Positions 1-64,000 of a stretch of 64,000 nucleotides of DNA are shown here, one piece after another (positions within the stretch are counted from its first letter, which is position 1; each line of letters begins with the position of its first letter). The notes beneath the pieces are model-generated. The model was not told the origin of the DNA. It made no database searches and worked only from the letters and a program-made list of their open reading frames with translations. Where the stretch lies: assembly GCF_000383675.1 (NCBI RefSeq), contig NZ_KB911821.1, positions 248,001 through 312,000 on the forward strand, in the 5' to 3' direction. Made by a program: the position numbers and the translations under genes. This DNA is from Terracoccus sp. 273MFTsu3.1. GTDB taxonomy: Bacteria > Actinomycetota > Actinomycetes > Actinomycetales > Dermatophilaceae.

Positions 1-451
1 GCACGATGCGCTTGACGAACGGGACGTAGGCCGTGACGCCGTCGGTGAGGGTGAGCACGAGCCGGTCCTGCGCGGGACCGATCTCGAGGCCGCTCACGGT
101 TCCGACCTTCTCGCCGCTCAGGTCGCGGGCCTCGAGCCCGACGAGGTCCTCCTCGTAGAAGGCCTCGTCCTCGACCTGGGGGTTCGACTCGGGCAGCACG
201 AGCCGCGCGCCGCGCAGGCTCTCGGCGCCGCTGCGGTCGGGGATCTCCTCGAAGGTGATGAGCCAGATGCCGCGGTGCACGCGCGTCGACGCGATGGTCA
301 GCGCGGTGGGCACACCGGATCCCGGTTCGGCCTCGGTCTCGATGACGGTGCCGACCGCGAAGCGGGTCTCGGGGTCGTCCGTGTGCAGCTGGACGGTCAC
401 CTCTCCACGCAGACCGTGGGGCTTGCCGATGCGGGCGAGGACGACGTTCAT
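1..451 (-). CDS. rimM: Ribosome maturation factor RimM (3' end cut by window edge)
   Basis: RimM binds ribosomal protein S19 and helps mature the head of the 30S subunit. About 150 residues are visible from the ATG at 451. The family signature GKPHGLRGEV follows the start (MNVVLARIGKPHGLRGEV), and the PRC-barrel-like second half is visible around EEDLVGLEARDLSGEKVG. The family is usually 165-190 residues, so the last 20-40 residues lie beyond base 1. It is last in the visible rpsP-khpA-rimM order, where trmD normally follows in actinobacteria. A stable stem-loop lies in the 125-bp gap upstream. Confidence 0.93.
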   Translation of the reverse strand, partial: MNVVLARIGKPHGLRGEVTVQLHTDDPETRFAVGTVIETEAEPGSGVPTALTIASTRVHRGIWLITFEEIPDRSGAESLRGARLVLPESNPQVEDEAFYEEDLVGLEARDLSGEKVGTVSGLEIGPAQDRLVLTLTDGVTAYVPFVKRIV

Positions 452-517
452 GGGCCGAATCCTCTCAGGTTTGGGGGCGGTCGGAGACCGGTGCGCGAAG
501 GTCGGGCGCGGGGACGC

Positions 518-553
518 GAGAGGGGCGCCCCGGTGGTCCGGGACGCCCCTCTC
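518..553 (-). terminator. Strong stem-loop between khpA and rimM
   Basis: GAGAGGGGCG (518-527) pairs with CGCCCCTCTC (544-553). A further five pairs lie inside, past one mismatch, around a TGGT loop. No T-tract follows on the minus strand. It may therefore be a partial terminator, an mRNA processing or stability element, or an attenuator that lowers rimM relative to rpsP, rather than a full stop. Confidence 0.5.
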
Positions 554-576
554 GGTGACTCTGTCAGAGTCGGCGC

Positions 577-819
577 TCAGCGCACGCGGTCGGTGTCGAC
601 GATGTCGACGCGCACGTTGTTGTTGCCCGCGAGGGCGCCGACGACGGTGCGCAGCGCGCTCGCCGTGCGGCCGGAGCGGCCGATGACGCGGCCGAGGTCG
701 TCGGGGTGGACCCGGACCTCGAGCAGCTCACCGCGGCGCAGCTCCTTGCGGACCACGACGACGTCCTCGTCGTGGTCGACGATGCCCTTGACGAGGTGCT
801 CGAGCGCCTCCTCGAGCAT
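577..819 (-). CDS. khpA: KhpA-type single KH-domain RNA-binding protein
   Basis: This 80-residue protein is a single type-II KH domain with the GxxG loop visible as IGRSG, followed by RTASALRTVV. KhpA proteins (formerly YlqC) bind RNA and, in Gram-positive bacteria, pair with KhpB (Jag/EloR). The start at 819 sits 2 bp from the rpsP stop, so the two are translationally coupled. The position between rpsP and rimM is the classic actinobacterial and Firmicute location. Confidence 0.93.
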   Translation of the reverse strand: MLEEALEHLVKGIVDHDEDVVVVRKELRRGELLEVRVHPDDLGRVIGRSGRTASALRTVVGALAGNNNVRVDIVDTDRVR

Positions 820-821
820 GC

Positions 822-1307
822 TCAGGCCTCGGCCTTCGCGGCGTCGTCGCCGGCAGCCTCGGCCGGAGCCTCGGTCGCCTCGTCGGCCTTGGGCTCCTCG
901 GCCTTGGGCTCGTCGGCCTTGGCCTCAGCCTTGGGCTCGGTCTTCTTGGCGGCCTTCTTGCGCGGCGTCGGGCCGTCGGTGCCGGCGTCGTTCTTGCCGC
1001 CGGCAGCGGCGATCGCGGCCTCGTAGAGGTCCTTCTTCGGGGTCTTCGGCTGCTTGGTCTGGAGCTTGCCCTCGTCGACGATCTTGATGAGCGCCGCGAC
1101 GGCCTCGGTCGGCTGCGCGCCCTGGCCGAGCCAGTAGTGCGCGCGCTCGATGTCGATGTCGATGAGCGACGGCTGCTCGGTGGGGTGGTACTTGCCGATC
1201 TCCTCGATGGCACGGCCGTCGCGCTTGGTGCGCGAGTCCATGACGACGACGCGGTAGAACGGAGCACGGATCTTGCCCATGCGCTTCAGACGGATCTTGA
1301 CTGCCAT
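822..1307 (-). CDS. rpsP: 30S ribosomal protein S16 with long C-terminal extension
   Basis: The N-terminal ~85 residues are canonical S16 ([19 protein letters not shown], then [19 protein letters not shown]). S16 is usually 80-100 residues, and this one is 161. The extra ~70 residues are an Ala/Glu/Lys/Pro low-complexity tail (for example [20 protein letters not shown]). Such tails are common on actinobacterial S16. The ATG at 1307 is preceded by GAGGAGA, a good ribosome-binding site. It is first gene of rpsP-khpA-rimM. Confidence 0.97.
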
Positions 1308-1440
1308 GGTGGCGGTCTCCTCAACCAGTAGTGAGCGCGGCGAGACCGGCTGGGTTCAGCCGGGGTGCCGACGCTCGGTGTGTAGGCGTCCGGTCCAGCC
1401 AGGAGCGGCCGGACGGGTACAGCCCTCCATTCTGCCAGAC
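1308..1440 (-). promoter_or_regulatory. rpsP leader: putative promoter and stem-loop
   Basis: On the minus strand an extended -10-like TGGCAGAAT (CAGAAT at 1434-1429) precedes a leader of about 115 nt. A short hairpin, CCGGCTG (1346-1352) with CAGCCGG (1357-1363), lies about 40 nt upstream of the start codon. I found no convincing -35 box, so the promoter call is tentative. The hairpin could serve ribosomal-protein feedback, but nothing in the sequence shows that. Confidence 0.3.
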
Positions 1441-1522
1441 CCCGAGGGGTGCTCCGGACACGCACCCCCGCGGTGAGCGAGCGAGCGAGCCGTCCACCCC
1501 AGGGCGTATGCCGTCCGCGCCC

Positions 1523-2470
1523 TCAGGCGTGGGCCGCGCGGACCGCGAGGGCGTGACGCACGACCTCGCGACGGGACACGTCGGTGGCGCCCTCGAGGAC
1601 CGGCACCCGGGAGGGCTCGAAGCCCGCGCGGGCCAGGCCCATCCGCAGCTCCGGCCCGCCGAGCCGGCACTCGACGACCCCGCCGACGGGCGAGACGCGG
1701 AGCAGCTCGAAGAGGGTCGCCGCGCTCTCGACCATGGACGAGGAGAAGAGCGGGATGCCGAGCTCGGCTGCCAGGGCCGAGGCGAGGCTCGTGCCGCCGT
1801 AGGCGCCGAAGGCCGTGGACCCCGAACCGCTCACCACGCAGGCGATGCGGCGGTGGCCGTGCGGGCGGTAGGGCACGGCCGGCCAGTCGGTCGACAGCAG
1901 GGTGAACCGGTCGTGGTCGCGCCAGTCCCGGCGCCCGTCGATGCCGGGAAGGTGCAGGAAGTCGCGCGCGAAGCCCTCGTGGACGAAGCCGAGCGACCGC
2001 ACGAGCCCGGCGGACCGGTGGTTGGCCGGCTGGATGTTCGCCTCGACGCGGTGCAGGCCCATCCCGTGCGGCTGGTCGGCGAAGACGAGGTCGAGCGTGA
2101 GGCGCAGCCCCTCGACGAAGAGCCCGCGGCCGGCATACGGGTCGTAGGCGTCGTAGCCCACGGTCGCGCTGCGGAAGGCCCCCTCGACGACGTTCGCGAC
2201 GTTGATCCGCCCGACGAGGCCGTGCGAGCCCTCGGGGTCGAGCGCGTGCACCATGAAGGTGCGGTAGGTCGGCGACTGGCTGTCGATGACGACCGGGAGG
2301 TTGTGCGGGTTCGGCATCGCGAAGTCCGCGAGGCGTCGCTCCGAGAGGGTCACGGCCGCGGCATACGGCTCGATGTCGGCCGTCGACGGGGGACGCACCT
2401 CGACGCGCTCGCCCACGGCGCTGAGCGGCGGCTCGTCGGCGGCGGGCTCGGGCAGGTGCTCAGACGACAA
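1523..2470 (-). CDS. GNAT-family acetyltransferase with C-terminal domain of unknown type
   Basis: Residues ~1-190 form a RimJ/RimL-like GNAT domain. HGLVGRINVANVV and FVEGLRLTLDLVF are seen, then GMGLHRVEANIQPANHRS and LVRSLGFVHEGFAR, the usual acetyl-CoA and substrate strands. After residue ~205 comes about 110 residues that I do not recognise (RRIACVVSGSGS through VRHALAVRAAHA). The open frame runs further upstream, but GAGG spaced before a TTG at 2470 makes that the best start. It overlaps the amidohydrolase stop by 11 bp. A GTG at 2491 is the alternative. The downstream rpsP promoter region follows. Acetyl acceptor unknown. Confidence 0.75.
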   Translation of the reverse strand: MSSEHLPEPAADEPPLSAVGERVEVRPPSTADIEPYAAAVTLSERRLADFAMPNPHNLPVVIDSQSPTYRTFMVHALDPEGSHGLVGRINVANVVEGAFRSATVGYDAYDPYAGRGLFVEGLRLTLDLVFADQPHGMGLHRVEANIQPANHRSAGLVRSLGFVHEGFARDFLHLPGIDGRRDWRDHDRFTLLSTDWPAVPYRPHGHRRIACVVSGSGSTAFGAYGGTSLASALAAELGIPLFSSSMVESAATLFELLRVSPVGGVVECRLGGPELRMGLARAGFEPSRVPVLEGATDVSRREVVRHALAVRAAHA

Positions 2471-3548
2471 CGCGACCTCGCAGCACGACACCCCGTGGGT
2501 CGCCGACGACGGTGACGTCGGCGATCGGGTCGGCGGCGTAGACGACGAGGTCGGCGTCCTCCCCCTCGACGATGCCGGGGCGTCCCAGCCACTCGCGCGC
2601 ACCCCACGTCGCGGCCGCGACGACCTCGGCGTTCGTGAGGCCCGCCTTCGTCAGCTCGACCATCTCCTGCGCGACGAGGCCGTGCGGGAGGCTGCCACCG
2701 GCGTCGGTGCCGACGTAGATCGGCACCCCGGCTTCGTGGGCCGCGCCGACCGTGGCGTGGCGACGCTCGTGCAGGTCGAGCATGTGGCGGTGGTAGTCGG
2801 GGAACTTCTCCTTGGCCGGCTCCGCGAGGTCGGGGAACTGCGCGATGTTGACGAGGGTCGGCACGATGGCGATGCCCTGGGCGGCGAAGGTGTCGATGGA
2901 GTCCTCGCGCAGGCCGGTCGCGTGCTCGATGCAGTCGATCCCGGCGGCGGCGAGGTCGCGCAGGGACTCCTCGCCGAAGCAGTGCGCCGTGACGCGGACC
3001 CCCTCCTGGTGCGCGGCCGCGACCGCGTCGGCGACGGCCTGTCGCGACCAGCTCGGCGCGAGGTCGCCGACGTCGCGGTCGATCCAGTCGCCGACGAGCT
3101 TGACCCACCCGTCGCCGCGGTGCGCCTCGAGCCGGACGTGGCGGACGAGCTCGTCCTCCTCGACCTCGTGGGCGTAGTTGCGGATGTAGCGCCGGGTGCG
3201 GGCGATGTGGCGGCCGGCGCGGATGATCTTGGGCAGGTCGTCGCGATCGTCGACCCAGTGCGTGTCTCCGGGCTGCCCCGCGTCGCGGATGAGCAGCGTG
3301 CCGCGGTCACGGTCGGTGAGCGCCTGCTGCTCGGCCTCCTCGCGCGGCACGCCACCGTGCGGCCCCAGACCGACGTGGCAGTGCGCGTCGACGAGGCCCG
3401 GCAGCACCCAGCCCTCGAGCGTCTGCACGTCGGTTCCGTCGCTCGGTGGCGTGAACGACACCCGTCCCCCGATGACCCACAGCTCGTCGACGACGTCGTC
3501 GGGACCGACGAGCACCCGACCGCGGACGTGGAGCACCGGTGCACTCAT
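2460..3548 (-). CDS. Amidohydrolase-family metal-dependent hydrolase
   Basis: This 362-residue protein has the imidazolonepropionase/dihydroorotase-type fold. LPGLVDAHCHVGLG supplies the first HxH metal ligands. RVTAHCFGEE and DCIEHATG supply later His ligands, and YVGTDAGG the terminal Asp. A C-terminal beta-sandwich (GEDADLVVYAADP) is typical of the family. The ATG at 3548 (MSAPVLHVRGR) is chosen over a longer open frame because family homology begins there. It overlaps the downstream GNAT gene and follows the alpha/beta hydrolase by 10 bp, so the three probably form an operon. Substrate cannot be read from sequence; a cyclic amide or peptide-type amide is likely. Confidence 0.85.
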   Translation of the reverse strand: MSAPVLHVRGRVLVGPDDVVDELWVIGGRVSFTPPSDGTDVQTLEGWVLPGLVDAHCHVGLGPHGGVPREEAEQQALTDRDRGTLLIRDAGQPGDTHWVDDRDDLPKIIRAGRHIARTRRYIRNYAHEVEEDELVRHVRLEAHRGDGWVKLVGDWIDRDVGDLAPSWSRQAVADAVAAAHQEGVRVTAHCFGEESLRDLAAAGIDCIEHATGLREDSIDTFAAQGIAIVPTLVNIAQFPDLAEPAKEKFPDYHRHMLDLHERRHATVGAAHEAGVPIYVGTDAGGSLPHGLVAQEMVELTKAGLTNAEVVAAATWGAREWLGRPGIVEGEDADLVVYAADPIADVTVVGDPRGVVLRGRVVV

Positions 3549-3558
3549 GGCACCGACC

Positions 3559-4410
3559 CTAACCTCCGTCGCGCGCCAGATCCGTGAGGACGTCCGCCCA
3601 GTGCGCCAGGAGCGTCGCGAGGTGTCCGGCGCCCTCCCGGACGACGAGCCGCGACGTCGGCAGGTGGGCGTGGAGCCACTGCCCGTGCTCGAGGCCGACC
3701 GTCCGGTCACGGTCGCCGTACCAGAGGTGGACCGGGGCGCGGACGTCCCCGAGGTCGACGTCCCAGCCGGCCGTGAAGGCGAGCGCGTCCCGCGACACCC
3801 CGCGGTAGGACGGCACCCCGGGGCGGCCGCTGCCGGTCCACGGCTCGAGGATCTCGGGCGACACGAAGCCGCCCACGCGGACCTTCGCGCGATCACCCGG
3901 TCCGCTCCCCCGTCCGCCGCCGGTCATCGCATCGTCCTGGAGGGCGACCGCCGCGTCGAGGTCCCCGGCGAGCGCCGCGCGGACCGCGGGGTCGTCGGCC
4001 GCGGACGGGTCGAGCTCGAGCAGTGGCCCGACCCCGGCGACGACCCCGACCACGCGCACGCGGTCGGGCAGGACGGCTGCGGCCGCGACGGCATACGGCC
4101 CTCCCCCGGAGACGCCGAGCACCGCGAAGGCGTCGATCCCGAGCGCGTCCGCGACCGAGCCGGCGTCCGACCCGACGGAGGTCAGCGTCGTGGGCCCGTC
4201 CGTCGAACCGCCGTAGCCCGGACGGGAGAACGCGACCAGCCGGACGCCCGCGCGAGAGGCTGCGCCGTCGCCGAGCGCGGCCTGCAGCCGCCCGCCCGGG
4301 GTGCCGTGGAAGAAGACGAGCGGGGCGCCCTGCGGGTCACCGCCGTGCCACACGTCGAGACGCCGCCCGTCGGGCAGCCGCACCCGCGAGCGTCCGTCGG
4401 TGGTGACCAC
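3559..4410 (-). CDS. Alpha/beta hydrolase
   Basis: This 283-residue single-domain alpha/beta hydrolase has an oxyanion-hole motif FFHGTPGG. The nucleophile elbow is GVSGGGPYA (G-x-S-x-G), and the catalytic His lies in EGAGHLATL near the C-terminus. VHLWYGDRDRTV carries the likely acid. No signal peptide is visible, so it is probably cytosolic. It starts with GTG at 4410 and lies 10 bp upstream of the amidohydrolase, suggesting sequential or co-regulated hydrolysis steps (inference). Esterase, lipase and peptidase activities cannot be separated from sequence. Confidence 0.85.
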   Translation of the reverse strand: MVTTDGRSRVRLPDGRRLDVWHGGDPQGAPLVFFHGTPGGRLQAALGDGAASRAGVRLVAFSRPGYGGSTDGPTTLTSVGSDAGSVADALGIDAFAVLGVSGGGPYAVAAAAVLPDRVRVVGVVAGVGPLLELDPSAADDPAVRAALAGDLDAAVALQDDAMTGGGRGSGPGDRAKVRVGGFVSPEILEPWTGSGRPGVPSYRGVSRDALAFTAGWDVDLGDVRAPVHLWYGDRDRTVGLEHGQWLHAHLPTSRLVVREGAGHLATLLAHWADVLTDLARDGG

Positions 4411-4487
4411 GCATCGAGCGTATGCCGCCCGGCGGGCACCGTCACGGGCGTCGGGTCCCGCTCCAGCCGGCTTGCGGCTTGGACGGC

Positions 4488-4910
4488 TCAGGCGATCGAG
4501 GCCACGACGATGAGCGACACGGCGAGCTGCACGGCAGCGGCCACGATGGAGGCGGGGTGGAAGTCGCGCTGCGTCACGAGCTCGGCCATGTCGCCGGGGG
4601 TCACGAGGTCGAGGAGCCGGAAGGCGAGCGCCTGGAGCACGACGCCGAGCAGGCCGAAGACGACCGACCAGCCGAGCGCCACACCCAGCGAGCCGGTGCC
4701 GTTGGTCCAGATGGCCGCGAAGACGACGAGCCCGAGACCGAGGAGGCCGGCCGCCAGGACGATCGCGGCGTTGACGGACCGCTCGGTCCAGATGTGCGAG
4801 CCCAGGTGGCCCGGCGTCACGAGGTCGAGCGCGGCGTAGCCGAGCCCGAGGACGGCGATGCCGACGGCGGCGTAGACGAGGGCGTATCCGGTGTGGACGA
4901 GCAGGTCCAT
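4488..4910 (-). CDS. DUF350 (YjfL-like) integral membrane protein
   Basis: This 140-residue protein has four predicted transmembrane helices in two internally similar halves. LDLVTPGHLG in the first half is echoed by LDLVTPGDMAE in the second, the hallmark of DUF350. In E. coli the DUF350 protein YjfL is encoded with YjfC, an ATP-grasp enzyme, and YjfM. Here the gene lies 53 bp downstream of a YjfC/YgiC-like gene, so the association is conserved. The ATG at 4910 (MDLLVHTGYALV) starts the first helix; the longer open frame upstream is antisense-like noise. Function unknown. Confidence 0.85.
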   Translation of the reverse strand: MDLLVHTGYALVYAAVGIAVLGLGYAALDLVTPGHLGSHIWTERSVNAAIVLAAGLLGLGLVVFAAIWTNGTGSLGVALGWSVVFGLLGVVLQALAFRLLDLVTPGDMAELVTQRDFHPASIVAAAVQLAVSLIVVASIA

Positions 4911-4963
4911 GCAGGCTCCAGGTGTGAGTGGGGTGGCGGGTGTCGCGGCGGGGTCGGCGGCGG

Positions 4964-6175
4964 TCAGGGCTCGGCGACCCAGGAGGCCACCTGCTCCGGG
5001 GTCGAGCGCGGGGTGAGCATCCGGTGCGGCACGAACCGGGCGCCGGTGTTGGTCACGAGGTTGGTCGACTCGCGGATGCCGAGTCCCGCGGGCTTGCCGT
5101 CGACGACCCACGTGCCGAGCACCGGCCGGTTGCCCTCGAAGTCGGGCAGCGGCACGTACTGCTGGTAGACGCGCTGCTGGCCCTGGGTCCGCAGCCGCGG
5201 CGAGCGCTCGACGCCGTCGGGTCCGACGACGTCGACGCCGTCCCCCTCCCAGCCGAAGAGCGGCTTCGACACGTAGGCGGACATGCCGTGGGCATGGTCG
5301 AAGTACGCCGGCAGCAGGTTGGGGTGGCCGGGGAACATCTCCCACAGCACCGGCAGCAGGGCCTTGGAGCCGGCGAGGAGCTTCCACGGCGGCTCGATCC
5401 ACTGCGTCGTCGACGAGCCGCCGAGCAGGTAGCCACCGAACGGCGAGCCGAGCATCCACTCGGTCGGGTACATCTTGAAACAGTGCGTGATCGGCTGGCC
5501 GTGCACGTCGACGAAACGGCGCTGCCCGTGGTGCCAGCCGATGTCCTCCATCGTGATGCCGAGCGCGACGAGGCCGGCCTCCTGCGCCGTGTCGCGCAGG
5601 TAGGCGACCGTCGCCCAGTCCTCGGTCGGCTCGTCCTGCCCGACGGCGAAGTGGACGACCTCGACCCCGCTGCGCGCCTTCATCCGGTGCCAGCCCTCGA
5701 CGAGGCGCTCGTGGAGCAGGTTCCACTGGTCGTGGCCCGGGTGCAGGTCCTCGAGCCAGAACCACTGGGTCACAGCGGCCTCGACGAGCCCGGCCGGGGT
5801 GTCGGCGTTGTACTCGAGCAGCCTCGGCGGTCCGTCGCCGTCCCAGGCGAGGTCGAACCGGCCGTAGACCGAGGTCGCGTCGGGGTCGGACAGGGACGCC
5901 GCGAGCCAGGCACCGGCTCCGTCGGGCAGGCCGTGCCGGGCGATGACCTCCGGGTCGTGGGCCATCCGGTGCACCGCCGCGACGGTCATCCGGTGAAGAT
6001 CACCGGTGGCCCGCTCGAGCACCTCCACATCGGCCTCGGTCAGCTCGTAGCAGGCGGTCTCGTCCCAGTACGGGACGGCGGCGCCGTCGGCCGCGCGGTC
6101 GACGGCATACGACAGCCCCTGCTGCTCGACGGTGTCCAGCCAGCCGTCACGCGGGGTGCTCGGGACGCGGTCCAC
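4964..6175 (-). CDS. Glutathionylspermidine-synthase-like ATP-grasp protein (YgiC/YjfC family)
   Basis: The 403-residue protein matches the C-terminal synthetase part of glutathionylspermidine synthase and YgiC/YjfC. Recognisable blocks are YGRFDLAWDGDGPPRLLEYN, TPAGLVEAAVTQW, KLLAGSKALLPVLWE, YVSKPLFGWEGDGV and QYVPLPDFEGNRPVLGTW. The family ligates an amine to a peptide carboxylate using ATP; E. coli YgiC and YjfC lack the amidase half, as here. Actinobacteria generally lack glutathione, so the true substrate is open. GTG at 6175 lies 2 bp after the TGA of the small gene upstream, indicating translational coupling. The DUF350 gene follows. Confidence 0.87.
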   Translation of the reverse strand: MDRVPSTPRDGWLDTVEQQGLSYAVDRAADGAAVPYWDETACYELTEADVEVLERATGDLHRMTVAAVHRMAHDPEVIARHGLPDGAGAWLAASLSDPDATSVYGRFDLAWDGDGPPRLLEYNADTPAGLVEAAVTQWFWLEDLHPGHDQWNLLHERLVEGWHRMKARSGVEVVHFAVGQDEPTEDWATVAYLRDTAQEAGLVALGITMEDIGWHHGQRRFVDVHGQPITHCFKMYPTEWMLGSPFGGYLLGGSSTTQWIEPPWKLLAGSKALLPVLWEMFPGHPNLLPAYFDHAHGMSAYVSKPLFGWEGDGVDVVGPDGVERSPRLRTQGQQRVYQQYVPLPDFEGNRPVLGTWVVDGKPAGLGIRESTNLVTNTGARFVPHRMLTPRSTPEQVASWVAEP

Positions 6176-6177
6176 GC

Positions 6178-6540
6178 TCAGCCGCCCACGGAGAAACCGT
6201 GCCCGGAGAAGCCGCCACGGGTCACGACCCCACCCTCGGCCCTGAACCCCGTCCCCCACGACTTCGACGACGGCGGGGCGGTGTACGAGCCGCCGGCCAC
6301 GTGCGCGCCGATGGCCGGCGCTGCGACGCCACGAGGCACGAAGTACCAGCCGTGACCACCATGGAAGCCGGCGGTGTGGTGGTCGTCGCACCGCTCGTCG
6401 GCGATGCGCGTCTGGGTGGCCTCGTCGACGCAGACCCCGGCGTAGTCGTGGTCGTCGTCCTGCGCCGCGGCATAGATGCCGAGCGAGGCGAGCGCGACCG
6501 CACCGACGGTGACGGCGGCGGACTTGCGGGTCATGGGCAT
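6178..6540 (-). CDS. Small secreted or membrane-anchored His/Gly-rich protein, first gene of the ATP-grasp module
   Basis: This 120-residue protein has a basic N-terminus (MPMTRKS) and a hydrophobic segment (AAVTVGAVALASLGIYAAA), either a signal peptide or an anchor. A short acidic/His stretch (QDDDHDY) and a Cys-containing loop (VCVDEATQTRIADERCDD) follow. The C-terminal half is rich in Gly, His, Ser and aromatics. The layout resembles YgiB/YjfM (DUF1190), which precedes ygiC/yjfC in E. coli, but similarity is by layout and position rather than by a motif I can assign. It is translationally coupled to the ATP-grasp gene. ATG at 6540 or 6534. Confidence 0.75.
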   Translation of the reverse strand: MPMTRKSAAVTVGAVALASLGIYAAAQDDDHDYAGVCVDEATQTRIADERCDDHHTAGFHGGHGWYFVPRGVAAPAIGAHVAGGSYTAPPSSKSWGTGFRAEGGVVTRGGFSGHGFSVGG

Positions 6541-6725
6541 GCGGGTACGCGTCTCCTCAGGCTCCGGGGTCGTCCAGACGACTCGCCAGGACGCGCCTCC
6601 GACGCCTCACGGACGTCGTCGGATCCCTCGGCCGGCGCAGAATCTTCCGGGATTGACGAACCTGCCGAGCCGGCGTGGACGCTGCGCTCGCGCGTGCTCG
6701 TCCGTCGGTCGCGGGTCGTGACCGG

Positions 6726-8366
6726 TCAGCGACCGCCGAGGAACTTCTCGAAGCCCTTGGGCAGGTTCGACGGGTCGAAGCCGGCCAGCGGGTCCTCCTC
6801 GGCTGCACCGGCGCCGTTGGCGCCGGTCGCACCCGGCGCACCGAAGGCGCTGGCCGCAGACGCGGCACGCCCGGAGGCGGCCTTCTCCGCGGCGGCCCGC
6901 TCCTCGGCGGCGCGCTTGGCCGGGTTGCCGCTCTTGCTCTTCTTGCGCTGCGGCTGCTGCTGCTTGCCGCGCTTGCCCGTGCCGGGGATGCCGGGCATGC
7001 CCGGCAGGCCACCCCCGCCGCCGCGCGCCATCGACTTCATCATCTTCTGGGCCTGGCCGAAGCGCTCGAGGAGCTGGTTGACCTCGGTGACGGTGACGCC
7101 GGAGCCCTTGGCGATGCGGGCGCGGCGCGAGCCGTTGATCTGCTTGGGGTGGGTGCGCTCGAAGGGCGTCATCGAGCGGACCATGGCCTCGACGCGGTCG
7201 AACTCACGGTCGTCGAAGGCGTCGAGCTGGTCACGCATCCCCTGCATGCCCGGCATCATCTTGAGCATCGACTTGAGCGAGCCCATCTTCTTGATGGCGT
7301 TCATCTGCGAGAGGAAGTCCTCGAAGGTGAAGTCCTCCTCCGCGAGGAACTTGCGGGCCATCTCGTCGGCCTCGCGCCTGTCGAACGCGCGCTCGGCCTG
7401 CTCGATGAGCGTCAGGACGTCACCCATGTCGAGGATGCGGCTCGCCATGCGGTCGGGGTGGAAGACCTCGACGTCGGTGACCTTCTCACCGGTCGAGGCG
7501 AACATGATGGGCTCGCCGGTGATCTCGGCGACCGACAGGGCCGCACCACCGCGGGCGTCGCCGTCGAGCTTGGACAGGACGACACCGGTGAAGGCGACGC
7601 CCTCGTGGAAGGCCTGGGCGGTCTCGACGGCCGCCTGGCCGATCATCGCGTCGATGACGAAGAGGACCTCGTCGGGCGAGATGGCCTCCCGGATGTCGGA
7701 CGCCTGCTGCATGAGGTTGGCGTCGACGGCGAGACGGCCGGCGGTGTCGACGATGACGACGTCGTACTGCTTGGCGCGGGCCTGCTCGATGCCCATCCGC
7801 GACACGGTGACGGGGTCGCCGAACGACCGGGTGCCCTCGCCGGAGTCGAGGACCGCGTCGTGGCCGCCCATGTTGCCGCGCTCGGGAGCGAAGACGGGGA
7901 CACCGGCGCGCTCGCCGACGACCTCGAGCTGGGTGACGGCGTTGGGGCGCTGGAGGTCGGCGGCGACGAGGAGGGGCGTGTGGCCCTGGTCCTTGAGCCA
8001 CTTGCCGAGCTTGCCGGCGAACGTCGTCTTGCCGGAGCCCTGGAGGCCGGCGAGCATGATGACCGTCGGCGGCTGCTTGGCGAAGCGGATGGTCCGCGTC
8101 TGCCCGCCGAGGATGGCGACGAGCTCCTCCTGCACGATCTTGACGACCTGCTGGGCGGGGTTGAGCGCCTGGCTGACCTCGGCGCCGAGGGCGCGCTCGC
8201 GCACCGAGTGGGTGAACCGCTTGACGACAGGCAGGGCGACGTCGGCGTCGAGCAGGGCGAGGCGGATGTCGCGGATCGTCGCGTTGACGTCGGACTCCGT
8301 GAGCCGGCCCTTGCCGCGGAGGTTCTTGAACGTCGCGGTCAGGCGGTCAGACAGGGATGCAAACAC
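6726..8366 (-). CDS. ffh: Signal recognition particle protein Ffh (SRP54)
   Basis: This GTPase binds signal sequences of nascent membrane and exported proteins together with SRP RNA, then docks on FtsY (also in this window). The 546-residue protein shows the N domain, G1 GLQGSGKTT, the DTAGR block and TKLDGDARGG. The Met-rich M domain starts near residue 300 (QMNAIKKMGSLKSMLKMMPGMQGM). It is longer than E. coli Ffh because of a Gly/Pro/Lys C-terminal tail. In many actinobacteria ffh lies directly upstream of rpsP; here six genes intervene. No SRP RNA gene was recognised in the window. Confidence 0.97.
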   Translation of the reverse strand: MFASLSDRLTATFKNLRGKGRLTESDVNATIRDIRLALLDADVALPVVKRFTHSVRERALGAEVSQALNPAQQVVKIVQEELVAILGGQTRTIRFAKQPPTVIMLAGLQGSGKTTFAGKLGKWLKDQGHTPLLVAADLQRPNAVTQLEVVGERAGVPVFAPERGNMGGHDAVLDSGEGTRSFGDPVTVSRMGIEQARAKQYDVVIVDTAGRLAVDANLMQQASDIREAISPDEVLFVIDAMIGQAAVETAQAFHEGVAFTGVVLSKLDGDARGGAALSVAEITGEPIMFASTGEKVTDVEVFHPDRMASRILDMGDVLTLIEQAERAFDRREADEMARKFLAEEDFTFEDFLSQMNAIKKMGSLKSMLKMMPGMQGMRDQLDAFDDREFDRVEAMVRSMTPFERTHPKQINGSRRARIAKGSGVTVTEVNQLLERFGQAQKMMKSMARGGGGGLPGMPGIPGTGKRGKQQQPQRKKSKSGNPAKRAAEERAAAEKAASGRAASAASAFGAPGATGANGAGAAEEDPLAGFDPSNLPKGFEKFLGGR

Positions 8367-8455
8367 CCGGCAAGGTTATCCGCTCCGCCGACCACTTCCG
8401 ACTCGGCCGGCTCCCGCGGGCCCGAGGGCGTATGCCGCCGCGTAGGGTCGCGCAC

Positions 8456-8875
8456 GTGAGTGACCCCAGCGCCCAGCCCCCGTTCATCGACAAGATCGCG
8501 TGGATCCACCTCGAGGAACGCCGGCTCCTCACGGCCCGCAACGCCGGGCGGGACCGCTTCTACCTGCCGGGTGGCAAGCGCGAGCCGGGCGAGAGCGACC
8601 TCGAGACGCTGGTCCGCGAGCTCGACGAGGAGCTCGCGGTGGCCGTCGACCCGGCGACCGCGGCGCACGTCGGAACGTTCGAGGCGCTCGCCGATGCCCG
8701 CACGGACGGGCTCGTCGTGCGCCTCACCTGCTACACGGCGACGCACACGGGCGAGCTCGTGCCGTCTCGGGAGATCGACGAGATCGCCTGGCTGACGGCG
8801 GGCGACGGCGACCGGGTGTCGGCCGTCGACCGGCTCGTCCTCGACCACCTCCACGACGCGGGCCTGCTCGACTGA
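8456..8875 (+). CDS. Nudix hydrolase
   Basis: The 139-residue protein has a Nudix box starting GGKREPGESDLE and ending RELDEELAV. This fits G-x5-E-x7-REUxEE except that the final Gly is replaced. The family hydrolyses nucleoside diphosphate derivatives. GTG at 8456 with TAGGG upstream is preferred to a further ATG because the homologous region starts at IDKIAWIHL. The gene diverges from ffh across an ~90-bp gap containing one GTATGCCG copy, and converges on glnD. Substrate unknown. Confidence 0.85.
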   Translation: MSDPSAQPPFIDKIAWIHLEERRLLTARNAGRDRFYLPGGKREPGESDLETLVRELDEELAVAVDPATAAHVGTFEALADARTDGLVVRLTCYTATHTGELVPSREIDEIAWLTAGDGDRVSAVDRLVLDHLHDAGLLD

Positions 8876-8948
8876 CGGGTCGACCGACAGGACGTTCGCG
8901 CGCGGCCGTGCTCGGTCGGTCGCCGGAGACGCCGTCCGTCCGGTTGGT

Positions 8949-8963
8949 TGACCCGTCGGGTCA
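8949..8963. terminator. Short palindrome at the glnD stop (possible terminator)
   Basis: TGACCCG-T-CGGGTCA overlaps the glnD stop codon, in the 85-bp gap between the convergent Nudix and glnD genes. The stem is short and there is no T-run, so the terminator role is weakly supported. Confidence 0.3.
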
Positions 8964-11324
8964 GTCGGCGTCGCAGGTGTCGATGATCATCGCGACGGCC
9001 TGGGCGGCCCGGGCGGGGGCGAGCTGGCCTCCGCCGAACTCGGTGACGTAGAACGTGTCGAGCGTCTGGCCGGCATACGTCGCGATGTGCGCGGAGCGCA
9101 CCGACAACGACGCCCGGGCGAGCGTGATGCCGATGTCCTGGAGCAGTCCGGGACGGTCGGTCGCGCGGACCTCGACCACGGTCGCGCTGTCGGACGCGCT
9201 GCTGATGACCATCGCGCGCGTCGAGTCGACGGAGCCCGAGCCGGGGCTGCGCACCCCGCTCGACTTGCGCCGCTGGAGCTTGCCGAGGGGCGAGCGGTCC
9301 CCCTTGGCGACGCGGACGAGGTCGCGCGAGATGACCTCGGGAAGCGGTGTCTCGCTGCCCGGTGAGTCGACCCACCACTCGTTGACGGCGAGGCCGTCGA
9401 TGGTGCGGACGATGGCCGAGCGCACGACGAAGCCGTGCGCTGCGAGCAGCCCGGCCGTGTCGGCGAAGAGGCCGGCACGGTCGCGGTCGATGATGTCGAT
9501 GCGGTGGGCGCCACCGAGGGATGACACGGTGACGTAGGGCTCTCCGGACGCGATGCGGTCGAGCGCGTCGTCGGAGAGCGGCAGGGTCTCGATCGGTTCC
9601 ACGACGAGAGGCCCCTCTCCTGGGGTCTGGGTGGTCAGGGCGGTGCGGCAGGCCTGGTAGAGGCGCTGGACGAGACCGGCGCGCCAGTCGCTCCAGGCCT
9701 TGGGGCCGGCGGCGGACGCGTCCGCCTCGGTGAGGGCGCGCAGCAGGTCGAGGGTCATGGCGGACCCGTCGACGGCCTCGGAGAGCGCGGCGATGGTGGC
9801 CGGGTCCTCGGGGTCGCGGCGGGTCGCGAGGTCGACGAGCGTGAGGTGCTCGCGCACGAGCCGCACGACGGTCCGGCGGTCGGCGTCGGTGACGCCCATC
9901 CGCTGCAGCACCGTGTCGGCGAGCTCGGCCCCGGTGACGCTGTGGTCCTGCGACCCCGGCACCTTGCCGATGTCGTGGAGCACCGCGGCGAGCATGAGCA
10001 GGTCGGGCCGCGCGACGTCGCGGACCATGCCGCTCGCCGCCACGACGGTCTCGATGAGGTGGCGGTCGACCGTGTGCCGGTGCACGGCGTTGCGCTGCGG
10101 ACGGCTGCGCACCGCCTTCCACTCCGGGATCCACCGCTCGATGACGCCCGCGAGATCGAGGCCCTCCCACACGGTGACGAGCCCGGGGCCCGACGCGAGC
10201 AGGTCGGCGAAGAGGTTGCGGGCGACCTCCGGCCAGGGCTCCGGCAGGACCGGAGCGGTGGCGGCGAGGTTCTTCAGCGTCGTGGGCGAGAGGGGTATGC
10301 CGCCCCGCGCGGCCACGACGGCGGCGCGCAGCGGGATGATCGGGTCGGACGAGAGGTCGGCGGACGGTCCGAGGACGGCCTCGCCGTCGTGCCGGTAGAG
10401 GCCGTAGCCGAGCGGTGCCAGCTGCGGACGACGGGGGCCGACGCGCAGGGTGCGGGCGCGCTGGGACTGCATGGCCCGGCGCAGGGTGCCGTCGACGGCA
10501 TACGCGATGGTGCGTGCCGACGTCGAGAGGTCGGTGAGGAGGTCGTCGGCGTCGGTGTAGCCGAGCAGCGCGGCGCACGCGTCCTGGTCGTCACGGGTGA
10601 GCCGGTCCCTCCCCCGCCCGGTGACGACGTGGATGGCGTCACGCACGTCGAGGATGCGCTCGTAGGCCTCGTCGACCTCGCCGTGCGGCCGGTCGGTCAG
10701 CCAGGCCGCGGTGAGCGCCCGCAGCACCGACATGTCACGGAGGCCGCCGTGGGCCTCCTTGAGGTCCGGCTCGATGAGGTGGGCGAGGTCGCCCTGGCGG
10801 GCGTGGCGCTGGATCACCGACTCGTGCATCTCACCGAGCCGGGTGCGGGCGTTGGCCCTCCAGTCGTGCGCCACGGTGGACCGGGCCGCGTTGACGACGT
10901 CGGCATCACCGGCCACGTGCGTGAGGTCGAGCAGCCCGACCGCCGCGGAGAGGTCGTCGGACGCGACGGCCCGGCACTCGGCCACGGTGCGGACACTGTG
11001 GTCGAGCCGGACCCCGGCGTCCCAGATCGGGTACCAGAGCTTGTCGGCGAAGGCGCCGACCTCCTTGCCCGACAGGCCTCGTGGGTGGTGGACGAGGACC
11101 AGGTCGTAGTCGCTGAGCGGTCCGCCGTCGCCGCGGGCGAGCGAGCCGACCGCTGCGAGGGCGACTCCTTCGTGCCGACGCCCCGCGCACGCCTCGCGCC
11201 AGAGCTCCTGGAGCCACCCGAACCCGAACTCCGCGAGCGCCCGGCGGCGGGTCTGGCCCGCGCCGGGCGTCGCGAAGGTTCGGGTGCCGGCGAGGTCGAG
11301 ACGTCGTGAGGTCACATCCGTCAT
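8961..11324 (-). CDS. glnD: GlnD: PII uridylyl-/adenylyltransferase and removing enzyme
   Basis: GlnD modifies PII in response to glutamine; in actinobacteria the modification is adenylylation of Tyr51. The 787-residue protein has a nucleotidyltransferase motif (GSLARGDGGPLSDYDL, residues ~50-65). It also has an HD phosphohydrolase domain (LAAVLHDIGKVPGS, then HSVTGAELA) and two C-terminal ACT domains (RIDIIDRDRAGLFADTAGLL and VRATDRPGLLQDIGITLARA) that sense glutamine. It is third in amtB-glnB-glnD, 68 bp after glnB. Length is at the short end for the family (780-890), as is usual for actinobacteria. Confidence 0.95.
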   Translation of the reverse strand: MTDVTSRRLDLAGTRTFATPGAGQTRRRALAEFGFGWLQELWREACAGRRHEGVALAAVGSLARGDGGPLSDYDLVLVHHPRGLSGKEVGAFADKLWYPIWDAGVRLDHSVRTVAECRAVASDDLSAAVGLLDLTHVAGDADVVNAARSTVAHDWRANARTRLGEMHESVIQRHARQGDLAHLIEPDLKEAHGGLRDMSVLRALTAAWLTDRPHGEVDEAYERILDVRDAIHVVTGRGRDRLTRDDQDACAALLGYTDADDLLTDLSTSARTIAYAVDGTLRRAMQSQRARTLRVGPRRPQLAPLGYGLYRHDGEAVLGPSADLSSDPIIPLRAAVVAARGGIPLSPTTLKNLAATAPVLPEPWPEVARNLFADLLASGPGLVTVWEGLDLAGVIERWIPEWKAVRSRPQRNAVHRHTVDRHLIETVVAASGMVRDVARPDLLMLAAVLHDIGKVPGSQDHSVTGAELADTVLQRMGVTDADRRTVVRLVREHLTLVDLATRRDPEDPATIAALSEAVDGSAMTLDLLRALTEADASAAGPKAWSDWRAGLVQRLYQACRTALTTQTPGEGPLVVEPIETLPLSDDALDRIASGEPYVTVSSLGGAHRIDIIDRDRAGLFADTAGLLAAHGFVVRSAIVRTIDGLAVNEWWVDSPGSETPLPEVISRDLVRVAKGDRSPLGKLQRRKSSGVRSPGSGSVDSTRAMVISSASDSATVVEVRATDRPGLLQDIGITLARASLSVRSAHIATYAGQTLDTFYVTEFGGGQLAPARAAQAVAMIIDTCDAD

Positions 11325-11392
11325 GTCAGGTCTCGCCGTCCCCTTGAGTTGCGTGTGGTGTTTCTTCGGTGCTGCGGGCGGACCGCCGACGC

Positions 11393-13194
<1,802 letters not shown>

Positions 13195-13235
13195 GGCGAG
13201 AACGATGGACGGGCCGGATGTCGGGCGACCGCGTC

Positions 13236-13259
13236 GTTTGTTACAGCCGTGTCAACAAC
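13236..13259 (-). promoter_or_regulatory. Dyad and -35-like sequence upstream of amtB
   Basis: About 40 bp before the amtB start, an imperfect inverted repeat has arms GTTTGTTACA and TGTCAACAAC (7 of 10 positions symmetric). On the minus strand it includes TTGACA, a consensus -35 hexamer, and GTAAC, similar to half of a GlnR-type box. It is AT-rich against a GC-rich background and precedes a nitrogen operon, so a nitrogen-responsive promoter or operator is the most economical reading. Confidence 0.5.
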
Positions 13260-13337
13260 CGGCGGAGGGTGTTAGCGGATGGTTTCCCCCACCGTGGCCG
13301 TCCGGATCGTGGACTCCCCCGTTCGTCCACCGGACGC

Positions 13338-13373
13338 CACGAGCACGTATGCCGTCCGGCACACGTGCTCGTG
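13338..13373 (-). terminator. Perfect stem-loop after ftsY
   Basis: CACGAGCACGT (13338-13348) pairs perfectly with ACGTGCTCGTG (13363-13373) around a 14-nt loop that holds the GTATGCCG octamer and an inner GCCG/CGGC-type pair. It lies 26 bp beyond the ftsY stop on the minus strand and upstream of the amtB promoter. There is no T-tract, as with many terminators in high-GC actinobacteria. Confidence 0.6.
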
Positions 13374-13398
13374 AGTCGTCGCCCGGGAGCGCGCGTCG

Positions 13399-14613
13399 TC
13401 ACATGACGATGGCGTCGACGAAGGCCTCGGGGTCGAAGGGGGCGAGGTCGTCGGGGCCCTCGCCGAGGCCGACGAGCTTGACCGGGACACCGAGCTGGCG
13501 CTGGACCGCGACGACGATGCCGCCTTTGGCGGTGCCGTCGAGCTTGGTCAGCACGATGCCCGTCACGTCGACCGCCTCGGAGAAGACCTTGGCCTGCTGG
13601 AGTCCGTTCTGCCCGGTCGTCGCGTCGAGGACGAGGAGCACCTCGTCGATGGGGCTCTGCTTCTCGATGACGCGCTTGACCTTGCCGAGCTCGTCCATGA
13701 GGCCGACCTTGTTGTGGAGGCGTCCGGCGGTGTCGATGATGACGACGTCGACCTCCTCCTCGATGCCGGCCTTGACGGCGTCGAAGGCGACAGCGGCGGG
13801 GTCGGCACCGTCCTTGTCGGAGCGCACGGTGGCGACGCCGACGCGGGCCCCCCACGTCTCGAGCTGGTCGGCGGCCGCGGCGCGGAAGGTGTCGGCCGCG
13901 CCGAGCAGGACCTCACGGTCCTCGGCGACGAGGACGCGGGCCAGCTTGCCCACGGTCGTCGTCTTGCCGGTGCCGTTGACGCCCACGACGAGGATGACGG
14001 CGGGTCGGTCGCCGATGCGGCTGCTCGCGATGCGGCGGTCCATGTCGGGCTGGACGAGGGCGAGGAGGTCGTCACGGAGCCAGCCACGCACCGTGGCCTC
14101 GTCGGTGGTGCCGTCGATCTTGACGCGGGTGCGCAGCGAGTCGACGAGCTCGGTCGTGGCCTCGACGCCGAGGTCGGAGGAGATGAGGGTGTCCTCGACC
14201 TCTTCCCAGGCCTCCTCGTCGAGCTTGCCGCGGGAGAGCAGGGCGAGCAGTCCCTGACCGATGGAGGAGTTGGACCGGGCCAGACGCGCCCGCAGGCGCT
14301 GCAGGCGACCCCGTGCGGACTCCGGTCGCTCGAGGGTCGGCTCGGGGGCGGGAGTCGGAACCGGCGCCGTGGGGGCCTCGGGCTGGAGCGTCGTGGTCGC
14401 GGGCGGGCCTGCGGGCGGAGCGACGGTGTCGGTCGAGTCGGTGGGCGGCCGGCGGTCGAGGTCCTCACCCGGCAGCCCCGGGCGGGCCGGTGGGGCCTCG
14501 CGCTCGATGGTGCGGCCGCGACCGCGAACGAGGCTGACGCCGTAGGCGACCGCGCCGACGAGGATGGCGACGCCGATGATGACGTATGTCCAGACAGTGT
14601 CCACGTCAGCCAT
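13399..14613 (-). CDS. ftsY: Signal recognition particle receptor FtsY
   Basis: FtsY is the membrane receptor for the Ffh/RNA complex. The 404-residue protein begins with a true transmembrane anchor (VWTYVIIGVAILVGAVAYGV, residues ~7-26). A Pro/Ala/Thr linker to ~130 follows, then the NG GTPase domain with GVNGTGKTTTVGKLA, DTAGRLHNKVGLMDELGKV and TKLDGTAKGG. The ATG at 14613 (MADVDTVWTY) is chosen because the anchor starts there. It lies downstream of smc and a small membrane gene; smc-ftsY linkage is common in bacteria. Confidence 0.96.
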   Translation of the reverse strand: MADVDTVWTYVIIGVAILVGAVAYGVSLVRGRGRTIEREAPPARPGLPGEDLDRRPPTDSTDTVAPPAGPPATTTLQPEAPTAPVPTPAPEPTLERPESARGRLQRLRARLARSNSSIGQGLLALLSRGKLDEEAWEEVEDTLISSDLGVEATTELVDSLRTRVKIDGTTDEATVRGWLRDDLLALVQPDMDRRIASSRIGDRPAVILVVGVNGTGKTTTVGKLARVLVAEDREVLLGAADTFRAAAADQLETWGARVGVATVRSDKDGADPAAVAFDAVKAGIEEEVDVVIIDTAGRLHNKVGLMDELGKVKRVIEKQSPIDEVLLVLDATTGQNGLQQAKVFSEAVDVTGIVLTKLDGTAKGGIVVAVQRQLGVPVKLVGLGEGPDDLAPFDPEAFVDAIVM

Positions 14614-14688
14614 CCAACCACGCTGGCGACGCGGTCCCGGACGTCGCGACCAGGGGCTCGAGCACTGCGTCGGAGGGGCCGGACACGG

Positions 14689-14717
14689 CTCGGCCACCGG
14701 GGGTGCCGGTGGCCGAG
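14689..14717 (-). terminator. 12-bp perfect stem-loop between the small membrane gene and ftsY
   Basis: CTCGGCCACCGG (14689-14700) and CCGGTGGCCGAG (14706-14717) form a perfect stem with a 5-nt loop, 28 bp after the small gene stop. It has the stability of a terminator but lacks a T-run. It may end the smc transcript or attenuate into ftsY. Confidence 0.55.
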
Positions 14718-14744
14718 GAGGGCTGGGCAGGCGGTCGAGCGCGG

Positions 14745-14927
14745 CTAGTGCGTGCGGGCGCGCGGACGACCGAGGGTGCCCGCGCGGCGACGTGCCGAGC
14801 GTGCGACCCCTTCCCCCTTGGCGGTGAGCAGGTCCCGGCCGCCACGGTGCGCAGGCACCGCGACGACGCCGACGACCGCCACAGCGAGCACGGTGACGAC
14901 GAGCATCGAGATGACCAGGTAAACCAT
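14745..14927 (-). CDS. 60-residue single-pass membrane protein between smc and ftsY
   Basis: The product begins MVYLVISMLVVTVLAVAVVG, a single hydrophobic helix. A short basic cytosolic tail with Arg/Lys/Gly (GGRDLLTAKGEGVARSARRR) follows. I do not recognise a family. Support for it being real comes from the helix-plus-basic-tail layout, its position between two conserved genes, and the ordered GTCAC repeats ending directly at its ATG. No Shine-Dalgarno is visible because the repeats abut the ATG, so the start could also be the internal ATG (MLVVTV), or the mRNA could be leaderless. The topology suggests a small membrane or envelope protein; function unknown. Confidence 0.55.
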   Translation of the reverse strand: MVYLVISMLVVTVLAVAVVGVVAVPAHRGGRDLLTAKGEGVARSARRRAGTLGRPRARTH

Positions 14928-14978
14928 GTGACAAGAGTGACGCATGTGACCCGTGTGACGCAAATACCACAGAGTGAC
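14928..14978 (-). promoter_or_regulatory. Tandem GTCAC array, 9-bp period (MtrA-like box)
   Basis: On the plus strand GTGAC occurs at 14928, 14937, 14946 and 14955, an exact 9-bp period, and again at 14974. On the transcribed strand this is (GTCACNNNN)4 ending at the ATG of the small membrane gene. Mycobacterial MtrA, the response regulator of MtrAB-LpqB, is known to bind 9-bp direct repeats beginning GTCAC. The match is in the repeat core and spacing; the regulator assignment is inference. Placement over the start would fit repression. Confidence 0.5.
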
Positions 14979-15040
14979 GATTCCGCACCTCGACGTGCGC
15001 GACGCACACGCAACCACCGCCGCGGCCCGAGGGCCCGCGC

Positions 15041-15063
15041 ACGGACGGCGTATGCCGTGCCGT
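15041..15063 (-). terminator. Hairpin at the smc stop containing a GTATGCCG copy
   Basis: ACGGACGGC (15041-15049) pairs with GCCGTGCCGT (15054-15063), with one bulge, around a GTAT loop. It overlaps the last bases of smc. The GTATGCCG octamer forms the loop and the first part of the right arm. Terminator role uncertain. Confidence 0.35.
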
Positions 15064-18000
15064 CAGGCGGTGCGCTCGGCGACGTCGCGCAGTCGCTGGG
15101 ACACGACGGTCGTGACGCCGTCGCCGCGCATGCTGACGCCGTAGAGGGCGTCGGCGATCTCCATCGTCTTCTTCTGGTGCGTGATGACGATGAGCTGCGA
15201 GCTGTCCCGCAGCTCCTCGAAGAGGGTGATGAGGCGGCCGAGGTTGGCGTCGTCGAGGGCGGCCTCGACCTCGTCCATGATGTAGAAGGGCGACGGCCGG
15301 GCCTTGAAGATGGCGACGAGCAGCGCCACGGCCACGAGCGAGCGTTCGCCACCGGAGAGCAGCGAGAGCCGCTTGATCTTCTTGCCCGGTGGGCGCGCCT
15401 CCACCTCGAGACCGGTCGTCAGCATGTTGGACGGGTCGGTGAGGACGAGACGTCCCTCGCCACCCGGGAAGAGCCGCTGGAAGACGCGCTCGAACTGGAC
15501 GGCGGTGTCCTCGAAGGCCTCGGCGAAGACGCGCTCGACGCGCTCGTCGACCTCCTTGACGATGTCGAGCAGGTCACGCTTGGAGTTCTTGAGGTCCTCG
15601 AGCTGCTCGGTGAGGAACTTGTGCCGCTCCTCGAGCGCCGTGAACTCCTCGAGCGCGAGCGGGTTGATGCGACCGAGGGCGTTCAGCTTGCGCTCGGCCT
15701 GGCGCAGCCGCTTCTCCTGCGCCTCGCGGACGAAGGGCACCGGTTCGGGCTGCGGTGCATCGGGGTCGGCGTCGGGGTCGGGCACGGCCGGGACGAGCTG
15801 GTGGGGGCCGTACTCCTCGACGAGGTCGGACGGCGAGATGCCGAGCTCCTCGACGGCCTTCGTCTCGAGCTGCTCGATGCGCAGACGCTGCTGGGTGCGG
15901 GCGACCTCGTCGCGGTGGACGGTGTCGGTGAGCTCGCGCAGCTCGGCCTGGAGCGTCGCGATGTCACGGCGCACGACGGCGAGCTCGGCGTCCCGCTCGG
16001 TGCGCTCGGCCTCCCCGGCGGCGCGGGCGCGGCCCGCCTGCTCGGCCGACTCGACGAGCAGCTCGTGCGCCCAGGCAGCCGCCGTGCGGACGGCCCCGGC
16101 GACGGCGGCCTCGCGCCGGCGACGGGCCCGCTTCTCGGCGAGGCGCTGGCGTGCCTCCTCCTCGTGGCGGGCGCCGCGCTCGAGCGCGTCGGCGCGGTCC
16201 TTGAGGGCGCGCGCCCGCTCCTCTCGGGTGCGCAGCGCCAGACGCAGCTCGGTCTCGGCCGCACGGGCCTCGCGGGCCACGGCCTCGAGCCGGTCGCGCT
16301 CCTCGGTCGACGGCTCGTCGGCGAAGTCGCCCTCACCGCTCGCCGCCTCGAGCCGCTCGAGCAGGGCAGCGTGCTCGGTCTGGTCGGCCTCGAGGGCCGC
16401 AGTGGCGTCGGCGATGGCCTTCTCGGTGCGCTCCACCTCGGAGCGTGCCGCGCGCAGGGTCTGTCCGAGCGAGCCGAGCTTCTCGGCGATCGCGGCCATC
16501 CGGGCGTCGCTCTCGTTGAGGCGCTCGAGCGCGGCCTCGACGGCGTCGGCGAGCTCGGCGCGCGTCGCGTCGGCACCCGAGAGGCGGAAGCGGGCCTCCT
16601 CGCCCTCGCGGGTGGCTCGGGCCATCGCGTCCTGGGCGTCGTCGAACGCGGCCTGCAGCTCGAGCAGGCTGGGCGCCGTCGTGCTGCCGCCGCGGACCGC
16701 TCCGGGGGCGTAGACGTCGCCACCGCGGGTCACGGCGGTGACCCCGGCGTGGGTGCGGACGAGGGTGCGGGCGGCCGCGCCGTCGGGCACCAGGGCGACG
16801 CGCTCGAGCACCTGCTCGACGGCCGGGCGCACCGAGTCGGGGCACTCCACGACGTCGCGGACCCAGCGGGCGTCGCCCGTGAGAGCCGGCCACGACGCGG
16901 GGTCGACGCGGGTCGCGGACTCCGCGACGAGGAGGCTGGCGCGGCCGTTGTCGCCGTCACGCAGCGCGTCGAGGGCCGCTGCGGCGGCGTCGAGCGAACC
17001 GACGGCGAGGGCCTCGGCAGCCGTCCCGAGGGCGGCGGCCACGGCGTTCTCGAGGCCGGGCTCGACGGTCACGAGCGACGCGACGGAACCGAGGATGCGG
17101 TGGCCCTCGTCGGCAGCGGCGAGAAGGGCGGCCGCGCCGTCCTTGCGGCTCAGGCTGAGCCCGAGGGCCTCGACGCGGGCGGCGGCCGTGGTGCGGGCAC
17201 GCTCGGCGGTCGCCTCGGCCTCCTTCCAGCGGGCGAGCTCGGCCTCGGCCGCGTCGAGACGCGCGGCTGCCTCCTCGTAGGCGGTGTCGAGCCCCTCCTC
17301 GCCCTCCTCGTCCTGGGCGACGCTGGACTCGAGGCGGGAGAACTCGTGCTCGGCCTCGGCGGCTCGGGCCTGGGCGGCCTCGATGGTGCCGCGCAGCCGT
17401 CCGACCTCGGCCTCGCGGGCCTCGATGCGCGATGCCTTGGCACCGACCTGGCCGCCGAGCTTGGCCAGGCCCTCACGTCGGTCGGCCGCGGCCCGGGCCT
17501 CGCGCTGGAGGCGGGTCGTCTCCTCGGCGTGACCGCGCTCGGCCTCGGTGCGGGACAGGACGGCGTTCTCGAGAGCGGCCTTGGCCTCGGCGATCTCCTC
17601 GAGGAGGAACGCCTCCTGCTCGCGGACGTCGGCGGCCTGGGCGCGCAGCTGCTCGGGGTCGCGGCTCTGGCCGGGGGCCTCGGGCTCGTCGTCCTCGCTG
17701 AGCAGGCGCACGCGCTCGGCGGCGAGCGACCGGGTCGAGGCCATCCGCTCGACGAGCCGGCCGAGCGAGACGTACTCGTCCTGGGCCCGGGACAGGGCCG
17801 GACGAGCGGCCTCGGCGGCCTCCTCGAGGGTGGAGAGCCGGTGGCCGAGGTCGCCGATGGACGCCTCGACCTCGGAGCGGCGCTCGATGAGGGCGGACTC
17901 GTCGGCGACCTCCTGCTCGAGCGTCGACGTCAGCTGGACGAGGTCGTCGGCGACGAGGCGCAGGCGCGCGTCGCGGGCGTCGGTCTGGATGACGGCCGCC

Positions 18001-18641
18001 CTGCGCGCCGTCTCGGCCTGGCGTCCGAGCGGACCGAGCTGGCGGCGGATCTCACCGGTGAGGTCCTGGACCCGGGTGAGGTTGGCCTCCATCGTGTCGA
18101 GCTTGCGGAGCGCGCGCTCCTTGCGCTTGCGGTGCTTGAGGACGCCCGCGGCCTCCTCGATGAACCCGCGACGCTCCTCGGGGGTCGCGCGCAGCACGGT
18201 GTCGAGCTGGCCCTGGCCGACGATGACGTGCATCTCGCGGCCGATGCCGCTGTCGGAGAGCAGCTCCTGCACGTCGAGCAGGCGGCAGGGGGTGCCGTTG
18301 ATGGCGTACTCCGAGCCGCCGTTGCGGAACATCGTGCGGGCGATCGTCACCTCGGTGTAGTCGATCGGGAGCGCGCCGTCGGTGTTGTCGATGGTCAGGG
18401 CCACCTCGGCGCGGCCGAGCGGGGCTCGGCCGGACGTGCCGGCGAAGATGACGTCCTCCATCTTGCCGCCGCGCAGCGACTTGGCGCCCTGCTCTCCCAT
18501 GACCCAGGCGAGCGCGTCGACGACGTTGCTCTTGCCGGAGCCGTTGGGGCCGACGATGCAGGTGATGCCGGGCTCGAGACGCAGGTGGGTCGCCGAGGCG
18601 AAGGACTTGAAGCCCTTCAGAGTGAGGCTCTTGACGTACAC
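15063..18641 (-). CDS. smc: Chromosome segregation protein SMC
   Basis: SMC dimers with ScpA/ScpB organise and segregate the chromosome. The 1192-residue protein has an N-terminal Walker A (IVGPNGSGKSNVVDALAWVM). Two long Ala/Glu/Arg-rich coiled coils flank a hinge near residues 500-660 (for example SVASLVTVEPGLENAVAAAL). The C-terminal ABC signature is RLSLLSGGERSLVAVALL, and Walker B is FYIMDEVEAALDD with its catalytic Glu. The start MYVKSLTLKGFKSFA is canonical. Downstream are a small membrane gene and ftsY; scpA/scpB are not in the window. Confidence 0.97.
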   Translation of the reverse strand: MYVKSLTLKGFKSFASATHLRLEPGITCIVGPNGSGKSNVVDALAWVMGEQGAKSLRGGKMEDVIFAGTSGRAPLGRAEVALTIDNTDGALPIDYTEVTIARTMFRNGGSEYAINGTPCRLLDVQELLSDSGIGREMHVIVGQGQLDTVLRATPEERRGFIEEAAGVLKHRKRKERALRKLDTMEANLTRVQDLTGEIRRQLGPLGRQAETARRAAVIQTDARDARLRLVADDLVQLTSTLEQEVADESALIERRSEVEASIGDLGHRLSTLEEAAEAARPALSRAQDEYVSLGRLVERMASTRSLAAERVRLLSEDDEPEAPGQSRDPEQLRAQAADVREQEAFLLEEIAEAKAALENAVLSRTEAERGHAEETTRLQREARAAADRREGLAKLGGQVGAKASRIEAREAEVGRLRGTIEAAQARAAEAEHEFSRLESSVAQDEEGEEGLDTAYEEAAARLDAAEAELARWKEAEATAERARTTAAARVEALGLSLSRKDGAAALLAAADEGHRILGSVASLVTVEPGLENAVAAALGTAAEALAVGSLDAAAAALDALRDGDNGRASLLVAESATRVDPASWPALTGDARWVRDVVECPDSVRPAVEQVLERVALVPDGAAARTLVRTHAGVTAVTRGGDVYAPGAVRGGSTTAPSLLELQAAFDDAQDAMARATREGEEARFRLSGADATRAELADAVEAALERLNESDARMAAIAEKLGSLGQTLRAARSEVERTEKAIADATAALEADQTEHAALLERLEAASGEGDFADEPSTEERDRLEAVAREARAAETELRLALRTREERARALKDRADALERGARHEEEARQRLAEKRARRRREAAVAGAVRTAAAWAHELLVESAEQAGRARAAGEAERTERDAELAVVRRDIATLQAELRELTDTVHRDEVARTQQRLRIEQLETKAVEELGISPSDLVEEYGPHQLVPAVPDPDADPDAPQPEPVPFVREAQEKRLRQAERKLNALGRINPLALEEFTALEERHKFLTEQLEDLKNSKRDLLDIVKEVDERVERVFAEAFEDTAVQFERVFQRLFPGGEGRLVLTDPSNMLTTGLEVEARPPGKKIKRLSLLSGGERSLVAVALLVAIFKARPSPFYIMDEVEAALDDANLGRLITLFEELRDSSQLIVITHQKKTMEIADALYGVSMRGDGVTTVVSQRLRDVAERTA

Positions 18642-18760
18642 GACCCGAGAAATCCTTTGTCCAGCCAGCCAGCGATCCCGGTCAGCGTACTAGTCGCGGG
18701 GCCGTGCTCCGGGGAGGTGAGCGCCTGCGCGTGCGGGGACGGACGGCATACCGTGGTCGG

Positions 18761-19411
18761 GTGGATGCCGAGGAGCGCGCAGCGCACGACGAACACACGG
18801 TGACGTCCCTCGAGCGGCTGCTCGAGGTCTACCCCACGGCGCCGGCCGCCAACAGCCTCGCCAAGGAGTCGGCGACCATCACGCCGAGCCAGGCGCGGAT
18901 CATCGAGGCGGCGCCGTTCGTCGTCGTGGCCACGGTCGGTGACGGCGGCCTCGACCAGTCGCCGCGGGGCGACCGCCCCGGATTCGTCGTCGTGCGCGAC
19001 GAGCGCACGCTCGTCATCCCCGACCGTCGCGGCAACAACCGCCTCGACACCCTGCGCAACGTCGTCGTCGACCCGAGGGTGGGTCTGATCTTCCTCGTGC
19101 CGGGCCTCGGCGAGGAGCTCCGCGTGCGCGGCGTCGCGGTCGTCTCGACCGACCCTGACGAGCTGGCCCGCCACGAGGTCAAGGGTGTGCTGCCGGCCTC
19201 GGTGCTCGTCGTCACCGTCGAGCGGGTCTACTTCCAGTGCGCGCGGGCGATCAAGCGAAGTCGCTTGTGGGACAGCGAGTCCCGGGTCGACCCGAAGACC
19301 TTGCCGACCGCGGGGGAGATGACGCGTGAGACCGGCGGGTTCGCCTCCGACGCCGAGGCGGCGGCGTACGACGAGGCCCTCGACGCGCGGCAGGACGCGA
19401 CGCTCTACTGA
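18761..19411 (+). CDS. PPOX-type FMN/F420-binding flavoprotein
   Basis: The 216-residue protein is a pyridoxamine-5'-phosphate-oxidase-like split barrel. AAPFVVVATVGDGGLDQSP and RGDRPGFVVVRDERTLVIPD are followed by RRGNNRLDTLRNVVVDPRVG, the flavin-binding strands. The C-terminus (YFQCARAIKRSRLWD) matches the MSMEG_1061-type family. GTG at 18761 is preferred; GTG at 18800 is an alternative. It diverges from smc. These proteins reduce or oxidise small substrates with FMN or, in actinobacteria, F420. Two other F420-related genes lie in this window, but the cofactor here cannot be read from sequence. Confidence 0.82.
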   Translation: MDAEERAAHDEHTVTSLERLLEVYPTAPAANSLAKESATITPSQARIIEAAPFVVVATVGDGGLDQSPRGDRPGFVVVRDERTLVIPDRRGNNRLDTLRNVVVDPRVGLIFLVPGLGEELRVRGVAVVSTDPDELARHEVKGVLPASVLVVTVERVYFQCARAIKRSRLWDSESRVDPKTLPTAGEMTRETGGFASDAEAAAYDEALDARQDATLY

Positions 19412-19438
19412 GGGCGCCGGTGCGACACCGACGAAGGC

Positions 19439-19741
19439 CTACGAGTCGCCGTTGGCGATGCGCTCGTGGTGGTGGATGACCTCGGCGATGATGAAGTTGA
19501 GGAAGGCCTCGGCGAACACCGGGTCGAGGCCGGCACTGTCGGCGAGCGCGCGCAGCCTCGCGATCTGCCGCTCCTCGCGCTGCGGGTCGGCGGCAGGCAG
19601 GTGCTCCTCGGCCTTGAGCCGGCCGACCTGCTGGGTGCACTTGAAGCGCTCCGCGAGCAGGTGGACGAGCGCGGCGTCGATGTTGTCGATGCTGCTGCGC
19701 AGCCGAGCGAGCTCGGCGGGGACCTCGGGCACGTCGCTCAC
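19439..19741 (-). CDS. Chorismate mutase (AroQ class)
   Basis: This 100-residue helical protein converts chorismate to prephenate for Phe/Tyr synthesis. The family block LARLRSSIDNIDAALVHLLA, then ERFKCTQQVGRLKAEEHLP and DPQREERQIARLRALA, carries the conserved Arg/Lys/Asp active-site positions. C-terminal FAEAFLNFIIAEVIHHHERI completes the three-helix AroQ fold. It stands alone, with no DAHP synthase or prephenate dehydratase next to it, and is followed by acylphosphatase in a separate frame. Confidence 0.9.
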   Translation of the reverse strand: MSDVPEVPAELARLRSSIDNIDAALVHLLAERFKCTQQVGRLKAEEHLPAADPQREERQIARLRALADSAGLDPVFAEAFLNFIIAEVIHHHERIANGDS

Positions 19742-19759
19742 CGGGCCAGCCTAGGCGGG

Positions 19760-20053
19760 TCAGCGCTCGACGAAGCCGGAGATTCCGTCCCTCGGAACGC
19801 CCTGCTGCACGACGACGCTCTCGACGTGTCCCGGCCGTCGGGTCGTCGACGGGGTCTCGCGCAGCAGCGCCTCGAGCGCGTCGACGTCCTCGGGGCGGCC
19901 CTGGGCGACGACCTCGACGCGGCCGTCGGCGGTGTTGCGGGCGTGCCCGTCCAGACCGAGCTCGAGCGCGCGGGCGCGCGTCCACCAGCGGAACCCGACG
20001 CCCTGCACCTCCCCGCGCACGAACATCGTCACGCGCACGGGCGCGCCGGTCAC
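19760..20053 (-). CDS. Acylphosphatase
   Basis: The ~97-residue protein has the acylphosphatase core. VRVTMFVRGEVQGVGFRWW holds the phosphate-binding loop and catalytic Arg, and GHARNTADGRVEVVAQG holds the catalytic Asn. These enzymes hydrolyse acyl phosphates. The start is uncertain. GTG at 20053 has CAGGA upstream and gives the family length; GTG at 20077 and a longer open frame also exist. It diverges from the acyltransferase gene across ~130 bp containing a GTATGCCG copy. Confidence 0.85.
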   Translation of the reverse strand: MTGAPVRVTMFVRGEVQGVGFRWWTRARALELGLDGHARNTADGRVEVVAQGRPEDVDALEALLRETPSTTRRPGHVESVVVQQGVPRDGISGFVER

Positions 20054-20185
20054 CTCGGCATCCTGCTCGACAGCCACCCCGACACGGTATGCCGCGTGGC
20101 GCCGCAACGGGAGCCCCACGCGTACCTATGCTCACAACAGGCACGGCGGTGACTCCACTCACCGCGGCCCACGGAAGGAGCGACG

Positions 20186-22177
20186 TTGACGACGTCGGCG
20201 ATTTCACGGGCGGCTGGCACGGGTCAGACCGCCGACACGGCCACGGGGGCCACCCCGCGATCGGGGCGTGCGCGGCCGGGAGGCCCCGCCCGGATCGAGG
20301 GACTCGACGGCCTCCGGGCCCTCGCCATCGCCGGGGTCCTCGTCTACCACCTCAACGCCTCGTGGCTGCCCGGCGGCTTCCTCGGCGTCGACGTCTTCTT
20401 CGTCGTCTCGGGCTTCCTCATCACGACGCTGCTCGTCCGCGAGCACCACCGCACCGGCCGCATCGCCCTCTCGCAGTTCTGGGTGCGACGAGCGCGCCGC
20501 CTCGTTCCGGCACTCGTGCTCTGCGTCGTCGCGAGCGTCCTCATCGCCCGCGCCGTGAGCCAGGACCTCCTCGTCGACATCGGCCGCCAGATCGTCGGCG
20601 CGCTGACCTTCTCGACGAACTGGACCGAGATCACGGCCGGGACGAGCTACTTCGACCAGACGGCACCGCAGCTGTTCATGAACTTCTGGTCCCTGGCCGT
20701 CGAGGAGCAGTTCTACCTGCTCTGGCCGCTCGTCACCCTCGCGCTGCTGGCCGTCGCGAGCCGGGTGCGCGTCGGCGTGGCGGTCGCCGTGGGGGTGGGC
20801 TCGTCCCTCCTCATGGCGCTGCTCTTCGCCCCCGGCACCGACGCGACCCGCGTCTACTACGGCACCGACACCCACGTCATGGGACTCATGGCCGGAGCCG
20901 CTCTCGCGTTCGCCTGGGCCAGCCCGCAGCTGGCGCTCTGGGTGGCACCCTCCCGGTGGGGTCGCCTCGGGTCGTATGCCGTCCCGCTGGCCCTCGTCGT
21001 CCTCCTCGCCGAGATGGCCCTGCTCGACGAGCAGTCCACCCTGACCTTCCGGGGCGGGATCGTGCTCGCGTCGCTCGCGACGGCGGTCCTCGTCATGGGC
21101 GTCATCGAGCGCCGCCCCGACCGGGTCACCGCCGTCCAGCGAGCCATGCGGCACCCGGTTGCGGGCTGGGTCGGGGCCCGGTCCTATTCCATCTACCTCT
21201 GGCACTGGCCGGTCATCCTGCTCGTCGCACTCGACAACCCGTCGGCCCCCGGCACGACGTCGCACCTGCTGACCCGCCTGTGGTGCGTGCTCGTGACGTT
21301 CGCGCTCGCCGACCTCTCGTTCCGATTCGTCGAGACGCCGTTCCGCACCCTCGGCTTCCGGGGCGTGGCGACCAGGCTGGGCGCTCGGGTCTCGGGCCTG
21401 AGCCGGCGCACCAAGCAGGTGGTCGGTGCCGGACTCGCCGCCCTGGCCGTCGTGACGGCCGTCATCGTCCTCACCGCCCCCGACCAGAGCGAGACCGCTC
21501 GCATGCTCGCAGCCAATGAGGCCGCTGCCGACGCGATGGCGAGCCACTCCCCCGCGACCACGGCGCCGGGTGCGACGGCGTCGCGTCCTGCTGCAACGGT
21601 CGGGGCGGGGCCGTCCGCGTCGGGCGCCACACCGGCCACCCTGGCCTCGTTCACCATGCCCTCCGGGCCCGAGATCGACGCGTACGGCGACTCGATCATG
21701 GTCGGCAGCCTCCAGGCGCTGCGCTACTACTTCCCGGGCATCCGCATCGACGCGAAGTCCAACCGACGCTGGTCCGACGGCCTCGCCGAGGTCTCGGCGC
21801 GCGGTGACGACAACCGCCGGGCGATCATCCTCGCCTTCGGCACCAACGCCGGTGTCGACGAGGACCGCGTCAAGCAGGTGCTCGACGTCCTCGGCCCCGA
21901 CCGCATGGTCGTGCTCGTCAACATCATGGGGCCGTTCGCCCGCGTCGACACCGACAACGCGACGCTCGACCTCATCGCCCGCGGGCGGCCCAACGTCATC
22001 GTGGCCGACTGGGCCGACGCCATCCGGGCCCACCCCGAGCAGGTCCAGTCCGACCGCGTCCACCCGACGATCAAGGGTGCGCACCTCTTCTCCAGGACGG
22101 TGCGCCAGGCGATGGCCGACCTGTCGCAGCGCAGCACCGGCAAGGCGGTCGTGCTCAAGGAGCTCCCGATCCCGTGA
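20186..22177 (+). CDS. OafA-type membrane acyltransferase with C-terminal SGNH domain
   Basis: This family O-acylates surface polysaccharides or peptidoglycan. The 663-residue protein has ~10 helices in an acyltransferase-3 domain (residues ~35-400). It opens with RIEGLDGLRALAIAGVLVYH (conserved DGLRAxAI and VxxxH); VDVFFVVSGFLITTLLVREH and SIYLWHWPVILL are also seen. After a Ser/Thr/Pro/Ala linker (~455-495) an SGNH hydrolase-like domain follows (AYGDSIMVG, FGTNAG, SDRVHPT). The start is TTG at 20186, supported by AAGGAG 6 nt upstream. The next gene overlaps its stop by 4 bp. Confidence 0.92.
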   Translation: MTTSAISRAAGTGQTADTATGATPRSGRARPGGPARIEGLDGLRALAIAGVLVYHLNASWLPGGFLGVDVFFVVSGFLITTLLVREHHRTGRIALSQFWVRRARRLVPALVLCVVASVLIARAVSQDLLVDIGRQIVGALTFSTNWTEITAGTSYFDQTAPQLFMNFWSLAVEEQFYLLWPLVTLALLAVASRVRVGVAVAVGVGSSLLMALLFAPGTDATRVYYGTDTHVMGLMAGAALAFAWASPQLALWVAPSRWGRLGSYAVPLALVVLLAEMALLDEQSTLTFRGGIVLASLATAVLVMGVIERRPDRVTAVQRAMRHPVAGWVGARSYSIYLWHWPVILLVALDNPSAPGTTSHLLTRLWCVLVTFALADLSFRFVETPFRTLGFRGVATRLGARVSGLSRRTKQVVGAGLAALAVVTAVIVLTAPDQSETARMLAANEAAADAMASHSPATTAPGATASRPAATVGAGPSASGATPATLASFTMPSGPEIDAYGDSIMVGSLQALRYYFPGIRIDAKSNRRWSDGLAEVSARGDDNRRAIILAFGTNAGVDEDRVKQVLDVLGPDRMVVLVNIMGPFARVDTDNATLDLIARGRPNVIVADWADAIRAHPEQVQSDRVHPTIKGAHLFSRTVRQAMADLSQRSTGKAVVLKELPIP

Positions 22178-23091
22178 GCGTCGGGCCTGCGCGCGGACCC
22201 TCCCCGTCGGGCGAGCTCCTGCCGGGAGCCCGCGCCGTCCGGACCATCGCGATCGTCTCGCCGGGAGCCATGGGGGCGGCACTGGGGCGCGCCTGGGCAG
22301 CGGGGGGCAGCCGCGTCGTCGCGACCGTGCAGGGACGGAGCGAGCGCACGGCCGCCCTGGCCACCGGTCTGGAGCTGCTGCCCGACCTCGAGGCCGTCGT
22401 CGCCGCCGCAGACCTCGTCGTCAGCATCTGCCCTCCCGCCGCTGCCGACGCCGTGCTCCGGTCGGTCATCGACGCGGCGGGGGCGACCGGTTCGACACCG
22501 CTGCTCCTCGACGCCAACGCCGTCTCGCCCGACCGGGTGTCCGGCCTTGCCGAGCTGGCTGCGGCCGCGGGCCTCGACCTCGTCGACGGGTCCGTCAGCG
22601 GCGGACCGCCCGAGCCGGACGGTGACACGATGCTCTACCTCTCCGGAGCCCGCGCGGCAGAGGTAGCCAGGGTCGCGGCCCTCGGGCTGAGACGGCGCAT
22701 CGTCGGCGACCGCGTCGGCCAGGCCTCGGCCGTGAAGATGTGCACGGCGTCCGTCTACAAGGGCACGACGGCCGTCTGGGCGCAGGCCCTCCAGGCGGCC
22801 GAGGCGCTCGGGGTGCTCGCGCCGGTCCTCGACGACCTCGCCGAGGAGCTCCCTGCCCAGGTCGAGGGCGCCGCCCGACGGGTCGCCGTGGCTGCGGCCA
22901 AGAGCGGGCGCTTCGTCGACGAGATGGAGAGCATCGCGGCCACCCAGCGCTCGGCCGGCGTCTCGCCCGAGCTCTTCGAGGGGATGGCCGCGGTCTACCG
23001 TCGGCTCGCGACCACGCCGCTGGCGGCGCTCAGCCCCGAGGAGGCACGCCGCCTCACCGACCTGCGCGAGGTCCTGTCCCGTCTCACCTGA
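22174..23091 (+). CDS. NAD(P)-dependent oxidoreductase (6PGDH/3-hydroxyisobutyrate dehydrogenase-like, DUF1932)
   Basis: The 305-residue protein has an N-terminal Rossmann motif (TIAIVSPGAMGAALG). It also has the hydroxyacid-dehydrogenase substrate block DGSVSGGPPEPDGDTMLYLS, a conserved Lys in ASAVKMCTASVYKGTTA, and a helical DUF1932 C-terminus. GTG at 22174 overlaps the preceding TGA (GTGA), so it is translationally coupled to the acyltransferase. The first ~22 residues precede the fold, so an internal start near VRTIAIV is possible. Substrate unknown. Confidence 0.85.
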   Translation: MSVGPARGPSPSGELLPGARAVRTIAIVSPGAMGAALGRAWAAGGSRVVATVQGRSERTAALATGLELLPDLEAVVAAADLVVSICPPAAADAVLRSVIDAAGATGSTPLLLDANAVSPDRVSGLAELAAAAGLDLVDGSVSGGPPEPDGDTMLYLSGARAAEVARVAALGLRRRIVGDRVGQASAVKMCTASVYKGTTAVWAQALQAAEALGVLAPVLDDLAEELPAQVEGAARRVAVAAAKSGRFVDEMESIAATQRSAGVSPELFEGMAAVYRRLATTPLAALSPEEARRLTDLREVLSRLT

Positions 23092-23137
23092 CGCCCCCCG
23101 CCCGCACCGGCTCGGCACGGCACGGCGCGATGACCGT

Positions 23138-23995
23138 TCAGGCCGGATCGACGGGGTCACCGACCCGCAGCACCGCCCCCTCGACAAGCGGCAGCACCGG
23201 GGTCAGCCGGATGCCGAACCACGTGGCGCCGTCCCACTTCCGGTGTCGGGCGAGCGTGCGGATCGGCTCCTTGCCGGTGCGCAGCTCGACCCGGTCGACC
23301 GTCGTCATGACGCAGCGGTCACACACCATGGTCGCGCGGAACGGCACGTCCCCCAGACGCACCGTCGTCCAGGAGTCCTCGGCGAACGGCTCACTCCCGG
23401 AGACGACGACGTTGGGTCGAAAACGGTCGTGTCCCAAGGGATCTCGCGGCTGCTCGCCACGCTCGGCCGCAGTCTCGAGCAGCCAGTCGTTGAGCCTGGC
23501 GAGGGACGACTCCGACGTGACGTGGAGGGGTGCGGCGTCGGACAGCGAGTTGCTGTCGCCGTCGGCGCCACCCATGTCCGGGCGAATGGGTCGGTGCGTC
23601 TCGTCGTCCTGCCACACGAGTCGGAGCGGGCGGCCGACCCGGGCGGTGAGCCACGCGTCGGCGTGAGCGCCAGCGGAGAGCGCCTGCTCCTGCCCGGAGA
23701 ACGCGACGGGGACGGGCGCCGCTCCCCGCGGCGCGGCGAGCTCGAGCGCGTCGGCACCGGGTGCGACGAGGCGCACTCCCCCGTCGTCGAGCGGCTCGGC
23801 CCGCAGGCCGAGGAGCGCGTGCTCCTCGCGCGCCGTGACCTTGGTGCCCTCCGGATCGACGACCGCCCAGCGCCGGTCGCCGTGGAGCCCGCGGGTCTCG
23901 ACCAAGGCCTCGTCGACCGGGATCCCGGCGAGCGACTTGACGGGGTAGACCGTCAGCGCCGTGACGTGCAGGCCCTCAGGCGTCGCTGCGGTCAC
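23138..23995 (-). CDS. MOSC-domain protein (YcbX / mARC-like)
   Basis: The 285-residue protein has a MOSC N-terminal beta-barrel (ALTVYPVKSLAGIPVDEALV, then HGDRRWAVVDPEGTKVTARE) and a C-terminal MOSC domain. In the latter, RFRPNVVVSG and ATMVCDRCVMTTVD are seen, with the Cys expected to ligand the molybdenum cofactor or carry sulfur. E. coli YcbX and mARC enzymes reduce N-hydroxylated compounds. GTG at 23995 overlaps the TGA of the upstream M3 peptidase. An electron-donor domain (2Fe-2S) is absent, so a separate partner would be needed. Confidence 0.88.
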   Translation of the reverse strand: MTAATPEGLHVTALTVYPVKSLAGIPVDEALVETRGLHGDRRWAVVDPEGTKVTAREEHALLGLRAEPLDDGGVRLVAPGADALELAAPRGAAPVPVAFSGQEQALSAGAHADAWLTARVGRPLRLVWQDDETHRPIRPDMGGADGDSNSLSDAAPLHVTSESSLARLNDWLLETAAERGEQPRDPLGHDRFRPNVVVSGSEPFAEDSWTTVRLGDVPFRATMVCDRCVMTTVDRVELRTGKEPIRTLARHRKWDGATWFGIRLTPVLPLVEGAVLRVGDPVDPA

Positions 23996-25917
23996 TCCGC
24001 GAGCCACGCGGCATACGCGTCGAACGTGTAGGGACGCCCGAGGAAGTCCTCGACGAGGTCGGCCGCGTCGCGTCGGCCGCCCTGCGCGAGGACCTTGTCG
24101 CGGTAGGCGCCGGCGACCTCGGGGTCGAAGAGGTCGCCCTTGTCGAAGGCCGAGAACATGTCCTTGGCGATGACGAGCGACCACATGTACGTGTAGTACG
24201 CCGAGCTGTAGCCGTCGAGGTGACCGAAGTGGCACTGCATGTGCGTGCCGTCGAGGTACGGGAACACCGAGTAGCGCTCCATGAGCTCCCGCAGACGGGC
24301 CGTGAGGTCGTCGGTCTCGTTGACGTGGAAGTCGTAGGAGAGCGCCGCGTAGAACATCTGCGTCCGCGCGTCGTAGCCCTTGCCGAAGTCGTCAGCCCGG
24401 CGCATCGCCTCGACGAGCTCGGCGGGGATGGTCTCGCCGTCGGCGTTGCGGGCGAAGGTCGCGAGCACGTCGGCATCCCAGGCCCACTCCTCGAGCATCT
24501 GGCTCGGGGCCTCGACGAAGTCCCACTCGGTCGCGACACCCGAGAAGCGCACCCACTCGGTGCGGCCGGCGAGCACGTGGTGCACGAGGTGGCCGAACTC
24601 GTGGAAGAGGGTGACGACCTCGTCGTGCTCCATGAGGCCGCGGTTGAAGTTGCAGACGAGCACGCCCTCGGCGAGCTGCGTGCCGGCGACACCGCGCGCG
24701 AGGTCGAACTGGGCTGCGTGCTTGTACTTCCCGTCGCGGGGGTGCAGGTCGAGGTGGATGCGGCCGATGCGCTCGCCGTGGAAGGAGACGTCGTACGTCG
24801 CCACCTCCTCGTGCCACGTGCGGGCGTCCTCGCGCGGCACCGGCGACCACTCGAGCCCGAAGAGCCGGCCGGTCACGTCGAGCAGCCCCTGGCGCACCGA
24901 CTCGAACGGGAAGTACGTGCGCACGCGCTGGGCGTCGACGGCGAGGTCCTCCTTGCGGACGAGCTCCGCGTAGTAGGAGACGTCGGCCCCGTCGATGTCC
25001 GTGGCGTCGGGACGGTCCTGACGCAGCCGCTCGAGCAGCACGGCCTTGTCGCGCTCGGCGCTCGTGGTCGACAGCTCGGTGATGCGGTCGATGAACTCGC
25101 CGATGGCGTCGCCGCTGCCGATCATCTTGACCTCGGCGTCGTAGTCGGCCCAGGAGGCGTAGCCGAGGAGAGAGGCGTGCTCACGCCGGACCGAGAAGAT
25201 CTCCTGCAGGACGCGGTCGTTGTCCGGCCACGCGATGGTGAGGAACTCGGTGACGAGGTCTCGCCGGGCCTGCGCGTCGTGGGCGAAGGTCCGGAACGGC
25301 ACGACGTCGGGGTAGTCGGTCGTCACGGTGACGAGTCCGTCGTCGTCGACCGGGTGCGCCTCGACCCAGTCCTGCGGCAGCCCGGCGAGCCGGTCGGGCG
25401 TCACGCGGATGCTGCGGACGTTCTCGCGGATGTTCTTGCTGAACTCCTGGCTGAGCAGGATCGCTCGCTCGCTCAGGGCACGGAGGCGGTCGCGGGTCTC
25501 CTCGTCACGGTCGACGCCCGAGCGGCGGAAGTCGCGCAGCGTCCGCTCGAGCACCCTCGTCGCGTCGGCGTCGAGACCGCTCGCGTCGAGCCCGGCGAGG
25601 ACGGCATACAGCTGGGTGTCGAGACCGAGGTCGGTGTCGAGCTTCTGCACCTGCTGAGCCACGGACTCGGCGCGCTCGCGCACGGTCGGGTCGGGGTGCA
25701 CCTCGGAGAAGAGCGACCCGACGGACGCGGCGTTGGACAGGGCCGTCTGTGCGTCGTTCCAGACGCGGAGCGCCTCGAGCGGCTCCTTCGGCGGGTCGCT
25801 GCGCAGGCCCTCGACGAGGGACCGCGCCAGCGCGAGCTGCTGCTCGCCGCGGGCGCCGACCCAGTCGAGCCAGTCGCTGTCGAGGGGCAGGGGCAGGTGC
25901 GTGGGCTCCGTGGTCAC
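23992..25917 (-). CDS. M3-family metallopeptidase (oligopeptidase)
   Basis: The 641-residue cytosolic peptidase carries the zinc motif HExxH in VTLFHEFGHLVHHVL, with the third ligand Glu downstream (VEAPSQMLEEW). Family blocks YDVSFHGERIGRIHLDLHPR and AYYTYMWSLVIAKDMF are also intact. No signal peptide is seen. Family members (thimet oligopeptidase, oligopeptidase A, Dcp) degrade short peptides. GTG at 25917 (VTTEPTHLPLP) is chosen; the open frame extends further but without homology. It is coupled to the MOSC gene downstream. Confidence 0.92.
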   Translation of the reverse strand: MTTEPTHLPLPLDSDWLDWVGARGEQQLALARSLVEGLRSDPPKEPLEALRVWNDAQTALSNAASVGSLFSEVHPDPTVRERAESVAQQVQKLDTDLGLDTQLYAVLAGLDASGLDADATRVLERTLRDFRRSGVDRDEETRDRLRALSERAILLSQEFSKNIRENVRSIRVTPDRLAGLPQDWVEAHPVDDDGLVTVTTDYPDVVPFRTFAHDAQARRDLVTEFLTIAWPDNDRVLQEIFSVRREHASLLGYASWADYDAEVKMIGSGDAIGEFIDRITELSTTSAERDKAVLLERLRQDRPDATDIDGADVSYYAELVRKEDLAVDAQRVRTYFPFESVRQGLLDVTGRLFGLEWSPVPREDARTWHEEVATYDVSFHGERIGRIHLDLHPRDGKYKHAAQFDLARGVAGTQLAEGVLVCNFNRGLMEHDEVVTLFHEFGHLVHHVLAGRTEWVRFSGVATEWDFVEAPSQMLEEWAWDADVLATFARNADGETIPAELVEAMRRADDFGKGYDARTQMFYAALSYDFHVNETDDLTARLRELMERYSVFPYLDGTHMQCHFGHLDGYSSAYYTYMWSLVIAKDMFSAFDKGDLFDPEVAGAYRDKVLAQGGRRDAADLVEDFLGRPYTFDAYAAWLAE

Positions 25918-25958
25918 AGACGGCACTGTATGCCGCCCCCCTCCCCTCGCGTCGATTG

Positions 25959-27254
25959 CTATTCCCAGAGCTCCAGCGAGCGGGTCATGATGTCGGCGAG
26001 GTCGTCCGGCCCGACCTCGCGCGGGCTCGTCGCGAGCAGCCGCTGCTGCTTGAGCGAGCCCTCGACGAGGGCGTCGACGTCGCGCTCGTCGTAGCCGACG
26101 GCACGGAGGCCGTTCGGCATGCCGATGTCGCGCATGAGGTCGACGAGGACGCCCGGCAGCACGTCGCAGGGGTCGGACTCCCACCGGCTGCCGTGCGCCG
26201 GGTCGAGGAGCCGGGCCGCGGCGAGGTGCCGTTCGGGGTCGGACCCGAAGGTCCACCGGAACGCCTCGGGCGCCGTGAGCGCGACCGCCATGCCGTGCGG
26301 CACCATCGGCTCGTCGCTCGGGTACCCGTCCGGGTGGAAGTCGCGCACCCGACCGGCGATGGGGTACGCGTTGGCGTGGGGCACGTGGACGCCCGCGTTG
26401 CCGAACCCGAGGCCGGCGAACGTCGCCGCGAGCGCCATCTCGCTGCGGGCGGACTCGTCGGAGCCGTCACGGACGGCCTTCCGAAACGCCCTGGCCAGCA
26501 AGGACATCGAGCGCTCGGACCACATGTCGGCGATCGGGTTGCTGCCGCAGTAGGGGACGCGCTCGGCGGCCTGCTTGCGCTCGTAGCTCGTGAACGGCCG
26601 GGCCGTCCAGCTCTCGAGGGCGTGACAGAGGATGTCCATGCCGGCGCTCGCCGTCACCCCCGCGGGCTGGGTGGCCGTGAGGCGCGGGTCGACGACAGCG
26701 AGGCTCGGCCGGAGGCGCACGTGGCTGATGCCCGTCTTGACCTTGAGCGAGAGCACGTCGAGGACGCAGATGGTCGTGCTCTCGGCGCCGGTCCCCGTCG
26801 TCGTCGGCACCGCGACGAGCGGCGCGAGCGGGCGCGTCGGCGCACGACCGGCGCCGACCGGCGCGTTGACGTAGTCCATGAGCTCCCCGCCGTCGCTGAG
26901 GAGCAGGTCCACCGCCTTGGCGGTGTCGATGGCCGAGCCGCCGCCGACGGCGACGTAGCCGTCGAACGGTCCGTCCGCGCGGGCCCGCTCGACCGCAGCG
27001 AGGAGGCTCGCATCGGTCGGCTCGACGTGCGCCGAGTCGTGGACGAGGACCTCGATCCCGAAGCCGCGGATGCCCTCGGCGACGCGCTCCGGCCAGCCGG
27101 TCGCGAGCACCCCGGCGTCGGTGACGACGAGGACGCGGGACGCACCGAGCCCCAGCAGGTCGTGACCGATCTCGTCCGCCGCGCCTGCCCCGAACTTCAG
27201 CTGCGGGGCGCCGTAGGTGAAGACGGACTCGGGGTTCGCAGGAGACCACGTCAT
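25959..27254 (-). CDS. Iron-containing alcohol dehydrogenase, hydroxyacid-oxoacid transhydrogenase type
   Basis: The 431-residue protein has the Fe-ADH fold: nucleotide loop YVAVGGGSAIDTAKAVDLL, PLVAVPTTTGTGAESTTICV, and metal ligands in ASAGMDILCHALESW and NAGVHVPHANAYP. The layout with an ~60-residue insertion and LMRDIGMPNGLRAVGY best matches ADHFE1-like hydroxyacid-oxoacid transhydrogenases, which couple 4-hydroxybutyrate oxidation to 2-oxoglutarate reduction. Other Fe-ADH substrates are possible. ATG at 27254 (MTWSPANP) is 23 bp from the divergent reductase start, and a palindrome fills the gap. A GTG at 27263 would extend into the palindrome. Confidence 0.88.
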   Translation of the reverse strand: MTWSPANPESVFTYGAPQLKFGAGAADEIGHDLLGLGASRVLVVTDAGVLATGWPERVAEGIRGFGIEVLVHDSAHVEPTDASLLAAVERARADGPFDGYVAVGGGSAIDTAKAVDLLLSDGGELMDYVNAPVGAGRAPTRPLAPLVAVPTTTGTGAESTTICVLDVLSLKVKTGISHVRLRPSLAVVDPRLTATQPAGVTASAGMDILCHALESWTARPFTSYERKQAAERVPYCGSNPIADMWSERSMSLLARAFRKAVRDGSDESARSEMALAATFAGLGFGNAGVHVPHANAYPIAGRVRDFHPDGYPSDEPMVPHGMAVALTAPEAFRWTFGSDPERHLAAARLLDPAHGSRWESDPCDVLPGVLVDLMRDIGMPNGLRAVGYDERDVDALVEGSLKQQRLLATSPREVGPDDLADIMTRSLELWE

Positions 27255-27255
27255 G

Positions 27256-27277
27256 GGGCCCACCCTAGGGTGGGCCC
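27256..27277. promoter_or_regulatory. Perfect 22-bp palindrome filling a divergent intergenic gap
   Basis: GGGCCCACCCT and its exact reverse complement AGGGTGGGCCC occupy 22 of the 23 bp between two divergent ATG codons. Each arm also supplies an AGGGTGGG-like ribosome-binding sequence for the gene it points to, so both promoters must lie inside the opposing gene or the mRNAs are nearly leaderless. The palindrome could also be a shared operator. Confidence 0.5.
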
Positions 27278-28552
27278 ATGGCCACCGCCGCGACCACCAG
27301 CACCCTCGTCGTCGGCGCCGGGCAGGCCGGCATCTCGCTCGTCACGGCCCTGCGCGAGCTCGGTGACACGCAGACCGTCGTGCTCGTCGGCGCCGAGCCC
27401 GGGCCGCCCTACGAGCGCCCACCCCTGTCGAAGAGCTACCTGCGCGGCGAGCACGACCGCGACTCCCTCGTCTTCCACGACGCCGCGTGGTTCGCCGACC
27501 TCGGGATCGAGCTCGTCACCGGTGACCCCGTCGTGTCGGTCGGCCGGGACGCCTCGGGAGGGAGCGCCACGACGGCGTCGGGCCGGGCCCTCACCTTCGA
27601 GCGCCTCGCCCTGACCACGGGCGCGGTCAACCGCGGCCTCGGCGTCGAGGGCGCCGACCTCGACGGGGTCCACTCGGTGCGCACGCTCGCGGACGCCGAC
27701 CGGCTGGCACCCCGGCTCCGCGCCGCACGTGAGGTCGTCGTCGTCGGCGGTGGCTTCATCGGGCTCGAGATCGCCGCCGGTGCCCGGGCACTCGGGGCCG
27801 GCGTCACCGTCGTCGAGGTGACCGACCGCCTGCTCGGGCGCGCCGTCACCCCGGAGCTGTCCGAGGCCGCGCTACGGGCACACGAGCGCCGCGGCACCCG
27901 GATCCTGCTGCGCTCGCAGGTCGTTCGCGTGACCGGCGAGGGCGGCCGCACCACGGGAGTCGAGCTCGCCGACGGCACGGAGCTGCCTGCCGACCTCCTG
28001 ATCGTCGGGATCGGGGCCGTGCCCAGCACGGCGCTCGCCGAGCAGCTCGGCCTGCTCGTCGAACCTCGAGGCATCGTCGTCGACGAGTACGCCCTCACCT
28101 CGGACGGGGTCACCGTCGCGGCCGGTGACTGCGCCGTCGGACCCAACCCGTTCGACCGCGGCGCAGCCGGATCGATGCGGCTGGAGAGCGTTCCGCACGC
28201 GACCGACCAGGCGCGGACGGCAGCGGCGACCCTCACGGGCCACCGGTCGGCATACGACCGCGTGCCGTGGTTCTGGAGCGACCAGGGCGACCTGCGACTC
28301 CAGATGGCGGGGCTCCCGCACGGCGCCGACCGGACCGTCGTGCGAGGCGACGTCGAAGCCGAACGCTTCTCGCTGCTCAGCTACCGCGACGGGCTGCTCA
28401 TCGCCATCGAGTCGGTCGGCGTCCCGACCGACTACCTCGCCGTGAAACGGGCGCTCGAGAAGGGTATGACGATCGAGGCCGACTCCGCGGCGGACACCTC
28501 CGTCCCGCTCAAACGGCTCATCACGAGGGCACGCGGCACTCGCACATCCTGA
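27278..28552 (+). CDS. NAD(P)H-dependent FAD reductase (ferredoxin/rubredoxin reductase family)
   Basis: The 424-residue protein has two dinucleotide-binding motifs: FAD at the N-terminus (TLVVGAGQAGISLVTALRE, then PYERPPLSKSYLRGE) and NAD in the middle (EVVVVGGGFIGLEIAAGARA). VAAGDCAVGPNPFDR is the second FAD contact. The C-terminal reductase domain (WFWSDQGDLRLQMAGL) is typical of reductases that feed ferredoxins of P450s or ring-hydroxylating oxygenases. No ferredoxin or oxygenase is adjacent, so its partner is elsewhere. Confidence 0.92.
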   Translation: MATAATTSTLVVGAGQAGISLVTALRELGDTQTVVLVGAEPGPPYERPPLSKSYLRGEHDRDSLVFHDAAWFADLGIELVTGDPVVSVGRDASGGSATTASGRALTFERLALTTGAVNRGLGVEGADLDGVHSVRTLADADRLAPRLRAAREVVVVGGGFIGLEIAAGARALGAGVTVVEVTDRLLGRAVTPELSEAALRAHERRGTRILLRSQVVRVTGEGGRTTGVELADGTELPADLLIVGIGAVPSTALAEQLGLLVEPRGIVVDEYALTSDGVTVAAGDCAVGPNPFDRGAAGSMRLESVPHATDQARTAAATLTGHRSAYDRVPWFWSDQGDLRLQMAGLPHGADRTVVRGDVEAERFSLLSYRDGLLIAIESVGVPTDYLAVKRALEKGMTIEADSAADTSVPLKRLITRARGTRTS

Positions 28553-28612
28553 CTCGCCCGGGGTCAGGGGCTGCGCTAGCGTCAGTCGTCGCCCAACGAA
28601 GGGACTGAACGC

Positions 28613-30370
28613 ATGCACGCACTGGCGGGTCTGCCCACGGCGGACGCCCTCATCAGCGCCAAACCGGTCGACTACGTCATCATCGCCCTCTACTTCGTCT
28701 TCGTCCTCGGCATCGGGGTCATGGCGAGGCGCGCGGTGTCCGACTCCATCGACTTCTTCCTCTCCGGCCGGTCGCTTCCGGCCTGGGTCACCGGCCTCGC
28801 CTTCATCTCGGCGAACCTCGGTGCCGTCGAGATCATGGGCATGTCGGCCAACGGGGCCGAGCTCGGCATCTCGACCGTGCACTACTTCTGGGTCGGCGCC
28901 ATCCCCGCCATGCTCTTCCTCGGCGTCGTGATGATGCCCTTCTACTACGGCTCGAAGGTGCGCTCCGTCCCCGAGTTCATGTTCCGCCGCTTCGGCACCG
29001 GGGCCCACCTCGTCAACTCGATCAGCTTCGCCGTCGCGCAGCTGCTCATCGCCGGCGTCAACCTCTACCTGCTCGGCTCGATCGTGCACGCGCTGCTCGG
29101 CTGGCCGCTCTGGGTGGCGCTCCTCGTCGCCGCCGCGATCGTCCTGTCGTACATCACGCTCGGTGGACTGTCGGCCGCGATCTACAACGAGGTGCTCCAG
29201 TTCTTCGTCATCGTGGCCGCCCTGCTGCCGCTGACCCTGATCGGCCTGCACCGCGTCGGCGGCTACCAGGGCCTCAAGGACAAGATCACCGAGTTCGCCA
29301 CGTCGGCTCCGGCGTCGGCGGGCGTCCCGCCGGCCGAGCAGCAGCTCCACTCGTGGCCGGGCCAGGCGCTCTCGGGCTTCGACTCGCCGTTCTGGTCGGT
29401 CGTCGGCATCGTCTTCGGCCTGGGCTTCGTCCTGTCCTTCGGCTACTGGACGACGAACTTCGTCGAGGTGCAGCGGGCCATGGCCTCCAACTCGATGTCG
29501 GCTGCTCGCAAGACCCCCATCATCGGGTCGTTCGCCAAGATGTTCGTGCCCTTCATCGTCATCATCCCCGGCATGGTCGCCGCCGTGCTCGTCAAGGAGA
29601 TCGGTGAGCTCAAGGCGGGCGGCACCCCACCCGGCGGAGCGTCGGGCGAGGGTGTGAAGTACAACGACTCGCTGCTCCTGCTCATGCGCGACATCCTGCC
29701 CAACGGGCTGCTCGGCGTCGCGATCGCCGGACTGCTCGCGGCGTTCATGGCCGGCATGGCCGCCAACATCTCGGCCTTCAACACCGTCTTCAGCTATGAC
29801 CTGTGGCAGCGCTACATCCGCAAGGACCACAGCGACGACTACTACCTGCGCATCGGCCGTCTGGCCACGGTGGGAGCGACGATCGTCGCGATCTTCACGG
29901 CCACCATCGCCAGCTCCTTCAGCAACGTCATGGACTACCTCCAGTCGCTGTTCGGGTTCTTCAACGCACCGCTGTTCGCCACCTTCATCCTCGGCATGTT
30001 CTGGAAGCGGATGACGGCGACCGCCGGATGGGTCGGCCTCACGGCCGGCACGCTCTCGGCCGTGCTCGTCGCCTTCCTCAGCGAGGACGGCTTCGGGTCG
30101 GCGAGCCTCGGGGTCATCCCGCTGAGCGGCCAGGGCGCGGCGTTCGTCGCGGCGTCCGCGGCGTTCGTCGTCGACATCGTGCTCAGCGTCGGGGTGTCGC
30201 TCGTGACCGAGCCCAAGTCGTCCGCCGAGCTGCGCGGTCTCGTCTACTCCGAGACGCCGAAGGAGGAGCTCGTCGACCCCGAGGAGCGCAACATGCCGTG
30301 GTTCCGTCGCACCCTTCCGCTGGCCGGCATCTCCCTCGGCCTCGTCATCGTCCTCAACTTCTTGTTCTGA
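28613..30370 (+). CDS. Sodium:solute symporter (SSS/SLC5 family)
   Basis: This 585-residue transporter has about 13-14 helices. VDYVIIALYFVFVLGIGVMA, then DFFLSGRSLPAWVTGLAFIS and NLGAVEIMGMSANGA, contain the conserved SGR and sodium-site region; GLLAAFMAGMAANISAFNTV is the later SSS signature. It likely imports a sugar or other polar solute with Na+, but specificity cannot be assigned. GAAGGGA precedes the ATG at 28613. It is followed after 13 bp by a small membrane gene that probably works with it. Confidence 0.92.
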   Translation: MHALAGLPTADALISAKPVDYVIIALYFVFVLGIGVMARRAVSDSIDFFLSGRSLPAWVTGLAFISANLGAVEIMGMSANGAELGISTVHYFWVGAIPAMLFLGVVMMPFYYGSKVRSVPEFMFRRFGTGAHLVNSISFAVAQLLIAGVNLYLLGSIVHALLGWPLWVALLVAAAIVLSYITLGGLSAAIYNEVLQFFVIVAALLPLTLIGLHRVGGYQGLKDKITEFATSAPASAGVPPAEQQLHSWPGQALSGFDSPFWSVVGIVFGLGFVLSFGYWTTNFVEVQRAMASNSMSAARKTPIIGSFAKMFVPFIVIIPGMVAAVLVKEIGELKAGGTPPGGASGEGVKYNDSLLLLMRDILPNGLLGVAIAGLLAAFMAGMAANISAFNTVFSYDLWQRYIRKDHSDDYYLRIGRLATVGATIVAIFTATIASSFSNVMDYLQSLFGFFNAPLFATFILGMFWKRMTATAGWVGLTAGTLSAVLVAFLSEDGFGSASLGVIPLSGQGAAFVAASAAFVVDIVLSVGVSLVTEPKSSAELRGLVYSETPKEELVDPEERNMPWFRRTLPLAGISLGLVIVLNFLF

Positions 30371-30383
30371 CAGGAGCCTCGAC

Positions 30384-30716
30384 ATGAGTGACCAACACCG
30401 GCTCGACGCCCCTGACCCCGACGGCACGCGGGGCGAGAAGCACACCGCGGGGGCCTTCGACATCCGCAACTTCATCGGCGCCCTGCTGGGCCTCTACGGC
30501 CTGATCCTCCTCGTCATGGGGATCTTCGGGGACCAGGCGCTGCAGAAGACCGGCGGCGTCAACGCCAACCTGTGGGCCGGCATCGTCCTGCTCCTCATGA
30601 GCGCGTTCTTCTTCGTCTGGGCGCGGATCAAGCCGATCGTCGTGCCAGAGCACGTCGAGCCCGTCGACGACGACCCGGTGCGTCCCGCGCCGAAGCGTCG
30701 CCCCACCGGGAGCTGA
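30384..30716 (+). CDS. Small two-helix membrane protein downstream of the symporter
   Basis: The 110-residue protein has a charged N-terminus, two hydrophobic helices (FIGALLGLYGLILLVMGIFG and NLWAGIVLLLMSAFFFVWAR) and a C-terminal Pro/Arg-rich tail with VVPEHVEPVDDDPVRP. An AGGAG site lies just ahead of ATG 30384 and only 13 bp separates it from the symporter stop, so the two are cotranscribed. Small membrane partners of this type often follow SSS transporters. Its exact role (assembly or regulation) is unknown. Confidence 0.8.
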   Translation: MSDQHRLDAPDPDGTRGEKHTAGAFDIRNFIGALLGLYGLILLVMGIFGDQALQKTGGVNANLWAGIVLLLMSAFFFVWARIKPIVVPEHVEPVDDDPVRPAPKRRPTGS

Positions 30717-30757
30717 CCGAACGGCGAGGTCCACCGACGGACCGACGAGAACGCCCG

Positions 30758-30790
30758 GCCCGTCCACCGTCCCCGACGGTCAGGACGGGC
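30758..30790. terminator. Bidirectional terminator overlapping the mutM stop codon
   Basis: GCCCGTCC-ACCGTC pairs with GACGGT-(CA bulge)-GGACGGGC around a 3-nt loop, giving 14 pairs. It lies between the convergent small membrane gene and mutM and includes the mutM TGA. The long GC-rich stem would stop transcription from both sides. Confidence 0.65.
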
Positions 30791-31640
30791 TTCGGCGTCT
30801 CGGGCGAGGCTGACAGACGGGGCACGAGAAGGACGAGCGGTTCATGAACTGCTCGCGCCGCATGATCGTGCCGCAGCGGTCGCAGGGCGTGCCCGCGCGG
30901 CCGTATGCGTGGAGCGACCGGTCGAAGTAGCCGCTCGCCCCGTTGACGTTGACGTAGAGAGAGTCGAAGCTCGTGCCGCCCTGACCCAGCGCCTCCGCCA
31001 TGACCTCGCGCGCTCGGTCGAGGATCGCGGAGAGCGTCGGCTTGGTCAGCGACGAGCACAGCCGCTCGCCGTGCACCTTGGCTCGCCACAGCGCCTCGTC
31101 GGCGTAGATGTTGCCGATGCCGGACACGAGCGACTGGTCGAGCAGGGCCCGCTTGACCGCACTGTCGCGCTGCTTCATCCGCCGCACGACGGCCGCCTGG
31201 TCGTAGACCGGCTCGAAGGGGTCAGGCGCGATGTGGGCCACGGAATCGGGGATGCCATCGGGCCGCAGCGGCGACAGCGCGAGCCCGCCGAACGTGCGCT
31301 GGTCGACGAAGCGCAGCTGCGGGCCGCCGTCGGCGAAGTCGAAGCGGGCATGACAGTGCTTCTCGAGCGGGGCGTCAGCGGGCTCGACGAGCATCTGGCC
31401 GCTCATGCCGAGGTGCACGATGAGCGCGTCCTCGCCGTCGAGGGCGAGCCAGAGGTACTTGCCCCGACGCGAGGCGGCGGTGACGGTCACGTCGTGCAGT
31501 CGCGCGGCGAGGTCCTCCGGCCCGGCGTCGTGACGACGCGCGACGCGGACGCCCGTGATCCGGGCGCGCGTGACATGGCGACCCACGACGTGGTCGGCCA
31601 GACCGCGACGGACGACCTCGACCTCGGGCAGCTCCGGCAC
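30780..31640 (-). CDS. mutM: Formamidopyrimidine-DNA glycosylase (Fpg/MutM)
   Basis: This base-excision repair enzyme removes 8-oxoguanine and formamidopyrimidines. The start [13 protein letters not shown] after Met exposes the catalytic Pro, with the conserved Glu next to it. [14 protein letters not shown] forms the helix-two-turn-helix. The C-terminal zinc finger has CDRCGTIM and, after about sixteen residues, CPVC. At 286 residues it is of normal length. It is last gene of the run that begins with yceD and follows rnc by 7 bp, an arrangement common in actinobacteria. Confidence 0.96.
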
Positions 31641-31647
31641 GCGCGGC

Positions 31648-32436
31648 TCAGGACTGCGTCTGGCCCGTGGCCGCCGACGACACGGCGGCGCTGCGACGAC
31701 CGTCGAGCGTGTGCCAGGCCTCCTTGGCGGCCTTCTGCTCGGCTTCCTTCTTCGAGCGGCCGCGACCCTCGCCGAGGATCTCCTCGCCCACGACGACGCG
31801 GGCGTGGAACTCCTTCTCGTGGTCGGGTCCCTGCTCGCTGACGCGGTACTCGGGCGACCCGAGGGCCGAGCCGGCCGCCATCTCCTGCAGGCTCGTCTTC
31901 CAGTCGAGACCCGCGCCGAGCGTGGCCGCCTCCTCGATCAGCGGATCGAAGTGGTGGTGCACGAAGCGAGCGGCGAAGTCGATGTCGGTCGACAGGAACA
32001 CGGTGCCGATGAGGGCCTCGAGCGTGTCGGCCAGGATCGAGGCCTTGTCGCGGCCCCCGGTGGCCTCCTCGCCCTTGCCGAGCATGACGTACTGCCCGAG
32101 GTCGAAGACCCGGGCGACGTCGGCGAGCGCCCGCATGTTGACGACCGCGGCGCGCAGCTTGGCGAGCTGCCCCTCCGCGAGGTCGGGGTGCTCACGATAG
32201 AGCGACTCGGTGACGACGAGGCCCAGCACGGAGTCGCCGAGGAACTCGAGGCGCTCGTTGTTGGGCAGGCCGCCGTTCTCGTAGGCGTACGACCGGTGCG
32301 TCAGGGCACGCAGGAGCAGCGGCTCGTCGATGTCCCGGCCGACCACCTCGCGGAGGTGGGCGATCAGAGCATCGACGGGCCGCTGCGGCACCGCCGGAAC
32401 ACCCCCAGCACCAAGGCTGCTCACGGGGCTGCTCAC
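31648..32436 (-). CDS. rnc: Ribonuclease III
   Basis: RNase III cleaves double-stranded RNA in rRNA precursors and mRNAs. The catalytic signature [17 protein letters not shown] is present at residues ~46-62, and [19 protein letters not shown] holds the second acidic cluster. The C-terminal dsRNA-binding domain ends [21 protein letters not shown] at 32436, 7 bp after rpmF, gives 262 residues; GTG at 32424 is an alternative. Neither has a strong ribosome-binding site, so coupling to rpmF translation is likely. Confidence 0.94.
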
Positions 32437-32443
32437 GAGGTGA

Positions 32444-32638
32444 TCAGGCCTGGTGCTCGGTGCGCTCGGCAGCGGCGTAGTGACGGCCCTTGTACGTGCC
32501 GCACGAGGGGCACGCGATGTGCGGCTGGGTCGCCGCACCGCATTGGGGGCACGTGGTGAGCGTCGTCGGCGTTGCCTTCCAGTTCGCGCGACGCGAACGG
32601 GTGTTGGAGCGCGACATCTTCCGCTTCGGGACAGCCAC
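32444..32638 (-). CDS. rpmF: 50S ribosomal protein L32
   Basis: The 64-residue protein starts [20 protein letters not shown], the L32 signature. It has two Cys pairs (CPQC and CPSC), the zinc-binding form. It is tightly packed between yceD (1 bp) and rnc (7 bp). The yceD-rpmF pair is conserved across bacteria. Confidence 0.97.
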
Positions 32639-32639
32639 G

Positions 32640-33215
32640 TCAGTTCCTCTTCTCTTGCGGGTCGTTCCCCAGCAGTCCGCTGAGGGACGACCACCTCGGG
32701 TCGATCACTTCATGATGATGGTCGGGGTCCTCCGCGAGGTGCATCCCACACTCGGAACACAACCCCGGGCAGTCAGGCCGACACACCGGTTGGAACGGCA
32801 GCGTCGGCACGACAGCGTCCCGGAGCACGGGCTCGAGGTCGATGAGATCACCGACCAGCTCGTGCACCTCGTCCTCGTCCGAGTCGGCACCCACCTCGTG
32901 GTGGTGCGCCGCCCGGTCGGCGTAGGCGAACAGCTCCTGGAAGGTCCCCTCGACATCGAGCTCGAGGGGATCCAGGCACCGCACGCAGGCGCCGGTCGCC
33001 GTGCCACTGGCCGAACCCGTGACGAGGACACCTTCGACGACGGACTCGAGGCGCACCTCGACCTGGACCGGCTGGCCGGTCTGGATCGAGATGACGTCGG
33101 TTCCGAGGTCGTCGGGCAACGTCACCGTGCGCGAGATCTCGTGCATCGTGCCCGGTCGCCGAACAAGCTCTCTGGTGTCGAGCACCAGAGGAGAACGGGG
33201 ATCGGGACGGTTCAT
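32640..33215 (-). CDS. YceD/DUF177 family protein (23S rRNA accumulation)
   Basis: The 191-residue protein has the DUF177 layout: an N-terminal beta domain ([14 protein letters not shown]), [20 protein letters not shown] with the conserved Cys pair, acidic linker [20 protein letters not shown], and [13 protein letters not shown], a metal-type Cys cluster. YceD is needed for normal 23S rRNA levels in several bacteria. ATG at 33215 is chosen because the fold starts there. It is the first gene before rpmF. Confidence 0.9.
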
Positions 33216-33304
33216 GACTCCTGCGCACAGTTGAGGATTCGGCCCGCGCCAAGACGGACGTGGACCGACCTCCAAGGCTACTAGAGGCGCGCCGTGCGCC
33301 CAAA

Positions 33305-33805
33305 TCAGCCCGAACGCTCCCCCAGCCGCTCGGTCAGGGCCGCCAGGACCGGGTCCGGCACGAGGCCGCTCACGTCGCCGCCGTAGCGCACGACCTCCTT
33401 GATGAGCGAGCTCGAGACGTGCTGGAGCGTGGGGTCGGCAGCGATGAAGAGCGTCTCGACGCCGGTGAGGTGGTGGTTCATGTGCGCCATCGGCAGCTCG
33501 TAGGCGAAGTCGGTGCCGCCCCGCAGTCCCTTGACCATCGTCGCCGCTCCGACCTCGCGACACACGTCGACGACGAGGGTGCCGGCCCAGGCGCCGATGC
33601 GGACGTTGGGCAGGTGGCCGACGGACTGCTCGATGAGGGCGGTGCGCTCCTCGACGTCGAACGTGCCGTGCTTGCTCGGGTTGTGCAGGATCGCGACGAC
33701 GACCTCGTCGAACAACCTGCTGGCCCGGGTCACCACGTCGACGTGACCGTTGGTGATCGGGTCGTAGGAGCCGGGGCAGACACAGCGGCGCGCTTCGCTC
33801 GTCAC
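33305..33805 (-). CDS. coaD: Phosphopantetheine adenylyltransferase
   Basis: CoaD makes dephospho-CoA from 4'-phosphopantetheine and ATP. The T/HxGH nucleotidyltransferase motif is in CVCPGSYDPITNGHVDVVTR. TMVKGLRGGTDFAYELPMAHMN and HVSSSLIKEVVRYGGDVSGL are conserved later blocks. At 166 residues from GTG 33805 it matches the family size. It lies downstream of rsmD (55-bp gap), the usual rsmD-coaD pairing. Confidence 0.96.
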   Translation of the reverse strand: MTSEARRCVCPGSYDPITNGHVDVVTRASRLFDEVVVAILHNPSKHGTFDVEERTALIEQSVGHLPNVRIGAWAGTLVVDVCREVGAATMVKGLRGGTDFAYELPMAHMNHHLTGVETLFIAADPTLQHVSSSLIKEVVRYGGDVSGLVPDPVLAALTERLGERSG

Positions 33806-33860
33806 GCGGCCCAACCTACCGTCCGGGTCCCGGACGGCGCGTGAACCTCGCGCCACGCGA

Positions 33861-34442
33861 TCACGCGACGACGTCGCTCGGGGGCGGCTCGGCGAACCAC
33901 ATCGCGGTCTCGCCGTAGCGCTTCTCGCCGGAGAGCTCGAGCCCCTCGGGCCACGTCGGTTGCGGTGAGCGGCTCGAGCGCTCGACGACGACGAACGCGT
34001 CCCGCGCGAGCCACTGGTGACCGACGAGCGCGGCGAGCACGGCCGACAGCGCATCCTCGGACACGTCGTAGGGCGGGTCGATGAGCACGAGGTCCATCCG
34101 CACGCCGGCGGGCGGGCCTGCGGCGAGGGCGCGCTCGACGGTGTCGGCGAGGACGCGGACGGCCGGGTGCCCGATGACGGCGACGTTGGCGCGGATGACC
34201 TTCGCGGCAGCCTTGTGCGACTCGACGAGCAGGACCTGCGCGGCACCGCGGCTCGCGGCCTCGAGACCGAGCGCACCGGACCCGGCGTAGAGGTCGAGGA
34301 CGCGCGCACCCTCGAGCAGCCCGCGGTGCTCGAGTCGGCTGAAGAGCGCCTCGCGGACCCGGTCGGACGTGGGCCGGGTCGAGGTCCCGGGCGGGGTCTG
34401 GAGGCGACGACCGCCCGCCGTGCCGCTGATGATCCGTGTCAT
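33861..34442 (-). CDS. rsmD: 16S rRNA (guanine966-N2)-methyltransferase RsmD
   Basis: The 193-residue SAM-dependent enzyme starts MTRIISGTAGGRRLQTPPG. It has the SAM motif VLDLYAGSGALGLEAASRG and the catalytic LVLIDPPYDV (DPPY). These are diagnostic for RsmD. It starts 1 bp after the recG stop, so expression is coupled to recG, and coaD follows. Confidence 0.95.
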   Translation of the reverse strand: MTRIISGTAGGRRLQTPPGTSTRPTSDRVREALFSRLEHRGLLEGARVLDLYAGSGALGLEAASRGAAQVLLVESHKAAAKVIRANVAVIGHPAVRVLADTVERALAAGPPAGVRMDLVLIDPPYDVSEDALSAVLAALVGHQWLARDAFVVVERSSRSPQPTWPEGLELSGEKRYGETAMWFAEPPPSDVVA

Positions 34443-34443
34443 G

Positions 34444-36705
34444 TCAGCCCCGCTCGAGCCATACGGCCTGCTCCTCGTCGAGCCGCATCGCGACGGCGGC
34501 GGCGAGCGCCGGGTGCTCGCGCAGCCCGGGGTCGGCGTCGACGAGCGCGAAGGCGTCCTCGCGGGCGTCGGCGATGATCTGTTCGTCCTCGAGTCTCCCG
34601 AGGCGCAGGTGACGCACCGAGTTGCCGCGGCCGCTCTGGCGCGCCCCGAGCACGTCGCCCTCGCGCCGCAGGAGCAGGTCGGCGCGGGCGAGCTCGAAGC
34701 CGTCGGTCGTCGCGGCGACCTGGTCGAGGCGCTCGGCGGCCCGCTCCCCCGCGCCCTGGGTCATGAGCAGGCAGAGTCCGGGCACCGCACCGCGGCCGAC
34801 GCGTCCGCGCAGCTGGTGCAGCTGCGAGATGCCGAACCGGTCGGCGTCGACGACGACCATGACGGAGGCGTTCGGCACGTCGACGCCGACCTCGATGACC
34901 GTCGTGGCGACGAGGACGTCGATCTCGCCCGCACCGAAGGCACGCATCGTGGCGTCCTTGGCGTCGGGGTCGAGCCGGCCGTGGAGCACCCCGATGCGGG
35001 TGCCGTCGAGGGCCGGGTTGGCGCGCAGCGTGCTGAGCATCGCGTAGACGCCCGTCAGCTCCCGCTCGGGTGCGTCGCCCTCGGCCTCACCCTCGTCGCC
35101 CTCCCAGTGGGCCTCCCAGCCGGCGTCCTCGTCGGACGTGTCGCGGGAGGCGGCGCTGCTGCCCGTCGCGAGAGCGGCCTCGTCGTCGACGTCACCGATG
35201 CGCGGGCAGACGACGTAGGCCTGGTGGCCCTTGGCGACCTCCTCGGCGACGCGCTGCCACGTGCGGTCGACCCAGCCGGGCCGGTCGGCGTCGACGACGT
35301 GCGTCGTGATGGGCGAGCGACCGCGCGGCAGCTCACGCAGTGTCGAGGTCTCCATGTCACCGAAGACCGTCATCGCGACGGTGCGCGGGATCGGGGTCGC
35401 GGTCATGACGAGCACGTGAGGTGGCCGGATGCCCTTCTCTCGCAGGGCATCCCGCTGCTCGACACCGAAGCGGTGCTGCTCGTCGACGACGACGAGGGCG
35501 AGGTCGGCGAACTGGACGTGCTTCTGGATGAGCGCGTGGGTGCCGACGACGATGCCGGCCTCGCCGGAGGCCGCGTCGAGCAGGGAGCGGCGGCGGGTCG
35601 CGGTGTTCTGGCTCCCGGTGAGCAGCGCCACGGTGGTCCCGAACTCGGAGCCGCCGAGCATTCCGCCCTGCGCGAGGTCGCCGAGCATGGCCGTGATCGA
35701 GCGGTGGTGCTGGGCCGCCAGGACCTCGGTGGGGGCGAGCAGGGCCGCCTGGCCACCCGCGTCGATCGCGGCGAGCATGGCCCGCAGTGCGACCACCGTC
35801 TTGCCCGAGCCGACCTCGCCCTGGAGGAGCCGGTGCATCGGGCGGTCGGACGCGAGCTCGGTCGTGAGCACCTCGCCGATCTCGCGCTGGCCGGCCGTGA
35901 GCTCGAAGGGCAGCCGGTCGTCGAAGGCGGCGAGCAGACCGCCGGGACGCGGGGGCCGGGGGGTCGCGAGCTCGGACTCGGCGGCCTTGCGGCGCTGGGC
36001 GAGGATCGTCTGGAGGACGAACGCCTCGTCGTACTTGAGCCGGTCGAGCCCGCGGGACGGCTGGTCGTCGACGGCGGGCCGGTGGACGAGCTCGAGCGCG
36101 ACGGCACGGTCGACGAGTCCGCGCGCGGCGCGTACGTCGTCGGGGACGGGCTCGCGGATGCGGTCGACGCTGTCGAGCGCGGTGTGCACGAGCTTGCGCA
36201 GGCGCAGCGAGTTGAGCTTGCCCGTCGTCGAGTAGACCGGGACACGGTGCGTCCGGTACCACTCGACGGCGGCCTCCCCCTCGGCGTCGTCGTCGAAGAG
36301 CTCGTACTCCGGATGGGTCAGCTGCAGGCGCTGGCCGTAGGCGCCGATCTGACCGACGAAGAAGCCGCGCACGCCCACGGTGAGCTTGCCCTCGTGGCCG
36401 TAGGCGCTGAAGAAGGTGACGTCGAGCTCGTTGCCGCGATCGTCGCCGATGACGACGGTGAGCATCTTGCCGCGCCGGTTGCGCATGGGCCGTGACGTGG
36501 CCTTCTTGACCTCTGCGACGACGAGGACGTCCTCGCCGACGCGGAGCGAGGAGAGGTCGGTCAGCTGCCCGGGGCGGACGTAGCGACGGGGCACGAACTC
36601 GAAGAGGTCGGCGACGCTGAGCAGCCCCTTGGTGCGGGCCAGCTGCTCGGCCTCGTTCTTCTTGACGAGCTTGGTCAGCGGCGAGTCCTCGGTGAGCACC
36701 GGCAC
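34444..36705 (-). CDS. recG: ATP-dependent DNA helicase RecG
   Basis: RecG remodels stalled replication forks and Holliday junctions. The 753-residue protein has the N-terminal OB/wedge domain (VADLFEFVPRRYVRPGQLTD). Walker A is LLQGEVGSGKTVVALRAM, motif II is LVVVDEQHRFG, and motif III is MTATPIPRTVAMT. The C-terminal RecA-like motifs are TTVIEVGVDVPNASVMVVVD and LHQLRGRVGRG. An acidic insertion (HWEGDEGEAEGDAPE) interrupts the second helicase domain. It begins 1 bp downstream of the FakA-like gene stop and leads into rsmD. Confidence 0.97.
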   Translation of the reverse strand: MPVLTEDSPLTKLVKKNEAEQLARTKGLLSVADLFEFVPRRYVRPGQLTDLSSLRVGEDVLVVAEVKKATSRPMRNRRGKMLTVVIGDDRGNELDVTFFSAYGHEGKLTVGVRGFFVGQIGAYGQRLQLTHPEYELFDDDAEGEAAVEWYRTHRVPVYSTTGKLNSLRLRKLVHTALDSVDRIREPVPDDVRAARGLVDRAVALELVHRPAVDDQPSRGLDRLKYDEAFVLQTILAQRRKAAESELATPRPPRPGGLLAAFDDRLPFELTAGQREIGEVLTTELASDRPMHRLLQGEVGSGKTVVALRAMLAAIDAGGQAALLAPTEVLAAQHHRSITAMLGDLAQGGMLGGSEFGTTVALLTGSQNTATRRRSLLDAASGEAGIVVGTHALIQKHVQFADLALVVVDEQHRFGVEQRDALREKGIRPPHVLVMTATPIPRTVAMTVFGDMETSTLRELPRGRSPITTHVVDADRPGWVDRTWQRVAEEVAKGHQAYVVCPRIGDVDDEAALATGSSAASRDTSDEDAGWEAHWEGDEGEAEGDAPERELTGVYAMLSTLRANPALDGTRIGVLHGRLDPDAKDATMRAFGAGEIDVLVATTVIEVGVDVPNASVMVVVDADRFGISQLHQLRGRVGRGAVPGLCLLMTQGAGERAAERLDQVAATTDGFELARADLLLRREGDVLGARQSGRGNSVRHLRLGRLEDEQIIADAREDAFALVDADPGLREHPALAAAVAMRLDEEQAVWLERG

Positions 36706-36706
36706 C

Positions 36707-38488
36707 TCACTCCACCCCCAGCAGGACGGGGTAGACCGCCTGCCCGCCGTCGAGGAGGGAGACCTCGATGCCGTGGTGGGCGACGCGGGCCTCGGCGGTC
36801 ACGGCCTCGAGCAGCCCGTCGGGCGCGTCGACACCTGCCACGACCGTCAGGAGCTCCCCGCCGCTCGCGAGCAGCCGCTGCACGACCTGGCGGGAGACGT
36901 CGAGCTGGTCGGAGCCGACGATGACGACGTCACCGTCGACGACGCCGAGCACGTCACCCGCCTCGCACGGACCGCCGCTCGTGAGCGCCGCCCGGTTGGC
37001 CACGGTGACCGCGCCGTGCCGGGTCGCCGACGCCGCCGCCTGCATGGCGAGCACGTTGGCGGACGCCGGCGCCGTCGGCTCGAAGACGGCGAGGGCGGCG
37101 ATGCCCTGCACGGCCGTGCGGACGTGGACGAGGTGGGCCTCGATGCCGTCGTCGGCCACCGCACGCACGGCGGCGGCCGCGGCCAGGAGGGTGTCGCCGT
37201 CGTTGGGCAGGACGACGACGCCCGAGGCGCCGCGCGCGTGCTGCTGGCGGATGGCGTCGATGAGCCCACCGGTCGAGGCGCGCCGACCGGGACCGGAGCG
37301 GACCACGACCGCACCGGCGTCCTCGAAGAGCCCCTCGAGGCCGACCCCGGCGGCGCACGCGACGATGGCGGCCCCACGGACGGCCGACGTGCCGGCACCG
37401 TCGCCCCGGTGAACGCGGGAACCGTGACCGAGCTCGTCGGCGAGGCGGGTGATGCGCACCCGGTGCGGGCGCCCGGCCTCGATGCCCGCCTCGACGGCCG
37501 CGCCGGCGTCGTCGACGTGGGCGTGGACGTTCCACTCGCCGTCGCCACCGACGACGAGCACCGAGTCGCCGAGCTCGACGAGGCGGGCACGCAGGGCGTC
37601 CACCGCGATGTCGTCGGAGTCGCGCAGGAGGTACATCACCTCGAACTCCGGGATGCCGGGGGCCTCGTCGCCGTCGACCGGTCGAGCCGCGCTGAGCGCC
37701 GCGCTCCGGGGGTCGGGCCGGCGCCGGGACCGGCGGTCGGAGGCCTCGCCCCCGGAGCGGGCGCGTTGGCCGGCGCACACCCGCTCGAGACACTCGAGGA
37801 GCACGACGAGCCCGGCTCCCCCGGCGTCGACGACGCCGGCGCGCGCCAGCACCTCGAGCTGCTCGGGCGTGTGCTCGAGGGCCTCTCTGGAGGCGTCGAG
37901 AGCCGCCAGGGCGACGGCGTGGACGCCGACGGGCCCATCGCCTGCCGCAGGGGCACCTGGGTGGGGGTCGTCGGCGACGTGGGTGACGGCATACGACCCC
38001 GGGGTGGCGGACCCGGCGGCCCGGGCGGCGGCCTCGGCCATGGCGCGGGCCACCGTGAGGATCGTCCCCTCCTTGGGGTCCGTCACGGCCTGACGGGCGC
38101 GCTTCTCCGCGTGCTGCAGGCCTTCGGCGAGCACCCGGCCGTCGATCTCCGCCGCCCCCGCGCAGCCCTCGGCGAGTCCGCGGGCCAGCTGGCTGAGGAT
38201 GACGCCCGAGTTGCCGCGGGCGGTCCACAGCAGGTGGCGGGCGAAGACGGCGAGCAGGGCGTCGGGCGTCGTGACGTCCGCGGTGGCGAGGGTGCGCTCG
38301 ACCGCGCCGTCGAAGGTGAGGTAGAGGTTCGTGCCCGTGTCGCCGTCGGGGACGGGGAAGACGTTGAGGGCGTCGATCTCGGCGCGGCGGGCCGCGAAGA
38401 GCGACCGCGTCAGCACGGCCCAACGGCGGACCGCGACGAGGTCGAGCAGGCTGAGCGGCCCGTCGGGCGGCGGCGCTGCGCCGGGCAT
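36707..38488 (-). CDS. DAK2-domain, FakA/YloV-like kinase
   Basis: The 593-residue protein has an N-terminal DhaL/DAK2 ATP-binding domain with NVFPVPDGDTGTNLYLTF (metal/ATP Asp residues), TARGNSGVILSQLARGLAEG and GVVDAGGAGLVVLLECLE. A central region and a C-terminal FakA-type domain follow (SGVVVLPNDGDTLLAAAA). FakA phosphorylates fatty acids bound by DegV-type FakB proteins; none is in this window. ATG at 38488 has AGGAGG upstream. It heads the run recG-rsmD-coaD, the usual yloV-recG linkage. Confidence 0.9.
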   Translation of the reverse strand: MPGAAPPPDGPLSLLDLVAVRRWAVLTRSLFAARRAEIDALNVFPVPDGDTGTNLYLTFDGAVERTLATADVTTPDALLAVFARHLLWTARGNSGVILSQLARGLAEGCAGAAEIDGRVLAEGLQHAEKRARQAVTDPKEGTILTVARAMAEAAARAAGSATPGSYAVTHVADDPHPGAPAAGDGPVGVHAVALAALDASREALEHTPEQLEVLARAGVVDAGGAGLVVLLECLERVCAGQRARSGGEASDRRSRRRPDPRSAALSAARPVDGDEAPGIPEFEVMYLLRDSDDIAVDALRARLVELGDSVLVVGGDGEWNVHAHVDDAGAAVEAGIEAGRPHRVRITRLADELGHGSRVHRGDGAGTSAVRGAAIVACAAGVGLEGLFEDAGAVVVRSGPGRRASTGGLIDAIRQQHARGASGVVVLPNDGDTLLAAAAAVRAVADDGIEAHLVHVRTAVQGIAALAVFEPTAPASANVLAMQAAASATRHGAVTVANRAALTSGGPCEAGDVLGVVDGDVVIVGSDQLDVSRQVVQRLLASGGELLTVVAGVDAPDGLLEAVTAEARVAHHGIEVSLLDGGQAVYPVLLGVE

Positions 38489-38661
38489 CGGACCTCCTGC
38501 TCGTCGTGCGTGTCCATCGGCCGTGGGGATCGCCTCGCCGATGCTCGGCAGGCTAGCGCCTCGTCCGGACGGTCGCATGCACCAGTCCCGTGCCGCACCG
38601 GCGTCGTGGGCGCTCACGACGGTCGGACCGTCGACGACACCGAGCGACTAGCGTGGGTGCG

Positions 38662-39435
38662 GTGCCGAGCGACGCCCCCTCCCACCGGAAGTCGTGGCCC
38701 GCAGCCCCTGAGGGCTTCTTCACGGTCGAGGCGGCCGGCCTGCGCTGGCTCGGGGAGCCCCAGGCGCACGGCGGCGCCCGTGTCGTCGAGGTCCGCGGCG
38801 TCGGTCCCGGTCACATCGACCTCGCCCGGCTGCATCCCGCTCGTCCCACGGAGGACGCGGCCGAGGCCCTCGGGCGAGGTCTCGCCGTGACGCACGCTGC
38901 GGGCGCGCCGGCCTTCGGGTCTCCCCCCGCGGGCTGGTCCGGTGACGCCTGGATCGGGCGCCAGACGCAGAGCAACGACCCGACGCCGACGTGGGGCCCG
39001 TTCTACGCCGAGCAGCGGGTGCGGCCCTTCGTGCGTCGGGCGCTCGAGCGCGGTCACCTCGACGCCGCCGGCGCCCGCACCGTCGACCGCGTCTGCGACC
39101 GGCTCTCGTCCGGCGACTTCGACGACGACCGTCTCGTGGCTCGCATCCACGGCGACCTGTGGTCAGGCAACGTCGTGTTCACCTCCGACGGCGCCGTCCT
39201 CATCGACCCGGCCGCGCACGGCGGGCACGGCCTCACCGACGTCGCGATGCTGGCCCTCTTCGGGTGCCCGGGCCTGGGCCGCGTCGTCGCCGCCTACGAG
39301 GAGGCCGCCGGACTCCGCCCCGGGTGGCGCGAGCTCGTGGGACTGCACCAGCTGCACCCGCTCGCCGTGCACGCGGCGTCGCACGGACCTGCGTATGCCG
39401 CCCAGCTCGTCGAGACGGCCCGGACGTTCGCGTGA
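38662..39435 (+). CDS. Fructosamine/ketosamine-3-kinase family protein
   Basis: The 257-residue protein has an aminoglycoside-phosphotransferase-like kinase fold. The catalytic loop is [19 protein letters not shown] and the DFG-equivalent is [40 protein letters not shown] is specific to fructosamine kinases. The family phosphorylates glycated amines so that the sugar is released. GTG at 38662 or 38653 are possible starts. It is divergent from the FakA-like gene and upstream of rpmB. Confidence 0.87.
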
Positions 39436-39601
39436 GGTGGGGTCGGCGACGTGCTCTCGCCGTTTTGTCGTCCGAGCATCTCGTCGGCTACGCTTTACCG
39501 GTTCCCCCCGTGACTGCGGGGTGACGCGCGCCCTCGTGCGTCTGCCCCGATCCGGTGGTGGAGCTCAGCACTTCGTCAACATCGAATTTCAGGAGATACC
39601 C

Positions 39602-39790
39602 GTGGCTGCCAACTGCGACGTCTGCGGCAAGGGACCGAGCTTCGGTCACAACATCTCGCACTCGCACCGCCGCACCAAGCGCCGCTGGAACCCCAACATC
39701 CAGCGCGTTCGGACGCTGGTGGACGGTGTGACGCCGAAGCGACTCAACGTCTGCACCTCCTGCCTCAAGGCGGGCAAGGTCGTTCGCTGA
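39602..39790 (+). CDS. rpmB: 50S ribosomal protein L28
   Basis: The 62-residue protein begins at GTG 39602, with AGGAG upstream ([20 protein letters not shown]). It has [16 protein letters not shown], typical of L28, and Cys pairs CDVC and CTSC as in the zinc-binding form. The upstream 166-bp gap presumably holds its own promoter, and a strong terminator follows, so it is monocistronic. Confidence 0.96.
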
Positions 39791-39810
39791 ACGTCCCTCA
39801 CCAAACGCTG

Positions 39811-39838
39811 AAGGCCGGTCCCCCGGGGGGCCGGCCTT
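39811..39838 (+). terminator. Intrinsic terminator of rpmB
   Basis: AAGGCCGG (39811-39818) pairs with CCGGCCTT (39831-39838), and the interior CCCCC/GGGGG extends the stem. It ends in TTTG. It lies 20 bp after the L28 stop. Confidence 0.8.
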
Positions 39839-39972
39839 TGTCGTACCCGCGGGTGGCATCCCTCGTCGCGCGCGTGATCGCGCACCTGCTGTCGTCCTGA
39901 CGCACCGCCCGCGCCATCTCGCGCCCGACCTCAAGCGCGCGCCCGCCCGCAGCGGTCCCGCGACCGCGCCGG

Positions 39973-40974
39973 TCAGGCGCCGCGGAAGTGGTCCCAGCCC
40001 GTGTGGGTGACGACGCGGCCATCGACGAGGATGCCCGCGCCCTCACCGTCACCGGGGGCTCGCACCGACCCGATGCGGCGCCACCCGCTCGGCAGCTGCC
40101 CCGCGGGGAAGGTCGCGAGCAGCGAGTGCTCCTCTCCGCCGGCCAGCACGCAGTCGAGCGCGGCGTCGGCCCCGAGGGCCTCGGTCAGCGCGTCGACGTC
40201 CGCGGCGAGCGCCCGCCGGTCGAGGTCGATGACGACGCGGCTGGCCCGGGCGATCCGCCCGCCGTCGCGCAGCAGGCCGTCGCTGAGGTCGAGCATCGCC
40301 GTGGCCCCGGCGGCCGCCGCCTCGGGTCCCGCCGCGAGCGGGGGCTCTGGACGTCGCTGACGGGCGACCGCGACCGGGTGCCGCTCGGCGGCGTCGGCCC
40401 GGAGCAGGCGCAGGCCCGCGTCGGCGAGGCCGAGCGACCCGTGGACGGCGAGGACGTCCCCGGGCCTCGCCCCGGACCGGAGGACCGGCTCGCCGTCGAG
40501 GCGACCGAGCGCCGTGACGGAGACCATGACGACCCCCGGCGGCGCGGACGAGAGGTCTCCACCGAGCACGGCCACGCCCGCGGCGGCACACGCCTGCGCC
40601 AGGCCACCCACGTGGTCGAGCACCCACTCCAGCGACAGCTCGGGGTCGGCGACGAGCGTGACGAGGATCCCCGTGGGCCGGCCGCCCATGGCAGCGACGT
40701 CGGCGAGGTTCTGGGCCACGACCTTGTGCCCGATGTCCGCGCCGGAGGACCACGCGTCGAGCCAGTCGCGGCCGAGGACGACGGTGTCCGTCGTGGCGAT
40801 CGTGCGCTCGGACGTGCGCAGGACCGCGGCGTCGTCACCCGGGGCCACGAGCAGCTCGTCGGTGCCCGGGAAGCCCGGGAGGATCCGCCCGAGCAGCTCG
40901 TCCTCGTCGAGGTCGCGCAGGGGCGTCCCGCCCGTCATCATCGGCCCACGCTGGAGCCGCTGCCCGTTCGGCAC
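39973..40974 (-). CDS. thiL: Thiamine-monophosphate kinase
   Basis: ThiL makes thiamine diphosphate. The 333-residue protein shows the AIR-synthase-like N domain (LVAPGDDAAVLRTSERTIAT, then TTDTVVLGRDWLDAW) and the GHKVVAQNLADVAAMGGRP block. AVLGGDLSSAPPGVVMVSVT and AMLDLSDGLLRDGGRIARAS are the metal/ATP motifs. The GTG at 40974 has AAGGG upstream; ATGs at 40941 and 40938 are alternative starts nearer the conserved region. It diverges from the RAM-domain gene. Confidence 0.95.
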   Translation of the reverse strand: MPNGQRLQRGPMMTGGTPLRDLDEDELLGRILPGFPGTDELLVAPGDDAAVLRTSERTIATTDTVVLGRDWLDAWSSGADIGHKVVAQNLADVAAMGGRPTGILVTLVADPELSLEWVLDHVGGLAQACAAAGVAVLGGDLSSAPPGVVMVSVTALGRLDGEPVLRSGARPGDVLAVHGSLGLADAGLRLLRADAAERHPVAVARQRRPEPPLAAGPEAAAAGATAMLDLSDGLLRDGGRIARASRVVIDLDRRALAADVDALTEALGADAALDCVLAGGEEHSLLATFPAGQLPSGWRRIGSVRAPGDGEGAGILVDGRVVTHTGWDHFRGA

Positions 40975-41158
40975 GGTTCACACACCCTTTCGGTGGACGG
41001 CCGTCTCAGGCCCCCGGTTTCCATGGGACGTGAGGCCCCATGGCAAGGTAGCGTCAGGGCACGGTCGCAGTCACACTGGGACCTGCCGTTCCGAGCGGTC
41101 GGGCCAGCGCACCGCGCGTGCACGACCGTCCAACGATCGACACACAGTGAGGTGACAC

Positions 41159-41392
41159 GTGGTCCAGGCCTACATCCTGATCCAGACCGAAGTCGGCAAG
41201 GCCGCGAGCGTGGCGGAGGCGATCGCGGGCATCTCGGGCGTGACTCTCGCCGAGGACGTCACGGGTCCCTACGACGTCATCGCGCGCGTCGAGGCCTCCA
41301 ACGTCGACGACCTCGGTCGTCTCGTCATCGCCAAGCTCCAGGACGTCCCCGGCATCACCCGGACCCTGACCTGCACGGTCGTCCACGTCTGA
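41159..41392 (+). CDS. Stand-alone Lrp/AsnC-type ligand-binding (RAM) domain protein
   Basis: The 77-residue protein is the effector-binding half of an Lrp/AsnC regulator without the helix-turn-helix (MVQAYILIQTEVGKAASVAE, GPYDVIARVEASNVDDLGRL). Such proteins form oligomers that bind amino acids. GTG at 41159 is preceded by GAGGTGA. It is upstream of the DUF3515 lipoprotein and divergent from thiL, an order common in actinobacteria. Whether it partners a full-length regulator is unknown. Confidence 0.9.
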   Translation: MVQAYILIQTEVGKAASVAEAIAGISGVTLAEDVTGPYDVIARVEASNVDDLGRLVIAKLQDVPGITRTLTCTVVHV

Positions 41393-41402
41393 GGCCAGCC
41401 CC

Positions 41403-41849
41403 CTGACCGGACGACCGTACCTCACGACGGCGGCGCTCATCGGCGCCGCCGTCGTGCTGTCCGCGTGCAGCCGCGCCCCCGAGGTGGCGCTCGCGCCCCA
41501 GGCGTCGGCCCCGGTCTGCGCGTCGGCACGGTGGCCCGCCGACGTCAGCGGCCACGCGCGCGTCACGACGCAGCCCGACGACGGGTCGGTGGCGGCCTGG
41601 GGCGACCCGGCGATCATCGCCCGCTGCGGCCTCGACCCCCTCGGCCCGACCACCGACGACTGCGTGACCGTCGACGGCGTCGACTGGGTCGTCCGGCCCC
41701 TGAGCGACGGGTCGGTCGCGACGACCTACGGCCGCGACCCGGCCATCGAGGTGCTGGCCCCCGGCGCCTACGGCGCGGTGCCGCTGCTGCTGCCGGCCTT
41801 CACCGACGTCGCGACGTCCCTGCCGGCCAACGGCCGGCACTGCTCCTGA
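41403..41849 (+). CDS. DUF3515-family lipoprotein with probable CTG start
   Basis: The in-frame sequence upstream of the first ATG/GTG/TTG-type codon (GTG 41454) encodes TTAALIGAAVVLSACSR, a signal segment ending in the lipobox LSAC. This only becomes part of the protein if translation starts at CTG 41403, which has GAGG 8 nt upstream. The frame is closed by a stop at 41367. Mature residues include CASARWPADVSG, WGDPAIIARCGLDP and DGVDWVVRPLSDGSV, matching DUF3515, a family of cell-envelope proteins of unknown function. It sits between the RAM-domain gene and ddl. Confidence 0.78.
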   Translation: MTGRPYLTTAALIGAAVVLSACSRAPEVALAPQASAPVCASARWPADVSGHARVTTQPDDGSVAAWGDPAIIARCGLDPLGPTTDDCVTVDGVDWVVRPLSDGSVATTYGRDPAIEVLAPGAYGAVPLLLPAFTDVATSLPANGRHCS

Positions 41850-41915
41850 GGGCGTATGCCGTGTGGCCGGCCCGGGCGTGACCGGCCGTGCCCGCACTGG
41901 CGGGGTCGGCTCGCT

Positions 41916-43052
41916 TCAGCGCAGGCCGGTGCGCCGCTCGAGGGCGAGGGAGATGAGCTCGTCGATGAGGTCGGGGTAGTCGACGCCCGACGCCGCCCAC
42001 ATCCGCGGGTACATCGAGTGCGGCGTGAACCCTGGCATCGTGTTGATCTCGTTGATGAGCACTCGGCCGTCGTCGGTGTAGAAGCAGTCGACGCGCGCGA
42101 GCCCCTCGCAGCCGAGCGCCTCGAACGCCTCGGCGGCGAGCCGCCGGACCTCCTTGGAGATCTCCTCGGGCACGTCGGCGGGACAGGAGAGGTCGACGTC
42201 GGCCTCGGCGAGGTACTTCGCCTCGAAGTCGTAGAAGCCGTGGTTGTCGTGGACGGCGACCTCGCCCACCTCGGACGTGCGCGGCCCGGACGTGCCGTGG
42301 CCCTCGAGCACGGCGCACTCGATCTCACGGCCGGCGATCCCCGCCTCGACGAGGACCTTGGGGTCGTGCTCGCGCGCCACCTCGATCGCGGCCTGGAGCT
42401 CGGCGGGGTCGTCGACCCGGGTGATCCCCATCGACGAGCCGGCCCGGGCGGGCTTGACGAAGAGCGGGTAGGCCAGACCGGCACAGGCATCCATGGCGGC
42501 GGCCGGGTCGGTGCGCCACGCGCGGTCGGTGATGACGGCATACGGCCCGACGGGCAGCCCGTGGCCGGCGAAGACGACCTTCATGTAGTGCTTGTCCATG
42601 CCCGCTGCGGAGGCGAACACGCCGGAGCCGACGTAGCGGACGTCGGAGAGCTCGAGGAAGCCCTGGAGCGTGCCGTCCTCGCCGAACGGCCCGTGCAGCA
42701 GGGGGAAGACGACGTCGACCTGGCCGAGCTCCTGGGGCGGCCGGCCGGCCTCGAGCGAGGTGAGTGAGCTCTCGCGCGTGGAGAGCGGCAGGACGACGTG
42801 GGCGGCGCTCGACTCGACCTCGGGCGTGCGCCCGGCCGTCAGCTCGAAGCGGCTCGGCTCGTCGGCGGCGAGGACCCACTGACCGTCGCGGGAGATGCCG
42901 ATCGGGATGATGTCGTACTTGCTGCGGTCGATGGCGCGCAGCACCCCGGCAGCGGTGGCGCAGGAGACTGCGTGCTCCGAGGAGCGCCCTCCGAAGACGA
43001 TGGCGACGCGGGGGCGGCTCGGCAGGTCGGGCTGGGGCTGGTCCGTGGTCAT
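41916..43052 (-). CDS. ddl: D-alanine--D-alanine ligase
   Basis: This cytosolic ATP-grasp enzyme of peptidoglycan synthesis makes the D-Ala-D-Ala dipeptide. The 378-residue protein has N-terminal VAIVFGGRSSEHAVSCATAA, VFPLLHGPFGEDGTLQGFLE, and ATP-grasp blocks FVKPARAGSSMGITRV and RVDCFYTDDGRVLINEINTM (metal ligands). ATG at 43052. It is convergent with DUF3515 and divergent from the trans-sulfuration gene. The gpsA-plsC block is nearby. Confidence 0.95.
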   Translation of the reverse strand: MTTDQPQPDLPSRPRVAIVFGGRSSEHAVSCATAAGVLRAIDRSKYDIIPIGISRDGQWVLAADEPSRFELTAGRTPEVESSAAHVVLPLSTRESSLTSLEAGRPPQELGQVDVVFPLLHGPFGEDGTLQGFLELSDVRYVGSGVFASAAGMDKHYMKVVFAGHGLPVGPYAVITDRAWRTDPAAAMDACAGLAYPLFVKPARAGSSMGITRVDDPAELQAAIEVAREHDPKVLVEAGIAGREIECAVLEGHGTSGPRTSEVGEVAVHDNHGFYDFEAKYLAEADVDLSCPADVPEEISKEVRRLAAEAFEALGCEGLARVDCFYTDDGRVLINEINTMPGFTPHSMYPRMWAASGVDYPDLIDELISLALERRTGLR

Positions 43053-43101
43053 CAGACGAGACTCTATCGAAGACCGCAGGGGCCGCTCGTACGCTGAGGG
43101 C

Positions 43102-44187
43102 GTGGGCACCGAAGCGGATTCACAGCACCTGCACGTCGAGACCTTCCTCGTGGCGGCGGGACGCCCCGAGCGCTCCCCCGGCTCGCCCGCGAACGTCGCC
43201 GTCGAGCTGACCTCGACGTATGCCGCGGACGGGCCCGTCAACTACGCCCGGTCGGGCAACCCGACGTGGAACGCGTTCGAGGAGGCGCTCGGCGGCCTCG
43301 AGGGTGGTCACGCGCTCGTGCACGCGTCGGGCATGGGAGCCATCTCGGCGGCCCTCGCGCTGGTCCCGGCGGGCGGCACGGTCGTCGCCCCCGACACGAC
43401 GTACAACGGCACGGGCGACCTGCTCGTCGCTCACGAGAAGGGCGGCGGCACGGTCCTCCGCGTGCACGCCACCGACACGGCCGGCTTCCTCGCCGCCCTC
43501 GAGTCGGCCGACCTGCTCTGGCTCGAGTCGCCGACGAACCCGCTCATGGACGTCACCGAGCTCGACGTCGTCCTCGCCCGGTCACGCGAGCTCGGCGTGA
43601 CGAGCGTCGTCGACAACACCCTCTCGACACCGCTGCTGTGCCGACCCCTCTCGCTCGGCGCCGACGTCGTCGTGCACTCCGTGACGAAGTACCTCTCGGG
43701 TCACAGCGACGTCGTGCTCGGCGCGACCGTCGTCGCCGACACCGAGCGCGGGCGCGAGATCGGCGAGCGGCTGCGTCGCCACCGCACCCTGCACGGGGCG
43801 ATCGCCGGGCCGATGGAGGTCTTCCTCGCGCTGCGCGGACTGCGGACGCTGTCCGTGCGGTTCGAGCGGGCCGGCGCCAGCGCGGCCGAGCTGGCCCGTC
43901 GCCTCGAGGGCCATCCGGCTGTGGAGCGCGTGCGCTACCCGGGCACCGGCGCCATGGTCTCGATCGACGTGGCCGGTGACGCCGACGCCGCCGAGCGGGT
44001 CTGCGCCTCGACGCGTCTCTGGCTGCACGCGACCAGCCTCGGCGGCGTCGAGTCACAGCTCGAACGCCGTCGGCGGCACCCGTCGGAGTCGGAGCAGGTG
44101 CCGGTCAACCTCGTCCGGCTGTCGGTCGGCATCGAGCACGTCGACGACCTCTGGGCCGACCTCGCACAGGCACTCGACCACGTCTGA
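43102..44187 (+). CDS. PLP-dependent trans-sulfuration enzyme (cystathionine gamma-synthase/lyase family)
   Basis: The 361-residue protein has the Cys/Met-metabolism PLP fold. NYARSGNPTWNAFEEALGGL, SGMGAISAALALVPAGGTVV and ADLLWLESPTNPLMDV precede the PLP-binding Asp in TSVVDNTLSTPLLCRPL, and the Schiff-base Lys lies in VVVHSVTKYLSGHSDVVLG. The C-terminus has GGVESQLERRRRHP. It could act as cystathionine gamma-synthase or lyase; the sequence does not decide. GTG at 43102. A 17-bp tandem repeat begins at its last codons. Confidence 0.9.
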   Translation: MGTEADSQHLHVETFLVAAGRPERSPGSPANVAVELTSTYAADGPVNYARSGNPTWNAFEEALGGLEGGHALVHASGMGAISAALALVPAGGTVVAPDTTYNGTGDLLVAHEKGGGTVLRVHATDTAGFLAALESADLLWLESPTNPLMDVTELDVVLARSRELGVTSVVDNTLSTPLLCRPLSLGADVVVHSVTKYLSGHSDVVLGATVVADTERGREIGERLRRHRTLHGAIAGPMEVFLALRGLRTLSVRFERAGASAAELARRLEGHPAVERVRYPGTGAMVSIDVAGDADAAERVCASTRLWLHATSLGGVESQLERRRRHPSESEQVPVNLVRLSVGIEHVDDLWADLAQALDHV

Positions 44188-44223
44188 CGCTCGACCACGC
44201 CTGACGCTCGGCCACGCCTGACG
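44173..44223. repeat. Three tandem copies of a 17-bp unit at a gene end
   Basis: The unit CTCGACCACGTCTGACG (44173) is followed by copies at 44190 and 44207 with one to three changes. The first copy contains the stop codon of the trans-sulfuration gene. It looks like local slippage duplication rather than a CRISPR or binding array. Confidence 0.7.
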
Positions 44224-44308
44224 CCCGGTCCCCTCGGCGGCTCGGCGGGTCAGTAGCCGGCGGACGCGCCCTTCACGGCACACCGGACCAGGCGGACGGC
44301 ATACTCCC

Positions 44309-45310
44309 TCAGTGCTTCTCGGCCTTGAGGTCACGTGACATGAGGCGCGGGCCGACCTCGCTCGCCGAGTGACCGTCACGGATCACGGCGACGACCTGCT
44401 CGCAGATCGGCATGTCGACGTCGTGCTGGCCGGCCAGCGTGAGGATCGACTCGCACGACTTGACGCCCTCGGTGGTCGTGCGCAGCTCGGCGGTCGCCTC
44501 CTCGACGGTGCGGCCGCGCCCGAGCCGCACGCCGAAGCTGTGGTTGCGCGAGAGCGGCGACATGCACGTCGCGATGAGGTCGCCGACCCCCGCGAGGCCC
44601 ATGAACGTCTGGGGGTGCGCGCCGAGAGCCAGGCCCAGGCGTGTCGTCTCGGCGAGACCACGGGTGATGATCGTGGCCTTGGTGTTGTCGCCGAAGCCCA
44701 TCCCCTCGGCCATGCCGGACGCGAGCGCGACGACGTTCTTCGTGGCCCCGCACACCTCGGCCCCGATGACGTCGGTGTCGGTGTACGGGCGGAACCACGG
44801 GGTTGCGCAGGCGCTGGCGACGCGCTCGGCGGTCGCCATGTCACGGCACGCGACGACGCCCGCGGCCGGCTGGCGACGGGCGATCTCGGGGGCGAGGTTG
44901 GGGCCCGACACGACGACGATGCGGTCGGTCGCGATGTCGGCGGCCTCGGCGATGACCTCGCTCATCCGCATCGTCGTGCCGAGCTCGACGCCCTTCATGA
45001 GCGACACGACCGGGGCGTCGGCGGGGATCGAGGCACCCCAGCGGGTCAGGTTGTCGCGCAGCGTCTGCGACGGCACGGCGAGCACGACGACGTCGGCCCG
45101 GTGGAGGGCCTCGGCCGGGTCGACGGTGGCCCGGACGGCCGACGGCAGCTCGAGCTCGGGCAGGTACGCCTCGTTACGGCCGGCGTTGATGGCGTCGGCG
45201 ACCTCCGGTCGACGCGCCCACATCGTCACGTCGCACCCGGCGTCGGCCAGGATCATCCCGAAGGCCGTGCCCCAGTTGCCACTGCCCATGACGGCGACGC
45301 GAGTCGTCAC
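44309..45310 (-). CDS. gpsA: Glycerol-3-phosphate dehydrogenase [NAD(P)+]
   Basis: GpsA reduces dihydroxyacetone phosphate to sn-glycerol-3-phosphate for phospholipids. The 333-residue protein has RVAVMGSGNWGTAFGMILAD (Rossmann loop), VSLMKGVELGTTMRMSEVIA, and the catalytic Lys in AEVCGATKNVVALASGMAEG, followed by GFGDNTKATIITRGLAETTR. Its GTG overlaps the plsC TGA (GTGA), so the two lipid-precursor genes are translationally coupled. Confidence 0.96.
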   Translation of the reverse strand: MTTRVAVMGSGNWGTAFGMILADAGCDVTMWARRPEVADAINAGRNEAYLPELELPSAVRATVDPAEALHRADVVVLAVPSQTLRDNLTRWGASIPADAPVVSLMKGVELGTTMRMSEVIAEAADIATDRIVVVSGPNLAPEIARRQPAAGVVACRDMATAERVASACATPWFRPYTDTDVIGAEVCGATKNVVALASGMAEGMGFGDNTKATIITRGLAETTRLGLALGAHPQTFMGLAGVGDLIATCMSPLSRNHSFGVRLGRGRTVEEATAELRTTTEGVKSCESILTLAGQHDVDMPICEQVVAVIRDGHSASEVGPRLMSRDLKAEKH

Positions 45311-46107
45311 GACGGGCTCCCGTCCCGGCCGCCGCGACGCTTGGGGCGCCCGATCTCGTGGTGCTTGAGGGGGTCACCGATCTCGGGGACGCCGTGCTGG
45401 CGCGGGTCGAAGCGCTCGGTCGGACGCTTCTCGTCCCGGAGCACCTCGAGCAGCTCGGTGATGCGGTCCATGAGCCGGTCGGTCGCCTCGCGCAGCACCT
45501 TGGTGTCGATCGGGCGGTCGTAGAGGTCGGACAGGTCGACGGGCGGACCGGCGTACATCATCATCGTCTTGCGCGGGAAGAGCGAGGGCCTGTGGCCGTA
45601 GGGGGACAGGATCTCCTGAGCACCCCACTGCGCCACGGGGATCAGCGGGCAGCGCGTCTCGAGGGCGACCCTGGCCGCGCCGGTCTTGCCGCGCATCGGC
45701 CAGAGGTCGGGGTCGCGCGTGATGGTGCCCTCGGGGAAGATGCCGAGCGCCTTGCCGGCGCGCACGCCCTCGACCGCGGCCCGGTAGGAGTCGGTCGCCG
45801 CGGCGGAGTTGCGGTAGACGGGGATCTGTCCGCACTTCTTGAGCAGCCAACCGACGACCGGGATCGCGAAGAGACTGTCCTTGCCGAGGAAGTAGGCCTC
45901 GCGTCCGCTGTCGAACATGAAGTGCGCGAAGACCAGTGGGTCGGCGTAGGAGATGTGGTTCGTCGAGACGACGAACCCGCCCTCGGCCGGGATGTTCTCG
46001 AGCCCGCGCCAGTCGCGCTTGGTGACCCACATCAGCAGCGGCCGGAGCAGGAGGGCCACGAGCCGGTAGGCCCACGGCAGCCGACTCTGGGGTGCGCCGG
46101 CAGTCAC
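45307..46107 (-). CDS. 1-acyl-sn-glycerol-3-phosphate acyltransferase (PlsC family)
   Basis: The 266-residue protein acylates lysophosphatidate or a similar lysolipid at the membrane. Motif I is VVSTNHISYADPLVFAHFMF (HxxxxD: HISYAD). The later motif FPEGTITRDPDLWPMRGKTG and PLIPVAQWGAQE are seen. An N-terminal hydrophobic stretch (LVALLLRPLLMWVT) is the membrane contact. It is followed directly by gpsA, linking glycerol-3-phosphate supply and acylation. It diverges from cofC. Confidence 0.92.
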   Translation of the reverse strand: MTAGAPQSRLPWAYRLVALLLRPLLMWVTKRDWRGLENIPAEGGFVVSTNHISYADPLVFAHFMFDSGREAYFLGKDSLFAIPVVGWLLKKCGQIPVYRNSAAATDSYRAAVEGVRAGKALGIFPEGTITRDPDLWPMRGKTGAARVALETRCPLIPVAQWGAQEILSPYGHRPSLFPRKTMMMYAGPPVDLSDLYDRPIDTKVLREATDRLMDRITELLEVLRDEKRPTERFDPRQHGVPEIGDPLKHHEIGRPKRRGGRDGSPS

Positions 46108-46221
46108 GGTGTCACGTCCTCCTCGTCGTGCGCACGCCGGTCGACGTGGCTGGGCTTCATCTTGTCCACCTCACGGCGCGGTGTCGAGCAGCAGGGCGGC
46201 GAGTGGGACGATATCGCCAGC

Positions 46222-47091
46222 ATGACGACCTCCTCGCACGCGCATCCCCCGGCAGAGCCGTCCGCCGGCTGGCACGTCGTCGTCCCCGTCAAGGACACGA
46301 GCCACGGCAAGTCGCGCCTCGCCCGCGCCGTCGGCTCGGACCGCGCCGAGCTCAGTGCCGCGATCGCGACCGACACGCTCGAGGCAGCCGCCGCGGCAGT
46401 CGGGCCGGACCACCTCGTGCTCGTGACGAGCGACGTGGGCCTGGCGGCCCGGTGGAGTACGCGTGGGGTCCACGTCGTGGCCGACCCCGGCGCCGGTCTC
46501 AACGACGCCGTCTCCGCAGGTGTGCGGCACGCCGGGCCCGGTGCCCGCGTGGCCGCCCTGCTCGGTGACGTGCCCTCGCTCGACGCCGCCTCACTGCGGT
46601 CCGCCCTCGACGCCGCGTCGTCCGTCGAGGAGTCGTTCGTGCCCGACGCGGACGGCACGGGGACCGTGCTGCGCTGCGGCCGCGGCTTCACACCGCGGTT
46701 CGGCACCGACAGCGCCGCGCGCCACGAGGCCGACGGGGCGGTGCGCCTGGAGCTGCCGCTCCCCCGTTTGCGCACCGACGTCGACGACGCCCGCAGCCTC
46801 GCTCGGGCACGCCGGCTCGGGCTCGGCCCGGCGACACGCACCGTCCTCGAGCACCGCGCGTCTGGTTGGATCAGGAGCATGCAGGCCACCGTCCACCGCT
46901 TCGACCCCGAGACCCACACCGGGAGCGTGCTACGCGACGACGGCGTCGAGCTGCGCTTCGAGGCACCCGCGTTCGAGGCGAGCGGCCTGCGTCTGTTGCG
47001 CCTCGGCCAGCGCCTCACGGTCGAGGTCGTCGACGACCTCGTCATCGCGCTGCACATCGTGGGCGTCGGGCCGGGCCAACCCATCCGCTGA
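46222..47091 (+). CDS. cofC: CofC/FbiD-type guanylyltransferase fused to a small OB-fold-like domain
   Basis: Residues 1-~210 match CofC/FbiD, which activates 2-phospholactate or phosphoenolpyruvate with GTP in coenzyme F420 synthesis. HVVVPVKDTSHGKSRLARA is the nucleotide loop, LVLVTSDVGLAARW and GARVAALLGDVPSL the Asp-containing metal block, and RFGTDSAARH is conserved. From Met220 (ATG at 46879) about 70 residues follow in frame (MQATVHRFDPETHTGSVLRD), resembling a small OB-fold or cold-shock-like domain that is not part of standard CofC. AGGAG sits before the internal ATG, so separate initiation is possible. Confidence 0.85.
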   Translation: MTTSSHAHPPAEPSAGWHVVVPVKDTSHGKSRLARAVGSDRAELSAAIATDTLEAAAAAVGPDHLVLVTSDVGLAARWSTRGVHVVADPGAGLNDAVSAGVRHAGPGARVAALLGDVPSLDAASLRSALDAASSVEESFVPDADGTGTVLRCGRGFTPRFGTDSAARHEADGAVRLELPLPRLRTDVDDARSLARARRLGLGPATRTVLEHRASGWIRSMQATVHRFDPETHTGSVLRDDGVELRFEAPAFEASGLRLLRLGQRLTVEVVDDLVIALHIVGVGPGQPIR

Positions 47092-47097
47092 CGCACG

Positions 47098-47129
47098 CGT
47101 GGGCCCGACCGTCGCCGGTCGGGCCCACG
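47098..47129. terminator. Bidirectional terminator between cofC and the HU gene
   Basis: A 13-bp perfect stem (GTGGGCCCGACC with GGTCGGGCCCAC plus one outer C-G pair) and a 6-nt loop lie 7 bp after cofC and about 40 bp from the convergent HU gene. Confidence 0.75.
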
Positions 47130-47170
47130 TCACGTCCGGCGGCGGCGCTGCCGGGCGCCGACGCGTGGCC

Positions 47171-47851
47171 TCACCTCGAGGCGGTCTTCTTCGCGGTCGT
47201 CTTGCGGGCCGTCGTCGTCTTCTTGGCGGCCGTGGTCCTCGTGGCGGCCGCCTTCGTCGTCGTCTTCTTCGCGGCAGCCCTGGCCGGGGCGGCCTTGGTC
47301 GCCGTGGCGCGCTTGGCCGGGGCAGCCTTCGTGGCAGCGGCCTTCGTCGTCGTCTTCTTCGCGGCAGCCCTGGCCGGGGCGGCCTTGGTCGCCGTGGCGC
47401 GCTTGGCCGGAGCAGCCTTCGTGGCAGCGGCCTTCGTCGTCGTCTTCTTGGCCGCAGCCTTGGCCGGGGCGGCCTTCGTGGCGGTCTTCTTCGCCGTCGC
47501 CCGCGTGGCCGGTGCCGCGGCCACCGAGGTGCCGGCGGAGGCGCGTGAGGCGGCCGACTCGGTCTTGGAGAGCTTCTTGGCGCCCGACACGACCTCCTTG
47601 AAGTTCGTGCCCGAACGGAACTTGGGGACGCGGGTCTTCTTGATCCTCACGGTCGCCCCCGTCTTGGGGTTGCGGCCGGTGCGTGCGGCCCGGTCGGCCC
47701 GCTCGAAGGTGCCGAAGCCGGTGATGCCGACCTTGCCACCCTTGGCGACCTCGCGGATGACGACGTCGAGGAACGCCTCCAGCGCGTCGGATGCGACCTT
47801 CTTGCTGCCGAGCTTGACCTCGAGCGCGTCGATCAGTTCTGCCTTGTTCAC
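47171..47851 (-). CDS. hup: HU-family nucleoid protein with histone-H1-like Lys/Ala tail
   Basis: The N-terminal ~90 residues are a standard HU domain (MNKAELIDALEVKLGSKKVA, then GKVGITGFGTFERADRAART, then the RNPKTG arm tip). About 135 residues of Lys/Ala/Thr/Arg/Pro follow, as in mycobacterial HupB and Streptomyces HupS. The tail contains a 30-residue unit repeated almost exactly at DNA level. This protein compacts DNA and the tail adds sequence-independent binding. It is convergent with cofC and downstream of leuCD, an arrangement shared with other actinobacteria. Confidence 0.95.
   Translation of the reverse strand: MNKAELIDALEVKLGSKKVASDALEAFLDVVIREVAKGGKVGITGFGTFERADRAARTGRNPKTGATVRIKKTRVPKFRSGTNFKEVVSGAKKLSKTESAASRASAGTSVAAAPATRATAKKTATKAAPAKAAAKKTTTKAAATKAAPAKRATATKAAPARAAAKKTTTKAAATKAAPAKRATATKAAPARAAAKKTTTKAAATRTTAAKKTTTARKTTAKKTASR
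47251..47430 (-). repeat. Two 90-bp tandem repeats in the HU tail
   Basis: 47251-47340 and 47341-47430 differ at only one base (47411). A partial third copy starts at 47431. Each unit encodes 30 residues (KKTTTKAAATKAAPAK and so on). The near identity indicates recent duplication or gene conversion, and the tail length probably varies between strains. Confidence 0.85.
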
Positions 47852-48066
47852 GTCTTCCCCTCCAGAAGGACTGTCGGCGTCAGGCGACCCGACGATGTGC
47901 GTCCGGAACCGGTCCGGCTACCTCCTGACGTTAGGCCGCCGCGGCAGGCACGTCCATCACCGGTCGGTGGGTTTTTCGTTGTGTCGCAAGGAGTTTGACG
48001 GGTTCTGAGCGGATTCGGGGACGGCTCGAGGACATCTCCGGCGCATCCGACGCGCCGGGAAAGGAA

Positions 48067-48099
48067 AACGGATCCCCTTGTCTGACAAGGGGATCCGTT
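48067..48099 (-). terminator. Intrinsic terminator of leuCD
   Basis: A 16-bp inverted repeat with a single-base axis (arms AACGGATCCCCTTGTC and its reverse complement) is followed on the minus strand by TTTTCCTTT. It lies 39 bp beyond the leuD stop and contains BamHI-type GGATCC in both arms. Confidence 0.85.
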
Positions 48100-48138
48100 C
48101 GGTCTCAGGTGCCAACCGGGCGCCTGAGGGGCGTGGCG

Positions 48139-48732
48139 TCAGGCGGGGGTCGTCACCGGCTTGTGGCTCGGCCGGTGCGACTCGAAATCGGCGACGAGAT
48201 CCTCGTGTCGCAGGGTCAGTCCGATGTCGTCGAGGCCCTCGAGCAGGCGCCAGCGCGTGTAGTCGTCGATCTCGAAGGGCGCGACGATCTCCCCGGCGTG
48301 GACGGTGCGAGCCACGAGGTCGACCGAGATCTCGGTGCCGGGGTTGTTCTCGAGGTACTTCCAGATCAGCTCGACGTCGTCCTGCGAGACGATCGCGGTG
48401 AGCAGGCCCTGCTTGCCGCTGTTCCCGCGGAAGATGTCGGCGAAGCGCGAGCTGATGACGACCCGGAAGCCCCAGTTCATCAGGGCCCACACGGCGTGCT
48501 CGCGACTCGAGCCGGTGCCGAAGTCGGGGCCGGCCACGAGGACCGAGCCCTCGGCATACACCGGGTTGTTGAGGACGAACGACTCGTCCTTGCGCCAGGC
48601 GGCGAAGAGGCCGTCCTCGAAGCCGGTGCGCGTCACGCGCTTGAGGTACTCGGCAGGGATGATCTGGTCGGTGTCGACGTTGCTGCGGCGCAGCGGCACA
48701 CCGATGCCCGTGTGGGTCGTGAACGCGTCCAT
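48139..48732 (-). CDS. leuD: 3-isopropylmalate dehydratase small subunit
   Basis: LeuD is the swivelling subunit of isopropylmalate isomerase. The 197-residue protein has [20 protein letters not shown], the family start, then [20 protein letters not shown], the substrate-binding loop, and AKP-like [20 protein letters not shown]. It is 3 bp downstream of leuC, with which it forms the enzyme that converts 2- to 3-isopropylmalate in leucine synthesis. Confidence 0.97.
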
Positions 48733-48735
48733 GGC

Positions 48736-50181
48736 TCAGGCCTCCCCGGTCGTCGCGGACGCCAGCTGACCGTGCGGACGGCTGGCACTGTCGAGGTCGG
48801 AGGGGCTCGACAGCGTGCCCCGGACGGCGGTCGCTGCCGCCACGAGGGGGCTGACGAGGTGGGTGCGGCCACCCTTGCCCTGCCGGCCCTCGAAGTTGCG
48901 GTTGGACGTCGACGCGCTGCGCTCGCCGGGGGCGAGGGTGTCGGGGTTCATGCCGAGGCACATCGAGCAGCCGGGCAGGCGCCACTCCGCGCCGGCCTCG
49001 GTGAAGACCTTGTCGAGCCCCTCGGACTCGGCCTGGAGTCGGACCTTGGCCGACCCGGGGACGACGAGCATGCGGACGCCGTCGGCGACCCGGTGGCCCT
49101 GGACGACGGCGGCGGCCGCCCTGAGGTCCTCGATGCGGCCGTTGGTGCACGACCCGACGAAGACCGTGTCGACCTTGATGTCACGCAGCGGCGTGCCGGG
49201 CTCGAGGCCCATGTAGGCGAGCGCGTTGGCGGCGGCGAGGCGGTCGCTCTCGTCGGCGAACTCCTCCGGGTCGGGCACCGACGCCGAGAGCGGCAGACCC
49301 TGGCCGGGGTTGGTGCCCCACGTGACGAAGGGAGTCAGCTCGGCGGCGTCGAGGTCGACCTCGGCGTCGAAGACGGCGTCGTCGTCCGTGCGCAGCGAGG
49401 TCCACTCGGCGACCGCCGCGTCCCAGTCAGCGCCGGTCGGGGCGTGCGGGCGATTCCGGAGGTAGTCGAAGGTCGTCTGGTCGGGCGCGATCATGCCGGC
49501 GCGCGCGCCGGCCTCGATGGACATGTTGCAGACCGTCATCCGGGCCTCCATCGACAGGGCCTCGATGGCCTCGCCGCGGTACTCGATGACGTAGCCCTGG
49601 CCACCGCCGGTGCCGATCTTGGCGATGACGGCCAGGACGATGTCCTTGGCGGTGACGCCGTCGGGCAGCTCGCCGCGCACGTTCACGGCAAGGGTGCGGA
49701 AGGGCTTGAGGGGCAGCGTCTGCGTGGCGAGCACGTGCTCGACCTCGGAGGTGCCGATGCCGAAGGCGAGCGCTCCGAAGGCGCCGTGCGTCGAGGTGTG
49801 GCTGTCGCCGCAGACGACGGTCATGCCCGGCTGGGTCAGGCCGAGCTGCGGGCCGACGACGTGGACGATGCCCTGGTCGGCGTCACCCATCGGATAGAGG
49901 CGGACACCGAACTCCTCGCAGTTGCGGCGGAGGGTCTCGACCTGGATCTTCGACACCGGGTCGGTGATCGGTCCGGGCGTCGTGGGGACGTTGTGGTCCT
50001 CGGTCGCGAGCGTCAGGTCCGGGCGGCGCACGGCCCGGCCGGCGAGCCGCAGCCCGTCGAAGGCCTGGGGGCTGGTCACCTCATGGAGGAGGTGGAGGTC
50101 GATGTAGAGGAGATCGGGCTCCCCTTCGGCGCGACGGACGACGTGTGCGTCCCAGACCTTCTCGGCCAGTGTCCCTGCCAT
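48736..50181 (-). CDS. leuC: 3-isopropylmalate dehydratase large subunit
   Basis: LeuC is an aconitase-superfamily protein with a [4Fe-4S] cluster. The 481-residue protein starts [13 protein letters not shown], contains [20 protein letters not shown] (first Cys ligand), [19 protein letters not shown] and [20 protein letters not shown] (remaining two). ATG at 50181 is preferred; the open frame runs 90 bp further upstream with no homology. The next gene upstream is the divergent IclR regulator and an operator dyad lies between, so leucine-responsive control is likely. Confidence 0.97.
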
Positions 50182-50300
50182 GACTTCCCTCTGACTTCCC
50201 TCCGCGGCGGCGTTCCGGTGCTCGAGCGCGTGCGCCATCGAGGACCTGGTCGCGACATCGCTCTTCGGCAAGCCTGAACCTTTTGTGGGCGCGGTGGATT

Positions 50301-50323
50301 GACGTCTCAGTGCCTGAGACGTC
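50301..50323. promoter_or_regulatory. Operator-type palindrome between leuC and the IclR regulator
   Basis: GACGTCTCAG (50301-50310) and CTGAGACGTC (50314-50323) form a perfect dyad with a 3-bp spacer. On the plus strand it overlaps TTGACG (50299-50304), a -35-like hexamer of the IclR gene, whose ATG is at 50335. It would suit autorepression and divergent control of leuCD by the IclR protein. Confidence 0.65.
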
Positions 50324-50334
50324 AGTATCAGTGC

Positions 50335-51087
50335 ATGGACAACTCTTCAGGGGTCGGTGTTCTCGACAAGGCGGCCACGGTGCTGGGCGCCCTCGAGGCC
50401 GGTCCGGCCACCCTCGCCCAGCTCGTCGGAGCCACCGGGCTCGCCCGTCCGACGGCCCACCGTCTGGCCGTCGCGCTCGAGCACCACCGTCTCGTGTCGC
50501 GGGACATGCAGGGACGCTTCGTGCTCGGTCCGCGCCTCGGCGAGCTCGCCTCGGCCGCGGGCGAGGACCGTCTGCTGGCCGCGGCCGGCCCGGTGCTCGG
50601 CGCCCTGCGCGACCACACGAACGAGAGCGCGCAGCTCTTCCGCCGTCAGGGCGACCAGCGCATCTGCGTCGCCGCGGCCGAGCGGCCCGTCGGTCTGCGC
50701 GACTCGATCCCGGTCGGCGCGACGCTCTCGATGCTCGCCGGCTCCGCCGCCCAGGTCCTGCTCGCGTGGGAGGAGCCCGACCGGCTGCACCGCGGCCTGC
50801 AGGGCGCGGCCTTCACGGCCACCGCACTGTCCGGCGTCCGGCGTCGCGGGTGGGCCCAGAGCGTCGCCGAGCGCGAGGCCGGCGTCGCGTCGGTGTCGGC
50901 GCCGGTCCGCGGCCCGTCGGGTCGCGTCGTCGCCGCGGTCTCCATCTCGGGACCCATCGAGCGGCTCTCCCGCCAGCCCGGTCGGCTCCACGCGGCGACG
51001 GTCGTCGCCGGAGCCAACAAGCTGACCGAGGTGCTGCGGCGCCACCACGCCATGCAGCAGCAGCAACAGCAGCAGCACAACGCCTGA
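50335..51087 (+). CDS. IclR-family regulator of leuCD (NdgR/LtbR-like)
   Basis: The 250-residue protein has an N-terminal winged helix-turn-helix ([20 protein letters not shown], residues ~25-60) and a C-terminal effector domain ([20 protein letters not shown], then [20 protein letters not shown]). In Corynebacterium (LtbR) and Streptomyces (NdgR) the IclR protein divergent from leuCD controls leucine and other amino-acid genes. The same layout and an adjacent palindrome support that role. The C-terminus ends in a seven-glutamine run encoded by CAG/CAA codons. ATG at 50335. Confidence 0.92.
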
Positions 51088-51267
51088 CCCACCTACGGCT
51101 GCAGCCGCCTCCCGACAAGGGCGTCGGGGACGGCTCGCCCTGCACAACGGATCGGTCACGATCCGGATCGACACCCCGACCCGGACAACCATTCCGGGCG
51201 TCGTCGCGTCACCCTCAGTGCAAGTGCACCGACGCACGGCACCGTCGCGTTCAGACAAGGGGTCACG

Positions 51268-52269
51268 ATGCAGACAGCCACCACACCGCTCCGGGCCACC
51301 GGCGGTCTGCGCCGCGCCCTCGCGCTCGGCGGCCTCGTCGCCCTCGTCGCGGCCACGACGGCCTGCAGCCCGGACCAGGGAGTCGGGGCGGCCGCCACGC
51401 ACGTCGGCCGAACCGCAGCGTCCGGACCGTCCGGCACACCGGCAGCCACGACCGAGAGCCCCACCGGCACCGCGAGCGAGACGCCGCCGTCCACCCCGTC
51501 AGCGGTCACGCCGCCGACCACCACTCCGCCGACGCCCGCGCAGCAGACGCCCACGCGACCGACGCAGCCCTCGAAGCCCACTCCGTCCGAGACGGCCGAG
51601 CCCGAGCCGGCACCGGTCATCATGCTCCGCGCCGGCGACACCGGCCCGAAGGTGCGCTCCCTGCAGGCCCGGCTGCGACAACTGAGCTGGTTCGACGGCG
51701 ATGTCAGCGACCGCTACGGCTCCCGGACGACGGCCGCCGTCCGCGGCTTCCAGGCCAAGCGCGGCTTCGACGCGACCGGCATGCTCGACGAGCGCACCTG
51801 GGACCGCCTCGTCTCGATGACGCACCGCCCGACGGCCGACGAGCTCGCCAACGTCAGACCGAAGCCCGTCGAGCCCACCCCCGCGACCGTCTCGTGGGAC
51901 GTCGACGAGCGCTGCATGACCGGTCGGGTCATGTGCGTCAGCAAGTCGACGAAGCGCCTCACCTGGGTCGTCGACGGCGTGCCGCAGTACGGCTTCGACG
52001 TCCGGTTCGGCAGCGACGAGCTACCCACCCGCGAGGGCGTCTTCTCCGTCTACAAGAAGAAGGTCGACGTCATCTCGAACCTCTACCACACGCCCATGCC
52101 GTACTCGATGTTCTTCTCCGGCGGCCAGGCCGTGCACTACTCCTCGAACTTCGCCCGCCTCGGCTACGCCGGGGCCTCGCACGGCTGCGTCAACGTCCGC
52201 AACAAGCCGCTGCTCGTCCAGCTCTACGGCGAGGTGCGGATCGGCGACAAGGTCGTCGTCCACTGGTGA
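51268..52269 (+). CDS. Secreted L,D-transpeptidase with peptidoglycan-binding domain
   Basis: The 333-residue protein has a signal segment ([20 protein letters not shown]) that may end in a weak lipobox (TTAC). A Pro/Thr-rich linker spans residues ~45-110. A peptidoglycan-binding_1 domain follows ([20 protein letters not shown], then [20 protein letters not shown]). The C-terminal YkuD catalytic domain has [10 protein letters not shown], with the essential His and Cys. It cross-links cell-wall peptides (3-3 bonds) or anchors proteins. It lies downstream of the IclR gene but has its own gap of 180 bp. ATG at 51268. Confidence 0.92.
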
Positions 52270-52333
52270 CGGACCCCGAGCGCCCCGACGTAGGCTGGCC
52301 ACGGTCACTCCCCCACGGCCCGAAGGAGTCGGT

Positions 52334-53341
52334 GTGCTCAAGGTTGGTTGGAAGGCGTCCGCGGAGCAGTTCGGTCCGCGCGACCTCGTCACGTTGGCCA
52401 CGCAGGCCGAGCAGGTCGGGCTCGACTCGGCCTTCATCTCCGACCACTTCCAGCCCTGGCGGCACCAGCAGGGTCACGCGCCCTTCGCGATGAGCTGGCT
52501 CGCGGCTGCGGGCGAGCGCACCGAGCGGATCCAGCTCGGGACGTCGGTCATGACCCCGACGTTCCGCTACAACCCGGCCGTCGTGGCGCAGGCCTTCGGG
52601 ACGCTCGGAGCCCTCAACCCCGGACGCATCGTCCTCGGCATCGGTACCGGGGAAGCCCTCAACGAGGTGGCCGTCGGTGCCGCGGGCTCGCCGTGGCCGG
52701 AGTTCAAGGAGCGCTTCGCGCGCCTGCGCGAGGCCGTGACGCTCATGCGCAGGCTGTGGACCGAGGAGCGCGTCGACTTCGAGGGCGACTACTACCGCAC
52801 GCACGCGGCGACGGTCTACGACCGCCCGGAGCAGCCCATCCCCGTCTACGTCGCGGCCGGCGGTCCGCTCGTCGCAAGGTATGCCGGCCGGTCGGGTGAG
52901 GGTTTCATCTGCACGTCCGGCAAGGGCCGCGAGCTCTACGAGGACAAGCTGCTGCCTGCCGTCGACGAGGGCCTGGCCAAGTCCGGGCGCACGCGTGACG
53001 ACATCGACCGGATGATCGAGATCAAGCTCTCCTACGACCGTGACCCCGACCAGGCGCTGCACAACGTGCGCTTCTGGGCGCCCCTGTCGCTCAGTGCCGA
53101 GCAGAAGCACGGTGTCGACGACCCGGTGGAGATGGAACGCCTGGCCGACGAGCTGTCCGATGAGGAGATCGCCAAGCGCTGGATCGTCACGAGCGACCCC
53201 GCCGAGGCCGTCGACGCCGTGCGCCAGTACGTCGACTGGGGATTCAACCACGTCGTCTTCCACGCGCCCGGCCACGACCAGGGCCGCTTCCTCGAGCACT
53301 TCTCGGCCGACGTCCTGCCCGGCCTGCGCGAGCTCAGCTGA
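52334..53341 (+). CDS. fgd: F420-dependent glucose-6-phosphate dehydrogenase (FGD)
   Basis: The 335-residue LLM-class enzyme aligns by eye along its length with mycobacterial Fgd1. [72 protein letters not shown] and [20 protein letters not shown] are seen. Fgd oxidises glucose-6-phosphate and is the main source of reduced F420. GTG at 52334 with AAGGAG upstream. The cofC-type gene is about 5 kb away. It overlaps the convergent DUF4188 gene by 8 bp. Confidence 0.93.
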
Positions 53342-53870
53342 CGGCGCCCTCCGGGGCCACGTCGGGGACGGCGACCTCGCTCCGGCCGATCCGGGCGTGC
53401 CGTCGACGGCTGCGGTCCTCGGTCAGACCGAAGGCCTTGCCGAGCCCCGTCGGCGGCATCCCGACGTAGAGGCTCTCGTGCGCACCGGCCGGGACGGCAT
53501 ACGTCTCGTGCCAGATGCCGACGGCGCCGGTCGCCCTTCGGCTCCGACGGTAGAAGGCCGTCCAGGCCGGCCGGTGGCGTCGCTCGGGGTCGTTGGCGTA
53601 CGCGTACACCGACTCGACGTCCCGCCAGTACTGAACGAGCGTGGGCCCTCCTGCGCCGATGAGCGTGCGGGCCTCGAGGAAGCCGAGGTCCGGCCCCTCC
53701 CCGCGTGCGGCGGCGGCCTTGGCGGCATACAGCTCGCTGATCATGCCCGGCATCGCGGCGAACACCGGACCCCAGAGGTCGGGGCGCCACGGGTGGTTGA
53801 CCCGCATGCCGATGAGGAAGACGGCCAGCTCGCCGTCGTGGGTGTGGCTGGTGTGGACGAAACCGCTCAT
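53334..53870 (-). CDS. DUF4188 family protein (monooxygenase-like ferredoxin-fold)
   Basis: The 178-residue protein matches DUF4188. [60 protein letters not shown] and [20 protein letters not shown] are characteristic. Members are small alpha/beta ferredoxin-like proteins annotated as putative monooxygenases; substrate unknown. ATG at 53870 with AGAGG upstream. It is transcribed divergently from a MerR regulator across a gap with two AT-rich dyads, so it is likely the MerR target. Confidence 0.82.
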
Positions 53871-53882
53871 GACACGCCTCTC

Positions 53883-53925
53883 GGATAGTGGTGCTATCCA
53901 AGTTTGGGTAGTCATACTATCCAAA
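53883..53925. promoter_or_regulatory. Double dyad between DUF4188 and merR
   Basis: Dyad 1 is GGATAG-TGGTG-CTATCC (53883-53899). Dyad 2 is TTTGGGTAGT-CAT-ACTATCCAAA (53903-53925), with one mismatched position. Both share the half-site (T)GGATAGT, giving four half-sites. The AT-rich block stands out in the GC-rich sequence and is the expected site for MerR binding and the divergent promoters. Confidence 0.7.
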
Positions 53926-53941
53926 GTCAAGGGAGGACCTC

Positions 53942-54598
53942 ATGCGCATCTCCGAGCTCGCCGACACCACCGGCGTCAGCATCCCCACGCTCAAGTACTA
54001 CCTGCGGGAAGGACTGCTCCACGCCGGCGTGGCGCAGGGCGCCACCCGCGCCTCCTACGACGAGACCCACGTCGAGCGGGTCCGCCTCGTGCGCACCCTC
54101 GTCGACGTGGGCCGGCTCTCGATCGAGCGGGTGCGTGAGGTCGTCCACGCCCTCGACGAGCCGCCCGCCAGCCGGCACGAGCTCCTCGGGGCAGCGCACG
54201 AGGCCCTGCGTCCGCACGTCACCCCGGGGGTCCCGGGGGACGTCACGCCCGAGTCGCTCGAGCGGGTGCGCGCCCTCGGACCGCCGGGGTGCGAGCACTC
54301 CCCGGCCGGTCTCCAGCTCGCCCAGGCACTCACGGCCGTTGCCGCGGGAGGGTGGAGCGTCGACGACGCGACACTCGACACGTGGCACCGGGCCATGCTG
54401 TCGGTCGCCGAGACCGACGTCGCCCCCGCGCTCGCCACCGCCCCGCCCGAGGAGGCCCTGCGCTACGCGATCGTGGGCACCGTCCTGACCGACCCGGTGC
54501 TGCTCGCCCTGAGACGTGTGGGGCAGGAGTCGGTCAGTGCCCGAAGGCTCGGCGGTCCACCGACGACGACCGGCCCCTCCGCGAGCACCGCGCACTAG
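53942..54598 (+). CDS. MerR-family transcriptional regulator
   Basis: The 218-residue protein has the MerR winged helix (MRISELADTTGVSIPTLKYY, then LREGLLHAGVAQ), and a dimerisation helix (IERVREVVHALDEPPASRHE). The C-terminal ~120 residues are larger than in metal-type MerR proteins and lack the Cys ligands, so it probably senses an organic molecule. It diverges from DUF4188 over a double dyad and precedes the MprF-like gene by ~50 bp, which could also be in its transcription unit. Confidence 0.9.
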   Translation: MRISELADTTGVSIPTLKYYLREGLLHAGVAQGATRASYDETHVERVRLVRTLVDVGRLSIERVREVVHALDEPPASRHELLGAAHEALRPHVTPGVPGDVTPESLERVRALGPPGCEHSPAGLQLAQALTAVAAGGWSVDDATLDTWHRAMLSVAETDVAPALATAPPEEALRYAIVGTVLTDPVLLALRRVGQESVSARRLGGPPTTTGPSASTAH

Positions 54599-54648
54599 CA
54601 TCGCAACAGGTCCACCGCGGACCGGAGACCCGGGAAGGGGCCGCGCGC

Positions 54649-56820
54649 GTGACGACAGCTTCGGACGACCCCGACGCCGCACGGGACCCCGGTCTGACGA
54701 CCCGGGCGGCCGCCCTGGCCCGCCGCCTGCCCTTCACGATCGCGGTCGTCGGCACCATGCTCGTCCTGGCGGTGGCGACAGGCACGCTGTGGAACGCGCT
54801 CGAGGACCGGGACCTCGTCGACCACGTCGCATACGGTCTCCCGGCTCTCCAGGACGGCCGCTGGTGGACCCCGGTCACCGGAGCCTTCTTCGCCCTCACC
54901 CCGGGGCAATACCTCCCCGTGGCCGGCGGGGCCCTGATCATGGTCGGCTGGTCGGAGTGGCGTCTGGGCACGCGTCGGGTCGTCGTCGCCGCGACGTCGA
55001 CGCATCTGGCGGGCGTCCTGCTGGCCTCGCTCTTCCTGCTCGTCGTGGGCGGCACCGGCTGGGAGTGGGCTGCCCGACTCGCGGCAGAGCTGGACGCCGG
55101 GTTCAGCGCCGGTGCCCTCGGAGCGGTCGCCGCGGCGAGCGCGACCCTGACCCCGCCGTGGCGCGGGCGCCTGCGAGCCGGCCTGTCGCTCTACGCCGTC
55201 GTCGCGCTCCTCTACGTCGGACGCCTCTGGGACCTCGAGCACGCCATCGGCATCTCGGTCGGGCTCGCGCTCGGGCCGGTTCTCCTCGGCCGCCGGCCGT
55301 CGCTGTCGATGCCCCGCTTCAGCCGGCACGAGTGGCGGGTCGTCTCATCGGCCTTCTACCTCGTCAGCGCACTGGTCCAGACGTTGCTCTACTTCACACC
55401 GTCGGACGGGCCGCTCGGAGCGACCTCCGACGACACGGACGCCTTCAGCGTCCTCATCAGCGCGGCCATCTCGCTCCTGCTCGCCGACGGCCTGCGGCGC
55501 GGCTCGCGTCGGGTGTGGTTCCTCGCCGGCGGCCTCGCGACCCTCTCCCTGCTGGCCCAGTCCCTGCTCATCGTCGTCGAGGTCGTGGCCCCGGACCAGC
55601 TCAACGGCGACGGACAGGTCGCCACGTCCATCCCCGAGCTCGTCGTCACGGTGGTCATCACGCTGCTCCAGCTCACCGTCCTCGTGCTCGGTCGGTCGGC
55701 CTTCCAGGCACGGTCACGCCGCAAGCGGCGCGCACAGCTCGCGACCGGCGCGAGCGACAGGGACACCGCGGTCGCCCTGCTCAAGGAGCACGGGGGGTCG
55801 ACGATGTCGTGGATGGGCACCTGGCCCGACAACCACTGGTACGTCCACCGCGACCCGTCGGGTGCGCCCGTCGGCTACGTCGCCTTCCAGGTCCACCGGG
55901 GCACGGCCATCGCCCTCGGCGATCCCGTCGCCGCAGACGCCGCGACGCGTGCTGACGTGCTGCAGGGCTTCGTCGACGAGCAGGAGACGCACGGCCTCAT
56001 GGTGTGCTTCTTCTCCGTGACGCAGGAGGTGGCGGACTGGGGACGTGCCCACGGCAGGCGCGACGTGCTCGTGGCCGAGGAGGCGATCATCGACCTGCCC
56101 GACCTCGAGTTCAAGGGCAAGTCCTGGCAGAGCGTCCGCACGGCCCTCAACCGCGCGACGAAGGACGGGATCAGCTACCGCGAGGGGAAGCTCGCCGAGA
56201 TGCCGCGCGGGCTGCTGACCCAGGTGCGCGCCATCTCCGAGCTCTGGGTCTCGGACAAGGGCCTGCCCGAGATGGGCTTCACGCTCGGGGGCGTCGACGA
56301 GGCCCTCGACCCTGACACGCGGGTCGGGCTGGCCGTCGATGCCGACATGACGGTCCACGGCGTGACCTCCTGGCTGCCCGTCCACTCCCCCGGCGGCGAG
56401 GTCCGCGGCTGGACGCTCGACGTCATGCGCCGGCTGCCGGACGGCTTCCGGCCGGTCACCGAGTTCCTCATCGCGAGTGCCTGCCTGTCCTTCCGCGAGC
56501 AGGGCGCCTCGTTCGTCTCGCTCTCGGGCGCTCCGCTGGCGCACTCGGGCGACGGGACGGCCGAGCGGGCCGCGCTCGAGCGGCTGCTCGACCAGCTCGG
56601 TGAGGCGATGGAGCCCCTGTACGGTTTCCGGTCGCTCGACAGCTTCAAGCAGAAGTTCCGGCCCCGGCACGAGCCGGTCTACCTCGTCTTCGCCGACGAG
56701 GCCGCCCTGCCGCGCATCGGACTCGCTCTCACGTCGGCGTACCTCCCCGGCGCCTCCCTGCGTGACCTGGCCCGCGCGGGGCTCCAGTCGCGCCGGGACG
56801 AGGCTCAGGTGTCCTTGTAG
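54649..56820 (+). CDS. MprF-like phosphatidylglycerol aminoacyltransferase (DUF2156)
   Basis: The 723-residue protein has 6-8 helices in the N-terminal half (PFTIAVVGTMLVLAVATGTL onward). A C-terminal DUF2156 domain begins near residue 365 (MGTWPDNHWYVHRDPSGAPV, TAIALGDPVAADAATR, RTALNRATKDGISYREGKLA, QKFRPRHEPVYLVFADEAAL). MprF enzymes transfer Lys or Ala from tRNA to phosphatidylglycerol, lowering net surface charge and resisting cationic peptides; the aminoacyl group here is not decided. GTG at 54649 has GAAGGGG upstream. It overlaps the convergent hydrolase by 16 bp. Confidence 0.87.
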   Translation: MTTASDDPDAARDPGLTTRAAALARRLPFTIAVVGTMLVLAVATGTLWNALEDRDLVDHVAYGLPALQDGRWWTPVTGAFFALTPGQYLPVAGGALIMVGWSEWRLGTRRVVVAATSTHLAGVLLASLFLLVVGGTGWEWAARLAAELDAGFSAGALGAVAAASATLTPPWRGRLRAGLSLYAVVALLYVGRLWDLEHAIGISVGLALGPVLLGRRPSLSMPRFSRHEWRVVSSAFYLVSALVQTLLYFTPSDGPLGATSDDTDAFSVLISAAISLLLADGLRRGSRRVWFLAGGLATLSLLAQSLLIVVEVVAPDQLNGDGQVATSIPELVVTVVITLLQLTVLVLGRSAFQARSRRKRRAQLATGASDRDTAVALLKEHGGSTMSWMGTWPDNHWYVHRDPSGAPVGYVAFQVHRGTAIALGDPVAADAATRADVLQGFVDEQETHGLMVCFFSVTQEVADWGRAHGRRDVLVAEEAIIDLPDLEFKGKSWQSVRTALNRATKDGISYREGKLAEMPRGLLTQVRAISELWVSDKGLPEMGFTLGGVDEALDPDTRVGLAVDADMTVHGVTSWLPVHSPGGEVRGWTLDVMRRLPDGFRPVTEFLIASACLSFREQGASFVSLSGAPLAHSGDGTAERAALERLLDQLGEAMEPLYGFRSLDSFKQKFRPRHEPVYLVFADEAALPRIGLALTSAYLPGASLRDLARAGLQSRRDEAQVSL

Positions 56821-58532
56821 GGCCGCTTCTCGAGGACGGAGGCCAGCGTGGCGGTCTTGTCGGGGGTCCAGCCGGGTGGGTTCGTCACGGCGACCCAGGA
56901 CTCGAGGTTGGACGTCGCGGAGTAGAGGTGGCCGTAGCCCATCGGGATGCTGCCCGCGCCGGGCAGGTCGAGCAGCACCTGCCACATCGTCACGAGCGGG
57001 AACCAGCCCATCCGCGCCGACACGTCCGGGCCCCGGTCGCCGTCCGTGAGCCACTCCGGCTGGCTGAAGGCCATGCTCGGTGAGAAGAAGACGATCGGGT
57101 CGCTCGCGTGCTGGAGGTAGACCAGCCGGGTCGGGCCCCAGGTCGCGCCCCCGCGGTCGAGACCGTTCTCCTCCGCGGTGAAGCGCACCGTGCGGCCCTG
57201 CTCGTAGACCGGCAGGTATGCCGGGCTGTCGGGTTGACGCTGCGCGGTGAGCCGGGCGTGCAGGTCGTTGACGAACGGCGGTCCCGACATGAGGGCGCCG
57301 TCGATCGGCTCGTTGATGACGTTGATCGAGGACAGGATGCTCTCGACCCCGAACGAGCCGAGCGACAGGCCGTAGAGGTAGAGCTTGGGCCGGGACGCCT
57401 CGGGCAGCGTCGACCAGTACTGGTGGATGGTGTCGAAGACGACCCGGGAGGTCTCCCGGACGGCGTCCTGGTCGGCCAGCAGCGAGATCCACGACGGCAG
57501 GTAGGAGTACTGCACGCCGGCGATGGCGGTGTCACCGTTCCAGAGGAACTCGAGCGGGTCGGTGCCGTTCTGGTCGAGGAAGCCGGTCCCGGTCGTCGTG
57601 GCGACGACGAGGACCTTCCGGTCGAACGCGCCGGTGCGTCTCAGCTCGGCCAGGACGACGTCGGCCCGCCCCTGGACCGTGTCGGCGGAGCGGAGACCGG
57701 CATAGACCCGGATCGGCTCCTTGGCGCCGCCGCCGTTCACGGCGTCGAGCTCGGCGACGGTCGGTCCCCCGCCGACGAAGTAGCGGCCCTGGCGGCCGAG
57801 CAGGTCCCAGCTGGACAGCGACTGCGGGCTGCCGGACCGCTCGGGGACCTGCGGACGGTTCATGTCCTCGGCGATGAGGGTGTCCCGTGGCGCGAAGGTG
57901 TTGTTGGCCACGGCGAAGAAACCGTTGACGAGGACGCCGGTCAGCAGCGACCAGATCAGGGCGAGCAGGACCGCCGAGCCGACGACGACCGCGACCCGGC
58001 GGGGCAGCCGGCGACCGAGCCAGCCGAACACGGTGCGGAAGAGCAGGCGCAGGCTCCGCGCGACGACGAGGATGAGGACGGCCAGCAGCACCGTGACCAC
58101 GATGACGACGGGCCACTGGGTCGGCGACGCCGGCTCCATCCCGTAGAGCGTGCGGATCTCGTTCTGCCAGCCGACCTGGCGCCACCCGGTGAAGACCGCC
58201 GCCCAGAGACCGAGGCCCACGAAGATCGCCACGAGCACGCGCCGCGCCCGGCCGGGCACGCTCGGGATCCCGAGGTAGCGCCAGAGCGCCTGGGCTCCCG
58301 CACCGATGCCGTAGCCGATCATCACCGTGACACCCGAGGCGATGCCCTGCACCACCGCGCCACGAGGCAGCAGCGAGGGCAGCAGCGACAGCGCGAAGAA
58401 CCACGCCGCCACGGTCAGGCCCACACCGGAGAACGTCATGTCGAAGACTCGGCGGGGAGCGCCGAGTGCGGGGCGCCAGGAGCGGCGACGGGCGGTGACC
58501 TCCGGAGGGGCGACGGCGGTCGTTGCAGTCAT
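56805..58532 (-). CDS. Membrane alpha/beta-hydrolase (Abhydrolase_9 family)
   Basis: The 575-residue protein has four N-terminal helices (GLTVAAWFFALSLLPSLLPR, then VMIGYGIGAGAQALWRYL, PVVIVVTVLLAVLILVVARS and VVVGSAVLLALIWSLLTGVL). A C-terminal alpha/beta-hydrolase domain follows (~225-575). YLYGLSLGSFGVESILSS is the nucleophile elbow, VVATTTGTGFLDQNGTDPLE and YLQHASDPIVFFSPSMAF are family blocks. Abhydrolase_9 proteins are typical of actinobacteria; substrate unknown, lipids or membrane esters are plausible. It converges on the MprF-like gene, both acting at the membrane. Confidence 0.85.
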   Translation of the reverse strand: MTATTAVAPPEVTARRRSWRPALGAPRRVFDMTFSGVGLTVAAWFFALSLLPSLLPRGAVVQGIASGVTVMIGYGIGAGAQALWRYLGIPSVPGRARRVLVAIFVGLGLWAAVFTGWRQVGWQNEIRTLYGMEPASPTQWPVVIVVTVLLAVLILVVARSLRLLFRTVFGWLGRRLPRRVAVVVGSAVLLALIWSLLTGVLVNGFFAVANNTFAPRDTLIAEDMNRPQVPERSGSPQSLSSWDLLGRQGRYFVGGGPTVAELDAVNGGGAKEPIRVYAGLRSADTVQGRADVVLAELRRTGAFDRKVLVVATTTGTGFLDQNGTDPLEFLWNGDTAIAGVQYSYLPSWISLLADQDAVRETSRVVFDTIHQYWSTLPEASRPKLYLYGLSLGSFGVESILSSINVINEPIDGALMSGPPFVNDLHARLTAQRQPDSPAYLPVYEQGRTVRFTAEENGLDRGGATWGPTRLVYLQHASDPIVFFSPSMAFSQPEWLTDGDRGPDVSARMGWFPLVTMWQVLLDLPGAGSIPMGYGHLYSATSNLESWVAVTNPPGWTPDKTATLASVLEKRPYKDT

Positions 58533-58609
58533 GCGGCGGCTCCTTGCTCGGCGTGCCTATGACGAGCGTCAGCATAGGGTGCGTCGACCGTGGGCGCCCT
58601 GACACGCAC

Positions 58610-58641
58610 GAAGACCCCGGTCCGTGTGGACCGGGGTCTTC
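58610..58641 (-). terminator. Terminator of the tRNA-Gln/tRNA-Glu unit
   Basis: GAAGACCCCGGTCC pairs with GGACCGGGGTCTTC (58610-58641) around GTGT. The stem has 14 pairs. It lies 22 bp beyond tRNA-Glu on the minus strand. Confidence 0.75.
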
Positions 58642-58663
58642 CTGTGCTCTCGCGAGCATCACG

Positions 58664-58736
58664 TAGCCCCGACGGGATTCGAACCCGCGCTACCGCCTTG
58701 AGAGGGCGGCGTGCTAGGCCGCTACACAACGGGGCC
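58664..58736 (-). tRNA. tRNA-Glu (anticodon CTC)
   Basis: On the minus strand the acceptor GGCCCCG pairs with CGGGGCT (one G-T), and the D-arm is TAGCGGCCTAGCA. The anticodon stem-loop is CCGCC-CTCTCAA-GGCGG with anticodon CTC, and the T-arm is GCGGGTTCGAATCCCGT. The discriminator is A and CCA is not encoded. It is the last gene of a minus-strand group including tRNA-Gln. Confidence 0.95.
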
Positions 58737-58827
58737 GTGAGCGGTGCCGAGCGGACTCGGCACGAGAAGAAACCTTACCGTGAAGGCTGGATTTCTCCGA
58801 ATCGGCTCACGTTGCCGTGAACCAGAG

Positions 58828-58899
58828 CTGGGGTACCAGGACTCGAACCTAGAATGACGGAACCAGAAACCGTAGTGTTGCCAATTACACCATACCCCA
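58828..58899 (-). tRNA. tRNA-Gln (anticodon CTG)
   Basis: On the minus strand the acceptor TGGGGTA pairs with TACCCCA. The anticodon arm is ACGGT-TTCTGGT-TCCGT, with the T-T pair at the base of the loop usual for tRNA-Gln and anticodon CTG. The T-arm is CTAGGTTCGAGTCCTGG. No CCA is encoded. It lies 91 bp upstream of tRNA-Glu, in the same orientation. Confidence 0.93.
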
Positions 58900-58956
58900 A
58901 GGGGTTTCACTCCGAGCCTGCCTCGCGGCCGGTACGGGGTGAACCGAATGGGAATA

Positions 58957-59712
58957 CTACCGGTCCGTGAGCGGTGGCCCAAATCGGCGGTCGAGCGCAG
59001 CCGATACCTCGTCCAGACCGCGCACGCTGGCCACCGGCTCGCTCGTCCCGAGACCCCGTCGATCGAGCCAGACGGCACGCAGGCCGGCAGCCTGGGCCCC
59101 GAGCACGTCCCACTCGATGCTGTCTCCGATGCAGACCACCCGGTGGGGCTGGGCACCGACGAGCCGGCACGCCTCGAGGTAGACGCGCAGGTCGGGCTTG
59201 CCGAAGCCGAGCGTGTCGGTCGTGACGACGACCTCGAAGCGCTCGGCGAGGTCCAGGGCCTCGAGCTTGACGCGGGTCGGCGCGTGCGCCGAGTTCGTCA
59301 GCAGCGCGACGGGAAGCCCCTCCTGCTCGGCGGTGGACAGCAGGCCCGGCACGTCCGGGAAGAGGCGCTGCGCGCTGCGGAAGGCGGGGGCGTACGCGTC
59401 CTCGAAGGACTGGTGCGCGCCGTCGGGGACCTCGAGGCCGAAGGCCACGGCCACCTCGGCGAGACGACCCGACCGCATCGTGTCGAACGGGACGTCGCCG
59501 GAGGCGTAGCGCGGGAACCAGCGCTCCGGGTCGTCGTAGTAGCGCTGCGCCATGGCGCGGTGGTCCACGCCCGAGCGGTGCGGCCAGATCGCCGCCGCCG
59601 CCTCGGTCCCGGCGGCGACCATCGCCTCCTGCGTGTCCACGATGGTGTCGTCGACGTCGAGCAGCACGGCGTGCACGCCGTCGAGGACGGCGGCGAGGGT
59701 GGGCGGGTTCAC
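58957..59712 (-). CDS. HAD-superfamily hydrolase
   Basis: The 251-residue protein has motif I AVLLDVDDTIVDTQEAM (two catalytic Asp) and motif II in PVALLTNSAHAPTRVKLEAL. The Lys and Asp of motifs III and IV are in TLGFGKPDLRVYLEA and VVCIGDSIEWDVLGAQAA. The cap between motif I and II is helical, as in phosphoglycolate phosphatase or haloacid dehalogenase. GTG at 59712. It lies between the GNAT gene and tRNA-Gln. Substrate unknown. Confidence 0.88.
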   Translation of the reverse strand: MNPPTLAAVLDGVHAVLLDVDDTIVDTQEAMVAAGTEAAAAIWPHRSGVDHRAMAQRYYDDPERWFPRYASGDVPFDTMRSGRLAEVAVAFGLEVPDGAHQSFEDAYAPAFRSAQRLFPDVPGLLSTAEQEGLPVALLTNSAHAPTRVKLEALDLAERFEVVVTTDTLGFGKPDLRVYLEACRLVGAQPHRVVCIGDSIEWDVLGAQAAGLRAVWLDRRGLGTSEPVASVRGLDEVSAALDRRFGPPLTDR

Positions 59713-59725
59713 GAGTGGACTCCTG

Positions 59726-60373
59726 TCACGGATCGAGGCCGAAGAGGGGCAGGGCCGCGTCGACACCCTCGACGACGACGTGCCGCGACCAGCCCGAGGC
59801 ATCCCACGTCGCCCGGTCGAGACGCACGTGCTGCAGCGTCTGCCCCGAGTGCTCGAGCACCGAACGGTGGGTGTCGCGGTAGCCGAGGGAGCGCGAGACG
59901 CCGAGGGACGCCGCGTTGTCGACCACTGCCGAACTGATCGCCGCCTCGGCCCCCAGCGGGCCGAAGGCGAGGGCGAGCACCGCGGCGCGCATCTGCCTGC
60001 CGAGCCCCCTCCCCCGCGCCCGGGCGACGAGCCAGGACGAGGAGTCGACAGTGCGGTCGGAGCGCCAGTCGGGTCCCTCGAGCCACTGGGCGCCCACGAC
60101 GACACCGGCCGAACGGACGACGAAGGGCAACGCCCAGTCGTCGGGCGACCACATCCCGAGAGCGCGCCAGTAGCCCTGCGCGACGACGGCCCGACGGTTC
60201 GCCGGGACGTCGAGGCCGGCATACGTCGTCGCGTGCGGGTTGAGCTCGAGGTCGTCGGGCAGCAGGGCCCACACCGTCGGCAGGTCCGCCTCGGTCATGA
60301 CCGTCAGGTCGAGGTCGGCCGTTCGCAGGCGGATGCCGTGCAGCGGCCAGGACCAGCCCCCCACGCCCTCCAC
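59726..60373 (-). CDS. GNAT-family N-acetyltransferase
   Basis: The 215-residue protein is a RimJ/RimL-like GNAT. It has acetyl-CoA loop VARARGRGLGRQMRAAVLAL, then AISSAVVDNAASLGVSRSLG and SWLVARARGRGLGR, typical of the family. It sits 10 bp downstream of gltX and 13 bp upstream of the HAD gene, so the three are probably one operon. The acceptor (protein N-terminus or small molecule) is not known. Confidence 0.88.
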   Translation of the reverse strand: MEGVGGWSWPLHGIRLRTADLDLTVMTEADLPTVWALLPDDLELNPHATTYAGLDVPANRRAVVAQGYWRALGMWSPDDWALPFVVRSAGVVVGAQWLEGPDWRSDRTVDSSSWLVARARGRGLGRQMRAAVLALAFGPLGAEAAISSAVVDNAASLGVSRSLGYRDTHRSVLEHSGQTLQHVRLDRATWDASGWSRHVVVEGVDAALPLFGLDP

Positions 60374-60383
60374 GCCGGTGTCC

Positions 60384-62000
60384 TCAGAGCGAGTCGCGCA
60401 GCGACCGGAGGCGGCTCAGGGTCGAGGTCTTGCCGAGGATCTCCATCGACTCGAACAGCGGCGGCGAGATCCGCGCGCCCGAGACGGCCGTGCGCAGCGG
60501 GCCGAAGGCGAGGCGCGGCTTGATGCCGAGCCCGTCGACGATCGCGGCGCGCAGCGCCTCCTCGATGCCCGCGGCATGCCAGGGGCTGCCCGTGCCGAGG
60601 ACACCGGTGCCGTGGTCGTCGATGTCGCCGAGCACCTTGAGCGCCGCGTCGAGCACGGCCGGCGCGTCGTCCTTGAGCTGGGCACGCGCGTCGTCGTCGA
60701 TGACGAGCTGGTCGTCGGCGACGAAGAACGGACGCACGAGCGCCGGCGCCTCGGTGAGCAGGGCCATGCGGGTCTGGATGAGCTCCGCCACGGACTTGAG
60801 GCGCGCCAGCTCACCGAGCGACTGCGTCTCGCCGAGCACGCCGTCGGCGACGAGATAGGGCAGCAGCCGGCTCGCGAACTCGCCCACCTCGAGCGAGCGG
60901 ATGTAGACGCCGTTGAGCCAGTCGAGCTTCTTGAGGTCGAAGATCGGGCCGATCGGGTTGACCTTGGCCCAGTCGAAGGTGCGGCTGAACTCCTCGAAGG
61001 TGAAGACCTCGACGTCTGCTCCCTCGGCGTCCTGCTGCGGCGGGTAGGCCAGCAGCGCAAGGAAGTTCACGAGAGCCTCGGGTAGGTAGCCCTGCTCGCG
61101 GAACCACGTGAGACGCGCGGCGGGGTTCTTCCGCTTGGAGATCTTGGACTTGTCGGTGTTGCGCAGCAGCGGCATGTGCGCGAACGCCGGCGGCTCGAGC
61201 CCGAGCCAGCGGTAGAGCAGGACGTGCTTCGGCGTGGAGCTGATCCACTCCTCGCCGCGCACGACGTGGGTGATGCCCATGAGGTGGTCGTCGACGACGA
61301 CCGCGAGGTGGTAGGTCGGGAACCCGTCGGCCTTGAGGATCACCTGGTCGTCGGGGCGGGGCGCCGAGACCTTGCCGCGGATGACGTCGTCGAAGACGAG
61401 CGGCACGTCGTCGGGGACGAGCATGCGCACGACCGGCGTCTCGCTGAAGCCGGGCAGCGCGGCGCGCTCCTCACGGGTCTTGCCGACGCAGAGACGGTCG
61501 TAGCCGGTCGGCTGCTTCGTCTTCTGCTGGATCTCGCGCATCTGGTCGAGGCGCTCCTTGGAGCACCAGCAGTGGTACGCGTGGCCGTCCTCGAGGAGGC
61601 GCTCGACGTAGGGGCGGTACGTGTCCAGACGCTCGGACTGGCGGTACGGCGCGAAGGGCCCACCGATGTCCGGCCCCTCGTCCCAGTGCAGCCCGAGCCA
61701 CGCGAGGGTGTCGTAGAGCTGGGCCTCGGAGTCCTCGCGGAAGCGCGCCCGGTCGGTGTCCTCGACGCGGAGGACGAACTGGCCGCCCTGCTGCCGGGTG
61801 AAGGCGAGGTTGAAGAGCGACATGTAGGCCGTGCCCACGTGCGGGTCGCCGGTCGGGCTCGGGGCGACACGGGTGCGCACCGGGCCGGAGCCGTCCGAGG
61901 TCGAGACGCGGACGTGCTCCTCGGTGCGGATCTCGACGTGCTCGCCGGCGTCGCTGGCGGGGGAAGACGGCATACCTGTGCTGGTCGTGTTGTCGCTCAT
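60384..62000 (-). CDS. gltX: Glutamyl-tRNA synthetase
   Basis: The 538-residue class I synthetase has the HIGH-type motif in VAPSPTGDPHVGTAYMSLFN, the catalytic loop EDTDRARFREDSEAQLYDTL, and the KMSKS-type motif SKISKRKNPAARL. Actinobacteria usually lack GlnRS, so GltX charges both tRNA-Glu and tRNA-Gln with Glu, the latter then amidated by GatCAB. Both tRNA genes lie downstream in this window. It has a ~45-residue N-terminal extension rich in Ser/Thr; the start could be further in. Confidence 0.96.
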   Translation of the reverse strand: MSDNTTSTGMPSSPASDAGEHVEIRTEEHVRVSTSDGSGPVRTRVAPSPTGDPHVGTAYMSLFNLAFTRQQGGQFVLRVEDTDRARFREDSEAQLYDTLAWLGLHWDEGPDIGGPFAPYRQSERLDTYRPYVERLLEDGHAYHCWCSKERLDQMREIQQKTKQPTGYDRLCVGKTREERAALPGFSETPVVRMLVPDDVPLVFDDVIRGKVSAPRPDDQVILKADGFPTYHLAVVVDDHLMGITHVVRGEEWISSTPKHVLLYRWLGLEPPAFAHMPLLRNTDKSKISKRKNPAARLTWFREQGYLPEALVNFLALLAYPPQQDAEGADVEVFTFEEFSRTFDWAKVNPIGPIFDLKKLDWLNGVYIRSLEVGEFASRLLPYLVADGVLGETQSLGELARLKSVAELIQTRMALLTEAPALVRPFFVADDQLVIDDDARAQLKDDAPAVLDAALKVLGDIDDHGTGVLGTGSPWHAAGIEEALRAAIVDGLGIKPRLAFGPLRTAVSGARISPPLFESMEILGKTSTLSRLRSLRDSL

Positions 62001-62033
62001 GGTGCGACCCAGCCTAGTGGGAGCCCGAAAGGG

Positions 62034-62813
62034 TCAGCGACGCACGAAGGTGTTGGTCAGCGACCCGATGCCGGCGATCTCGACCGTGACCTGCTGACCC
62101 GCCTCGACGAGCCCGACGCCGGCCGGGGTGCCGGTCAGGATGACGTCACCGGGCAGCAGCGTGAACGCCGCCGAGGCGTACTCGATGATCGTCGCGATGC
62201 CGTGGATCATGTCGGCGGTCGTGCCGTCCTGCTTCACGTCGCCGTCGAGCGTCGTGACGATCGAGAGGTCGGCGGTGTCGAGCTCGGTCTCGACCCACGG
62301 GCCGAGCGGGCAGCTCGTGTCGAAGCCCTTGGCGCGGGCCCACTGGCCGTCGCTGCGCTGCCAGTCCCGGGCCGTGACGTCGTTGGCGATGGTGTAGCCG
62401 TAGATGCACTCGGCCGCGTCCTTGGCCTTGACGCCCTTCGTGATCGTCTTGATGACGACCGCGAGCTCGCCCTCGTAGGAGATCTCGCTGCTGCCGGCCG
62501 GGAGCACGACCGGGTCGAACGGACCGACGACGGCGGTGTTGGGCTTGAAGAACATCATCGGCTCGGCCGGGGCCTCGCCGCCCATCTCCTTGGCGTGGTC
62601 TGCGTAGTTCTTGCCGATCGCCACGATCTTGGAGCGCGGGATGACGGGGGCGAGGAGGCGCACGTCGTCGAGCATGACCGGCGGCTGTCCGCTCGGCTGG
62701 AGGCCGATGTAGAGCGGGTCGCCGGCCAGCGGCGTGATCACCTCGCTGCCGGGGTCGCCCTGGACGATGCCGTATGCCGGGTCGTCCCCGGTCGTGAACC
62801 TCGCGATGCGCAC
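62034..62813 (-). CDS. Fumarylacetoacetate hydrolase family protein
   Basis: The 259-residue protein has the FAH C-terminal fold: AIGKNYADHAKEMGGEAP, SEISYEGELAVVIKTITKGV and GYTIANDVTARDWQRSDGQW carry metal ligands Glu/Glu/Asp. GDVILTGTPAGVGLVEAGQQ is a later conserved block. Members are 2-hydroxyhepta-2,4-diene-1,7-dioate isomerase-, acylpyruvase- or oxaloacetate tautomerase-like. It precedes gltX by 33 bp in the same direction, an association often seen in actinobacteria. Confidence 0.9.
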   Translation of the reverse strand: MRIARFTTGDDPAYGIVQGDPGSEVITPLAGDPLYIGLQPSGQPPVMLDDVRLLAPVIPRSKIVAIGKNYADHAKEMGGEAPAEPMMFFKPNTAVVGPFDPVVLPAGSSEISYEGELAVVIKTITKGVKAKDAAECIYGYTIANDVTARDWQRSDGQWARAKGFDTSCPLGPWVETELDTADLSIVTTLDGDVKQDGTTADMIHGIATIIEYASAAFTLLPGDVILTGTPAGVGLVEAGQQVTVEIAGIGSLTNTFVRR

Positions 62814-62855
62814 GCGCCCACCCTACGACGGGTGAGACTTCCCCGCGGAGGGCGG

Positions 62856-64000
62856 TCAGCGCGGCCAGACGATGGTGACGTCCGCCGGCGACCCGGGTTG
62901 CCCGCTGGGCCGGGTGCGGTACTCCGGGACGCCGACGCACGTCCACAGCAGCCCGGCCACGTCCGTCCCGAGGAGGTGCGCGAGGTCGGAGTCGCGGAAG
63001 GTCATGCCCGACGCGGCCGCGCCCAACGCGTACGCCATGAGGTGGAGGCGACCCTCGGCGAGCCCGGCGAGCAGCTGGGCCTCGCGGTAGGCGTGGTCGT
63101 CGAGGTCGTCCAGGGGCGTGCCGCTCATGGCGACGAAGGCGGCGTCGCGGGCGAGTCCCTGCTCGAGGGCGGCCACGAAGAGCTCGTCGCGGACGGACTG
63201 TTCGTCGAGACGGCGCACGGGCGACGAGATGTCGGGCCACCGGTGGATGCCGGTGGGCACGTCGTCGACGCCGCTGACGCCGACCCAGTGCGGGACGTCG
63301 ATGCCGCGCAGCGAAGCGCTCATCGCGTCGACGAGCACGTGGCGCGGGAGCGACCGGTCGGGGTGGAGCCGACGGATCGACCCCTTGCTCACGACGACGG
63401 CATCGGTGCTGGGTCCTCCCTCGGCGGTGAGCGCGACCGGCGCCCCGCGCTCGAGCTCGGCGCCCAGGGTGCGCTGCTCTCCAGCACGTTGGGCAGCGGT
63501 GACGAGCGGGAACTCGAGACCGTCGGCGTCGTGGTGGCCCGACATCGGGTCGCCCGTCAGGTGCACGGCCGGGTCGCCCGGACCGAGGGCCACGAGGGCG
63601 ACCGGGAACTCGTGCACGCGGTCGGCGCCGACGAGGGCGGACACCTCGGCATCGGGGAAGGTCGTGAAGAGCCGTGCCGTCAGGCCCGCCGCGTCGGCGA
63701 GGGCGAGGGTCTGGGCCAGCATCGTGCCGGCATCCCAGTAGATGTGGCGGAAGCCGCGCTCGCGGTAGCGCCAGCCGGTGCGCCACGGCACCCCCGTCAC
63801 GACGACGGTCACGGCGTCGCCCGACGGCGCGGGGCCGAGGACGACGAGGGCGTGGGCCTCGGGGTCGTACCAGTACAGGCCCGGCTCGAGCCCCTCGACG
63901 TCCGCCCCGCGCGGCACGGCGACGTAGAGCTCGAGCGGGAAGCGGGCCCCGGCCGAGCCGGCGGCGCGGAAGAGCATGACCCCGCCGTCGGGGCGCGTCG
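62856..64000 (-). CDS. SagB-like nitroreductase-family protein (5' end cut by window edge)
   Basis: The ~380 visible residues hold two nitroreductase-like halves. VMLFRAAGSAGARFPLELYV, GLEPGLYWYDPEAHALVVLG, GFRHIYWDAGTMLAQTLALA and ALADAAGLTARLFTTFPDAE fit SagB-type FMN oxidoreductases. The second half has SSPVRRLDEQSVRDELFVAA and LHLMAYALGAAASGMTFRDS. Upstream in frame RPDGGVM is consistent with the family N-terminal glycine loop, so the start lies beyond 64000. SagB enzymes oxidise azolines in peptide natural products, but many members stand alone. No precursor or cyclodehydratase is seen here. Confidence 0.8.
   Translation of the reverse strand, partial: TRPDGGVMLFRAAGSAGARFPLELYVAVPRGADVEGLEPGLYWYDPEAHALVVLGPAPSGDAVTVVVTGVPWRTGWRYRERGFRHIYWDAGTMLAQTLALADAAGLTARLFTTFPDAEVSALVGADRVHEFPVALVALGPGDPAVHLTGDPMSGHHDADGLEFPLVTAAQRAGEQRTLGAELERGAPVALTAEGGPSTDAVVVSKGSIRRLHPDRSLPRHVLVDAMSASLRGIDVPHWVGVSGVDDVPTGIHRWPDISSPVRRLDEQSVRDELFVAALEQGLARDAAFVAMSGTPLDDLDDHAYREAQLLAGLAEGRLHLMAYALGAAASGMTFRDSDLAHLLGTDVAGLLWTCVGVPEYRTRPSGQPGSPADVTIVWPR

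Follow-up and report, generated by a model that had tools for sequence, protein, structure and literature searches.

The 64-kb stretch of Terracoccus sp. 273MFTsu3.1 DNA analysed here (the window) raises the question of why one octamer, GTATGCCG, recurs along it so often. The original prediction had counted about 33 copies and called the word strongly over-represented; exactly 33 were found, spanning positions 1506-62779, against a mean of 0.71 (maximum 4) in 100 dinucleotide-preserving shuffles and 1.67 expected from a third-order Markov model. By Markov z (second or third order), GTATGCCG is the top over-represented 8-mer of the window; it is unremarkable under the maximal-order (order 6) model because its 7-mers are almost confined to GTATGCCG itself. 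The 4.94-Mb genome contains 2,244 copies, while the same pattern read backwards, used as a control, gave only 116 and 141 by strand. The proposed strand balance held at both scales, with 15 copies on the + strand and 18 on the - strand of the window and 1,133 and 1,111, respectively, genome-wide. The GTATGC core is indeed nearly always followed by CG (33 of the 35 cores in the window extend to GTATGCCG), and the base preceding the 33 copies is often C (22) or G (6), as had been claimed. The flanks show a weak preference for C before the word and for T or C, then C, after it, and no AT-rich tracts were found within 30 bases of it.

The copies lie both between and within genes. Intergenic copies were found at 1506-1513 (+), directly 3' of the GNAT gene 1523-2416 (-); 4420-4427 (+), between 3559-4410 (-) and 4488-4910 (-); 8430-8437 (+), between 6726-8366 (-, Ffh-like SRP54) and 8456-8875 (+); 15050-15057 (+), which ends shortly beyond the 3' end of the SMC gene 15063-18641 (-); 18744-18751 (-), between this gene and 18800-19411 (+); 20087-20094 (+), between 19760-20077 (-) and 20186-22177 (+); and 25928-25935 (+), between 23992-25917 (-) and 25959-27254 (-). 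Two further copies separate convergent genes, 41854-41861 (+) between 41454-41849 (+) and 41916-43052 (-), and 44297-44304 (-) between 43102-44187 (+) and 44309-45289 (-). A strong intergenic hairpin is located 3' of the FtsY-like gene 13399-14613 (-); one of its arms contains the copy at 13347-13354 (+), and the opposite arm contains the one-mismatch word CGGCACAC. Within genes, sense copies are located at 2131-2138 and 2359-2366 (both -) in the GNAT gene, 4089-4096 (-) in 3559-4410 (alpha/beta hydrolase), 6103-6110 (-) in 4964-6175 (-, GSP_synth), 9071-9078 and 10496-10503 (both -) in glnD (8961-11324, -), 20974-20981 (+) in 20186-22177 (acyltransferase 3), 24009-24016 and 25602-25609 (both -) in 23992-25917 (peptidase M3), 37987-37994 (-) in 36707-38488 (-, DAK2/FakA-like), 39393-39400 (+) in 38662-39435 (+), 42536-42543 (-) in 41916-43052 (D-Ala-D-Ala ligase), 43218-43225 (+) in 43102-44187, 48552-48559 (-) in 48139-48732 (-), 52879-52886 (+) in 52334-53341 (+, luciferase-like monooxygenase), 53495-53502 and 53723-53730 (both -) in 53334-53870 (-), 60217-60224 (-) in 59726-60373 (-), and 61968-61975 (-) in gltX (60384-62000, -). 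Antisense copies are found at 10295-10302 (+) in glnD, 28248-28255 (-) in 27278-28552 (+, pyridine nucleotide-disulphide oxidoreductase), 57216-57223 (+) in 56805-58439 (-, Abhydrolase_9), and 62772-62779 (+) in 62034-62813 (-).

Contrary to the even spread originally described, a 9.7-kb gap occurs at 28,255-37,987, and in 464 kb (177 coding, 72 intergenic and 2 edge sites) the density was 0.43 per kb in coding and 1.26 per kb in intergenic DNA. Over 564 kb, the outcomes that the original prediction had named as refuting it did not occur: the excess matched neither a Markov nor a codon-shuffled null and was present outside coding sequence as well. Within-gene synonymous codon shuffling (477 genes, 486 kb) gave 16.9 expected (sd 4.4, maximum 27, n=100) versus 204 seen; for the 77.8 kb between genes, a Markov model gave 4.7 versus 86. 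Neither null accounts for the excess. GTATGCCG also provides 110 of the 220 TAT and 20 of the 40 ATA codons sampled, which supports its being maintained against codon preference.

Placement is likewise non-random. Where neighbouring genes point the same way, 40 of the 54 sites in the gap between them are closer to the 3' end of the upstream gene (p 0.0005), and within genes 123 sites are sense versus 81 antisense (p 0.004); known uptake sequences also prefer one orientation within reading frames (PMC2346458). Inverted pairs at 3-30 nt spacing were counted separately by direction in 42 selected genomes that use the motif, giving 1,710 inward pairs and 908 outward ones; in the 32 of these with known site counts there were 1,136 and 617, with 280 expected for each. 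No inward-pair excess was found in G012, G019, G026 and G055. A direct-repeat control, limited to 793 kb of four genomes, gave 12 inverted versus 3 direct pairs. Perfect terminator-like hairpins with GTATGCCG are present, but just 4 of the 46 perfect intergenic stems of at least 10 bp in the 464 kb carry it.

Taking at least 0.2 sites per kb as enriched, GTATGCCG was enriched in 37 of 60 genomes of the family and in none of the 38 genomes that represent 19 further families of its order. In particular genera, the one-letter variants GTACGCCG, GGATGCCG and GTATGCGG replace it, and these words were recovered de novo in 4 of the 16 non-users scanned. Dialect words were counted across 149 family genomes; candidate dialects are GGATGCCG in G009, where it occurs 674/662 times, only weakly above the family background, and GTACGCCG in G027, where it occurs 356/396 times. 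GGATGCCG is also abundant in some members of another family within the order. Further words were seen de novo in G016, G045 and G049.

Conservation of the sites was counted only where the site was contiguous in the relative. Two Humibacillus xanthopallidus strains (83-84% DNA identity) retained 9 of 13 sites in one case and 9 of 11 in the other, with an 8-mer background of 0.31-0.33, and 10 and 6 window sites were kept in T. tumescens and MAHUQ-38, respectively. In Intrasporangium flavum (83% identity), whose locus has no copy, 0 of 12 sites were kept, and of the 6 copies in the locus of Intrasporangium calvum none falls at a window site. Most positions persist in close relatives that use the motif, and they are lost in relatives lacking it or using another dialect; positional conservation follows use of the word.

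Enrichment, inverted pairs, dialects and dialect-linked conservation are hallmarks of DNA uptake sequences, and we consider it probable that GTATGCCG acts as an uptake sequence, i.e. a tag for taking up DNA of the cell's own kind; it would be the first such tag known outside two Gram-negative families. Extracellular DNA with GTATGCCG would be bound at the cell surface by a sequence-specific reader, for which a Tad/Flp pilin or ComEA are candidates, and would then be drawn in via ComEC and recombined. We propose that tagged fragments enter more often and that copies born by mutation would therefore spread and persist even against codon preference. A changed reader specificity would let the genome drift toward a new dialect, and after loss of the uptake system copies would decay. 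The uptake reading was one of three offered by the original prediction and is well supported by the intergenic enrichment, inverted pairs, dialects and dialect-dependent conservation; for the other two, a methyltransferase target and a nucleoid-protein site, nothing was found that speaks in their favour, and neither accounts well for the dialects or the inverted pairs. Several findings count against the uptake reading: the low motif content of ComEC loci, the motif-rich genome G055 without the tadA near prfB and motif-free genomes in which that gene is intact, Tad pilins that track ancestry, the four genomes with no inward-pair excess, and the lack of any kept site in I. calvum. We know of no report of uptake or transformation for these genera, the literature having been searched at the level of the family Intrasporangiaceae. 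In the open-access literature, the listed titles and abstract openings yielded no actinobacterial uptake sequence, and none of the 20 titles listed among 643 matches to the exact octamer is about such a motif.

The genome carrying the window encodes ComEA, ComEC and Tad pili; ComEA domains and Tad genes were identified in G000. ComEC was dropped as a discriminator of motif users since it is near-universal (57 of 60 family genomes) and thus uninformative. Orthologues of the tadA near prfB were found in 38 of 39 dialect-positive versus 8 of 15 negative genomes (Fisher p 0.00025, shared ancestry ignored); G055 is rich in motif yet lacks this gene, which is intact in 7 of 15 motif-free genomes. 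The tadA tree, with 16 of 27 inner forks open and an unsettled bootstrap, supports local statements only, such as the grouping of G114 (GTACGCCG) with G033 and G140 (both GTATGCCG). Type IV PilT was rejected as a correlate of motif use, being above cut-off in 1 of 60 genomes, so that most of them seem to lack the known class of reader. Tad minor pilin candidates were likewise rejected, since percent identity gave no dialect signal: the candidates of a GGATGCCG user and of a GTATGCCG user are equally near to those of Terrabacter, and the Tad pilins track ancestry, not dialect. The search through type IV PilT (60 genomes) and Tad pilin candidates identified no motif-specific reader. A minor type IV pilin receptor defines the known readers and not necessarily the uptake function.

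In several relatives the tadA near prfB is interrupted by inserts encoding large serine integrases; mobile elements are described as striking competence genes in other bacteria (PMC4774983). Four tadA inserts contained 4 motifs versus 23.0 expected. This depletion is less decisive because local density varies, the ComEC loci of 12 genera being motif-poor as well (9 seen versus 26.8 expected); a mobile-looking region of G011, with 3 motifs in ~7.6 kb, is not depleted. Phage capsid loci as a sample of mobile DNA (10 loci in 9 of 40 genomes) were too few to weigh: six with known host density had 3 motifs versus 9.8 expected, three without it had 1 in total, and the tenth lies inside the tadA insert of G001.

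A chromosomal protein acting on resident DNA, such as a nucleoid organiser or a segregation or repair factor, would also give sites spread genome-wide on both strands at conserved positions, and dialects could arise by specificity drift of a changing DNA-binding protein. However, it predicts neither the inverted-pair excess and placement near 3' ends, nor the patchy occurrence within one family, nor the few motifs in resident integrated elements. Many chromosomal DNA-binding proteins are dimers, whereas GTATGCCG is non-palindromic, being unlike its complement CGGCATAC, and we regard such a site as unlikely.

We hold it to be quite improbable that GTATGCCG is a Chi-like recombination hotspot regulating a nuclease of the RecBCD, AddAB or AdnAB type. 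No polarity is evident with respect to the contig strand, not only in the genome-wide counts but also in twelve bins (40 kb each apart from one of 24 kb), where the + strand share is 40-67% per bin. Chi is an octamer with genome-wide excess and a reading-frame preference, all of which apply to GTATGCCG, but neither a three-fold excess between genes nor pairing in hairpins is a trait of Chi.

Slighter still seems the probability that a functionless bias of mutation or repair, akin to Vsr action or gene conversion, keeps generating the word from near neighbours; such a bias would operate throughout the genome, whichever the strand. Some one-mismatch words fall below third-order expectation (GTCTGCCG 16 versus 46, GTATGACG 4 versus 19, GTATGGCG 0 versus 10 and GTATGTCG 2 versus 11), but the expectations for the last three are inflated by the letters of the motif itself, and the transition neighbours are undepleted (GTACGCCG 48 seen versus 26 expected, GTGTGCCG 32 versus 30). 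The outcome for conversion bias was mixed, with some neighbours low and a clear donor word lacking, and inverted pairs, intergenic excess and dialects stay unexplained by it. Just as improbable is the target of an orphan methyltransferase or restriction-modification system, for which an asymmetric eight-base word would be possible and whose specificities differ between strains, but which does not account for the inverted pairs, gene-end placement and conservation and would run contrary to the usual avoidance, rather than enrichment, of restriction sites.

Returning to the uptake tag, we lean, with somewhat less assurance than for the tag itself, toward a third, independent uptake-sequence system, the first in Gram-positives, which would comprise at least 4 octamer dialects (invariant G-A-GC-G) in two actinobacterial families, a putative new receptor based on the Tad/Flp pilus or ComEA, and dialect-partitioned gene flow among soil actinobacteria. 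If this is true, i) genome self-tagging has arisen more than twice, the third case being in Gram-positives of which most lack type IV PilT, ii) Tad-pilus or ComEA systems would include DNA receptors of a new, sequence-specific class, iii) natural transformability is predicted in many soil actinobacteria, in which the right octamer on donor DNA may render strains tractable, and iv) dialects would predict gene-exchange partners. Why uptake sequences evolve, a long-standing question, would become testable in another, dialect-rich phylum.

HIP1 of cyanobacteria, the function of which is debated, is also a very frequent octamer, but it is palindromic and GTATGCCG is not. Micrococcus luteus is, like the organisms here, an actinobacterium with ComEA, ComEC and, in its case, two tad loci, both of which are needed for its Flp/Tad-dependent transformation (PMC4322843); the term 'uptake sequence' is absent from the main text of that paper. 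To date, DNA uptake sequences are known from two families, Neisseriaceae and Pasteurellaceae. With the uptake signal sequences (USS) of Pasteurellaceae, GTATGCCG shares the short core, genome-wide enrichment, dialect types and preferred reading-frame orientation (PMC12616744, PMC2346458), but it differs in having no AT-rich tracts within 30 bases and a weak flank preference; for USS, a type IV minor pilin has been proposed as the reader (PMC12616744). The DUS of Neisseriaceae differ in sequence. CGTATGCCGTC has ATGCCGTC in common with AT-DUS (PMC3630211), probably by chance because the DUS-invariant CTG is absent here. The hosts differ too, being high-GC Gram-positives in which most have Tad/Flp genes rather than type IV PilT and no ComP is known, and the uptake role here is putative. 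In other respects the likeness to the DUS described in PMC3630211 is close: thousands of copies inside and between genes, terminator-linked inverted pairs, short-word dialects that follow clades, some family members without any, and one genome with two dialects (here G052).

The window contains 33 copies of the octamer GTATGCCG (plus strand 15, minus strand 18), against 0.71 copies expected from dinucleotide shuffles and 1.67 from a third-order Markov model, and by the latter measure it is the highest-ranked 8-mer there. In the whole source genome (G000, 4.94 Mb in 18 contigs, including the window), it is found 1,133 and 1,111 times on the two strands, and the word read backwards 116 and 141 times. 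The best segment of the window GlnD shares 99% identity with GlnD of Terrabacter sp. Root85, which places the source in Terrabacter or very close to it. For the null models, samples of 464 kb and later 564 kb of G000 were used, both containing the window, with genes called by a simple codon-usage script and no published gene finder. In 477 genes, 204 copies were observed versus a mean of 16.9 over 100 rounds of synonymous-codon shuffling (sd 4.4, highest 27), and 77.8 kb of gaps contained 86 versus 4.7 under the third-order model. The over-representation and strand balance of the original prediction are thus borne out, with enrichment over codon-shuffled and Markov nulls that extends outside genes.

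The core is sharp and its flanks are weak: among 306 occurrences of TATGC in 464 kb, 274 read TATGCC and 251 lay within the full octamer, which was preceded by C (65%) and followed by T (47%) or C (32%), then C (63%). No clear donor word for a conversion process was seen among the one-mismatch words, the picture being mixed: the transition neighbours GTACGCCG (48 versus 26 expected) and GTGTGCCG (32 versus 30) were not depleted, and GTCTGCCG (16 versus 46) and three position-6 variants were.

Density was 1.26 copies per kb between genes versus 0.43 within them, and in same-direction gaps of a 524-kb sample the end of the upstream gene was the nearer one for 40 of 54 sites. Within genes, 123 of 204 copies were in sense orientation, the main frames being NNG-TAT-GCC (Tyr-Ala; 101 of 177) and NCG-GCA-TAC (Ala-Tyr; 54). 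Since half of the TAT (110/220) and ATA (20/40) codons in sampled genes lie inside the motif, GTATGCCG overrides the codon preference of this 72% GC genome. Uptake sequences elsewhere are reported to favour genome-maintenance genes; in contrast, 9.7 kb of the window (28255–37987), with mutM-like, rnc, yceD, rsmD-like and recG genes, contains no copy. Another motif-free stretch of 11.9 kb (L068:4600–16500; G000 C1:84608–96482), with low GC (62%) and kinase-like and histidine-kinase-like ORFs, may have been acquired horizontally.

Pairs of copies in opposite orientation, either inward (GTATGCCG-N(3–30)-CGGCATAC) or outward, both form inverted repeats. G000 has 37 inward and 16 outward pairs, G051 the most inward pairs (207, with 38 outward), and 42 chosen motif users together 1,710 and 908. 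For the 32 users whose site counts are known, density alone predicts 280 pairs of each form, and the observed numbers were 1,136 (inward) and 617 (outward); in a direct-repeat control covering only 793 kb of four genomes, 3 direct versus 12 inverted pairs were counted. No inward-pair excess was present in G012, G019, G026 and G055. The motif lies in the arm of 4 of 46 perfect intergenic stems, those four having stems of 11 to 18 bp, and the window copy at 13347 forms one arm of a strong hairpin located 3' of a gene resembling ftsY, with a one-mismatch copy as the opposite arm. The G000 sample also contains the palindrome CACTCGAGTG (38 over the two strands together versus 0.7 expected), whose 8-mers occur in inverted arrangements.

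In a 98-genome survey, 37 of 60 Dermatophilaceae genomes had at least 0.2 GTATGCCG sites per kb, the next highest value being 0.08, and the 38 genomes representing 19 other families of Actinomycetales all stayed at or below 0.07. De novo 8-mer scans of sequence stretches from 16 family non-users gave a top word one letter off GTATGCCG in four: GGATGCCG in G024 (54 observed, 7.9 expected), GTATGCGG in G028 (15, 1.1), and GTACGCCG in G056 (57, 9.8) and G048 (42, 7.7); there were weaker signs in G027 and G009 and none in the remaining ten. Counts over 149 family genomes confirmed these three dialects. GTACGCCG reaches 1,050–2,130 per strand in G031, G048, G056, G122, G126, G146 and G151 (lower in G032, G100 and G114), GGATGCCG 980–2,260 in G024, G110, G034, G052, G124, G147 and G161, and GTATGCGG 230–620 in all four sampled genomes of genus g21. 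Among the first 60 family genomes, 14 gave no clear sign of any of the four words and G009 and G027 only weak ones. Dialect mostly tracks genus, with exceptions: genus g3 is split (G151 and G100 use GTACGCCG; G010 and G129 are at background), G052 has two dialects, and G114 uses GTACGCCG, its genus mates G033 and G140 using GTATGCCG; these last three group together in the tadA tree (support 100/98). Among 20 stretches of other Actinomycetales families scanned de novo (three too short), a related word was found only in families f19 (G079) and f20, the latter with weak CGATGCCG in G080 (12 versus 2.6 expected). In f19, the density of GGATGCCG is 0.6 per kb or higher in 12 of 22 genomes; the word ranked first among the 8-mers of a 20-kb stretch from G095 (31 versus 4.9) and did not do so in the scanned stretches of G398 or G079. 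A second word, GGTCGAGTAG/CTACTCGACC, in G048 (L176, L177; 16 versus 0.2 expected in 40 kb) and G027 (L201–L203) is a separate repeat element. Motif-free G045 (L174, L175), G016 (L166, L167) and G049 (L178, L179) have the frequent words CCCCCTTCGC, GGTGCGCATC and CATCGCTACG, respectively, with no obvious relation to GTATGCCG.

Over 21 kb around glnD, relatives using the word mostly keep GTATGCCG positions: six Terrabacter loci keep 6 to 13 out of 11 to 14, among them T. tumescens (87% identity) with 10/13 versus 43% for a generic 8-mer; two H. xanthopallidus loci (83–84% identity) keep 9/13 and 9/11 versus 31% and 33%, and I. oryzae 5/10 versus 33%. None is kept in Intrasporangium flavum (0/12; 83% identity, locus without GTATGCCG), Humibacillus DSM 29435 (0/8) or a Humibacillus MAG (0/8), the last two loci containing 18 and 22 copies of GGATGCCG in 22 kb. 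The exception is I. calvum, which has 6 copies of its own yet keeps 0/6 window sites. Lost sites are commonly spelled CTACGCCG, the codon-preferred form encoding the same Tyr-Ala.

ComEC is present in 57 of 60 family genomes and, being near-universal, does not discriminate motif users; the ComEC loci (L104–L133, 12 genera) are motif-poor (9 versus 26.8 expected). In G000, ComEA domains (SLBB, helix-hairpin-helix) adjoin ComEC, and Tad pilus clusters are also present. Besides TadA and a TadE/G-like protein, the cluster near prfB encodes a pair of T2SSF proteins (TadB/C-like) and two short products with no Pfam match, which we read, by position, as pilins. The known reader type was not found: type IV PilT exceeded the cut-off in only 1 of 60 family genomes, and percent identities of the Tad pilin candidates, compared between dialects in about 12 genomes with little power, track ancestry. 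Orthologues of this tadA (at least 63% identity) occur in 38 of 39 dialect-positive genomes (absent from G055) and 8 of 15 negative ones (p 0.00025, uncorrected for ancestry; the weak cases G009 and G027, both with tadA, were excluded).

The prfB-side tadA is split or partial in 7 of 56 genomes (G001, G005, G006, G015, G025, G029 and G036), with breaks recurring near residue 173, beside the Walker A motif (start 165), and near residue 270. The four splits examined in sequence (L234, G006; L235, G005; L236, G001; L237, G015) carry inserts of 5–11 kb; large serine integrases were confirmed by Pfam in three, and the fourth (G001) has an integrase-like ORF and a phage capsid. The inserts contain 4 motifs versus 23.0 from host density. 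With boundaries set by hand, a G043 prophage has 1 versus about 4 expected, and a G011 region shows no depletion. The shortage of copies in ComEC loci counts against the low number in the inserts, and these counts taken together do not establish a clean depletion in mobile DNA.

Mobile elements are known to hit the competence genes comK, comM, comFA and comYC (PMC4774983), and the tadA inserts resemble the comK and comM insertions. Transformation of Micrococcus luteus requires two tad loci (PMC4322843). Together these observations support, but do not prove, a role of the prfB-side Tad pilus in transformation. GTATGCCG shows most of the testable sequence hallmarks of the DNA uptake sequences of Neisseriaceae and the uptake signal sequences of Pasteurellaceae, the only families for which self-recognition of this kind is described as known (PMC12616744). 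We therefore read GTATGCCG and its dialects, as a function predicted from sequence, as a putative third, actinobacterial uptake-sequence system beside those two.
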